Below, piece by piece: positions 1 through 45,482 of a stretch of DNA of 45,482 nucleotides (positions within the stretch are counted from its first letter, which is position 1; each line of letters opens with the position of its first letter). The DNA comes from Chromatiaceae bacterium (GTDB lineage Bacteria > Pseudomonadota > Gammaproteobacteria > Chromatiales > Chromatiaceae): NCBI GenBank assembly GCA_013426805.1, contig JACDZG010000053.1:1-45482 (forward strand). The letters are read 5' to 3'. The position numbers were made by a program, and so were the translations under genes. Below the pieces are notes generated by a model. The model saw only the letters and a program-made list of their open reading frames with translations, made no database searches and was not told where the DNA came from.

Positions 1-114
1 GCCCGGTCATCGCTGGTTGAGCCCGCGTGGTACGAAGTTCTTCGGAAATAGCCTAAGGGCTCGCCTGTAGCCCGCTCTGACCCTGCGCGGCGCCTGCGAA
101 CAGCGCCACAGCAC

Positions 115-138
115 AAATGTGTCGGTAAATACACATTT
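115..138. promoter_or_regulatory. AT-rich perfect inverted repeat, operator or weak terminator
   Basis: AAATGTGT at 115-122 and ACACATTT at 131-138 form a perfect 8-bp inverted repeat around an 8-nt spacer, followed by more T residues. It stands out as AT-rich in a GC-rich stretch about 130 bp upstream of the secreted-repeat gene at 265. It could be a regulator-binding palindrome or the terminator of a gene to the left. The sequence does not decide which. Nothing else was recognised in bases 1-264. Confidence 0.3.
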
Positions 139-264
139 TTTTCATGGGAATTCACCATGCTAACGTTTGAAAGAGACGGCGGGTGGCGCCAGCCGCGCAC
201 GTGCCGTTTTCGATGGCGCCGACAAGACACCTAAACCGATCCCCACGACCACGGAGTCACACCG

Positions 265-672
265 ATGAAGCACGTCCTGACCCTGTCTCTACCTGTCCTG
301 ATGCTCACTTCCGCGGCTGCCCTGACCGGGGAGGTCGAGTTCGCCCAGCGCTATGGCGATGTGGGAGGCGCGGGCGCCCACGCCGTCGACGGCTCCGCGA
401 GGCGCCCGAGCGCGGTGGACCAGCGCCACGCCGGGCGGGCGACGGCGGCAGGCGAGCGGCGCGGCGCACCGCTCGACCACAGCGACCGCGCGCAGGTGCA
501 GGCGCTCGGCGGCAGCACCATCAGTTCCATCGACCGCGCTCAGGTGCGGGAACTCGGCAGTGCGGGCAAGGGTTTCATCGATCGTGCGCAGGTACAGGAA
601 CTCGGCGGCGGCTCCATCAAGTCCATCGACCGCGGCGGCTTCGAGGAGGTCGGCGGCCTGCGGCAGCGCTGA
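265..672 (+). CDS. Small secreted protein with 16-residue tandem repeats, unknown function
   Basis: A 135-residue protein. The first ~20 residues (MKHVLTLSLPVLMLTSAAA) look like a Sec signal peptide, so the product is probably periplasmic or secreted. From residue 74 it has an exact 16-residue periodicity: units begin DRAQVQALGG, DRAQVRELGS, DRAQVQELGG and a decayed DRGGFEEVGG at residues 74, 90, 106 and 122. The middle (residues 30-72) is rich in Ala, Gly, Arg and His and looks disordered. A GGAG about 8 nt before the ATG supports this start. A second exported-protein fragment follows immediately downstream on the same strand, so the two may have been co-transcribed. I do not recognise the family. 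The signal peptide and the repeat make it likely to be a real gene, but the region is full of broken genes and function is unknown. Confidence 0.5.
   Translation: MKHVLTLSLPVLMLTSAAALTGEVEFAQRYGDVGGAGAHAVDGSARRPSAVDQRHAGRATAAGERRGAPLDHSDRAQVQALGGSTISSIDRAQVRELGSAGKGFIDRAQVQELGGGSIKSIDRGGFEEVGGLRQR
484..660 (+). repeat. 48-bp coding tandem repeat (16 residues per unit)
   Basis: Three good copies and one degenerate copy of a 48-bp unit encode DRAQVQELGGGSISSI-like repeats. Units start at about 484, 532, 580 and 628. The period is an exact multiple of three and keeps the frame, so it is a protein repeat and not an intergenic one. Confidence 0.7.
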
Positions 673-679
673 GGCGACG

Positions 680-1051
680 CTGCGGCGATCATTCGGTTCG
701 CCGCGGTGCGCGTGCGCCTGGCTGCTCGCGCTCCCCATCTTCCACCCCGGTGTCGGCGCGGCCGACGGGCAGCGCTGGTTGCGTCAGGACCGGGGTGACT
801 TCCGCTTCATCTATCCCGAGCGTCTCAGCCATCTGGTGCCGACGGTGGCCGGACGTGCCGAGGTGGCGCTCGCCGCGCTGTCCCGACTCTTCCATTACCG
901 ACCCAGCGAGCCCATCGTCCTGGTACTGCGCGACGGGCGCGATGCCGACGGCCGCACCGCAACGACGCTGCCGCACAATCGCGTCGAGCTTGAGGTCGCG
1001 CCGCTGGACCTGGACTACGAGTTCGCGCGCTACGGCGACCACCACGGTTGG
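680..1051 (+). pseudogene. N-terminal fragment of a TolB/peptidase-MA-like exported protein
   Basis: An open frame downstream of the repeat protein gives a signal-peptide-like stretch (WLLALPIFHPGVGAADG) and then sequence such as DFRFIYPERLSHLVP and TLPHNRVELEVAPLDLDYEF. This resembles the start of TolB-like beta-propeller proteins that carry an N-terminal gluzincin-like (peptidase MA) domain. In that family a zinc-binding HExxH-type motif would follow shortly. Here the homology-like sequence ends near 1050 and the frame stops at 1093, so the 3' part is lost. The start is not fixed: CTG at 680, 5 nt after a GAGG, is the best placed codon. The family assignment comes from memory of the sequence pattern and is tentative. 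Confidence 0.4.
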
Positions 1052-1389
1052 CTCTCAAAGACCGGCGGCATCCGCACCGTCAGATCCTCATAGCCGGTGC
1101 GCATTCCGGTGGTGCCCTTTTGCATCGCGAAACCGAGCGGTCGATCGGCGCCGTCGACATACAGATCAAAGGCCAGTTGCATCGCGTGACCGGCGATCAG
1201 GTCCTTGAGGGTCTCGACGAAGTGATACTGGTTCACCGTCACCGGCGCACCGTCCCCACCCGGCACCGGCGCGGTGCGCACCTTGCGCAGGTCGGCATGG
1301 CCCTCGGTCAACGCGATGGGAAACGCGAGCGGTGCGCTTTCCCGATAGGGACCGCGCGATCTGCACGGTCGTCGGTCCGCACCTGACAA
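1030..1389 (-). pseudogene. Unassigned protein fragment, 3' end cut at a convergent junction
   Basis: A minus-strand frame with protein-like composition, including VTVNQYHFVETLKDLIAG and MQLAFDLYVDGADRPLGFAM. Its last ~7 residues lie in sequence that belongs to the plus-strand exported-protein fragment. Both therefore appear to have lost their 3' ends at the same breakpoint near 1050. The start is unknown (1389 is only the first available start codon) and the 5' end may be missing too. I do not recognise the family. It could instead be a chance open frame in GC-rich DNA. Confidence 0.3.
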
Positions 1390-1414
1390 AGCGGGACCCG
1401 GTCGCGCGGCGGTG

Positions 1415-1840
1415 TCAGGCTTCCCATGGATTAAAGAACGCCACCCCCGCGGCGGCGAATTCGCCGGTGTTTCGCGTCACGACAGTCAGCCCGTGCTGGG
1501 CCGCCGTGGCGGCGATGAGGATATCCGGGTGGCTGAAGGCATGGCCGCGTTTGCGTCCGACCTCGATCATCAGGCGCCATTGTCGGAGGATGTCCTCCGT
1601 GACGGGTAGTGCCCGCCGGTCGAACAGCGGCCGCATCCGCTGGGTCAGTCAGTGGTGCAGCTCGGCGCGCCGTTCCGGGTCGTCGATCAGCTCAATGCCG
1701 CATCGGATCTCGGCGAAGGTCACATCGCTCACGTACAAATCGCCCAACGGCTGCTCGGCGACAAATCGCACGACGGCAGGCTCGGGTTGTTTGCGCCGAA
1801 GCTCCGCAATGATGTTGGTATCGAGCAGCCAACCGCTCAC
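1415..1840 (-). pseudogene. vapC: VapC-type PIN-domain toxin split by an in-frame TGA
   Basis: Read through the stop, this is one PIN-domain ribonuclease toxin of about 141 residues. The N-terminal part has the first acidic motif (WLLDTNIIAELRR) and SDVTFAEIRCGIEL. The C-terminal part has HPDILIAATAAQHGLTVVTRN, which carries the later acidic residue and the conserved TRN. Both parts are in the same frame, separated only by TGA at 1649-1651 in the context LHH-stop-LTQRM. A tryptophan (TGG) would restore the usual sequence, so this looks like a single nonsense mutation. VapC toxins cleave tRNA or rRNA and are neutralised by the antitoxin encoded just upstream. The GTG start at 1840 overlaps the antitoxin stop. 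Loss of the toxin fits its antitoxin, which is also truncated. Confidence 0.8.
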
Positions 1841-2040
1841 AAGGCGCCATCCCGAACCGGTCCGTCAATTCGCGGATGCTCGAATTCGACCTCCGTAAGG
1901 GGCGATTCTGCGAGCAGATCCACCAGTTCACGGCCCGTGCGGTGGCCCGTGAGGCGGTCGTACTCCTGGGCCGAGACGACCACGGCGCGCTCCTCGCCGT
2001 TGACTGTCAGGACTTCGTTGATGTGTGGAAGACCGGCAAG
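1837..2040 (-). pseudogene. vapB: Phd/YefM-like antitoxin, 5' truncated
   Basis: The C-terminal part of an antitoxin, reading EVLTVNGEERAVVVSAQEYDRL and then GRELVDLLAESPLTEVEF. This matches the typical Phd/YefM pattern: a DNA-binding fold ending in VVxSxxEYxRL, then a toxin-wrapping acidic tail. It stops at 1837-1839, overlapping the vapC GTG start by the usual few bases, so the two form one operon. The N-terminal ~30 residues are missing. At about 2040 the sequence turns into the divergently oriented winged-helix gene fragment, which lacks its own 5' end. A deletion between two divergent genes explains both losses. Confidence 0.6.
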
Positions 2041-2296
2041 GCGAAGGAGGAGGCCCGCATTTCCTTTGCAACGCCGGAGCTATTGTGGATCCTCACCGCG
2101 AAACGATGGGAGTTACTGAAAGCGCTGTGCGGTGCGGGGCCGGTCACAGTCCGCGAGGCGGCGAAGCGGGTGAACCGCGATATCAAGGCCGTTCCCAGTG
2201 ATCTCGCTGCGCAAGGCCGGAGTGATTGATCGTACCGCGTCGGGACAGGTCGAGTTCCCATACGAAACCGTCAAAGTGGAGTTCATGCTCAACTGA
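2041..2296 (+). pseudogene. Winged-helix DNA-binding regulator (HVO_A0114-like), truncated and frameshifted
   Basis: The plus strand encodes ARISFATPELLWILTAKRW, then LLKALCGAGPVTVREAAKRV and NRDIKAV, a typical winged-helix core. In another frame it continues RKAGVIDRTASGQVEFPYE and ends TVKVEFMLN at the stop 2294-2296. This is the pattern of the small HVO_A0114-type regulators that accompany toxin-like genes. The frame changes near 2195-2205, so the gene is broken. The N-terminal ~20-30 residues are also missing at the junction near 2040. Its original partner gene is not in the window. Confidence 0.6.
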
Positions 2297-2376
2297 CAAG
2301 AGGGGCCAAAGAAGAGGCCATGCTCTACTCTTGCTACGCTTGGTACCGTGTTTTAAGCCCAACGGAACTCAGCGCT

Positions 2377-2802
2377 TCAACGAATTTCCATATCGACAAT
2401 AGCGCTAGTCGGGATCTTCGTCGGCATTGCCCCGCAGTCGGGTCGAAGTGAATTACCGTCGAGCAAGACCATCTCGACGGCGACGGACTGCACCGACTTG
2501 CCGGCCGCCGCCAGTACGGCGGATAGCGCAGGAAAAAGCGCCGACCGCGGTAAGACCCGCTGGAGCACCGTGCCCGCTTCGAGGCTGTCGATACCGGGTG
2601 CCCAATCGCGGTCTCGCGCCAATCGAGCCAGCACGTCGCATTGAAGAAACGGGCCGGCAACAAAGGAGACAGTACCCAGGTGCAGCCGCTCGGCACCCGC
2701 AAAGAGCGCCCGCGCCAAGTCTGGCCGTGCGGCCAATTGCCTCCAAAGCTCGCTGTCGTCCGAACAGGTACCTTTCAGGATAAGACCCAGCTTATACTCT
2801 AT
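2377..2802 (-). pseudogene. Unassigned protein, 5' end apparently removed by the IS630 element
   Basis: An open frame of 141 codons with coding-like composition runs from an in-frame TGA at 2803-2805 to its stop at 2377. It includes SELWRQLAARPDLARALFAG, then VSFVAGPFLQCDVLARLARD and SVAVEMVLLDGN. No convincing start codon with a ribosome site is visible; TTG at 2736 is the first alternative start. The reading frame enters directly from the end of the adjacent IS630 element, so the most economical view is a chromosomal gene whose front was displaced by that insertion. I do not recognise the family. Between 2297 and 2376 I see nothing. Confidence 0.35.
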
Positions 2803-3558
2803 TCATTTAAGATCTGCGACTTTTCTATAATTTGAAACTTTAACGAAAAGAGGCTGCGAAGCGACTTCTTTTCAGGCAATTGACTGGCGTTGATGCAGTC
2901 CGTAATCGCCGTTTTAAATTTTGGAAACGAGTCGTAATACCGGGAATACAAGACCTGTTGCTTGACATGCCGCCACAGCCGTTCGATCAGATTAAGATTC
3001 GGTGAATAGGCAGGGAGATAGATGAGTTCAATTTTAAGTTGCGCGGCGAGTTCCGTGACGATTTTACATTTTTGATAGCGGGCGTTATCCAGAAATAAAG
3101 TGACGGCTTCGTTGGCATGCTTCATCGCTAATTTTCTAAGCAAGTCGCAGACACTCAGTGCGTTGATATAGGAATCATTGGTGATTGTCACGACTTCGAG
3201 CGTGATAGCATTGAGTGCGCCAAGGACGTTGAATCGCTTTCGCCCCGAGGCGGAATAGACGAAATAGCGTTGAAAGCACCAGAGGAAACCGAGAAAAGGT
3301 TGCAGTACAAAATGCCAGCAGTTCCCGGTGAACGCCAACTTACTGAAAAGTAAAGTGTCTTTCTTGCTAATTTTGTTGCGAAAAAATTCAGAATCTTTTT
3401 AAATCAATTGGTTGGGAGCCCTTCGCCGGGAATTGCTGACAAAATGCGCGGCATCGACAAAGTAAACGTGCTTTCGCCCCTGTTTTGCATCCTCTAGGTT
3501 CGGTTCTAAGTGCTTGGAGATAAAGGTTTTTTGCTCTTCTCGTTTGGCGTCATTTAAA
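2799..3558 (-). pseudogene. IS630-family transposase, interrupted by a MITE and cut by IS21
   Basis: Minus-strand DDE transposase of the IS630/Tc1 superfamily. After removing the 123-bp insert at 3316-3438 and one copy of its 9-bp duplication, the frame reads without a break as HVYFVDAAHFVLQPFLGFLW. All three catalytic acids are then present: Asp in YFVDAAHF, Asp in LFLDNARYQK and Glu in PNLNLIERLW. The N-terminal helix-turn-helix part is missing, because the sequence stops at 3558 exactly where the IS21 terminus begins. It does not reappear beyond the other IS21 end. Its AT-rich composition contrasts with the GC-rich surroundings and marks it as an incoming element. It can no longer make a full transposase. 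Confidence 0.85.
3316..3438. mobile_element. 123-bp MITE-like insertion with 17-bp inverted termini
   Basis: The insert begins CAGCAGTTCCCGGTGAA (3316-3332) and ends TTCGCCGGGAATTGCTG (3422-3438). These are inverted repeats matching at 15 of 17 positions. It is flanked by identical 9-bp copies of ACAAAATGC at 3307-3315 and 3439-3447, a classical target-site duplication. Excision of the insert plus one duplication copy restores the IS630 frame exactly. It is too short to encode a transposase, so it must have been moved in trans. I cannot assign the parent family; 9-bp duplications with CAG-starting ends would be compatible with ISAs1-like or other DDE elements. Confidence 0.85.
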
Positions 3559-3602
3559 TGTCAACTATCTTGGCCGGTCAGTGACAATTATCTTGGCCGG
3601 TC
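3559..3602. repeat. IS21 left terminal repeat pair
   Basis: Two 21-bp copies at 3559-3579 and 3582-3602 share TATCTTGGCCGGTC and differ at two or three positions near the outer edge. Doubled subterminal repeats are typical binding sites for the IS21-family transposase. Confidence 0.8.
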
Positions 3603-3652
3603 GTGGGGCCGGAGCGGTCGGGTCAGGCAGTGCGGTAGTGCTGGGGTGGTGG

Positions 3653-3725
3653 GCGCCCCTGGCGGGGCCGCGCACGGCCCGTCGCCCTTCGGGCTCCGAG
3701 CCGTGCGCGGCCCCGCCAGGGGCGC
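3653..3725. repeat. Perfect 26-bp GC-rich hairpin inside IS21
   Basis: Bases 3653-3678 and 3700-3725 are perfect reverse complements (26 bp, nearly all G/C) around a 21-nt loop. The loop itself contains GCCC-TTC-GGGC and could pair. It lies between the IS21 left terminus and the IS1634-like gene, in a stretch (3603-3800) with no gene I can support. No U-run follows it, so it is not a standard terminator. It could be a REP-like palindrome, a structural part of one of the elements, or a block to transcription entering the element. Confidence 0.75.
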
Positions 3726-3852
3726 GGCGGCGCGCGCCGGGGGGGTTGACCAGCCGGCCGCGTGGGCCGACCGGGTCACCTTAGCCCAAGTTTAACACCT
3801 CAGATTATTTCTCTCTTAAGATCATCCGCTTACAGCGGAAAAAATCGCTCAG

Positions 3853-5768
3853 TGGCACTACATTCGTGAAATTTTGTGAAACCGGACGGTTCAGACAATC
3901 ATTTTCTGTATCCCTCCCGGGCTGGGATCGCTGCCCAGCGCCTGGATGATCGCCAACTGCGCCGGCTCGGCGCGGGTCGCCTTGCGCACATGCAGGGTGC
4001 GTCCATCCGCTCGGCGGAAGGTGGCGGTCACCCGGCACTGGCCGGCGAGGCGATCGCGCAGGGTCGACCAGCGCTCGCTGATGCCGTGCGCGCGCAAGCG
4101 GCGACGGATCAGTTGCACAAATTGATAGGCCAGCACCGAGATGAACAGGTGGCCGTCGACCCGCGCCTCGGTGCGGTGGTAGATCGGGCGCAAGCCCAGC
4201 TCGGATTTCAGCGAGCGGAACACGGCCTCCAAGTCGGTGAGCATGGTGTAGGTCCGCCACAGTTGCTCGGCGTCCCAGGTCAATTCATTGGTGCGCAGGC
4301 AGTAGACCCCGGGGTGGGTCAGCATGGTCCCGGCGACCGGCTGGCGTTCCCAGCGGATCGCCGTAGCGAGCTGACCCGTGGCATCCGCATCGATCTCAAT
4401 GCGGTAGTGTTGGCCCACCCCGTGGCTCTTGGCCTTCAGGCGCCCGATGCGCTCCCAGAGCTTGTCAATCTGCTTGGTGGTGCGTGGCCGCGCCAAGCCG
4501 TCATGCAGGGCTTGCAAGGCGGTTTCGAAGCGCGTGGTGAAGCGCTCGGAGATCCCCTTCTCCTTGCCGGCCCGGCATTCGGAAAAGCAATACAGCCGCA
4601 CTTCCGCGCCGTCGGCGTCAAGCACCCGCTGGATGGCCAACGCCTCGCCACTCGCCGTCGTCAGCGACGTGGCCGCGGTGGCATCGAACTGACGCTGGCG
4701 CTCCCGGCTGACCACCAAGTAGCGGTAGCCCTGGGTGCGCAGCCAAAGGATGTTCTCTGCGGTCGCGATCCCGGCATCCATCACCACCAGGGCGCCGCGC
4801 GGCGCCCCCAAGCCCTGCAACATGCCCTCCAGGGTCGTGCCCTCGGTCACCGCGCCGTCGAAGGTCTGGGAGCGGCGGACAAAGCCGCTGCCATCGAGCA
4901 CCAGCCCCAGGGTCACCAGCGGGCAGTCGCTACGCTTTTCCTTGGAGTGTCCGCGCTGGGCCTTGGGGTTGCCAAGCGCCGCCCCCTCAAAGAAGGTGTT
5001 GGTCAGATCATAGAGGGTGACGGTCCAGTCCAGTCCGAACAGGTCACTGACGCGCGTAAAGACCGTCTGCTCGATCACCGTCCGGTGCCGCATCAGCAGG
5101 TCCGCCGCGCGGTAGAACGGCGCCAGGGGAAGTGCCTCGAAGTCGACCTCCAGCAATTCCCCCAGCGCACTGCGCTCACCCAGCCAGCGGTGGGTCGCCC
5201 GCTCCGAGCCCGGCACGGCCATGCGCCCAATGATGGCGCCAACGATCAGCGCCCGTTGTGGACCGCTCAGCCCCAGGTGTTCGAGCAGCGCGATAAAACT
5301 CACCTCCGCCATCGCCCACAGCGCCACCGACTCCACGCCCACACTGCGCGGGCGGCTCAGCTCCAGCGCGTCGACATCGACCGCCTGCACATCGCCCCCA
5401 TCGGTGCCCCCGGCGGTGGGTGGGGCCACGCCCTGGCGCGCCAACAACCGGGCGAAGACCCGCTGCGCCTCCCGTTCGACGGGCGCAGCGCCGGCCAGCA
5501 AGGCGCCCTGGCCGCTACGCAGTTCTTCCAACCGCGCACAGAGTGCCGGCCACTCCTCCTGGGGCAGCGTGAACTGGCGGCCCAGGTTCAGCAGGGTGAC
5601 CTGCCGCACCCGGCCGCCCACGCGCTCGGACTGCACCAGGCGGTGGGTGGTGTAGCGCTCCCCGGTGGCGCTGTTCGTGGTATGGGTGCGACGGATGTAC
5701 ATCCCGGTACTCTACGACACCCGGCACCGGCTTTACTCTGACTCTATTGAATAACTTGGCACTACATT
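3853..5768 (-). mobile_element. Nested IS1634-like element, approximate bounds
   Basis: The bounds are the two direct copies of TGGCACTACATT (3853-3864, 5757-5768) that bracket the transposase gene. Just outside them lie short A/T-rich segments in opposite orientation (AAAATCGC on the left, GCGATTTT on the right) that may be element ends. In the IS1634 family, target duplications vary in length, so the 12-bp repeat is compatible with a duplication. It could equally be a conserved end motif. The exact ends are uncertain. Confidence 0.45.
3891..5702 (-). CDS. IS1634-family (IS4 superfamily) transposase
   Basis: A full-length 603-residue DDE transposase that should cut and join the ends of its own element. 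The N-terminus (MYIRRTHTTNSATGERYTTH, then VGGRVRQVTLLNLGRQF) is the standard opening of IS1634-type proteins. The middle has YDLTNTFFEG followed by LVVMDAGIATAENILWLR, where the catalytic Asp sits, and the C-terminal third contains ELGLRPIYHRTEARVDGHLF with the usual H...F pattern. No stop or frameshift is visible, so it may be active. It sits inside the IS21 element between istB and the left terminus, on the same strand as istA/istB. A 12-bp sequence, TGGCACTACATT, occurs in the same orientation at 3853-3864 and 5757-5768 on either side. Convincing inverted termini could not be fixed by eye. Confidence 0.85.
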   Translation of the reverse strand: MYIRRTHTTNSATGERYTTHRLVQSERVGGRVRQVTLLNLGRQFTLPQEEWPALCARLEELRSGQGALLAGAAPVEREAQRVFARLLARQGVAPPTAGGTDGGDVQAVDVDALELSRPRSVGVESVALWAMAEVSFIALLEHLGLSGPQRALIVGAIIGRMAVPGSERATHRWLGERSALGELLEVDFEALPLAPFYRAADLLMRHRTVIEQTVFTRVSDLFGLDWTVTLYDLTNTFFEGAALGNPKAQRGHSKEKRSDCPLVTLGLVLDGSGFVRRSQTFDGAVTEGTTLEGMLQGLGAPRGALVVMDAGIATAENILWLRTQGYRYLVVSRERQRQFDATAATSLTTASGEALAIQRVLDADGAEVRLYCFSECRAGKEKGISERFTTRFETALQALHDGLARPRTTKQIDKLWERIGRLKAKSHGVGQHYRIEIDADATGQLATAIRWERQPVAGTMLTHPGVYCLRTNELTWDAEQLWRTYTMLTDLEAVFRSLKSELGLRPIYHRTEARVDGHLFISVLAYQFVQLIRRRLRAHGISERWSTLRDRLAGQCRVTATFRRADGRTLHVRKATRAEPAQLAIIQALGSDPSPGGIQKMIV

Positions 5769-5852
5769 GCGATTTTCAGAAGCGTGTACATACGGATCAG
5801 ATGGTTAGGCGCAATCTGGGGGCGTTATCAATGGGGTCATGTTAAAGATGGG

Positions 5853-6647
5853 TTAGGCGGTCAGGTCGGCGGACGGTGCCGCGGGGTTCGCCGCGGTGGC
5901 TGCGAGGCGATCAAGGGCCTGCTTGCGGCGATAACTGTCGCTATTGACCTCAATGATGGTGGCGTGGTGGACCAAGCGGTCGATGGCCGCGACGGTCATG
6001 CTCTGGTCGGGGAAAATGCGGTCCCAGTCGGCAAACGGCTGGTTGGACGTGAGGATCAGGCTGGTGCGCTCGTAGCGGTGGGCGATCAGTTCAAACAAGA
6101 CCTGGGTCTCTTGCTCGCTTTTTTTGACATAGCCGAAGTCGTCGAGGATCAGCACGGCGTATTTGTCCAGTTTGTCCAAGGCGTCTTCCAGGCGCAACTG
6201 CCCACGGGCCAGTTGCAGCTGCTGCACCAGGACGGTGGTGGCGGTGAAGCGCACGCGGACCCCCCGCTCGGTCAGGCCATGGCCGATGGCGGCGGCCAGG
6301 TGGGTCTTGCCCACCCCGCTGGGACCGAACAGCAGCACGTTGTGGGCCTGGCGGGTCCAGTCGCCGCTGCCGGCCAGGGCTTCAAGCGGTGCGCGCGCCA
6401 GCGTCGGGACGACCGCAAAGTCGAAGCGTGCCAGGCTTTTGCCGACCGGCAAGTGGGCGTCTTTGGCGTAGCGGGCAATGCGGCGACTGTCGCGATCGGC
6501 CAATTCCTGCTCGCATAGGGCGCTCAGGTAGCGGGCGCCATCCCAGCCGTGGCGCTCGGCTTGGTCGAGCAGCGCCTGCCAGTGACGGGCCATGCTGGCG
6601 AGCTTCAATTGGCGCAGGAGCAGCGGTAAGGTCGCGGGGTGGGCCAT
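5853..6647 (-). CDS. istB: IstB-type AAA+ ATPase of the IS21 element
   Basis: A 264-residue ATPase that helps the IstA transposase select and capture target DNA. The P-loop GPSGVGKTHLA is at residues 108-118 and the Walker B motif VLILDDFGY at 165-173; the N-terminal helix (MAHPATLPLLLRQLKLASMA) is typical of IstB. The start chosen is the ATG at 6647, one base after the istA stop (TGA-C-ATG). Translation is thus coupled, as is normal for this pair. A longer frame upstream exists only because the frame is open inside istA. Length and motifs look intact. Confidence 0.9.
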   Translation of the reverse strand: MAHPATLPLLLRQLKLASMARHWQALLDQAERHGWDGARYLSALCEQELADRDSRRIARYAKDAHLPVGKSLARFDFAVVPTLARAPLEALAGSGDWTRQAHNVLLFGPSGVGKTHLAAAIGHGLTERGVRVRFTATTVLVQQLQLARGQLRLEDALDKLDKYAVLILDDFGYVKKSEQETQVLFELIAHRYERTSLILTSNQPFADWDRIFPDQSMTVAAIDRLVHHATIIEVNSDSYRRKQALDRLAATAANPAAPSADLTA

Positions 6648-6648
6648 G

Positions 6649-8178
6649 TCAGTGGGCCTCCACGGCGCGGTCCTGGGACGGCAACAGCCGGTCGTAGGCA
6701 TGCAGCGGGTGCTGGGGCTCACCCCCGGCCAGGGGCCGTGCGGGGGCGTGGGCGGCGGGTGCGAAGCGCTGTTGCAGCGTATGCAGCGCGGGGATCTCGG
6801 CGGCCGCGAAGCGTTCCAGCAGGTACTCCCCCAGGACCTGCTCGCAGTCGCCTTGCGCGGCCACGGCCAGGATGCCGACGATGTGTTTACAGGCCGCCCG
6901 CGCCTCCAGGTGGGTATCCAGATGTTGCCAGATGGCGCGGTAGGCGGGGGTCGGCAGCAACTCGTCGCGCCATTGGGCCGCGCGGAAGGCCTGCGGCTTG
7001 CGCACCAGGGCGGCGATCACGTGGCGGTAGTCGATGCAGCGGGCGCGGGCCGGGGCGCGGGCGTGCAACCGCGGGAGGGTGACCGCCGGGGCGGCGCCCA
7101 GGAACGCTTCGATGCGGTCGTCGTATAGATGCAAGCGCAGGCGCTCGCCGATCAGGCGCGAGGGGACCGTGTAGAGGACGCGCTGGACCTCAATGGTGCT
7201 GCTGGTGGTCACCCGCACCACCTGCTCGCTGTCGTCGGTGGTGCGCTGGGGCGGCAACGCCTGGAGGTGCTCCCGCTCGATGGCCAGGGCCTCGCCGCAG
7301 CGGCGATTGAAGCGCACCACCAGGGCGTCGAGCCAGGTGCGGTAGTCCGCCAGGCTGGCAAAGTCGGCCGAGTCGCGCAGCAAGAGGGCTTGGGCGAGAC
7401 GCCGCTTGAGGTGTCCATGGGGCGACTCGACCGCGCCGTTCTCGTGACTCACGCCCCGGTTGTTGCGGGTGGGAACCATCCCGTAATGCGCGCATAACTG
7501 GTCGTAGCGCGTGGTCAGATCCACCTGGTCGTCGGCCGTGAGGTTGCGGTAGGCGGCCGACAGACTGTCGGTGCGGTGCTCGCGCGGCGTCCCACCGAGG
7601 CGCCACAGCGCCGCCTGCAGCCCCTCGGCCAACGCGGTGAAGCTCTCCCCGCCCAGCACCACCGAGACATCGCTCCAACCGCTGTACGCCAGCCGAAAGT
7701 GGTAGAGGCGATGGGCCAAGGCCGCCCCGCCGATGGTCACCACCACGTCCTTGAGTTCGGTAAAGTCGGATAAGCCCTGGCGCCCAGGCTCCTGCACTTG
7801 GCGGAACATGACCTCCCGGTCCGGTCCGTGCAACGCCTTCCAGCGGGTCACCCGACGCTGGAAGGTGCGCTTGGTGCCGTTGCCGTAGCGCTCCGGGTAG
7901 CGCTCCTGCAACGCTTCAAACAGGGTGCTGGCCGTCAACCCCGGCTGCGCCTTCAGCAACGGCACGATCTCGCTGTCCCACACCGCCGCAAACGGGTCCC
8001 GGCGCGTGCGCCAGTGCCGTTCTTGCCCGGACAGGACGCTCACGTCCCCGCCCTCCACGCGCCGGGCGCTGCGCTCCGACACCCCGGCCTTGGCCGCCGC
8101 CTGCGCCTGACTCTGACCCTCTGCTCGACCCTTCATGTACAACCCAACCTGCTGTCTAGTGATGCGTTTACCCGACAT
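6649..8178 (-). CDS. istA: IstA-type DDE transposase of the IS21 element
   Basis: A 509-residue transposase. The N-terminus has a helix-turn-helix (AQAAAKAGVSERSARRVEGG, about residues 25-44) that should bind the doubled terminal repeats. The catalytic core shows Asp138 in LSDFTELKD, Asp204 in EHRTDSLSAAY and Glu251 in ENGAVESPHGHLKRR, the usual IS21 DDE triad. It begins at an ATG about 45 bp inside the inner right terminal repeat and runs directly into istB. No frameshift or stop is seen, so the IS21 element could still be active if its left end is functional despite the nested insertion. Confidence 0.92.
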   Translation of the reverse strand: MSGKRITRQQVGLYMKGRAEGQSQAQAAAKAGVSERSARRVEGGDVSVLSGQERHWRTRRDPFAAVWDSEIVPLLKAQPGLTASTLFEALQERYPERYGNGTKRTFQRRVTRWKALHGPDREVMFRQVQEPGRQGLSDFTELKDVVVTIGGAALAHRLYHFRLAYSGWSDVSVVLGGESFTALAEGLQAALWRLGGTPREHRTDSLSAAYRNLTADDQVDLTTRYDQLCAHYGMVPTRNNRGVSHENGAVESPHGHLKRRLAQALLLRDSADFASLADYRTWLDALVVRFNRRCGEALAIEREHLQALPPQRTTDDSEQVVRVTTSSTIEVQRVLYTVPSRLIGERLRLHLYDDRIEAFLGAAPAVTLPRLHARAPARARCIDYRHVIAALVRKPQAFRAAQWRDELLPTPAYRAIWQHLDTHLEARAACKHIVGILAVAAQGDCEQVLGEYLLERFAAAEIPALHTLQQRFAPAAHAPARPLAGGEPQHPLHAYDRLLPSQDRAVEAH

Positions 8179-8224
8179 CTGCGCGTCTTCCCGCGGTCAA
8201 AAATGTCGGACAGCTTAGCCTCTC

Positions 8225-8268
8225 GACCGGCCAAGATAGTTGTCATCGACCGGTCAAGATAATTGTCA
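8225..8268. repeat. IS21 right terminal repeat pair
   Basis: Two 21-bp copies at 8225-8245 and 8248-8268 are the reverse complements of the left pair (GACCGGCCAAGATAGTTGTC and GACCGGTCAAGATAATTGTC, each followed by A). They fix the right border of the element within a base or two. Confidence 0.8.
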
Positions 8269-8645
8269 CTAAACAAGGGTTCACTCGCCCCGCCCCCGGT
8301 GTTTCACTGCCCCTCGCGTCGCGTGCCTTGGCACCACCCCCGAACGCGCCTGCTTGCGCGCCGACCCCTGAGGGTCTGCGCTGCCAGTTCTGCGGGCGAC
8401 TCTGCTCGGCCTTTTTCCGCCTGGGGTTCTTGTGCCAGCGCCGCGATGGGCCAGTGATGCCACGGCCACCCCGCGCGCGGGCGCAGAGCCCCTGAGGCTG
8501 CGCGGGGGTGACCCGGACCAGGAATCGACGGGTGTGACCATCTCCACCGAACTCGAAGCGATGATCAAGGCCCTTTCAGGCACTAGATACACATCGACAT
8601 CGGTTTGCGAACCATTTGACGGAGATTTCGGACTGTCATGCAGGC
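8269..8645. other. Gap between IS21 and the thioesterase gene, no supported gene
   Basis: Very GC-rich up to about 8520. A short plus-strand frame (about 8298-8495) contains a cysteine cluster (LRCQFCGRLCSAFF, then LGFLCQRRDGP). It resembles a zinc-finger fragment but has no start or recognisable family, so I do not call it. The sequence just before the thioesterase stop codon at 8646 contains no convincing terminator hairpin. This gap carries the downstream border of the biosynthetic operon. Confidence 0.4.
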
Positions 8646-9392
8646 TCATTGCACTGCCAATCGCCCAAGTTCGCTGCCGAGCAGCCTGCAGATGTCGAGC
8701 CAGTGGTTATTGATAAAGAAATGACCGCCGATGAAATCCACTACGTTCAGCAGTCCGTGGGTGTAGTGCTGCCATTCATAGATTCCCGGTTTGTCTACCA
8801 GCGGATCCTGGTCGCTGAACAGAAAGACAATATCGGCTGGGGTCACGTGGATGGGCAGCTTGGCCCGGTAGCATTCGATGTTGCGGTAGTCGCTGCGCAG
8901 CACCGGCAAAAAGGCATTGATCAGTTCTTTATGGGCGAAGAACTCGTCCGGGGTTCCCCCCAAATTGCGGATTTCCGCCAGGAACAGGTCGTCCGTCAAG
9001 CGGTGCAGATTCCGCTGCTGGCAGTGGCGATGGGGCGGCAAGCAGCCGGAGAGGAATAGTGTCTGCGGTGGCGGCAGATTGGCCGAGGCAAGAACGCAGA
9101 CCAATTCATACACGATACAAGCGCCCATACTATGACCATGGAAGGCGTAGGGTGCCGTCTTGGCGATGGGTCCCACGATGGTCATCAAATCGGCAACCAT
9201 GGCTTCCAGGCTGCCTTGTAACGGCTCAGCTGCGCGGCGACCGCGCCCTGACAGTTCCAGGGGTATAAGTTTGACGCTGACCGGCATCTGCGGAGCCCAC
9301 CGGGCATAGGTCAACGTGGCCGATCCACCCGCATGAGGCACGCACAGGAGGTGCAACTTTTTTGAATCAATGTGTTGGGGCTTGTGATGCAT
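8646..9392 (-). CDS. Type II thioesterase of the PKS/NRPS operon
   Basis: An alpha/beta hydrolase of 248 residues from the chosen start, the size of editing (type II) thioesterases. These remove wrong or stalled acyl groups from carrier proteins of PKS/NRPS lines. It has the family opening LLCVPHAGGSATLTYARW, the nucleophile elbow GHSMGA (Ser88 counted from this start), an Asp in FLFSDQDPLV and the His in FIGGHFF, so the Ser-Asp-His triad is present. The ATG at 9392 puts the family opening at the usual distance. Upstream starts at 9446 or 9464 would add an unrelated Ser/Thr-rich leader. No strong ribosome site decides. It is the last gene of the operon before mobile DNA, with a 235-bp gap to the preceding gene. 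Because no synthase carries a TE domain, it is the only thioesterase in the window. A role in product release is possible but not typical of the type. Confidence 0.9.
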   Translation of the reverse strand: MHHKPQHIDSKKLHLLCVPHAGGSATLTYARWAPQMPVSVKLIPLELSGRGRRAAEPLQGSLEAMVADLMTIVGPIAKTAPYAFHGHSMGACIVYELVCVLASANLPPPQTLFLSGCLPPHRHCQQRNLHRLTDDLFLAEIRNLGGTPDEFFAHKELINAFLPVLRSDYRNIECYRAKLPIHVTPADIVFLFSDQDPLVDKPGIYEWQHYTHGLLNVVDFIGGHFFINNHWLDICRLLGSELGRLAVQ

Positions 9393-9627
9393 CGAAGTAG
9401 ATCGGAAAGCGTTCGGTGATGACTCGGTGGGTCGGCGAATCGCCATTATTACTGCCTCGGCCAAGCCGAATTGAAGAGACGCACCGCGTCCACCTTAATA
9501 ATGCGAGGATTGTGGCTGCGGGTTGTGGCGGCTTCGCCGATGCACTCGGCCGCGGATGGGATGCGCTTGGGCGTCACCTTGGATTTTGCGGATGGTCGAG
9601 CCACCCCGGCGCTGGCCAGGGATGCAC

Positions 9628-10905
9628 TCAGAAGCTGATCTTTATCAGGAGATCAAAATACCACCTGTAGGGCATAGTGCCGAATTCGGTAGTATTTCCG
9701 CCCATCGGTATGAAATTGCGCCAAGTGATTTCCATCCGGTCCCAATAGTTACTCGTCACCTCCGCGGTATAGAGGGCAGAGCCGTCACCCCCGCCGCGCA
9801 GTATACTCGCTCTCAGGCTCAGGGTATCGGAAAAGCGCTGTTCACCCGCAGTCACCCCACTCAGAGTAGCCGAGAAAGTCTGATAGTTACGTTGGTTGCG
9901 ACCATAGGCCAGGTAATTCAGCCAGGCAGAAGAGGAACCACGACACAAATCGAAATGGTCGGACAGGCATTGCAGGATGTTCCGGTAGTCATTTCTTGAA
10001 TAGGCATCGCCAATGTGATAAATCTCGGTCGACAGGCTGAAGCGGTCGTTCACATCATAATTGGCCGCCACCATCCAGGAGGTATAGACGCCGGCTTGAC
10101 CCACGGGACCGGGTTGCAGGAAGGTAAAATTGCTGATTGTGGTACTCACCAACGAAGGATAACGGGATTTCTGGTTCACTCCGACGCCGCCGGAAACCAC
10201 CAGGCCTTTCAGATGTTCCGACAGCAAAATGCCGGCATCGGCCGAAAACGAGGCACCGACCGCATTACCGACGTTGGGGGCTTGATACCAAACGCCAATC
10301 AGGTCCAGGCCGGACCTGACACTGCTGGTCACCTTTAGTCCGTGGCTATCACCCGCCCCTTTGCTGAGCACAATGCCGGTCAGGGCATAGTAATCGGTAA
10401 CGTAATCGGCCGAGATTGCCGATACGCCGACCTTGGCCAAGTCCTGACCACGTGGGTCCAGCGGCGGGTTGATGAAGTCAGTGGGAGTGTAGGCCAAGCC
10501 GTACCCCCACATTACCCGCTGCTTGCCCAGGCGCAGCTTGACCGCGTCGCTGATATTGAAAGCGAAATTGAATTGGTTGACCTCGTACTGCGTGGTGGTA
10601 TCGGTGCTGGGCTGCTCATATCTCTGCACGTCCATCAGGGCGTTGAAGCGGCCCGGCCGCCCTGCGTAGAGGATGATGTCGGTCTGGCTGGTGGCTAAAG
10701 ACTGCTGTTGGGTGGACCCCACTACATCGTAAATGGAGTCGGGCTGCGCCTCTTGATAGCCCAAGATCTGGAACATGCTGCCGCTGAAAGCTACCGGCGG
10801 ATCGGCGAAGGCACTGGTCAGGAAGTCCAGGCCGGCCCGGGTTTGTGCCGGGGCCAAGGCCGACAGCACAGCCATCAACATTGGTCGAAAAGACTTTCCC
10901 AGCAT
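9628..10905 (-). CDS. Outer-membrane beta-barrel protein co-transcribed with the synthases
   Basis: A 425-residue protein. The first ~24 residues (MLGKSFRPMLMAVLSALAPA...) are a Sec signal peptide with a likely cut after QTRA. The mature part alternates hydrophobic and polar residues in short strands rich in Gly, Tyr and Ser, and ends ...YFDLLIKISF with a C-terminal Phe, the usual BAM recognition signal. It should therefore be a barrel in the outer membrane. Motifs such as KLRLGKQRVMWGYGLAYTP and DFINPPLDPRGQ resemble DUF1302/alginate-export-type porins, but I cannot place the family firmly. The ATG at 10905 is 2 nt after the stop of the last synthase gene, so it is translated with the assembly line. 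Its likely job is passage of the product or a precursor through the outer membrane, which is inference from context. Between this gene and the thioesterase (9393-9627) I see no gene. Confidence 0.75.
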   Translation of the reverse strand: MLGKSFRPMLMAVLSALAPAQTRAGLDFLTSAFADPPVAFSGSMFQILGYQEAQPDSIYDVVGSTQQQSLATSQTDIILYAGRPGRFNALMDVQRYEQPSTDTTTQYEVNQFNFAFNISDAVKLRLGKQRVMWGYGLAYTPTDFINPPLDPRGQDLAKVGVSAISADYVTDYYALTGIVLSKGAGDSHGLKVTSSVRSGLDLIGVWYQAPNVGNAVGASFSADAGILLSEHLKGLVVSGGVGVNQKSRYPSLVSTTISNFTFLQPGPVGQAGVYTSWMVAANYDVNDRFSLSTEIYHIGDAYSRNDYRNILQCLSDHFDLCRGSSSAWLNYLAYGRNQRNYQTFSATLSGVTAGEQRFSDTLSLRASILRGGGDGSALYTAEVTSNYWDRMEITWRNFIPMGGNTTEFGTMPYRWYFDLLIKISF

Positions 10906-10907
10906 GC

Positions 10908-13900
10908 TCAGGACCCCACTGCGCTGAGGTCTATCATGGCGACTTGTCCTGCATCGCCCGTCGCCCCCAGCGAGTGCTCATGCTCGTGCAAGCGCAGCAG
11001 ACAGTTGGATTCTTCCTCAAAGAGGTGGTGCAGGCGATCCATGTCCGGCTCGAAATTGCAGTACACGTCGATCAGGACCTGGCGTTCCAGACGAGAAATC
11101 GTTATATACAGGCTGGCATAGTCGGCATCTTTCTGGCCGCTTTCCAGTTGCCGCGCCGAAAATTCCACCACCTTTTGGTATTCCGCCTCGGCCTGTCCGA
11201 CGTAATTGACCAGAATCATCGGGTCACGTTTGGCCAGCTTACGCGGGCTGAGGGGCGACAGCACATCCCACCATTTGAACCGCATCGGCAGGTTGAGCAG
11301 CATGTTCATGAAGCTGATGTTGAAGCGATTGGCGAAACGCACCTTGTTGCGCATGCCCTCGATCATGGCAGCAGGATGGTCCCTATCCACCAGCACGAAG
11401 AGCGGCAGGATGTCAATGAACAGCCCCAGGGTATCGAAGTAGGAGACATCTTGGTACTGGCGCCCTTGGAACAGTAACTTGAGCGGGATGGCGTCCTGCT
11501 CCAGGAAGCGCCCCAGGGTGTAGCACAACACCGCCAGGCTGATCTCCCAGGTGGCGTCGTCATCGTCCGCCAGACGATAGCGGTCCAAATCCAGGATATA
11601 GCGCATCGCTTTCATGCGCGGCTGGCGGCGGGCCAGGATCCGTTGTTCCACCTGTTCCTTGGCAACCCGAAAAGGTTCCAGCGCAAAAATCTCGATCAGT
11701 CGCTGCTTGTCGATCCCCTGGGGGCCGCGATTCAACTGCTCCAGGTAAGTGCGGAAGCTCTTGACCGGTTCCAGCGGCGCCGTCGTACCGGCGCGCAATT
11801 GGCGGTAGCGACTCAACAATTGTCGGCGCAGCACCTGACCGCTCATATTGTCGAAGATCGAGTGGTCCAGGTTGAACAGCAGGGTGTAGCGGCAACGGTG
11901 AAATCGGAGCAACATCACCCGGTACATCACACCCGAGGTGCGGTCGCAGCTCTGGGTGTTTTCCGCCGCCATCATGCGCTCTACCAACTGCGCCTGCAAA
12001 TCCGGCACACAGTCGCCCAGATCCACCAGCGGGATCACCAGGGGCTGCCCGCTCGGGCCATATTCGTCCCAGCGCGCCTGCCCCAGGCGGTTGCGACCGA
12101 GCCGGCTGCGCATCAGGCCCTGCACGCCCACCACGTCGGTCAATGCCTGGTCCAGCAAGGCCCGGTTCAAAGGCTCATGGAAATCGATGAGGTAAAACGT
12201 CGCTCGGCGCTCTTGCTTCAGGAACATTTGCTGAAACGGGCTGAGCGGATAGCGAGCCACCACCTCACCGGCGAAAATACCGGCGTTCAGCGCCGCCATG
12301 CCGTCGGTCACGGCGGCGGTTAGTCCGGCGAATAATTTCGCCGGCTCCTGTTCCGCCAGTCCCATGGCCCGCCAGGTTTCCTGGGCCTCGGCGGCCTCGC
12401 CAGAGGCCGGACGACGGGACCAGGGCACCACATGATGAGGTTGCAGATCCGGGGGCAAATGCAGGCGGCTCAACAGTGCTTCGGCGGTGCCTGCCTCGAC
12501 GAACACCGCATCATCAAGATACAGGATACGGATCGCTCGCCCCTGGTACGGCACGCTGTGAAAACAGGCCGCCAACCCAGCCTCCTGGTGAAAATGCTCG
12601 AGCAGGGCGGGCAGGGTACGGATGGTGCCGAATTCCCCCTGGCGGTTGTCGAACAGGTAGCGGGCCAGGAGGCGCAGGGTCGGATGGTTGAAGACTTCGT
12701 TCGGCATCAGCTTGATGCCGTACTTCTCGAATTCCGACGTGAGTTGCGCCACCTTCAGTGAATCGCCGCCCAATTCGAAGAAGTCTTGGTCCAGGCCGAT
12801 CCGAGCGATCCCGAACAACTCCGACCACAGCTTGTGCGCCAGTGCTTCGTAGTGCTCCGGCCCCTCGCCGGCGAAGGCCAGAGCGGCTTCCCCTGACCGG
12901 TCGGCCGTAGCCTCAGTCTCGGTCTTGGGTGGCAGCACTGGAGCGAACAGACCCTGCCGATAGGCCGCCAGGACGGCCTGCTCCAGCCCGCCCTGCATCA
13001 GGCGCACGGCCTGCTCCATCAGGGCGCGGCTCGGCAGCGCGGGCACCAGGGGCAGAAAAATGCGGTTCCAGGCATGATCTCCCAGCAGGGCACGGCCCCG
13101 GCGGTCCAAATCCATCCCGACCCGCGCCCGCGCCATCTGGTCAGGGGTGTTGCATAAGGCATCGCCGCCAGTCCACACGCTGACGAAACCGGGGCGCTGC
13201 CGCGCGAGCCAGGCCAACAGGGACGGATGGAACCGGCCGCTGTCGATGCAAGGAGCGATGAGGCGGTCGCCGAAAGGCTCAAAGCCATCGCGGGGCCGGT
13301 CGGCGCAGACATCAACCAGCACCACCCCATCCACTGGCTGTGGCGGTTCGGCTAGTTGCCAGCGCTCGGCGCTGGCCAGCGCGCTACCGATCGGGACCTG
13401 GGCAATAAGGAAGCCGCATTCCAGAATGCGGCGTAACTTGCCGCTGTCAGGGAAACACAGGGTTTCACCAAAGCCGGCCCCGCGGGCCACCCGCTGCCAG
13501 TGGTCTAGATCGGTCAGGGGCGAGCGGCTACGCTCGGCATCATCGAAATGCCACCAGCCATCGGCCAGCCCCCAGATCAAGTCGATATAGCGCCGCATGC
13601 GGATACGCTCCAGCATGCACATCAGACCACCGTCGCGCAACAGGCGCCGCGCCGTACCCATACTGAGCGCCAAGCTGGAGGTGGCGTGCAACACGTCGAA
13701 GGCCACCACGAGATCGAAACTGTGGGCATCCAGCCCCTGCTCCTCGGGGCTGCGGGTAATATCAAAAACGCCAAAAACATGGTAATCCAGACCCGATTCC
13801 AAGGCGAATTCTTTGGCGCCGTCGAGAAAACTTCGGCCAATGTCGGTGAAGTAATACTCCACCGGCACGCCCCGCAAGAACTCCGCCAGGCGCCGCATGG

Positions 13901-16900
13901 TCATGCCCCAGCCACCACCCACCTCCAGAATACGGATCGGTCGGCCGGCGGCGTGACGGATCAATTGCCGGAAGACCTCCTCAAATACGACCCGCACGAT
14001 TTTCTCTTCCAACTCCTGGATGGAGCCGACATAGGAATTCCGCAACATGGCGTTGCTGCCACCCGGGTAAATCACGGAAATCGGCAGCACCTGGCCGCAT
14101 AAAGCCTGGGGGTAGGCGGCTACGCAGTGTTCGAGGACCTGGAGGGCGCCTGTAAACAAGCTGTTCTCGGCCACCAGATCGGCCTTGATAAGACTAAGTT
14201 CCCGCAGGGTATCGGGACTGCGCAATACGTTGTAGACCTCTCCCCAGGGCTCCACCACGCCATCCTCCACCAGCATTGCCAGAAAGTAATCGACGTATTT
14301 TTCCAAGGAGGCGATCACGCCCATGGCCTGTTTGAGCTGCTCGCGGGTGAAACGATGCCCCGGCACGAGTTTCAGGCAGGAGTCCAGGTATCGCGCCACC
14401 AAGCTGGTGCAGGCCTCATCAAGCAGGGCGTGGCTGCGGCTGAAGTCGGACAGGCCGAACCGGCGGAAATCCAGATCCTGGGCCTGATCCAGCCAGCGGC
14501 GCAATTTGTCACTGTCGATGGCCAGGGGGCTCGGCCGCGCCGTCGCCGCCTGGTAACTCAGGACCAACGGCAGTACCCGGGCACCACTGACCTGCGCGAG
14601 GAGTTCCGCCAGGTCCGTGACCGGAAAGTCCGGCAGGGCGACCAGCCCCAGGGTCATGCCAGCGAGACCTACCCAGGTCGGCGGCAACGCCAGGGGCAGC
14701 AGGCGATAGACACGGCGCCGACCCTTGGCATAGGCTGCCAGCAGGGTTTCGCGATCGGCATCGTAGATTTCCCGCTCCAGCAGCAGTGCCCGCTCCATTT
14801 CCGGCAGATCGCCGGAGAACAACACCGCGCGCACCTCGAACCCGGGGCAGGTCGCACGCAGACTGCGCAAGCCGCCATCCAGTTCCCGGGCCGCGAGGCC
14901 AGCGTCGGGATCCAGGTCCGGCAGGGCCAGCAGGCAGCGGCAGACCTGTCCCGGCGATTCCGAGCGCAGCACCAGGGCCAGGCGTTGCAGACGGTCGAAC
15001 AGGGCCCGCAACGCGTCCTCGTTGCGACACCGGGCCAACCAGACGATCAACCCGGGCAGACCGTCACCGGCCTTCAAGGAGCGAATCAGGCGTCGGTAAT
15101 CGCTGGTTCGGGCCGTATCGAGGAGGAAGCGATGGCCGGCCTCCTGCCGGAAGGCACCGCCCCGGCGGCCATACACCAGACGCAGGCCGCTGACCTGCGC
15201 CAACGGCTTTTCTTGCCGCGGATTCTCGACCAGGGCCAGACAGGCCTTGACGCCGGTGGAATGGTCCAAAGTCGGCAGCAAGCCGGTCTGCCAGGCGGGC
15301 GCCAAAGGCAGGTCGTCTTGGCCTTGACCACTGCCCTGGGCCCCGGACAAGCCAGCGGACTCCAGCAGCCGGTAGAGGTCGCCCCGACCGATCGGAAAGG
15401 CATGCCGGGCAAAGGGATAGAGCGGAGCCGCCACCTTGTTGCGGCTTTGCCGACGGTAATAGCTCGGCCAGTCCGGCACCACGCCCTGGCCCCACAAATC
15501 GCCCAAGGCATAGGTCAGGTATTCGCTGTCGTCCTGGTCCAGTCTGGCCGGGCGAAGCGCCGACACCAGGGCCAGGGGCCGATCTCCCGCGCTCTGGCGC
15601 AACAAGGCGCTCAGTACGGTGCCAGGTCCGATTTCGACAAACACCGTGTCCGACTCCGCCAGCAGGGTGCGCGCACCCTCGGCGAAGCGCACCGGGTCGC
15701 GCAGGTGGCGGACGTAATACTCCGGATCCACCGCCTCGTCGGGGTTGATCCAGGTGCCGGTGACATTGGAGACATAGGGAATAGACGGCGGGCTCAAATG
15801 AAGCCCGGCGAAGGCCCGCCGGAAGGCCGGCAGCGCCGGCTCCATTGAGGCCGAGTGGAAGGCGTGGCTGGTCGGCAGGCGCCGTGCCTGTAAACCGCGC
15901 CGTTCCAGCACCTGGGAGAAGGTCTCCATGGCGGCCAGCGGGCCGGATACGGTGGATTGTTGCGGACCGTTGGCGGCGGCCAGATCCACCCCGGGCGGCA
16001 GCCAACCAGCCAAGTCCTCAGCCGCAGCCGCCACCGCCAGCATGGCCCCGGGCGCCATGCCCCACATCAGCCGACCCCGCTCGACCACCAGGGTCATGGC
16101 GTCTTCCAGCGGCATCACCTCGGCCAGACAGGCGGCCACATATTCACCCAGGCTGTGGCCGATCATCGCCGACGGCTGGATGCCCCAATCCATGAGCAGG
16201 CGGGCCATGGCATATTCGACGGCGAACAGTGCCGGCTGGGCCAGGTCGGTGCGATTCAGGTCCTCATCGGCGGTCGGGTTCGGTGGTTGGTTGAGCAGGA
16301 GTTCACGCACCTGGAACACACCGAGGCCATCGCACACCACCAAACAACGCTCCAAGGCCTCCCGGAAGACTGGCTCGGTCTCATACAGCCCGCGGGCCAT
16401 ACCCGTGTATTGGGTACCCTGGCCGGGCAAGAGGAATACCACTTGCGGCCGGCCGCTGCCGACTCGGTGGCGATGCACCGCCTCGCCTCCGGCGGCGAGC
16501 CGCTCCAGCAATTCCGGGATGCTGCGATAGGCCAGGCTGCTACGCTGGCGCAAATTCCGGCGCCCCACTTGCAGGGTGTAGGCCAAGTCGACCGCGGAGG
16601 TGTCCGGATGACGCCCGAGATGCTCCGCCAGGGCCGCTTCCAACCGCGCCAACGCCGGCCCATCGGCGGCAGAAAGGCACAGGCTGTGCCACACGCGCCC
16701 GGGCAAGGACGGGGCAGCCGCGGGCGCTTCCTCGAGGATGACATGCACATTGGTGCCGCCGATGCCAAAGGAACTGACCCCTGCGCGCAGTGGATAAACC
16801 TGGTCCGGACTCCCTTCCACCGGCGGATTGGACCAGGGCCGGGCTGCGGTGACCACCCGGAACGGGCTGTTCGCGAAATCGATCTGGTGGTTGGGCTGGC

Positions 16901-18050
16901 GGAAATGGATGCTGGGCGGCAGTTGTCGGTGCTGCAAGGCAAGCACGGTCTTGATCAGAGAGGAAATGCCGGCGGCGGTGTCCAAGTGGCCGATATTGGA
17001 CTTGAGCGAACCGATACCGCAGAAACCCCGCCGCTCGCTACGAAAGGCATTTTTCAGCCCTTCGATTTCCACCGGGTCGCCCAAGGCGGTACCGGTGCCG
17101 TGCGCTTCCACGTAGGAAATGCTCACCGGCTCCACATCGGCCATATGCATAGCGCGGCGGATCACCTCGGCCTGGCCTTCGACACTGGGCGCGGTATAGC
17201 CGACCTTGCGGGACCCATCGTTGTTGGCACTGGTGCCCCGGATCACGGCCCGGATGCGATCCCGATCCCGCAGGGCATTTTCCAGGGATTTCAACACCAC
17301 CGCGCCCATACCGTTGCCGAGCGTGGTGCCGTTGGAATTGTCGGAGAACGGCCGACACACACCGTCCGGCGAGAGAATCATTCCCTCCTCGTAAAGGTAA
17401 CCGTTTTTGTGGGGGAGACTAAGCCCGCTACCCGCCGCCACCACCATGGAGCAGGCACCGGTCAGCAACTGGCGGCAGGCCAGATCCACTGCATAAAGCG
17501 AGGTGGAGCACGCGCTGTAGACCGTAACGCACGGGCCGCGCAGATTGAGCTTGTAGGCGATACGGGTGGAAACGAAATCCTTGTCGCTCAACTGGACCGT
17601 GGCGAACTGGGCCGAGGTGCTCTCTTTGGTGTCGAGCAGGGCGTTCAGTTCCCAACCGAAATTGCCGGACGCGCCCGCGATCAGGCCGATGCTGCCCCGG
17701 TATTGCTCGCTGATATAGCCGGCATCCTCCAAGGCATGATAGACGCATTGGTGCAGCACTCGCACCTGGGGATCCATCAAGGCGGCATCCCGGGGCGTAT
17801 AATCGAAAAAAGGGGCGTCGAAAAACTCGATACCGGGGAACACGCCCTTGACCTTGACGAAATTGCTCATCCGGAGCAGCTCGGGATGGACCCCGGCCGC
17901 CAACAGGTCTTCGTCGTTGAACCGGTCGACGCCGCACTGGCCCCCCATGAGTAACTCCCAGAACTCATCCGCATCGGCGGCGCCGGGGAAACTGCCTGCC
18001 ATGCCGATGACGGCGATTTCGAGCCCGGTGCGGGAGGTGTTGAGCTTCAT
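10908..18050 (-). CDS. PKS: KS-AT-C-methyltransferase-ACP-terminal C-like domain
   Basis: A 2380-residue last synthase. KS 10-440 has Cys181 (YSACSTSLYA), His317 and His355 (SNIGH). A cis-AT at 535-830 has GHSLGE (Ser633) and TSHAFHS (His732), the HAFH signature of malonyl specificity. A 900-1165 region looks like a structural, truncated KR-like linker without a Rossmann GGxGxxG. The C-methyltransferase at 1200-1560 has a SAM motif ILEVGGGWG (1374-1382) and FDVLHATSSL. The ACP has Ser1764 (FFELGGDSLKV). A 130-residue linker follows. Residues 1933-2330 form a condensation-fold domain whose HHxxxDG reads DHSIFDN, so HxxxD is kept. It should add an alpha-methylated, unreduced C2 unit and then release or cyclise the chain with the last domain. 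There is no KR, DH or TE. The start overlaps the previous stop (ATGA). Unlike the three trans-AT modules upstream, it carries its own AT. Confidence 0.9.
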   Translation of the reverse strand: MKLNTSRTGLEIAVIGMAGSFPGAADADEFWELLMGGQCGVDRFNDEDLLAAGVHPELLRMSNFVKVKGVFPGIEFFDAPFFDYTPRDAALMDPQVRVLHQCVYHALEDAGYISEQYRGSIGLIAGASGNFGWELNALLDTKESTSAQFATVQLSDKDFVSTRIAYKLNLRGPCVTVYSACSTSLYAVDLACRQLLTGACSMVVAAGSGLSLPHKNGYLYEEGMILSPDGVCRPFSDNSNGTTLGNGMGAVVLKSLENALRDRDRIRAVIRGTSANNDGSRKVGYTAPSVEGQAEVIRRAMHMADVEPVSISYVEAHGTGTALGDPVEIEGLKNAFRSERRGFCGIGSLKSNIGHLDTAAGISSLIKTVLALQHRQLPPSIHFRQPNHQIDFANSPFRVVTAARPWSNPPVEGSPDQVYPLRAGVSSFGIGGTNVHVILEEAPAAAPSLPGRVWHSLCLSAADGPALARLEAALAEHLGRHPDTSAVDLAYTLQVGRRNLRQRSSLAYRSIPELLERLAAGGEAVHRHRVGSGRPQVVFLLPGQGTQYTGMARGLYETEPVFREALERCLVVCDGLGVFQVRELLLNQPPNPTADEDLNRTDLAQPALFAVEYAMARLLMDWGIQPSAMIGHSLGEYVAACLAEVMPLEDAMTLVVERGRLMWGMAPGAMLAVAAAAEDLAGWLPPGVDLAAANGPQQSTVSGPLAAMETFSQVLERRGLQARRLPTSHAFHSASMEPALPAFRRAFAGLHLSPPSIPYVSNVTGTWINPDEAVDPEYYVRHLRDPVRFAEGARTLLAESDTVFVEIGPGTVLSALLRQSAGDRPLALVSALRPARLDQDDSEYLTYALGDLWGQGVVPDWPSYYRRQSRNKVAAPLYPFARHAFPIGRGDLYRLLESAGLSGAQGSGQGQDDLPLAPAWQTGLLPTLDHSTGVKACLALVENPRQEKPLAQVSGLRLVYGRRGGAFRQEAGHRFLLDTARTSDYRRLIRSLKAGDGLPGLIVWLARCRNEDALRALFDRLQRLALVLRSESPGQVCRCLLALPDLDPDAGLAARELDGGLRSLRATCPGFEVRAVLFSGDLPEMERALLLEREIYDADRETLLAAYAKGRRRVYRLLPLALPPTWVGLAGMTLGLVALPDFPVTDLAELLAQVSGARVLPLVLSYQAATARPSPLAIDSDKLRRWLDQAQDLDFRRFGLSDFSRSHALLDEACTSLVARYLDSCLKLVPGHRFTREQLKQAMGVIASLEKYVDYFLAMLVEDGVVEPWGEVYNVLRSPDTLRELSLIKADLVAENSLFTGALQVLEHCVAAYPQALCGQVLPISVIYPGGSNAMLRNSYVGSIQELEEKIVRVVFEEVFRQLIRHAAGRPIRILEVGGGWGMTMRRLAEFLRGVPVEYYFTDIGRSFLDGAKEFALESGLDYHVFGVFDITRSPEEQGLDAHSFDLVVAFDVLHATSSLALSMGTARRLLRDGGLMCMLERIRMRRYIDLIWGLADGWWHFDDAERSRSPLTDLDHWQRVARGAGFGETLCFPDSGKLRRILECGFLIAQVPIGSALASAERWQLAEPPQPVDGVVLVDVCADRPRDGFEPFGDRLIAPCIDSGRFHPSLLAWLARQRPGFVSVWTGGDALCNTPDQMARARVGMDLDRRGRALLGDHAWNRIFLPLVPALPSRALMEQAVRLMQGGLEQAVLAAYRQGLFAPVLPPKTETEATADRSGEAALAFAGEGPEHYEALAHKLWSELFGIARIGLDQDFFELGGDSLKVAQLTSEFEKYGIKLMPNEVFNHPTLRLLARYLFDNRQGEFGTIRTLPALLEHFHQEAGLAACFHSVPYQGRAIRILYLDDAVFVEAGTAEALLSRLHLPPDLQPHHVVPWSRRPASGEAAEAQETWRAMGLAEQEPAKLFAGLTAAVTDGMAALNAGIFAGEVVARYPLSPFQQMFLKQERRATFYLIDFHEPLNRALLDQALTDVVGVQGLMRSRLGRNRLGQARWDEYGPSGQPLVIPLVDLGDCVPDLQAQLVERMMAAENTQSCDRTSGVMYRVMLLRFHRCRYTLLFNLDHSIFDNMSGQVLRRQLLSRYRQLRAGTTAPLEPVKSFRTYLEQLNRGPQGIDKQRLIEIFALEPFRVAKEQVEQRILARRQPRMKAMRYILDLDRYRLADDDDATWEISLAVLCYTLGRFLEQDAIPLKLLFQGRQYQDVSYFDTLGLFIDILPLFVLVDRDHPAAMIEGMRNKVRFANRFNISFMNMLLNLPMRFKWWDVLSPLSPRKLAKRDPMILVNYVGQAEAEYQKVVEFSARQLESGQKDADYASLYITISRLERQVLIDVYCNFEPDMDRLHHLFEEESNCLLRLHEHEHSLGATGDAGQVAMIDLSAVGS

Positions 18051-21000
18051 ACATCGTCCAGGTTTTTCATCAGATTTCTGGTCCGGAGCAGCGCTTGCCG
18101 ACCCTCGGCCAAGTCTTGGTGTTCGCGGGCTTGGCGCGCTGCCTCCGCCTCCTTGTCCTCATCCAGGTACTCGGCCAGGCGGGCGATGGTGGTGTACTCG
18201 AACAGTACCGCCACGGGGAGGTCCCGGGAGAAGGCCTCCTTGAGGCGATTGTTGATGGCCAGGAGATTGAGCGAGGTGGCACCGGCCTCGAAGAAATTGT
18301 CGTGTAGGCCGATGCCGGCAATACCCAGGACGTCGCAGCAGATCGCGGCGATGCGCCGGGCAGTGGCGCCGCTCGGCTCCACCATCGGCGTGGCGGCGAC
18401 GCGTTGGGCCAGGTTCTGTGCCACCGGCAACGCCCGCCGGTCCAGTTTGCCATTGGCCGAAAGGGGCATACGCTCCAACTGCCGGAAGAACGTCGGCACC
18501 ATGTAGGACGGCAGGGCGCTCAGACTGGCGCTCAGCTCCGCCGGGGCAATCTCGGCGACGCCAACATAGAAGGCGTGCAACTGCTTGCCGCCCCCCCCGT
18601 CATGGGCCACCACTGCCGCTTCGGTGACCAGCGGGTGTGCGGCCAGCACCCGCTCGATCTCGCCCAGTTCGACGCGAAAGCCCCGGATCTTGACCTGGGT
18701 GTCGTTGCGCCCCAGCATGTCCAAGCTGCCGTCGGGCAGCCAACGGGCCAGATCGCCGCTGCGATAGAGGCGGCCGCCGGGTTGGAAGGGGTCTGCAATG
18801 AATTTCTCCCGGGTCAACTCGGGACGGTTGAGATAGCCCAGGGCCACGCCGTCGCCGCCCAGGCAGAGTTCTCCATAGGCGCCCGGGGGTAGTATCGCCC
18901 CGGCCGGGTCCATGATATAGGCAGTGGAATTGGCGATGGGACGGCCGATCGGGATCCGCTCGGCGTAGTCCCGGCTGATACGCTGGAACGTGGAGATGGC
19001 CGTGTTCTCGGTAGGGCCATAGGCATTGACCAAGGTCAGCCCCGGGGAGGCTCGGCGCACCCGCGCGGCGATGCGCGGCGGCATGGCCTCACCACCCACC
19101 ACCAGATAGCGCAGGCCGGCAAACAACTGGTCGTCGGACTCGAACAAGGCGCTGAACAAGGCCGTCACTAACTGCAGGGTATTGATGTCTTGACGCTTGA
19201 TCTCCTGACGTAGCAGATCGGCATCAAGCAGGGTGGCCTCTTGGACCGGAAACAACTGGCCACCGTTGAGGAGCGGCCCCCAGATTTCAAAGGTGGACGG
19301 ATCGAACGCGGGCGAGGCCGTTTGCAGAAACCGGGTATCGGGGCCGTAGGCGATGTAATTGGTGTTCTTTACCAGGCGGACGATGTTGCGATGGCTGACC
19401 AGGCAGCCCTTGGGCTGGCCGGTGGAGCCGGAGGTGTACATGATGTAGGCAACCGCATCCGGTGCCACCGGCACCGGATGCGGCAGCGGCTCAGCGGAGG
19501 CACCATCAAGCACGATACAGGCCACGTCTGTCGGCATCTGGGTGCTGTTGTCGGGATGGACGCACACTAAGCGCACCGCCGCATCGGTCAGCATGAAACG
19601 CAAGCGTTCCTCGGCGATCTGGGTTTCCAGCGGCAGGTAGGCGGCCCCCAGGTAGAGCACCGCCAGTCGGCTGACCACCATTTCGATGCCGCGCGGAGTG
19701 AGCACGCCAACCGTATCGCCGGCCTGGACGCCGGCCCGGCACAACTGTCCGGCCAGGGTCAGGGCCGCCTGGCGCAATTGACTGTAGCTCAGGCTCCGCT
19801 CCCCGACGGTGACGGCCGGACGCAAGGCAAACTCCAGGGCACAGGCCTCGAACAGGTCCACCAGGCTGCTGTCCCGGGGATAGGCCCGGCGCGTGGCATT
19901 CAGCACCGTCAGCACCCGTTGCCGGTCTGGCTCGGCGCACACCGGCAACCGCCCCACCGGACAGTCCGGCTGTTGGACGATGGCGCTCAACAGACACACC
20001 AGGCTACGGCCAAACACTGCCATGGTGTCGGCGCCGAAACGGCGGGCGTTGTAGACGAAGCTCAGTTTCAGGTCCGCTCCCGGCGTCACGATCGCCTGGA
20101 AATCGTACTTGGGCACTTGATGTACCACCACGTCGTCCACGCGCAGGTCCAGACTCAGGGTCGACAATTGCTGCAGCTGCCGGGACAGGGGCAGATTCTC
20201 GAACACCAGGAGATGGTTGATGAGGCGATTTTTCAGCGGCGTGGCAGCCTGGATGGCGGCCAAGGGGTAATGTTCAAAGGCCGACGCAGCGAAACCCTGC
20301 GCCTGGACGCGGCCGGCCACCGTGACAAAGCTGTCCGCGGGCTGGGCCTGGACCCGCAGCGGCACGGTATTGATGAAGAGACCCACCATGCGCTCGATGC
20401 CATCCAGTTCTCCCGGCCGACCGGACACCACCGAGCCAAACACCACATCGTCACAATAATTGAATTTCTGGAGCAGTATGCCCCAGGCGGTCTGGAGCAG
20501 GTTGCCGACGGTGAGCTGCAAAGTCCGGGCGCAGCCCTCCAGACGGGCAGTGAGCGCCGCGCCGAGTTGGACATTGTGTTCACCCGCGGCCATGAGGCCA
20601 TCGCCGCGCTGATCGAAATACGGCACACCGACGTCGTTCTGGTAGCCATCCAGATAGCCCATCCAGTAGTCCCTGGCCTGGGCCGGCTCCTGGCGGCCGA
20701 TCCAGTGCAGATAGTCGCGGTAGGGTGCGGCCGGAGTCGGTGGTAGGACGGCACCGCAGAGGAAGTGCTCGTAGAGGCCGAAAAAGTCCTCGAACAGGGG
20801 CGCCAGGCTCCAGCCGTCGAGAATGATGTGATGGAACGTCAGCACCAGCCGGTGCCGATTCTCGGCCAAGCTCACCACCATCATACGCACCAGCAGGTCG
20901 GCGGAGATATTGAAACCCCGCTCCCGCTGCGCCTCCTTGGCCCGCTCCAGTTCCGCCTGCGCCGCAGACTCCTCCATGCCGATCAGGTCCAGCCACTCCA

Positions 21001-21262
21001 CTGGTGCCTCGCGGTGGCGCAGCACTACCTGGCGCGGCTGGTCGGTCTTGCGGAAGCTGAAAATGGTGCGCAACACGTCATGCCGGGCCACCAGGGCCAC
21101 GAAACTCGTGCGCACCGCGGGCAGGTCCAACGGGCCGCTCATAACAAAGTCAAACTGCTCGATGTACGCGACCGACTCCGGATTGCGGGCGAAGTCGATC
21201 AGCATTCCCTCCTGCAACGGCGTCAATCCATAGACGTCTTGCACGTTTTCCTTGGTAAGCAT
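18047..21262 (-). CDS. NRPS module: C-A-PCP
   Basis: A 1071-residue single NRPS module. C domain 10-445 has FHHIILDG (His144, His145, Asp149), so it should make a peptide bond. A domain 465-945 is complete: [11 protein letters not shown] (609-619), FDPSTFEIW, NAYGPTENT, YRSGDLARW and Lys939 in SANGKLDRR. Reading the pocket against GrsA gives D-P-F-Q-V-G-A-A-I-K, which I cannot match to a known amino acid. PCP Ser997 lies in DNFFEAGATSLNLL, a form often seen in PCPs that hand over to a KS, which fits the PKS encoded next. The C-terminal tail (residues 1030-1071) is charged and helical and ends RNLMKNLDDV, a possible docking element. GAGGAAA upstream of the ATG supports the start. The 60-bp gap to the previous gene contains nothing else. 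Confidence 0.92.
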   Translation of the reverse strand: MLTKENVQDVYGLTPLQEGMLIDFARNPESVAYIEQFDFVMSGPLDLPAVRTSFVALVARHDVLRTIFSFRKTDQPRQVVLRHREAPVEWLDLIGMEESAAQAELERAKEAQRERGFNISADLLVRMMVVSLAENRHRLVLTFHHIILDGWSLAPLFEDFFGLYEHFLCGAVLPPTPAAPYRDYLHWIGRQEPAQARDYWMGYLDGYQNDVGVPYFDQRGDGLMAAGEHNVQLGAALTARLEGCARTLQLTVGNLLQTAWGILLQKFNYCDDVVFGSVVSGRPGELDGIERMVGLFINTVPLRVQAQPADSFVTVAGRVQAQGFAASAFEHYPLAAIQAATPLKNRLINHLLVFENLPLSRQLQQLSTLSLDLRVDDVVVHQVPKYDFQAIVTPGADLKLSFVYNARRFGADTMAVFGRSLVCLLSAIVQQPDCPVGRLPVCAEPDRQRVLTVLNATRRAYPRDSSLVDLFEACALEFALRPAVTVGERSLSYSQLRQAALTLAGQLCRAGVQAGDTVGVLTPRGIEMVVSRLAVLYLGAAYLPLETQIAEERLRFMLTDAAVRLVCVHPDNSTQMPTDVACIVLDGASAEPLPHPVPVAPDAVAYIMYTSGSTGQPKGCLVSHRNIVRLVKNTNYIAYGPDTRFLQTASPAFDPSTFEIWGPLLNGGQLFPVQEATLLDADLLRQEIKRQDINTLQLVTALFSALFESDDQLFAGLRYLVVGGEAMPPRIAARVRRASPGLTLVNAYGPTENTAISTFQRISRDYAERIPIGRPIANSTAYIMDPAGAILPPGAYGELCLGGDGVALGYLNRPELTREKFIADPFQPGGRLYRSGDLARWLPDGSLDMLGRNDTQVKIRGFRVELGEIERVLAAHPLVTEAAVVAHDGGGGKQLHAFYVGVAEIAPAELSASLSALPSYMVPTFFRQLERMPLSANGKLDRRALPVAQNLAQRVAATPMVEPSGATARRIAAICCDVLGIAGIGLHDNFFEAGATSLNLLAINNRLKEAFSRDLPVAVLFEYTTIARLAEYLDEDKEAEAARQAREHQDLAEGRQALLRTRNLMKNLDDV

Positions 21263-21322
21263 GGATGAGTGGTTTCCTCAAACTAGATGTTGCGGCGAAG
21301 CAGCGGCTGGCGGCGACAACCT

Positions 21323-24300
21323 TCAGACGATGCCCAGGTCGTCGAAAATCGCGTCCAGCTCGTCCTGCCCGAGGCCCTTTGCCCCAGGCGAGTCGACCAG
21401 GGCCGGCGCCGCGTCCGCGGCGGCGAGCGTTGCCGCCGGCACCAGCCACGGTGCCAGTTCGGCGATCGTCTTATGTTGGAACAACAGCGGCACCAGGATT
21501 TGGTAGCCCCGGGTCCGCAGCCGGGCCACCACTTGGATGGCCTTGATCGAGTCGCCGCCCAGGCTGAAGAAATTGTCGTGGATGCCTATCTCGCCCAGCC
21601 CCAGTACCTCGCGCAATACCGCCACCAGGTCGGCCTCCCGCTCGTCGCGCGCCACACCGCCGGATTCCGCCAACCGGGACGGCCTGGGTAACGCCGCGTC
21701 GCCCCCGGTGGGCCAGGCGGCGAGACAGACGATGGCCTGGGGCAACTGAGAGGCCGGCAAGGCTAGCGACAGGGCGGCGAGCAATGCCTGCTCCAGGCCA
21801 GCGGTCGGCGTCGCGACCACCCAGGCGCACGACACCGGCTGACCGGATGCGTCGAGCGTGGCCGCCACCCGGCAGGCACGCACTGGCGACTGCTGCATCA
21901 ACTCGGTTTCGATGCGCTCCGGGTCGATGCGATAGCCGCCCAGCCGGAACCGCCGTTCAGGGCGTCCGAGCAGTTCCAGAAAACCATCCTCCCGGCGGCG
22001 GGCCAACTCGCCCGTCGCAATACACCGGCCGGCGGTTGGGTCGGAGAAGAGACGCCCGCTGGCCAGTTCGGGACGATGCAGGGGGTCGGCCGTCAGGCCG
22101 GCCGACGCGAGGCAAAGTTCGCCGACCACGCCCGGCGGCACCGCTTGGCGAACTTCGTCCACGACCAAGGCCGTGACGTGGGCCGCTGGGGTGATGGCCA
22201 GGCGCGGTTGTTCCAGTGCTTGGGCGTCGATGACGGCCAAGCAGGCCCAAGGCGAGACGTCGGCAACGCCCCAGGTATAGACCAGATGGCCCGCCGATCC
22301 CAGTAGTTCCAGGGCCTTTGCGAGTCGGGGGGGGGACGGCCGGCCACCGCCGAAAACCAGGCAGCGCAGGCCGGCCAGGGTCTGCGGAAGCTGATCCAGC
22401 ACCTCGTGCAGGATTTCCGTGGACAGGAACAGATGGCTCACGTCTTGTTCAAGCACCATCCGAGCCAACTGCGCCGGGTCGGTGGGGGGGCCGTCTGGCA
22501 GCACCAGCCGAGCACCGTTGAGCAGGGCCGCGAACAGGTCCGGCTGGGCCTGAACGGTAAACAGGCAGGCCGCCTCTCCGCTGATGGCCAAGTCGGTATC
22601 GGCTTGGCCGATCACGCTGTGTTGGCTGAGCACGCCCAGTGCGGACCCGTCCGCCAGGCAGCGCAGGCAGGCACCATCCTGGCCCGACACGGGCAGCCCG
22701 GGACGGCTGTCAGGCCGTGGTGCTGCCGTAAGCGCGCTCGGGCTGAGCAGCGGCAGCCCCAGGGCGTCCGCTACCGTGCGATCTTCTCCCAGCAGCCAGC
22801 GCGGCCGAACCTGGGTCGGGAGGTCGGCCAGAGCGCCGGGCGGCAGGGCCCCCGTCAGGGGCAACCAAACGGCGCCGGCCTTGACCAGGGCGACGATGCT
22901 GACCACGGTGACCAAGTCGTCATTCTGTGCCACGGCGACGCAATCGCCGCGCTCCAGGCCGGCATGGATTAGGGCATGGGCCAGGCGATTGGCGGCCCGG
23001 TCCAACTGGCCGTAGCTCAACCGCTCGCCGCCCCGGCTCACGGCCGGAGCGTCCGGCCGGGCATCCACCCGGGCCTCAAACAGGGCCGCAATCGTCGGCC
23101 TGGGCAGCGCCTGGCCGAGCGGCGGCGGCAACGCCGGCTGCGGCCGCAAGGACAACTCCCCGCAAGACCGTTCGGGGTGGTCGGCAATGGCCGTCAACAG
23201 GTGCTCGAAGTATTCGCCGAAACGGGCGATGGTGGCCGGCAGGAACAGGGCGGTGGCATATTCCCAGTCCGCCGTCAGGCCGGCACCGGTGTCGCGCATC
23301 ACCAGCGATAGATCAAACTTGGCGCTGGTCGCGTCCAAGGGCAGCATTTCCACCCCCTTGCCGGCCACGCCGATGTCTTCGTTCTGCAACAAAAAACATA
23401 TATCGAATAGGGGGTTGCGCGAGCCATCGCGCGGCAGTTGCAGGCGCTCGACCAATTCTTCATAGGGGTATTCCTGGTGATCCAGGGCCGCCAAGGTATT
23501 GACCCTGACCCGAACCAGAAAATCGCAGAAGCGCGCGCCCGGTTCGACACGGTCGCGCAGGGCCAGGGTGTTGACGAACATACCCATCAGGCCCTGGAGA
23601 GACCAGCGGGTGCGGCCGGCGACCGGGCTGCCGACCACGATGTCGTGGCCACCGCCCAATTTGTGCAGCAAGGTTTTAAAGGCCGCCAGCAGCAAGACGA
23701 ACAGGGTCACGCCCTGGTGCCGCGCCAAGGCGCGCAGACGGCCGGCCAGTGGCGCGGGAATCAGGCGGTGGCAGCGTCCACCCCGGTAATCCTGGAAGGC
23801 GGGACGAGGGAAATCGCCGACCAGCTCCTGCTCAGGCAAATCGCCGGCAAAGCGCTGCCGCCAGAATTCGGCGTGGGCGTGATCGGCGTCGGCCGCGAAG
23901 CGGCGGTTTTGCCAGGCGGCGAAATCCTTGTACTGGAAGGGCAATACCGGCAGTGACCGACCTTCGGCCAGGGCCGTCAGCTCGGCCACCAGCACGCCCA
24001 TGGAGGAACCATCGGTGATGATGTGATGCATGTCGATGGCCAGGTAGCTGCGGCCGGCACCGCCCCGCATCACGGCCATCCTCATCAGCGGCGGCCGGGC
24101 CAGATCGAAGGGTTGGATCAGGCGCCCGACCGCCTGCTGCACCAGGGCCAGTTCGGCTTCGGCATCCGCCGCCGACGGCAATGTCACTTCATCGAGGGCG
24201 AACGGGGCATCTTCGTACACCACTTGACGGTAATCGCCGTCGATTTCCTCGAAGCCGGTGCGCAGGATTTCGTGCCGCGCGATCACTTGTCTGACCACGG

Positions 24301-26806
24301 CTGCAAGGGCCGCCGTATCCGGCGCCTCGGCCAGGCGCACCAGGCCGCTCACGTTGTAGGCGGTGGAACCCTCGCTGATGCGCGCCAGGAGAAACATGCG
24401 CTTCTGCGCCCGCGACAGGGCATAGGATGATGACGCTTCCAGGGGCAGGGGGCCGTCCGGCTCCGCCACCGTACCCTGACCCCGCAGGGCCGCGGCGAAA
24501 TCGTGGCGCTCCAGCAAGATGGCTACAAAATCGGCAAAGGTGCTCACCGTCAACAGGTCCGCCAGGCCCAGTGACAAACCAAAGAGTGAGTTTATAATGT
24601 GTACGACCCTCATTGCCGAGACGGAGTCCCCGCCCAGTGCATGAAAATCGTCATTCGCCGCGATGTGAGCGTACCCCAGCACCTCGCACCAGACCCGGGC
24701 CACCACCAGATAGGGCAGGCCATCGACCACGCCCGGTGGCGGTTCGGTCCCAGCCGGTGCGGCCTGCACCTCGGCCACCAGACTGGCCCGGCTCGGCATG
24801 GCACGGTCGGCGGCCGCCGTTTCCCCGGCGCCATCCCCGACCGGCACCGCCGCCCCTAGGCCACCGGGCCTCAGAGCGGCGAGCGACTGGTCCCAGAAAG
24901 GGTGCCGTTCAAAGGGCTGGGCCGGCAGGCTGGCCCGGCCCAGTTGTTCGTCCCGGAACAGCTCCGGCCAGGGGATGGGCATGCCGGCCACGTACAGCCG
25001 GGCCAGATCCGCCAGGGCGACCGCGTCGTTACCCTGCACCTGCAGGCGGGACAGAGCCGCATCCCGGCGGGGTCGGGCCTGAGGGTCGGGCTCCGGCACC
25101 GTGGCCAGGCAACGACAAAACAGCTGGTCCTCGGCGCACGTCTCGACGCCGCTAGCCAACAGGTCAGCCAGTCGGGCTAAGCCGGTGCGTAGGTCCTCCA
25201 GGCTATCTGCCAGCACGGCAGCGCGCAGGTGGTGGGACTCGCGACCGAGCGCAGCGGTGTAGGCGATGCGTCCCAGGTCAGCGGTCGGTTCCGCCGCCAG
25301 GTAGCCCAGCAGGTTAGCCACCGTGGCGGAGAACAAGGCCCGGGTGCGGGCCGACAGGGGCACCAGCCGCAACCGGCCGCTCGCCGCCGGGACGGGCTGG
25401 GGCGGCTCCTGCAACACCACATGGCAGTTGGTCCCGCTCAAGCTGAACGAACTGACGCCGGCCAGGCGCACCTGTTCGCCCCGCGGCCAGGGCAAGAGCC
25501 GGTCGTTGACGAATACTGGGCTGTTGCAGAAATCGATGTAACGGTTGGGCTCGTCGAAGTGAATGCTGGGCGGGATCTGGCCGTGTTTGAAACAGAGCAC
25601 CACTTTGATCAATGAAGCCAGGCCGGCCACACCGACGGTGTGGCCAATATTGGTCTTGACCGAGCCGATGGGGCAGAACTGGCGGCGCTGACCATGACGC
25701 GCGAAGGCACCGATCAAACCCTTGATCTCGATCGGGTCGCCGAGTTGCGTGCCGGTACCGTGGGTTTCAATGTAGCCCAGGTTCGCCGGGTCGAGGCGCG
25801 CCCGCTGCCAGGCCTTGAGTATCACCTCCTGCTGGGCCTTGGCGTTGGGGGCGGTTAGACCGTTGGAGGCGCCGTCGTTATTGACTGCGATGCCGCGAAT
25901 CACGGCATGGATCGGGTCACCGTCGCGTTGGGCCTGGGCCAGGGGCTTGATCATGATCGCCGCCAGGCCCTCACCCCAGGTAGTGCCGCCGGCACGGCGG
26001 TCGAAGGCCCGCACCTGGAAGGTTTCGTTCTCGATCTCGCCGACCAGTCCCTTGATCGGGGCGAAGAACAGATTGGCTGCCGCCACCAGGGCAGAGTCGC
26101 AGTCACCATCGCGCAAGGCCTTGATGGCATTGTCCAGGGCCACCAGGCCCGAAGAACAGGCGCTGTCCAACACCAGTGCCGGACCAGAGAAATTGAACAG
26201 ATAGGAAATCCGGCTGGCCAGCACTGCCGTCCAGGAGCCGGTGACAGAATGAAAATCCACGTCTTCAATGAAGTGGATGTAGCTGTTGAACAGGCGATGG
26301 GTATGGTCATTGCCGACGAAGACCCCCACCGGCTGGCCGTAGAGTGCGCCCCGGTGATAACCGGCGTTTTCGATGGTCTGGACAAGGGTTTCCAGCATGA
26401 GCCGGTGGTAGGGGTCCATGTGCCGCGCCACCCGGGGCGGAATCTGGAAGTACTCGTTGTCGAAGTCGTCCACCGAGGTCAGGAAGCCGCCGGCAAACAG
26501 CTCGGTACGCTGATCGTCCTGGGCCGCCAGCTTGGCCCGGCGAGCGGGCGGAAATGGCCGGATACAGTCCCGGCCCACCGCCAGATTGGCCCAGAACGCG
26601 TCCAAGGTATCCGCTTCCGGAAAGCGGCCAGCCATGCCGATGATGGCGATGTCGTCGCGCTCCCGCCCGCCCCCGGTCAATTCTTTCAGAAAACCGGCCG
26701 CCCGTTCCTTGTCGAGTCGGCCGTCCTTGACTTGCTCGATGAGGAAGCGCGCCAAATCCTTGCGGGTATCTGCGCCGACCGTTGGTGCTGTGCTGCGTGA
26801 GGTCAT
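21323..26806 (-). CDS. Hybrid: KS-ACP-C-degenerate A-PCP (AT-less)
   Basis: An 1827-residue protein. Residues 16-44 (DLARFLIEQVKDG...) form an N-terminal docking-like helix pair. KS 50-465 is intact: Cys217 (LDSACSSGLVALD), His349, His389. No AT, KR or DH follows; ACP Ser728 is in FHALGGDSVSAM. This module should add one beta-keto C2 unit with malonate supplied by the free-standing transferase. C domain 795-1220 has MHHIITDG (His927-Gly933). The A-like domain (1235-1710) keeps the fold but lost its motifs: RCLADGSALGVL in place of TSGSTGxPKG, YTWGVADVSPW in place of NxYGPTE, ATGELARR in place of the RTGD loop, and no Lys in the WPTGGDAALP region. It is very probably inactive. PCP Ser1753 (FFSLGGDSIKAI) is intact. 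The tail ELDAIFDDLGIV resembles a C-terminal docking peptide. It starts 8 bp after the previous stop. Confidence 0.9.
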   Translation of the reverse strand: MTSRSTAPTVGADTRKDLARFLIEQVKDGRLDKERAAGFLKELTGGGRERDDIAIIGMAGRFPEADTLDAFWANLAVGRDCIRPFPPARRAKLAAQDDQRTELFAGGFLTSVDDFDNEYFQIPPRVARHMDPYHRLMLETLVQTIENAGYHRGALYGQPVGVFVGNDHTHRLFNSYIHFIEDVDFHSVTGSWTAVLASRISYLFNFSGPALVLDSACSSGLVALDNAIKALRDGDCDSALVAAANLFFAPIKGLVGEIENETFQVRAFDRRAGGTTWGEGLAAIMIKPLAQAQRDGDPIHAVIRGIAVNNDGASNGLTAPNAKAQQEVILKAWQRARLDPANLGYIETHGTGTQLGDPIEIKGLIGAFARHGQRRQFCPIGSVKTNIGHTVGVAGLASLIKVVLCFKHGQIPPSIHFDEPNRYIDFCNSPVFVNDRLLPWPRGEQVRLAGVSSFSLSGTNCHVVLQEPPQPVPAASGRLRLVPLSARTRALFSATVANLLGYLAAEPTADLGRIAYTAALGRESHHLRAAVLADSLEDLRTGLARLADLLASGVETCAEDQLFCRCLATVPEPDPQARPRRDAALSRLQVQGNDAVALADLARLYVAGMPIPWPELFRDEQLGRASLPAQPFERHPFWDQSLAALRPGGLGAAVPVGDGAGETAAADRAMPSRASLVAEVQAAPAGTEPPPGVVDGLPYLVVARVWCEVLGYAHIAANDDFHALGGDSVSAMRVVHIINSLFGLSLGLADLLTVSTFADFVAILLERHDFAAALRGQGTVAEPDGPLPLEASSSYALSRAQKRMFLLARISEGSTAYNVSGLVRLAEAPDTAALAAVVRQVIARHEILRTGFEEIDGDYRQVVYEDAPFALDEVTLPSAADAEAELALVQQAVGRLIQPFDLARPPLMRMAVMRGGAGRSYLAIDMHHIITDGSSMGVLVAELTALAEGRSLPVLPFQYKDFAAWQNRRFAADADHAHAEFWRQRFAGDLPEQELVGDFPRPAFQDYRGGRCHRLIPAPLAGRLRALARHQGVTLFVLLLAAFKTLLHKLGGGHDIVVGSPVAGRTRWSLQGLMGMFVNTLALRDRVEPGARFCDFLVRVRVNTLAALDHQEYPYEELVERLQLPRDGSRNPLFDICFLLQNEDIGVAGKGVEMLPLDATSAKFDLSLVMRDTGAGLTADWEYATALFLPATIARFGEYFEHLLTAIADHPERSCGELSLRPQPALPPPLGQALPRPTIAALFEARVDARPDAPAVSRGGERLSYGQLDRAANRLAHALIHAGLERGDCVAVAQNDDLVTVVSIVALVKAGAVWLPLTGALPPGALADLPTQVRPRWLLGEDRTVADALGLPLLSPSALTAAPRPDSRPGLPVSGQDGACLRCLADGSALGVLSQHSVIGQADTDLAISGEAACLFTVQAQPDLFAALLNGARLVLPDGPPTDPAQLARMVLEQDVSHLFLSTEILHEVLDQLPQTLAGLRCLVFGGGRPSPPRLAKALELLGSAGHLVYTWGVADVSPWACLAVIDAQALEQPRLAITPAAHVTALVVDEVRQAVPPGVVGELCLASAGLTADPLHRPELASGRLFSDPTAGRCIATGELARRREDGFLELLGRPERRFRLGGYRIDPERIETELMQQSPVRACRVAATLDASGQPVSCAWVVATPTAGLEQALLAALSLALPASQLPQAIVCLAAWPTGGDAALPRPSRLAESGGVARDEREADLVAVLREVLGLGEIGIHDNFFSLGGDSIKAIQVVARLRTRGYQILVPLLFQHKTIAELAPWLVPAATLAAADAAPALVDSPGAKGLGQDELDAIFDDLGIV

Positions 26807-26814
26807 AGGACGGC

Positions 26815-29800
26815 CTAGTGAATCTTGTCCAGCAGGGAGTCCAAGGCGTCATCGCCATCCACCACCTGCTCCAGCAATTCCACCCAGTCGGCTTCGGTGG
26901 CGGGCGCCGGCGGCGCATTGCGGCCGGTCTTTTCGTCGATGTAGGCCGCCATGTCGGCAATGGACGAATAGGAAAAAATGTCGGAAATATCGACGACATC
27001 CGGAAACTGAATGTTGATGAATTTCAGCAGATGGGTGGCGATGATGGAGTTACCGCCCATGTCGTAAAAATTGGTAAATACGTCGAGTTCAGCCAGTCCC
27101 AGGACGGCTCCGTAGATGCGGGCCAGCAGTACTTCGGTGGCACTCAAATCTTCCTCATTCTTGCCGCGGATGGCCACTTCAGCCAGCTCGGCGCCGTCGT
27201 CCTCCCCGACCGCTGGCTTAGGCAGGCGCCGCAGCAATTCCTGGGACAGTAGAAAGGGCAATTGACCATAGACGCGCGCCATGGCCACCGGATTCAGGGT
27301 GGACGGCAGGATCTGCTCCGGGCGATGGGCCAGCACCCGTTCCAGCCGGGCAAAGGCATCGGCCGGCATCAAGGCGGCGAAGGGTGTTTCGTCGTCGCTG
27401 ACCCGGTAGTCGGCGGCCATACCGATGTCCTTCCAGCTCGACCAGTTGATGCTGATCAGCAGGCGGCCTTCCCGGCGCGCCTGACCGGACAGACCGTCGA
27501 GGAAGGCATTGGCGGCGGCATAGTCGCCCTGCCCTTCGGCACCGGTCAGGGCCAAAATGGAGGAGAACAGGACAAAAAAGTCGAGAGGTGCGCCGGCCGT
27601 GGCAGCGTAGAGATGGCGCGTCCCATCCAGTTTGGGCTTGAGCACTGCATCGAAACGATCGAAGGACTTGTTCATCAGGAAGCCGTCGCCAGCCACGCCG
27701 GCCAAATGGAAGACGCCGCGCAGCGGGCCGTGGCTGGCCCGGGCGTGCTCCAGAAGGGCCGCCAACGCCTCGTTGTCAGCCATGTCGCAGGGCTGGTAAT
27801 CCAATGCGGCGAGCTGATTCGACAACGCCACCAGGGCGGCGTAGCGCACCGCCTGGGCGTCGCTGCCTTCAGCCAGATCGGCCCAGTCGGCGCGGGGCGC
27901 CAAGGGGGCACGGCCGGTGAGCAAGATTCGCACCCGGCCCAAACCGGCCAGGTAACGAGCCGTGGCAAGACCGAGCCCACCCAGCCCGCCGGTAATAAGA
28001 TAGAAGCCGTCCGCATGCAGCGTCGGCCCATCCGCCGCCGCCAGGCGTGCGGGACGCAACTCCCGCACCAGGCCGTGCAGTGCCCCCTGCTGTGGGCGCA
28101 GCGCCAGCACCCGACCGGGTGCGGCGGCCAGCACCTGTCGGGCCACCGCCGCGGCGTCAGCCAGTGCGCCCGGAGCATCCACCAGCCGGCACGGCAGTCC
28201 GGCGTATTCCAGGCCGATCACGCCGCCAAGGGCCAGGCAGGCCGTCCCCAAGGGGTCGATGGCGGCTTCGCTGCCATCGACGGCAAAGGCGGTGCGACCG
28301 AGCACGGCCAAGCCCCAGGGCATGGTCGGTTTAGCTGCCACCAGGGCCTTGGTCAGGTGGAAAAGGGCATCGACACTGGCGCGCCGCCGCCCGGCGAACG
28401 CCACCGGATCGGCCAGGCCGCCGCGCCCGGCAACGGCGAAGACAATCCCGTCGATGCCGTTCACGGCCGGGCTGGCCAGCAGGTGGGCGAAGGCGGCCGG
28501 GTCGGCGTAATCCAGGCCCGGGGCCGCCCCCTCGCCCAGATCCAGGCCGGTCACGGCCACCCCCACGGCGGCGAAACCAGCCACCAGGGCGTCCCGGTAG
28601 GCGGAATCGCCCTCGACGAGCAGTAGCAGGCGACGGCACGCTGGCGGGGCCCCCGCCGCCGATGCCGTCTGGGCGACCCAGCACGGCACCAGGTATTCCC
28701 CGTCAGCGCCGTTGTCCACCCCGCCCAAGGCATCGACATTGCGGAGTTTTTTCACCACGTAGTCGCTGATGCGGGCCAAAACCCGGCCCTGGCCATCACT
28801 TAAGGCAATGTCGTAGCTCAGGGTTTCGCCGGAATCCTTGCGCGCCTTGGCCACCACGTGGCTGTAGATTTCGGCCGTCAGCGGTGCATAGAGACAGAAG
28901 GACTTGTAGGTGAACGGGAGATAGGTGCCGCTGGTCTGACTGATGAGGTTCACCGCGTTGTCCAGCACCGCAGGATGGAGCTTGTACACGTGGATCTCAT
29001 CGGCCAGGGCCTCCGGCAGGGCCAGCCGCGCCAAGGCGTCCGGGCCGATCAGCCAGGCGGAACGGATGGCGTTCCAGTGGGGACCGAACTGAAACACCCC
29101 GGTATCGGTCTCGGCTTCGTAATGCTCGATGCCTTCCGTCGCCGCCCGCTTCAGTGCGTCGAGATCAAGGGTCTCGACCACCGGGATAAGTGGCGCGATC
29201 ACGCCTTCGGCATGGCGCTGCCATGGTCCTTCGCTGCCCTCTTCGCGACTTTCGATGTCGAAGCGCAGGCGCTCGCCGCTGCGTGCCAGGCTGAGGCGAA
29301 CACGCTGGGTCTGTGTCGCGGCCACCACCATAGGCACCAGGAAGAACACCTCGGTGAACTCGATGGTCTGCCAGCCCTGGGCCAGCTCCGCTGCCACCCT
29401 GGCCATTTCCAGGTAGGTGGTGCCGGGTACGACGTAACTCCCCTTGATCCGGTGGTCGGCCAGAACCCAGTGGCGATCCACCCGGAACAGGGATTCAAAT
29501 ACGCTGTCATCGCCCTGGCGTCCGGCCAGGCGCTGCACCAGGGGATGCAGTTGCTCGGCCACCGGGGTGAGTTTGCTCACTTTGGGGTCGGCCCAATAGC
29601 GGATGCGCTGCAGGGGATAGGTCGGGAAAGACCGCCGCCGACGCGCCTCCCCGCGATGGAATTGCTGCCAATCCACCTCGGCCCCGTCCACCTGGAGGCG
29701 CGCCAGCTGCACGAGTCCGGCCAGATCCTGACCAGCGCCGGCCAGCCATTCGGCCAGCACCAGTGCCGCCTGCTCGGACCGTGATTTTTTGCTCTTCTCG

Positions 29801-31584
29801 CTCAATTCTCCCGGCGCCGGATCGCGTTTTCGGTCGCTGACCATGAGGTGACTGCCGTAGAAAACCCCCGCGGCGGTCGCTTCGCCGAGAATCACCGCCG
29901 GTGCCCGCGCCAAGCCCAGGGCCAAGTCCTCCGGACCGGTGACAACCATGGCCAGCCGGTAAGGGTAATGGCCGCGGCCGATGTTGCTGGTGTAACACAG
30001 GTCGGCTACATCCACGTCCTGGCCGGCCAGGTTGCCGGCCACCCTGGCGACGTAATCGAGCAGAATCTGCTGATTGAGGGCGGACAAGGTCAGGCAGTAG
30101 CCGACTTTGGTGTGCGCCAGCGGCTCCGGCTCCGGCGCCTCTTCCACCACCATGTGACAGTTGGTATGGCTGAAGCCAAAGGAACTCAGGGCGGCCTGGC
30201 GTGGCCCTTCGGTCACCGGCCAGGGGCGCAGCGCGTCGCTGATGTAGAGCGGGCTGGCGACGAAATTGATGTAGGGATTGGGCTGGCCGAAGTTGATGGT
30301 CGGCGTCAGTTCCCGGTGCTCCAGGGACTTGACCACCTTGAACAGGGATGCAACGCCCGAAGCCGCGACCAGATGACCCATATTCGTCTTGAGCGAACCG
30401 ATGGCACAGAACTGGCGTTTCTGGGTAAAGCGGCGGAAGGCTGCAGTCAGCCCCTTGAACTCAATGGGGTCACCCAGCACGGTGCCCGTACCATGCGCCT
30501 CAATGTAGCCCAGGTTGGCCGGGTCAATGCCGGCCTTCCGCCAGGCGCGAACAATAACCGCCTCTTGGGATTCTGCATCGGGGGCCGTCAACCCGCTGGA
30601 AGCGCCATCGTTGTTGACGGCGCTGCCGCGGATGATGGCGTGAATGTGGTCCCGGTCGGCGATGGCCCGGGCCAGGGGCTTGAGCAGCACCATGGCGACG
30701 CCTTCGCCCCAGACCGTACCGTTGGCACGAGCGTCGAAAGAGCGGATCACACCATCCTGGGATTCCACCGCTTCCATCGCCATGCTGCCCTGATAGCCCC
30801 GGCCGAATTCGCCGGAAACGATGAGGTTGATGCCGCCGGCCAGGGCTTGGTCGCACTCGCCGTCGAGGATGGCACGCGCTGCCATATGCACCGATACCAA
30901 GCCGGCCGAGCATGCGGTATCCACCAGCATGCACGGGCCGCTGAAGTCGAACAGGTAGGAAATGCGGCTGGCCATGACGCTTTCCCAGGAACCGGTGAGC
31001 TGCATCGGGTGGCTGACGGTGCAGTAACGGTAGAGGGAATAATTGGTACCCTCCTTGCCGATAAACACCCCAGTATTGCTTCCGTAAAGGCTGCGGCCGC
31101 CATAGCCGGCATCCTCCATCGCCTCCCAGCTCACCTCCAAGGCCACCCGTTGATGTGGATCCATGAAGGCCGCTTCCGTCGGGGGAATGCCGAAGAAGGC
31201 CGCATCGAACTTGTCGATTTCATCAATGTAGCCGGCCGGGGCATGGGCATGATCGATGTGCTCCGGCGGCACCGTGGTGTTGATCAGCAATTCGGTGTAA
31301 TGGGGATTACGCAGGATGTGCTCGAAATCCTTTTTGCGCGGCACCGGAAAGTCGCGGATGCAATTGAGGCCGTTGCGCAGCACCTGCCAGAACTCTTCCG
31401 GATTGTTGGCCCGGGGAAAGCGACCGGCCATACCGACGATGGCGATGGCGGTGTCCAACGGCTGCCGCTCGTGGTCCCGCGGGCCGGAGGTTTGCGCCAG
31501 TTCCGTCAGGAGTTTCTTGGCTTCATCCTGTGACAATGCGCGCCGGGCCACCTGTTCGAGGATATATTTTTTTATTGACGACAT
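26815..31584 (-). CDS. Trans-AT PKS module: KS-DH-KR-ACP
   Basis: A 1589-residue protein. N-terminal docking-like helices are at residues 4-30 (IKKYILEQVARRALSQDEAK...). KS 45-480: Cys225 (VDTACSAGLVSVH), His364, His404. No AT; the usual short post-KS segment ends FPTYPLQRIRYW. DH 680-945: HRIKGSYVVP (His711, Gly715, Pro720) and Asp875 in AVLDNAVNL, where Asn stands in the usual Gln/His place. KR 985-1445: YLITGGLGGLG (about 1195-1205), Ser1342, Tyr1355 and Asn1359 (YAAANAF). ACP Ser1513 in FYDMGGNSIIAT. The tail (LLEQVVDGDDALDSLLDKI) is helical. It should add one C2 unit reduced to a double bond. With the preceding, identically built module this predicts a conjugated diene. The gap from the previous gene is 32 bp. 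Confidence 0.92.
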   Translation of the reverse strand: MSSIKKYILEQVARRALSQDEAKKLLTELAQTSGPRDHERQPLDTAIAIVGMAGRFPRANNPEEFWQVLRNGLNCIRDFPVPRKKDFEHILRNPHYTELLINTTVPPEHIDHAHAPAGYIDEIDKFDAAFFGIPPTEAAFMDPHQRVALEVSWEAMEDAGYGGRSLYGSNTGVFIGKEGTNYSLYRYCTVSHPMQLTGSWESVMASRISYLFDFSGPCMLVDTACSAGLVSVHMAARAILDGECDQALAGGINLIVSGEFGRGYQGSMAMEAVESQDGVIRSFDARANGTVWGEGVAMVLLKPLARAIADRDHIHAIIRGSAVNNDGASSGLTAPDAESQEAVIVRAWRKAGIDPANLGYIEAHGTGTVLGDPIEFKGLTAAFRRFTQKRQFCAIGSLKTNMGHLVAASGVASLFKVVKSLEHRELTPTINFGQPNPYINFVASPLYISDALRPWPVTEGPRQAALSSFGFSHTNCHMVVEEAPEPEPLAHTKVGYCLTLSALNQQILLDYVARVAGNLAGQDVDVADLCYTSNIGRGHYPYRLAMVVTGPEDLALGLARAPAVILGEATAAGVFYGSHLMVSDRKRDPAPGELSEKSKKSRSEQAALVLAEWLAGAGQDLAGLVQLARLQVDGAEVDWQQFHRGEARRRRSFPTYPLQRIRYWADPKVSKLTPVAEQLHPLVQRLAGRQGDDSVFESLFRVDRHWVLADHRIKGSYVVPGTTYLEMARVAAELAQGWQTIEFTEVFFLVPMVVAATQTQRVRLSLARSGERLRFDIESREEGSEGPWQRHAEGVIAPLIPVVETLDLDALKRAATEGIEHYEAETDTGVFQFGPHWNAIRSAWLIGPDALARLALPEALADEIHVYKLHPAVLDNAVNLISQTSGTYLPFTYKSFCLYAPLTAEIYSHVVAKARKDSGETLSYDIALSDGQGRVLARISDYVVKKLRNVDALGGVDNGADGEYLVPCWVAQTASAAGAPPACRRLLLLVEGDSAYRDALVAGFAAVGVAVTGLDLGEGAAPGLDYADPAAFAHLLASPAVNGIDGIVFAVAGRGGLADPVAFAGRRRASVDALFHLTKALVAAKPTMPWGLAVLGRTAFAVDGSEAAIDPLGTACLALGGVIGLEYAGLPCRLVDAPGALADAAAVARQVLAAAPGRVLALRPQQGALHGLVRELRPARLAAADGPTLHADGFYLITGGLGGLGLATARYLAGLGRVRILLTGRAPLAPRADWADLAEGSDAQAVRYAALVALSNQLAALDYQPCDMADNEALAALLEHARASHGPLRGVFHLAGVAGDGFLMNKSFDRFDAVLKPKLDGTRHLYAATAGAPLDFFVLFSSILALTGAEGQGDYAAANAFLDGLSGQARREGRLLISINWSSWKDIGMAADYRVSDDETPFAALMPADAFARLERVLAHRPEQILPSTLNPVAMARVYGQLPFLLSQELLRRLPKPAVGEDDGAELAEVAIRGKNEEDLSATEVLLARIYGAVLGLAELDVFTNFYDMGGNSIIATHLLKFINIQFPDVVDISDIFSYSSIADMAAYIDEKTGRNAPPAPATEADWVELLEQVVDGDDALDSLLDKIH

Positions 31585-31616
31585 GATCGCTATTCAGGTA
31601 AGGGGATGACCAGGCA

Positions 31617-34600
31617 CTAATTCGATAAGAAAGAGGCTGCTTCGTCCGCCGTAATGCTGCCTTCGGCCAGACGGGCCAAGAGGCTGTCCAGGTCATCCTG
31701 GGGCGGCTCGGCCGGTGCCGCCGGTGTATCCTCGACTCTCCCCGCCATCCGGCGCAGTAAAGCCACTTGCTCACGCACAGTAGTATGGGTGAACAGGTCG
31801 ACCACATCCAGTGCACCGGGGTAGCGTGCCTCGTATTCCCGATACAACTGAGTAGTCAGGATGGAATTGCCACCCTGGTCGGCGAAAGCATCGTCGCCAT
31901 GGACTTCGGTCAGGCCCAGGATGCGTCCCCACAAACCGGCTACGACACGGGTCAGTTCGTCAGGGTCGGCCATGCCATGCACCGTCACTTCGGTCTCCTG
32001 CCTGGGCGACTGGGCCGTCGCGCGCCGTGCCGCGGTTCGGCGCAGACGGGTGCGCAGGCCGTCCGGCAGCGCCAGCCCCAGGGCGTCCAGGCTGTCCGGC
32101 GTGGCGCGCTCGTTGATCTCGCCCGCCACCAGCACCGGCGGCAGGCAACCATCGTCGCAGAGTATCTGCTCAATCAGGGGTAGCGCCTGGGCCGGGGCGA
32201 TGGGCGCGAAAAACTCCAGTTCGTCCACGGCCCCATACTCGACGGCAATACCCACTTCGCGCCAGGCCGGCCAGCATACCGACAGGGCCGGTAACCCCAG
32301 GCTACGGCGGTAACGGGCCAGAGCGTCCAGGTAGGCGTTGCCCGCCGTGTAATCGCCCTGGCCAGCGCTACGCAGCACCGTGGCCACCGACGAGTAAAGG
32401 ATGAAGAAGTCCAGGGGGTCTCCCAAGGTAAGTGTGTGCAACAGCCGGGCGCCGTCAATCTTGGGTGCCACCACTCGGGCGAAGGCCGCCCGGGGTTTGC
32501 TGTGCAAGAAGCCCTCGCCGGCCCGGCCGGCGGCGTGGATGACGCCGTTGATGCGCCCGTGATGGGCGCGCAGATCGGCCAGCAGCCGCGTCATGCGTTC
32601 GGCGTCGGCCACATCGGTGCTGAGGCATTCAATGTGGGCGCCGGCCTCCATCAGGGCCAGCAGGCGGGCGATGCGCTGGCGGTCCTTGTCCGAACCGTGG
32701 CCGGTCACCAGCATCTCCTCCCATTCGTCTTGGGGCGGCAAGGGTTTGCTGGCGACCAGGGCCAGATTCACCGGCCCTCGGGCCGCCAACAGGGCCGCCA
32801 GTTCCAAGCCCAGGGCGCCGCTGCCGCCGGTAATCAGGTACACCCCTTTGCGATTGGGCGTAAAATGAGTCGAAGCCATTGGCGGCAAGGTTTCCAGCCG
32901 TTCCTGATAGCATTCGCCCCGACGCCAGACCGCCAAATCGCCTTCGGCCGCCAGTTCCGCCAGCAGCCCGTCGCCCTCGGGCAACTGATCACAATCGACA
33001 CAGCGCCAACGTAACTGCGGATTTTCAAGCCGGACGATGCGCGCCAAGGCCGCCAGGGCCGCCCCCCGGGGCGACTCACCGCAGGCGTGGTCTTCGACCG
33101 CGAAAGCACCCCGGGTCAGCAGCAGCAGATTGCCGCCGATGCGCAGCCGCCAGTGGGCCAGGGCGGCTAGAAAATCCAGCAGTTCATCGAGCACCGAGGT
33201 GGGTTGGGGATCGAGGGGATGCTCAGCGCCGCTCCAGCCCAGGGCATTGACCACCCCAGCCAAGTTCCGTCCTGCCAGGGGCGCCAGTGCGTCGTGCCAG
33301 GACGGGGCCAGCGGGCCACGCACCAGTTCGATCACCACCACGCCGGGCTGGGCCAGGTGTTGCGCCAGTTGCCGGCCATCGACGTCGTCCCGGCGCAGCA
33401 GCAGCAGGGTTCCGCTCGGCGGTGCCGACCGCGGCGTGGCTTCGGTCGGTACCAGGCGCACCACATGAAAGAGCGCGTCCCGACCATCGCCATCCAGGCC
33501 GCCAATAGCGACCCGTTTCACGGTATAGTCGCTGGCGCGGACGCACACGGAACCGTCGTCGGCCAACAGTTCAATGTCGAAGTTGTAGGCTTCACTGGAG
33601 TTGCCGCGCTTGCGCCGCAGGTGCGAGTAGAAACTGACCGGCAGCACCTGGAACACCTCCAGGCGCTTGTAGGAGAAGGGCAGGTAGAGGGCGCCGCCGC
33701 CGGCCAGGTGGTTGGCGGCATTGACCGCCGTATCCAACAGCGCCGGATGGCAATGGTAGTGATCGGCCTCGGCCAGATAGGCCTCCGGCAAGGCGAGCCG
33801 CACCAGCAGTTCATCCCGCTCACCATTGGTCCAGGCCGCTCGCACCGACAGGTTCCAACGATCCCCAATTTCCAGCCCACGGCTGACGTCCTCGTCGTGG
33901 GTGTAAACCAGGGCTTCGGGCAGGCCGGCCTGGAGCGCCACCAAGTCGCGGGCCGGGACCGCGGCGCCAGCGACCGACCCCAGCCGCGCCTCGGCATGGA
34001 GTTCCCAAGCGTCGCCATCGGGTCGGCTAAGGATACGCACCCGGCACTCCGCCAGCGCGCCCTGTACGACTACCTGGACCGACCGGAGCTGACCATCATC
34101 CAGGGAGCAGGGACGCAGGAACAGCAATTGCTCCATGCGTAGCGGTAGCAGTTGGTTGCCGTTGAGGTGCGTCCACGCCGCTAGGATCATCTCGATGAAG
34201 GCGGTTCCCGGCAGAATGTAATGGCCCTGAACCTTGTGATCATGGAGTTCCCAGTGGGAAGCGACGCCAAGCTGGGTTTCAAACAGGCGCAAATCCTGGC
34301 TCTCGACGGCCAAGCGGTCGAGCAGCGGATGGTGGATCTGCTTGGTCGCGCTCCGACTGGCCAGGCGTTCGCCAGCGTCGCTCACACCGACCCAGCAGCG
34401 CACCCGTGAGAAGGGATAGGTTGGAAGGGGCACGCGCCGACAGGCGCTGACGTCGAACCAGCGCCGCCAATCGAAAGCGGCGCCCTGCACATAGAGGCGG
34501 GCCGCTTGCAACAGCAGTTCGGCACGGTCCGGGCCGGTACTGCGAGGCACCCGCTCGCTTAGATCACGAGCCTGATGATCCAATTGTTTCTTGTCCTGCG

Positions 34601-36359
34601 CATTGACTTCCCCGAACTCGCCGGTCTGTCCGCGGCGGCCGCCCACCCGTCGGAAATGGTCGAAGGCCACCGACTCCGACCCTGGTTCCAGACCGGCCGT
34701 CACCAGCAGTTCGATATGGCCGCGCAGTTCGTCGAGGTTGTGGCAGCGGATAGCCAGGCGGTGGTTGTGATGCAGTCGGCCAAGGGCGGCGGTGTAGCAC
34801 AGGTCCACCAGCCGGCTGGCGCCGGTCTTGAGGTGGTCGCGCCACGCGCTCAGCAGCCGCATCAGCGCCTCATCGGACTGGGCCGAGAGCAACAGCAGAT
34901 GGGGACCCGGTACCTCGACTGGTGGCCGCGGTAGGGCTGGCGGCTGCTCCAGGATGACATGACAGTTGGTGCCGGACAGACCGAAGGAGTTGAGGCCGGC
35001 CCGGCGCGGCACGCCCGGCGGGGCCAACCAGGGACTCAGGATGTCATTGACGTAGAGCGGCGACTGGTCGAAAGCGATCTTGCGGTTGGGCCGCCGGAAA
35101 TGCAGGCTGGCTGGAATCTGCGCATGGGCCATGGCCAGTACCAGCTTGGCCAGGCCAGCCAGACCCGCGGCACCGTCCAGGTGACCGAGATTGCTCTTGA
35201 CGCTGCCGATGGGGCAGAACTGACGCCGGCGGGTGTAGCGATTCCAGGCGCGGCTGATGCCCGCCACCTCAATGGGATCACCCAGCTTGGTAGCGGTGCC
35301 GTGGGCTTCGATACAGGAGATGGTTTCCGGATGTACCTGGGCACTTTCCAGGGCGCGTACGATGAGCGCTTCCTGGGCCGCCATGTTAGGCGCAGTGATC
35401 CCCACCGACCGACCGTCCTGATTGATGGAGCTGCCCAGCACCACGGCGTGGATAGTATCCCCGTCGGCCAGCGCCAAACCCAGGTCCTTGAGTACAAAGG
35501 CCAGTACCCCTTCGGCGCCGGCCGTGCCGGCACCGTCATCGTCGAAGGTCCGGGTCCGTCCATCGTGAGCGGCAGTATCCTGGATGTCCTTGATACCGAC
35601 CCCGGTATCCGGATCATCGGCCACCGGCACCAGATCCACCTTGACCGCCCCGGCGATGGCAAGGTCGCAGTCGCCAGCCATGATGGCGCGGCAGGCCTGG
35701 TGCAACGCCACCAACCCGGATGAACAGGCGGTGTCGATCATCATGCTTGGCCCGTGCAGGTCCAGGTGATAGGCGATGCGGCTGGCGATCAGGGATTTGA
35801 CATTGCCCACGACCGCCACTTCCGGCGCATCAGGCGCCAGGGTGCGCACGATGTCGCGGTAATCGTCGCCAAAATCGGCGCTGAAGCCGACGAACACCCC
35901 AGTGGAAGACCCTTTGATGTCCTCACCGGCATGACCGGCATGCTCCAGGGCCGCCCAGGCCGTTTCCAGGAACAGGCGCTGGTGCGGGTCCATCATGTTG
36001 GCTTCCTGCCGAGCCAGGCCGAAGAAACGGTGGTCGAATTTGTCTACGTCGCTCAGGAAGGAGCCTCTCAACACCTCCGGGGCACGACGTCCATGCAGCG
36101 CCCCCTTGAGCCGCAGGTATTCCATTAAATCCGCCCGGCGGTCCGGCGGCAGGGCGCGGCGGGAGGTTTGTCCGTCGCGCAGCAACTCCCAGAAAGACGC
36201 CAGGTCCGGACAACCGGCGATGCGGGCCGCCAGACCGATAATGGCCACCGGCCGCCGACCGACCGGGGCCGGTTCCACGGCCACCGATCCGTCGCCGGCC
36301 AGGGACAACAAATCGTCCAGCGCCAGGCTGGTCAGATCGGTATCGGCAAATCCAGTCAT
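31617..36359 (-). CDS. Trans-AT PKS module: KS-DH-KR-ACP
   Basis: A 1580-residue protein from the ATG at 36359, preceded by GAAAGGGA; a longer frame upstream only overlaps the transferase gene. KS 36-470: Cys212 (IDTACSSGLVALH), His353, His393 (NLGH). No AT; the post-KS segment ends LPTYPFSRVRCW. DH 675-955: HKVQGHYILP (His708, Gly712, Pro717) and Asp876 in ALLDTAVNA. KR about 980-1400: YLITGGSGALG (1174-1184), Ser1324, Tyr1337, Asn1341. ACP Ser1499 in FADQGGNSILTT. The tail DDLDSLLARLAEGSITADEA is a helical docking-like element of the same type as the N-termini of the next two synthases. It follows the NRPS module of the first protein, so its KS should accept an aminoacyl (probably glycyl) chain end and extend it by C2 with a new double bond. 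Confidence 0.92.
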   Translation of the reverse strand: MTGFADTDLTSLALDDLLSLAGDGSVAVEPAPVGRRPVAIIGLAARIAGCPDLASFWELLRDGQTSRRALPPDRRADLMEYLRLKGALHGRRAPEVLRGSFLSDVDKFDHRFFGLARQEANMMDPHQRLFLETAWAALEHAGHAGEDIKGSSTGVFVGFSADFGDDYRDIVRTLAPDAPEVAVVGNVKSLIASRIAYHLDLHGPSMMIDTACSSGLVALHQACRAIMAGDCDLAIAGAVKVDLVPVADDPDTGVGIKDIQDTAAHDGRTRTFDDDGAGTAGAEGVLAFVLKDLGLALADGDTIHAVVLGSSINQDGRSVGITAPNMAAQEALIVRALESAQVHPETISCIEAHGTATKLGDPIEVAGISRAWNRYTRRRQFCPIGSVKSNLGHLDGAAGLAGLAKLVLAMAHAQIPASLHFRRPNRKIAFDQSPLYVNDILSPWLAPPGVPRRAGLNSFGLSGTNCHVILEQPPALPRPPVEVPGPHLLLLSAQSDEALMRLLSAWRDHLKTGASRLVDLCYTAALGRLHHNHRLAIRCHNLDELRGHIELLVTAGLEPGSESVAFDHFRRVGGRRGQTGEFGEVNAQDKKQLDHQARDLSERVPRSTGPDRAELLLQAARLYVQGAAFDWRRWFDVSACRRVPLPTYPFSRVRCWVGVSDAGERLASRSATKQIHHPLLDRLAVESQDLRLFETQLGVASHWELHDHKVQGHYILPGTAFIEMILAAWTHLNGNQLLPLRMEQLLFLRPCSLDDGQLRSVQVVVQGALAECRVRILSRPDGDAWELHAEARLGSVAGAAVPARDLVALQAGLPEALVYTHDEDVSRGLEIGDRWNLSVRAAWTNGERDELLVRLALPEAYLAEADHYHCHPALLDTAVNAANHLAGGGALYLPFSYKRLEVFQVLPVSFYSHLRRKRGNSSEAYNFDIELLADDGSVCVRASDYTVKRVAIGGLDGDGRDALFHVVRLVPTEATPRSAPPSGTLLLLRRDDVDGRQLAQHLAQPGVVVIELVRGPLAPSWHDALAPLAGRNLAGVVNALGWSGAEHPLDPQPTSVLDELLDFLAALAHWRLRIGGNLLLLTRGAFAVEDHACGESPRGAALAALARIVRLENPQLRWRCVDCDQLPEGDGLLAELAAEGDLAVWRRGECYQERLETLPPMASTHFTPNRKGVYLITGGSGALGLELAALLAARGPVNLALVASKPLPPQDEWEEMLVTGHGSDKDRQRIARLLALMEAGAHIECLSTDVADAERMTRLLADLRAHHGRINGVIHAAGRAGEGFLHSKPRAAFARVVAPKIDGARLLHTLTLGDPLDFFILYSSVATVLRSAGQGDYTAGNAYLDALARYRRSLGLPALSVCWPAWREVGIAVEYGAVDELEFFAPIAPAQALPLIEQILCDDGCLPPVLVAGEINERATPDSLDALGLALPDGLRTRLRRTAARRATAQSPRQETEVTVHGMADPDELTRVVAGLWGRILGLTEVHGDDAFADQGGNSILTTQLYREYEARYPGALDVVDLFTHTTVREQVALLRRMAGRVEDTPAAPAEPPQDDLDSLLARLAEGSITADEAASFLSN

Positions 36360-36384
36360 AGTCCCTTTCTCCCGCCGTCCGCGG

Positions 36385-37647
36385 TCATGCCGCGTTAGGC
36401 CGATAGCCGCCCAACATCTTGGTAGTACGGGTGGTTTCCAGTATCTGGTGGTAACGCCAGTCCCGCTCATCCACGGGCGTACCCTTGGTGGCGAAGATGC
36501 GGGCCAGCAGATCAAGGGCGATGCGACATTCCTGTTCGCTCGCCGGGCGCGCCTCGCTTTCCAGTTGCTCCTGCAGGCTTTGCAGTTGGCGGTAGGGTTG
36601 CACCACGCCCTGCTGGTATTGGTCCTCGTTCCAGTTCTGGTTGCGGGTGCTCACCGCCACCGCCATACATTTGGTCACCAGGGAGGGCGGTTCTTGCATT
36701 GCGCGCAGATCGGCGGCGAACTCATCGTCGATCAGGCGCTGGTCGTCGTCTTCATCCAGGGCGTAGGCCTTGGCCCCCGGCAGATTGACCTGCACCAGGC
36801 GCTTGAGCACCCCCCGCGGCCCCGCCTCAAGATACACGTCCATTCCCTCTTCATGCAGCAGTGCCAGGCTGTCGGACCAGCGCACCGCACCGGTGAGCTG
36901 GCGCACCAGGGAGACGGCGATATCGCCCGGATCGCCGTGGGGACGAGCGTCCACATTGGCGATGACCGGCAGCGTGGGCCGGGACAGGTGGAGGGAACCG
37001 ATGCATTCAGCCAGGGCATCCGCAGCCGGTGCCATGTAGGGGCTGTGGAAGGGGCCACTGACCTTGAGCGGGATGATGACCGCGCCGGCCTTCTTCAGGG
37101 CCTGGCCGGCCCGCTCCATGGCAGCAAAGGTACCGGAGAGTACATGTTGATTACGGGCGTTATAATTGGCGATGACGAATTCGCTGCCGTAGCCGGGCTG
37201 CTCGCGGCAGATGGCCTCCACCTGATCGCGCGCCAACTGGGTCACTGCGTGCATGCCGAGCCGGCTGCGATCACCGCAACGGCCCATGAGCAACCCCCGC
37301 TGGCGCGCCAAACGCAGGCCATCTTCAATACTCAATGCCTCGGCCGCCACCAAGGCCGATAGCTCGCCCAGGCTATGACCGGCCAGGTAGACCGGCGTCA
37401 GGCCGGTGCGGGCGCAGAACTGCCGGTATGCGGCAACGCTGCACAAGAGCAGCGCCGGCTGAGTATTCTCGGTTTGATCCAGGACCTCGGGCGGACCTTC
37501 AAAACAGAGCGTCTTCATGTCCAGGTCCAGCACGGCGGAGGCCATATCGAACAGTTCCCGTGCCGCCGAGTCTTCCTCGTAGACCTTCCTGCCCATCCCG
37601 ACATACTGGGAACCCTGGCCCGTGAACAAGACAGCAATGCGCTTCAT
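36385..37647 (-). CDS. Free-standing malonyl-CoA:ACP transacylase with C-terminal extension
   Basis: A 420-residue trans-acting acyltransferase that should load malonate on the ACPs of the AT-less modules. It opens with [19 protein letters not shown], has GHSLGE at residues 90-95 (nucleophile Ser92) and GPFHSPYM with His201. A FabD-like AT is about 300 residues. The extra ~115 residues (305-420, including NQNWNEDQYQQGVVQPY and ALDLLARIFATKGTP) form a helical extension of the kind seen on some trans-ATs of lipopeptide and trans-AT PKS systems. Its role may be partner recognition (inference). The ATG at 37647 overlaps the preceding stop (ATGA), which is why I prefer it over the frame start four codons earlier. 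It lies right after the first synthase, between an AT-containing and an AT-less protein. Confidence 0.93.
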   Translation of the reverse strand: MKRIAVLFTGQGSQYVGMGRKVYEEDSAARELFDMASAVLDLDMKTLCFEGPPEVLDQTENTQPALLLCSVAAYRQFCARTGLTPVYLAGHSLGELSALVAAEALSIEDGLRLARQRGLLMGRCGDRSRLGMHAVTQLARDQVEAICREQPGYGSEFVIANYNARNQHVLSGTFAAMERAGQALKKAGAVIIPLKVSGPFHSPYMAPAADALAECIGSLHLSRPTLPVIANVDARPHGDPGDIAVSLVRQLTGAVRWSDSLALLHEEGMDVYLEAGPRGVLKRLVQVNLPGAKAYALDEDDDQRLIDDEFAADLRAMQEPPSLVTKCMAVAVSTRNQNWNEDQYQQGVVQPYRQLQSLQEQLESEARPASEQECRIALDLLARIFATKGTPVDERDWRYHQILETTRTTKMLGGYRPNAA

Positions 37648-40600
37648 GACTGACTCCAATGGTGATTGTCGCGGGCCGTCGGAGGCGTAAGGGCCACCGT
37701 AGGAGCCTGGCCGCCCCCGACCAATGCCTTTACAAACTTAAGATAATTAGCAACGAAACGTGTCATGCCGGGCGCCGCGAGGCGGCCGCCGTCGTAGTCC
37801 AGGCGCACCGCGAACCGGTCTTCGGTCAACCTGAGCCGCAGCACCAAATCGAAACCGTAGCGGGTGCTGCCGCCATGGCTCGCCGCATCCAAGAGCAACG
37901 GCCGGACACCCTCGGGCAGCGCATGGGGCATCACCCCGACCGGCTCCGGCAAGGGCTGCAGGCCAGCGCTCTCCGCCTGCCGCCGCACCCAGGCCGCCAG
38001 TTGCCGCAAGCCGCGCAGGGTGTCGAAGTCCATGTCGATTGACTGGTATTCGTGTCGGCCCGGGAAGGCCACGGCCAATTCAAAACGGACCGCACCAGTC
38101 AGCTTGTGCAGATAAAGCCCGAACAGGACGGTCGCCACTTCAAAGGGACTGGCGGCCAGTTGGCCAGCCACACTGATCAACTGACGGCAGGTTTCCGGCT
38201 CCAGCCTGGCGTTGAGGGTTTCGGCCTTGATCGGACCATCGACACCGGCGAGCAAGGCGCTCGGGAACGGCAACTCCGGCGGCAACGGCTGACTGGCGCC
38301 CAGGCTTGCGGCAATCCGCTGCTTTAGGGCGGCGACGGTGGGATTGGCGAAGATGTCCGCTACTTCCAGCACACCCGGATACAGTTCCGCCAGGGCCGCG
38401 TGCATGGACACCAGGCTGAAGGAGTTGCCGCCGACATCAAAAAAGCTGTCCTGGGTACCGATGGGTCGCTCACCCAGGATGCGCTGCCAAATCCGGATGA
38501 TGTCCCGCTCCAGGGCGTCGGTCGACACGTCGCTACCCGACTCCGGCACCTGCACCGGCACGGATGCCGGCAGCAATTCCGGGAGACTCGCCCGGTTGAT
38601 CTTGCCGTTCGGCGTGCGCGGCAAGGAATCCACCCGAAACGCCATTGTCGGCACCATGTAGGCGGGCAACTCCCGGGCCGCATGGGCGCGCAGTACCTCG
38701 GCGAGGGGCCTTCCGGCCAGCTGGGCCTCACCATCGGGTCGCACTTCGCAATAGGCAATCAGGATCGGGTTGCCGGGCGACAGTTCGCGTACCACCACCG
38801 CTGCCAGGGCGAGCGCCGGGTGTCGTTGCAGCACGGCCTCGATTTCCTGCAGCTCAATGCGATAACCGCGCAGCTTGATCTGGCTGTCGCTGCGGCCGCA
38901 ATAGACCAATTCGCCGTCGGCCGTCCAGGCCGCCTTGTCCCCGGTACCATACATGCGCCCGGCAGCGACGAAAGGATCAATGAGGAACACGGCCGCGGTC
39001 TTTTCCGGATCGTCCAGATAGCCCCGGGCCAAGCCATCACCGGCAATCCACAAGTCCCCAACACAGCCAATGGGTTGGGGCCGCCAATGCATATCAAGCA
39101 CGTAGCAGCGGGTATTGGCGATGGGTCTGCCCAGGGTCACCGACTCGGCCCGGGTCAGCTCCTTCACCGTGGACCACACCGTGGTCTCCGTCGGCCCATA
39201 GACATTGAACAGGCGCAGGCCAGGTACCGCTTGCAGCGGCGCCAGTAGGGCCGCCGGAAAGGCTTCTCCGCCCAGCAGCAGATGTCGGACATCGGCGAAC
39301 ACCTGGTCGGCGACGTGGCTGGCCAGCAAGGCCTGAATGCGGCTGGGCGTGGCCTGGACGACATTCACCCCGCTCGCGCGGATCAGGCCGGCCAACTCGC
39401 CGGGGTCGCGTTGGGCCGTTTCCCCGGCCAGCACCAGGGTGCCGCCGGACACCAGGGTCAGGAACACCTCAAGCACGAAAATATCGAAAGAAATCGTGGT
39501 CAAGCCCAGCACCCGGGGCCGGGGCGGCAGTTCCAACGCGTGGGCCATTGCGTAGAGAAAATTTACCACGCTAGCGTGTTCGATCATCACCCCCTTAGGC
39601 TGGCCAGTGCTTCCGGAGGTAAAAATCACGTAGGCCAGGTCGTCGGCGCGTGGCGGCACGATGGCGCCCTGCGGCCCGACGGGCCAGAGCCGCTCCGGGT
39701 CCAGCACGCGGCCGTTGAAATCCAGATGCCGACTGAGTTCGGCCGTCACCAGCAAGACGGAGATACGGCTTTTGTCCAGCATGTAGGCAATGCGTGCCGC
39801 CGGATACTCCGGGTCCAGGGGCACATAGGCGGCGCCGACCTTGAGCGTCGCCAGCATGGCCGCGATCATGCCCAGACCGCGGGGCAACAAAATGCCGACG
39901 TAATCGCCGCGACGGACCTCGGCCGCGACCAGATGGTGAGCCAGTTCATCGGACAGGACATCGAGTTCGGCATATGTCAGCTCCCGCTCGGCAAAGACCA
40001 AGGCCGGGTCCTGTGGCCCGGCAGCCACCGCTGCCTGCCAGCGGCTGACCAAGGTTTCCTGGCGCGGGAAGGGGCGTTGGGTCTGGTTGAAGCCCTCCAG
40101 GAGAGCGGTCCGGTCGGTGTCGGTCAGCAGGCTTAGTCCCTGCAAGCGGCTGTCCGGCTGGGCCAGGATACCCCGCAGCAGGCACTCGAAATGGTGTGCC
40201 CAGCGCACCATGGTGGCCTCGGTGAACAGCCGCTGGGCATAGATGAAGTGACCGTGGAGGCAGCCCTGCTGTTCGGTGATCTCCAAGGTCACGTCGAAGG
40301 CGGAACCCCGGGACGGCACCGGCCGGGCATCCACCCTGAAGTCCGCACCATCCCCCACCCGACGGTTGCCGTTTTCAAAGATGAACATGGTGTCGAATAG
40401 GGGATTACGGCTGAAATCCCGGGGCAGCTTGAGACTGCTGACCAGTTCATCGAGAGAGCAATTGGGCTGGGCGTAGGCGTCTATACAGGCCTGACGCACC
40501 TCGTTGAGCAACTGCGCGAACGGTTTGTCATCGCTGGCCTGGGCGCGGATGATCAGGGTCTGGGCGAACATGCCGACGGTGCGCTCGAAATTGCCGTTGC

Positions 40601-43600
40601 CACGCCGGTCCAGCGGCGTGCCGATGCATAGGTCGTCTTGTCGGCAGAGCTTCCCCAGCAATACAAAATAGGCCGTCAGCAGCACCATGTAGGGCGTGAC
40701 ACGCTGGACCCGGGCCAGTTCGCGCACGGCGGCTTGCAGGTCCGGGCCGAGCAGAAAGCGCTGCGAGGCACCGGCGAAATCATTGTGTGGCGGGCGGGGA
40801 TAATCGGTCGGCAGGGCCAGCAGCGCCGGCAGCGGTTGCAGCCTGGCCAGCCAATACTGCCGTTGCTGCTCGTACTCGGGGGAGGCCATGAAGGCTTGCT
40901 CCCAAGCCACGAAATCGGCATAGGCAGCGGACACCGGCGCCAGCGCCTCGTTGCGGTAGAGTTGGAGGAACTCCTCCACCAGAATGGAGAAGGCAATACC
41001 ATCGGCGATCAGGTGATGCAGATCAAGGAACAGCACCTGTTCTCCTGGTCGATCCTGGAGCCGCACCAGGGCTGCCCGCCACAGTGGCGGCTGGCTCAGG
41101 GTGAACGGCTGGATCAAATTGTGCAACAGCCCATCGAGTTCGGCGACGCGGCATTCCCGGTGCGCCAAGGGGATGGACACGGTGCCGGTCTGGCGTCGCA
41201 CCACGGCTCCGTCGTGCCAGACGTAGCCGACGCGCAGTAGGGGGTGGCGTTGGGCCAGTCCGGCCAGCGCCTGCGCGATGTGCTGCGGCGATACCGCGCC
41301 GGTCAGACTCAAGGCACCGGTCACATGGTAGGCGTACTCTCCCCCCTTGATCAGGCTCAGCACATACATGCGCCGCTCCTCCGAAGACAGGGGCAGGTCG
41401 ACCGGCAGGTCGGCGCTGACCAGTCGCTGGGCCAGGCGAAAGCGGAAGCCGCCCCGGCGCAGTTGGGCCACCGCCTGTCGCAGGGCGACAAGGATATGCT
41501 CGGCGTCTTCTTCGCTGTGGGCCAGGGTGAAAAACGAAGTGCGTCTTTCCCAGACATAGACGCCGTCCAACTGCATCAGCCGGAACAATAGATTGACCTC
41601 GAGGGAGGCGTGGGCCGGGTCCGTCGTCAGGCGCGACTCAAAGCGGTACAGGGAGCCGAAGGAATGGGCTTCCAGCGGCACCGCCTCGGCGGCGAACAGC
41701 GCATTGGCCCGCTCGCAGAAGCGGCGGGTGAGGGCGTTGACCCGGTCAATCAATTGTGTGCCTTCCGCTTCCAGCTTGCTCAACACGGCATGGGCCGCCG
41801 CCATGGCCAAGGGGTGTTTGCAGAAGGTACCGGCAAAGAAGGTGGTTTCGCGGGTCGGGCCGGAGTCGTCGCCGAACTCCCAGGCGCCGCCGTCGATGGC
41901 GTCCATAAAGCGGCTGCGGCCCGCCACCACGCCGATGGGCAGGCCCCCGCCGACCACCTTGCCATAGGTAGCCAAGTCGGCGCGAATACCATAGTAGGCT
42001 TGGACACCGCCGGGATGGATGCGGAAACCGGTGATCATTTCGTCGAAGATCAGGGCCGCTCCCAGCTCGTCGGTCAGATCGCGCAGGGCCTGCAGAAATT
42101 CCCGGCTGTGGTTGTGAGGCGCCCGACTCTGCACCGGTTCCACCAGGACCCCGGCCAGTTCACCGCCCACCGCGCGTATTGCCGCCAGGCTGGCCGCGCC
42201 GCCATAGGGCACGACCACGGTGTCTTGGATCATGGACTCGACGATGCCAGGGGCCATCGGCAGCGCCCCCTCCTCGCCGGCCTCGGCCAACACGCCATCG
42301 AAGCTGCCGTGGTAGGAATTGATGAAGCGCACGATCTTGGGGCGCCGTGTCACCGCCCGGGCCAGGCGCAGGGCCACCATCACCGCTTCGGTGCCGGAGT
42401 TGCTGAAGGCCACTCGCTCGGCACCGGTCAGGCGGCAAATCATGGCCGCCACCTCCCCCGCCACATGCATCTGCGGCCCGAGGATCATGCCCTGCTCCAG
42501 TTGAGCCTGAATCGCCTCCATTATGAAATCGGCGTTATGACCGAAGAACATAGCGCCGTAGCAAGCGGCGGTGTCGAGGTAATCGTTGCCGTCGATATCC
42601 TGGAAGTGGCTGCCTCGCGCCCTGGCAGCCACCACCGGGTACGACATTTCCTTCAGCGTCAGGCTAAAGTTGAGGGTGGTGATCCAATCGGCCAGGGACG
42701 TGCGGTAGCGTTGGGCGTAGGCCTTGGAGTTGGGGGTTTTCGTCGCCACCCGCTCCGCCAGGCCGCGGATAAAGGCGAGTTGCTCGTCATTCACGTCCTC
42801 CTGGTGCAAGGTCATTCCGCGCAGCGCATTTTCTCCGGCCGTGGCGGCCGGTCGGGGCGCCGGAATCCGCGTCGGCGCCACCGCACTGGGAGCAATCGGC
42901 ACCGGCGTCTCGCCCCGCAAAAGCGCGAGTTGCTGCCGCATGAGGTCCAATTGGGCAGCGACGATGCCCGCCAGATCGGACGCAACCGCCGCTGGGACAG
43001 CCTCAGGAACAACCACCGGGGCCGGACGCAAGCTGGCCCGGGCCTCGCTGCTGAGCTGGGTTTCGATATAGCCAGCAATCAGGGCCGGGGTGTGCAGTTC
43101 GGAGAAGAAGCGACTCACCGGCACGGACACGCCAAAGCGCTTGACCAGCCGCTTGTCCATTTGCATCAGCATGAGCGAATCGAGGCCCAGCTCAAAGATA
43201 TGGGCGTCATCACCGATCTGGTCCAGGCGGAAGCCGGCCACCCGGCCGATGATGTCGCGAATGTCCCGGGTGATATCGGCCCGCAGCCCGTCACTGGCGT
43301 CCGATTCCGGGCCGGCGGCCAAAGGGCGGGCCGCAACAGTTGCTCGGGTCGGTGCCAGACCGGCGGCCTGGGACCTCAGATCCTCGAACCAGTAGCGTTG
43401 CCGCTCATAGTGAGTATTGGGCAGATCGGTTGGAACGGGACGGGGCGGGCCATGGCAGGCCTGCCAGGCGATGGCGTGGCCCCGGAGATAGAGGGCGGCC
43501 AGACTCTGATTGATCTGCAGCCATGCATCCTTGCTTTCGCGCAGGGATGGCAGAAAGGCCAAGCAGTCATCGCTGGCGATCTGCGCCGCCAGCCCGGACA

Positions 43601-45425
43601 GGGCCGCCGTGCCACCGATCTCGACGAAGGTCTCGGCGCCCTGAGCCAGGGCCGCCTTGAAGGCATCTCGGAACCGCACCGGATGACACAGATGGGCGCT
43701 CCAGTAGGCGGCATCCATCTCCGCCGCCCGGGACAAGAGGCCACCGGTCTGGCTGGAGATCAGGGGAATGCGCGGCTCATGGAAACGCACGCCGATCAGA
43801 CCCGCCGCCAGCTTGTCGGCACTGGCGGCCATCAGGGGCGAATGAAAGGCATGGCGCATAGGCAGCACTTCGGTGAACAGCCGCGCCTTGCGCGCTGCTG
43901 CCAACACGGCCTTCATGCCTGCGGCCCGACCGCTGAGCGTGCAGTTACTGTCGGTGTTGATGGCAGCGATGAACACCTCCGACTGGCCGGCCAGCAAACC
44001 GCGCGCCGTGGCTTCGTCGCTCAACAGGCCGGCCATCGCGCCGTCGGACGGGGTGTCATCCATGATGGCGCCGCGCAGGGCCACCAAGGCCACCGCATCT
44101 TCCAACTCGAGAATGCCTGCAACGCAGGCGGCGGCGTATTCACCGATGCTGTGACCGAGCACCAGGGTCGGCTGCACACCTAAGGTACGCCACAGGGCAG
44201 TCAGTGCGTATTCTATGGTGAAGATCAAGGCCTGAGACACCCGCGCCGACCCCAGGTCGGCGGCGCTTCCATCGAATGCGCTGACCTTTAGGGAAAGGCC
44301 CAGATGGGGGGCAAACAGTTGCGCACAGAGGTCGAAGGCGGTGCGGAATGCCGGTGCGCTATCATAGAGACCGCGGCCGATGCCCGGATAGACCGAACCC
44401 TGACCGGTAAACATAAATACCGTATGCTGCGGCGTGGGGGCCGGCCGCTGGGGCTGCCAGTCGGACAATTGCTTAAGCACGGCAGCAAAATCATCGGCCA
44501 CCGCGGCAAAGCGCCAGGGATGGCCGCTGCGGCTGCGATTGACCGCGTGACAGAGATCGGCGAAGGGGAGCGCTGCCAAGTCGTCCCGTGCGGCCCAGTC
44601 TTCGAGTGTTGCCTGCAGGCCGGCGGCACTACGGGCGCTCAGGGTAAAAACATAGGAGCCGCGGCGGGGCGCGACAGCGGGCGCTGTCGCGACCGGCTGG
44701 TATTCACCCAGTACCAGATGCGCATTGGTACCGCTGATGCCGAAGGAACTGATGCCGGCATAGCGCGGTCTGCCGCCCGTCTCGGGCCAGTCTCGGCCAT
44801 CGGTCACCACCTCCAGCGGCAGGGCCGACCAGTCGACCAGGCGGTTGCCGAGGTTGAAATGCAGATTGGGCACCAGGCGGCGCTCTTGCAACATCAACAC
44901 CAGCTTGATCAGTCCGGCAACCCCGGCGGCGCTTTCCAGGTGGCCGAGGTTGGATTTGACGCTGCCTAGCCACAGGGACTGGCTCCGCTCCCGGAAGACG
45001 TGGGCCAGGGCGGTGAGCTCCTGCGGGTCACCGAGCCGAGTGGCGGAACCGTGTGCCTCCAGGTAATCCAGGTCCCTGGGGGTCAGTTGAGCGTCCGTCA
45101 AGGCAGCCCGGACAAGGCTTTCCTGGGCTGGACCGCTGGGCACGGTCAGGCCGCCGCTACGGCCGTTATGGTTGACCGCACCCCCCTTGATCACTGCCAG
45201 AATCAGGTCACCATCGCGCTCGGCGTCCGTCAGGCGCTTGAGGAGCACCAGGCCACAGCCTTCGCTGCGGATATAGCCATCGGCGCCGTCGTCGAAGCTG
45301 CGGCAGCGGCCACTGGGGGACAGGGCCTCCAATAGGGAAAAGCTGAGGTGGCCATCGATTCGGAGGATGAGATTCACGCCGCCAGCCAACGCGGCGTCAC
45401 AGCGCCCGTCGCGCAATGCGCGCAT
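37644..45425 (-). CDS. PKS/NRPS: KS(partial)-AT-ACP-aminotransferase-C-A(Gly)-PCP-half C
   Basis: At least 2593 residues, 5' end missing. The KS begins mid-domain ([11 protein letters not shown], residue 10) and keeps His125 and His162 but not the cysteine region. Cis-AT 335-640: GHSIGE (Ser426), MRHAFHS (His528, malonyl type). ACP Ser750. The PLP aminotransferase (900-1330, class III) has [19 protein letters not shown] (Asp1128) and Lys1156 in [10 protein letters not shown]; it should turn the beta-keto group into a beta-amine, as in iturin/mycosubtilin and microcystin McyE. C 1345-1780: HHLIADG at 1470. A 1785-2285 is complete ([11 protein letters not shown], Lys2275); its pocket reads D-I-L-Q-L-G-V-V-W-K, very close to the glycine code DILQLGLIW. 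PCP Ser2335. Residues 2395-2580 resemble only the second half of a C domain. An in-frame TGA 21 bp upstream of the first ATG and unrelated sequence beyond show a breakpoint. Translation from 45425 would give a dead KS. Confidence 0.88.
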
Positions 45426-45482
45426 CGCCTTAATTCTACTTCGTCACATTGGCAGTGTTTAGCCCGATCGCTCACGCCGTTG
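45426..45482. other. Breakpoint sequence upstream of the truncated KS
   Basis: On the minus strand the KS-like reading ([10 protein letters not shown]) can be followed back only to about 45437. Beyond that come AGT-AGA and a stop, and no frame encodes the expected KS cysteine region. The segment (TGTGACGAAGTAGAATTA in minus-strand sense, less GC-rich than the synthase genes) resembles the end of an insertion sequence starting TGT, but only 57 bp are visible. A mis-join near a contig end is the main alternative. Confidence 0.45.

Follow-up and report, generated by a model that had tools for sequence, protein, structure and literature searches.

Organization of the cluster

The window analyzed here is the whole of contig C318 (45,482 bp) of a Chromatiaceae bacterium that is probably photosynthetic. 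Seven adjacent assembly-line genes are encoded on its minus strand from position 45425 to 10908, the first of which is cut by the contig end (Table 1). Pfam profiles return the C-terminal part of a KS followed by AT-ACP-AMT(Aminotran_3)-C-A-PCP in gene 1, a free-standing AT in gene 2, KS-DH-KR-ACP in both gene 3 and gene 4, KS-ACP-C-A-PCP with a weak A domain in gene 5, C-A-PCP in gene 6 and KS-AT-MT-ACP-C-like in gene 7, which is the order given by the earlier note. The core motifs looked for were found except in the gene 5 A domain, where A3 and A5 are absent, and in the terminal C-like domain, which carries DHxxxDN. No AT is present in genes 3, 4 and 5, and the free-standing AT is of the FabD type (277.8 bits against a cut-off of 260.9 for TIGR00128), which bears out the mixed cis-AT/trans-AT layout proposed earlier. 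The AT-less KS-DH-KR-ACP modules feature a RhiE-like KS linker; in a PDB ranking of the KS domains of genes 3 to 5, CurL and the erythromycin synthase KS score like the trans-AT ones, and the ranking does not separate the types. Gene 6 has no plasmid relative of at least 60% identity among 2729 records, the best listed being 39.6%.

Table 1. Features of the cluster and of the contig end, with the evidence for each
Feature	Position	Strand	Evidence
Target site TTAA (45430-45433) and multicopy element end reaching the contig end	45430..45482	.	Genome copies of the ends
Gene 1, 3' part: KS(C-terminal part)-AT-ACP-AMT-C-A(Gly)-PCP-tail	37644..45429	-	Pfam; 2593-aa open frame 37644-45425
Class III aminotransferase (AMT) domain of gene 1	41466..42818	-	PF00202
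Gene 1 adenylation domain, glycine-type code	38601..40037	-	Pfam; code by eye
Gene 2: free-standing trans-acyltransferase, FabD type	36385..37647	-	TIGR00128; start codon chosen by us, full open frame 36385-37659
Gene 3: KS-DH-KR-ACP without AT	31617..36359	-	Pfam; motifs; start codon chosen by us, full open frame 31617-36515
Gene 4: KS-DH-KR-ACP without AT	26815..31584	-	Pfam; motifs
Gene 5: KS-ACP-C-A(decayed)-PCP	21323..26806	-	Pfam; alignment with relatives
Decayed adenylation domain of gene 5	21707..23101	-	A3 and A5 lost, frame open; alignment, motifs
Gene 6: C-A-PCP	18047..21262	-	Pfam
Gene 7: KS-AT-cMT-ACP-C-like	10908..18050	-	Pfam
CurJ-like C-methyltransferase domain of gene 7	13416..14330	-	PDB 5thy, E 6.8e-40
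Terminal condensation-like domain, DHxxxDN for HHxxxDG	11001..12278	-	Pfam 57.1 bits, cut-off 30.6
Protein of unknown family	9628..10905	-	Homologue at the matching position in each relative
Free-standing thioesterase	8646..9464	-	PF00975 134.3 bits; relatives 53-56%

The cluster runs beyond gene 7 with two further genes. The product of the first does not exhibit a match in Pfam or NCBIfam and is an outer-membrane beta-barrel by our own reading only, and the second encodes a thioesterase whose homologues occupy the corresponding position in the two relatives described below.

A genome scan with exact 8-residue patterns, which reaches close relatives only, matched 22 stretches, two of which encode a relative. 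One lies in a Janthinobacterium MAG and the other in a Chromatiales MAG; both are distant, co-linear with the window and keep its gene order, with identities of 50-72% (49.8-60.7% per gene in the Janthinobacterium MAG and 58.1-71.8% in the Chromatiales MAG, whose cluster is spread over two contigs that were joined via gene 4 by inference). Genes for export, 3-hydroxyacyl-CoA dehydrogenase (3HCDH), FkbH, acyl-CoA dehydrogenase and the thioesterase are common to the window genome and both relatives. The three clusters also vary, in that the AMT is missing from the Janthinobacterium MAG cluster, which alone contains an epimerase-like domain, and an A domain has decayed in the window. No characterized relative was recognized in the genome scan or in the titles and abstract beginnings of the papers listed, in agreement with the earlier note, to which the whole architecture was unfamiliar. 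The available portion of PMC3870968 holds nothing bearing on the cluster.

A probable split in the entry gene

Of the PF00109 profile, the first KS on C318 covers positions 184-252 only. The stretch 2-184 of the same profile is matched on a second contig (G000:C257:55851-56378), behind an AMP-ligase domain (PF00501, 169.4 bits) and a PP-binding carrier domain. The best NCBIfam match of the ligase is 'fatty acyl-AMP ligase' at 323.5 bits, below the model cut-off of 600, and it is on this sub-cut-off match that we name the domain FAAL-like. With the C257 half placed before the C318 half, the entry would thus read FAAL-ACP-KS-AT-ACP-AMT-C-A(Gly)-PCP. In both relatives the FAAL-like domain and carrier likewise precede the first PKS module, and the entry gene is uninterrupted, forming a single stop-to-stop frame of 3080 aa in one and 3478 aa in the other. 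The domain order proposed earlier for gene 1 therefore stands for the part on C318, while its start at 45425 does not, as the gene is cut there and its 5' half lies on C257.

C318 and C257 terminate in opposite ends of an element, with TTAA on each side, inside one KS. Each end occurs at 11 places in the genome, and all flanks are YTAR among the 9 of 11 shown for each end. We infer the join of the two contigs from the complementary KS halves and the shared element ends, no read crossing the junction; against the join counts that other copies of the element are found at TTAA too. Because both contigs end in opposite element ends at TTAA inside the KS, a mobile element has probably interrupted the entry KS in the host genome, so that a working pathway cannot be taken for granted in this strain.

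The living strain could instead possess and express an intact cluster, the break being an artefact of assembly or culture and the element absent, or present in only part of the population. The lack of single-read support at the junction would fit this, as would the catalytic and carrier domains compared, which apart from the gene 5 A domain show 50-80% identity to the Chromatiales relative with no decay visible elsewhere (gene 4 taken as a whole). An intact cluster is nevertheless unlikely, given that the element whose opposite ends cap the two contigs occurs at 11 places per end in the genome, that the flanks shown for 9 of 11 of each end are all YTAR, and that the KS halves meet there.

The AMT lies between the ACP of the first module and the first C domain in both the window and the Chromatiales MAG, where it is 76% identical. 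The code of the gene 1 A domain, read by eye, is DILQLGVVWK, presumably of the glycine type as had been suggested. No match to a monooxygenase family was returned by Pfam in either half of gene 1. On C257, the FAAL-like part is preceded by a 3HCDH, an FkbH protein (249.8 bits, NCBIfam cut-off 146.65), a carrier-like open frame recognized by eye and an acyl-CoA dehydrogenase, the carrier-like frame being situated between the last two. This is predicted to be a hydroxymalonyl-ACP set; no O-methyltransferase was detected by Pfam among the C257 proteins scanned. Comparison of the 3HCDH, FkbH and acyl-CoA dehydrogenase genes showed that both relatives keep them, and in each of the three genomes they lie immediately before gene 1. 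The beta-amino entry of the earlier note is supported, but it was read from the truncated gene, so that initiation with a fatty acid and the hydroxymalonyl set were both overlooked.

The gene 5 adenylation domain and the terminal gene

The gene 5 A domain retains A7-like and A8-like strings and is 37% identical to its counterpart in the Chromatiales relative and 29% to that in Janthinobacterium, while these two share 55% with each other. The domain had been called dead, and the loss of core motifs agrees with this; since alignment shows an intact A domain in both relatives, the decay is read as a loss in the lineage of the window. Together with the element end in gene 1, these low identities and the missing A3 and A5 might indicate that the cluster as a whole is decaying into pseudogenes, with the gene 5 A domain going first and the element striking gene 1 afterwards. 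We regard this as rather doubtful, as the reading frame of the domain is still open across about 465 codons, where a rough neutral simulation with our own settings gave 9 stop-free runs in 300 (mean 3.4), and the neighbouring C and PCP domains remain at 63% identity with their active residues.

It is quite conceivable, though short of even odds, that the gene 5 module is still used, its carrier being loaded by another A domain such as that of gene 6, so that two amino acids are kept. The open frame, the intact HHxxxDG motif of the C domain and the intact carrier Ser are compatible with such use. On the other side, in those flanking proteins that were scanned Pfam returned no free-standing A domain of the NRPS type, and skipping of the module is equally possible. 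A literature search on loading in trans gave no paper.

The methyltransferase region of gene 7 matched seven PDB sequences, all of them PKS or related methyltransferases of the C-methylating kind, with CurJ the best. It contains LHAT, of which we take HAT to be the catalytic motif, and supports the C-methyltransferase assigned earlier. An O-methyltransferase ending of the pyrrolinone type, found in jamaicamide and althiomycin, is ruled out because the region best matches CurJ. The terminal domain of gene 7 carries DHxxxDN in all three genomes rather than the canonical HHxxxDG and is consequently termed condensation-like only; it is conserved in both relatives. In a search of 369 genomes of the class (its own included; up to 4 candidates scored in each), 27 matched at E <= 1e-5 and a full-length alignment was reached at its own locus alone, leaving no full-length match in the other 368. 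The next-best matches score 46.8 bits (another locus of its own genome) and 45.4 bits, and the alignments of the other matches listed extend no further than position 189 of 452. Among 142 genomes of near relatives, the terminal 530 aa matched the own genome alone at E <= 1e-20.

Predicted product and comparison with known systems

We read the cluster, with a probability of roughly 0.6, as an orphan assembly line that makes a hybrid lipopeptide-polyketide starting from a fatty acid and has its entry KS interrupted in the window genome. The FAAL-like domain would load a fatty acid, module 1 would add an oxygenated C2 unit, with hydroxymalonyl from the 3HCDH-FkbH-ACP-acyl-CoA dehydrogenase set as the likeliest extender, and the aminotransferase would convert the beta-ketone to an amine. 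Glycine would be added next and extended by the two AT-less modules and the free AT into a 6-amino-2,4-hexadienoyl unit, after which gene 5 would add one unreduced C2, followed by one or two amino acids and an alpha-methylated C2 from gene 7. Release may occur through the terminal condensation-like domain and/or the thioesterase, and export through an FtsX/ABC and LolA-like set. In the window genome the pathway appears to be remodelled and is perhaps silent, because the entry KS is probably interrupted and the gene 5 A domain has decayed in frame.

Assignment of hydroxymalonyl to the gene 1 module rather than to gene 7 is made by elimination. Both of the cis-AT domains, in genes 1 and 7, carry HAFH, and the set could for that reason serve the gene 7 AT and give an oxygenated end in place of an oxygenated start. 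That arrangement is improbable, since the gene 7 C-methyltransferase, which presumably acts on the alpha carbon, fits malonyl better, and the 3HCDH, FkbH and acyl-CoA dehydrogenase genes are located directly upstream of gene 1 in every one of the three genomes.

FkbH-type hydroxymalonyl/methoxymalonyl-ACP cassettes, known from zwittermicin and FK520, share with C257 the adjacent 3HCDH, FkbH, carrier-like frame and acyl-CoA dehydrogenase. The set on C257 differs in its position upstream of an aminotransferase module and in having no O-methyltransferase among the C257 proteins scanned. Trans-AT PKSs share the AT-less KS-DH-KR-ACP modules, the RhiE-like linker and the free FabD-type AT, whereas the window has cis-AT modules at both ends. 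The puwainaphycin synthetase (PuwC-E) also has a FAAL start and a PKS module with an aminotransferase, but its tailoring is assigned to aminotransferase and monooxygenase domains, in contrast to the FkbH-type set and missing monooxygenase match here. Like the entry read here, the mycosubtilin/iturin/bacillomycin entry (MycA, ItuA, BamA) combines FAAL, aminotransferase, one PKS module and one NRPS module in one gene, and in the part of the source available these are described as giving a beta-amino fatty acid (PMC4219810). The present cluster differs in its preceding hydroxymalonyl set and in the glycine and trans-AT diene modules that follow.

We take the cluster to represent a real orphan family that recombines known parts in an order we have not seen described; its product may not be made in this strain. 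If so, the family spans a probable phototroph and two relatives known from metagenomes, and the three natural differences among its members on a fixed scaffold would offer direct test cases for the tolerance of hybrid cis-AT/trans-AT assembly lines to domain loss. It would also supply a candidate route to 2-hydroxy-3-amino acyl groups that needs no monooxygenase. More speculatively, the clusters may form an undescribed small family that joins hydroxymalonyl-ACP with an in-line aminotransferase, and no monooxygenase, to build 2-hydroxy-3-amino fatty acid heads, makes a glycine-derived dienoyl chain by trans-AT modules, uses a new subclass of condensation-like release domain, and has members that gain and lose building blocks.

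Solanimycin of Dickeya solani resembles the predicted route in its Gly-type A domain, amino-bearing polyketide acyl group, transaminase and trans-AT, while no FAAL or FkbH is named among the domains in the figure legend (PMC10204066). It is ruled out as the product by architecture, as its cluster is described, in the part of that source available, as having a single PKS gene, three NRPS genes and a different tailoring set (PMC10204066).

Domain order and active sites of the cluster

The domain order that the earlier note had assigned to the seven genes on the minus strand was matched by Pfam. Its coordinates are correct within the window, but gene 1 is truncated, since the window is a contig (C318) in full and this gene runs into its end. 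The motif search found all active-site motifs sought in the KS, AT, DH, KR, C, aminotransferase (AMT), C-methyltransferase (cMT) and carrier domains. The gene 5 A domain lacks the A3 and A5 motifs and keeps A7-like and A8-like strings. PDB rankings of four KS domains mix trans-AT and cis-AT types without separating them. The methyltransferase region of gene 7 shows homology to CurJ (E 6.8e-40) and DisA in PDB sequence comparison, and by this homology is a C-methyltransferase. The C-like domain that ends gene 7 carries a DHxxxDN motif and has weak PDB matches (best E 3.4e-05). Among 369 genomes of the class sample, 27 gave any match to it at E <= 1e-5, and only the locus itself matched at full length.

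Codes of the A domains were taken from alignments by eye and interpreted with a specificity key. The gene 1 code, DILQLGVVWK, is one that we take to be of the glycine type, and gene 6 reads DPFQVGAAIK, with no type assigned. Gene 1 ends in a tail following the PCP, which shows a weak alignment to the condensation-domain C-terminal lobe (profile comparison, probability 50) and is possibly a docking piece. Three transposase-type genes are located downstream of the cluster (window 2799-8178).

Coordinates of the cluster, its neighbours and related features
Feature	Location	Remark
Genes 1-7	window, 45425 to 10908	minus strand
KS of gene 1, window part	C318:45222-45428	KS profile positions 184-252
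KS of gene 1, other part	C257:55851-56378, at C257 end	KS profile positions 2-184
Gene 1 tail	window 37647-38273	~190 aa; in all three genomes, 39-47% identity
Two FtsX-type permeases	C257, upstream of AMP-ligase frame	same direction
ABC ATPase	C257, upstream of AMP-ligase frame	same direction
LolA-like protein	C257, upstream of AMP-ligase frame	same direction
3-hydroxyacyl-CoA dehydrogenase (3HCDH)	C257, upstream of AMP-ligase frame	same direction
FkbH	C257, upstream of AMP-ligase frame	same direction; 249.8 bits, cut-off 146.65
Acyl-CoA dehydrogenase	C257, upstream of AMP-ligase frame	same direction
DDE_3	window 2799-3338	transposase-type
DDE_Tnp_1	window 3891-5702	transposase-type
Mu-transpos_C_2	window 6649-8178	transposase-type
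Gene 5 of relative J	L059 4884-11810	
Second PKS	L010 (G000:C45) 379-9483	KS-AT-DH-ER-KR-ACP, 2555 aa

The missing half of gene 1

A KS search of the genome itself returned 16 matches, two of which are complementary parts of the gene 1 KS (KS1) at the ends of C318 and a second contig, C257. C257 holds the KS Cys motif and C318 the two His motifs. Upstream of the KS part, the terminal open frame of C257 encodes an AMP-ligase domain followed by a carrier domain; its top NCBIfam match is "fatty acyl-AMP ligase" (FAAL) at 323.5 bits, below the model cut-off of 600. The last bases of both contigs are repeats, each of which occurs genome-wide at 11 places when up to 3 mismatches are tolerated. The flanks at 9 of 11 left-end and 9 of 11 right-end places are each TTAA, TTAG, CTAA or CTAG. 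IS701-type elements have YTAR target sites. Both contigs carry TTAA at the element end, as do other ends, so it is the complementary KS halves, rather than the target site, that pair the two contig ends. The simplest reading is that one copy of a putative mobile element, known from its ends with no linked transposase, lies within KS1. A further copy of this element end is found about 0.3 kb from the start of a second PKS in this genome, which is followed by a class I/II aminotransferase.

Between FkbH and the acyl-CoA dehydrogenase on C257, a small carrier-protein-type frame was recognised by eye. No O-methyltransferase occurs among the 10 C257 proteins scanned, the longer and nearer ones, and for this reason hydroxymalonyl is favoured over methoxymalonyl as the extender. 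In the stretch L009 13954-15874, the FkbH open frame begins at 14567, within the 3HCDH gene ending at 14835, and the FkbH model aligns from residue 97 onward; the true start of FkbH is probably later. In the 7.6 Mb genome the type II reaction-centre family PF00124 is matched twice, and a cyanobacterial control matches it as well; we read the two as purple-bacterial L and M proteins. Genome size, GC and the Chromatiales relative would tentatively place the host in the Chromatiaceae.

Two relatives of the cluster

Genome contigs were scanned using exact short patterns, a requirement that more distant relatives would escape; the query was the last 1501 aa of gene 7. Two of the 22 stretches with a pattern match encode a relative: J (PKWL01000037.1, Janthinobacterium sp. 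MAG palsa_998) and C (QKFD01000055.1, Chromatiales MAG SZUA-493), the cluster of the latter lying on two contigs that would be joined at gene 4, half of which is on each. Both share the gene order of the window (alignment, with Pfam on J genes 1, 5 and 7 and C genes 1 and 5), with per-gene identities over aligned parts of 49.8-60.7% for J and 58.1-71.8% for C. Gene 1 is a single uninterrupted stop-to-stop frame in each (3080 aa in J, 3478 aa in C). Beside both clusters are homologues of the two permeases, ABC ATPase, LolA-like protein, 3HCDH, FkbH and acyl-CoA dehydrogenase, as well as of the 9628-10905 protein and the thioesterase.

Gene 1 of J has no aminotransferase; none like the gene 1 AMT occurs in the 60-kb J stretch, and the rest of that genome gave four matches at 30-35% identity. 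Gene 5 of J has an extra C-terminal domain after the PCP, absent in the window and C, that profile comparison places in the condensation superfamily and no finer; by position we read it as epimerase-like. In gene 6, C has the code DALWLGGTFK and J has DAFFLGGTFK, both presumably of the aliphatic type. For gene 5, C reads DGPFSGGVFK, with no type assigned, and J reads DGFFLGVVFK, which we assume to be of the isoleucine type.

The gene 5 A domain is intact in both relatives and decayed in the window (identity 37% window/C, 29% window/J and 55% C/J). The other catalytic and carrier domains of genes 1, 3, 5, 6 and 7, the genes compared by domain, are 50-80% identical between the window and C, with linkers and tails down to 41%. 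The frame of the decayed domain remains open. In a rough neutral simulation with our own settings, drifting the A domain of C to 67% identity, 9 of 300 runs had zero stops. This is weak support for retention rather than for plain decay as a pseudogene.

Proposed assembly and known counterparts

Building on the observed domain order, motifs and conservation, and with presumed substrates, collinearity and release, assembly would start from a fatty acid, followed by a C2 unit from hydroxymalonyl, with amination at the beta carbon, and then glycine. Two C2 units would give a diene; next would come a single C2 left unreduced, either one or two amino acids, a C2 unit with C-methylation and finally release. 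J keeps the terminal domain though it lacks the AMT, making a beta-amine an unlikely nucleophile for this domain in all members; the alpha-hydroxyl is, speculatively, a possible common nucleophile.

Each part of the cluster has a known counterpart. FkbH cassettes are known counterparts of its FkbH set, as are trans-AT modules of its trans-AT part and CurJ-type methylation of the gene 7 methyltransferase. A literature search, with MIBiG/antiSMASH comparison outside its scope, recognised no relative of the cluster. From passages of a FAAL pathway review, none of the Pseudomonadota products listed was recognised, on an overall reading, as having this architecture (PMC11837247). The entry has its counterpart in that of iturin and puwainaphycin, as described in PMC4219810.
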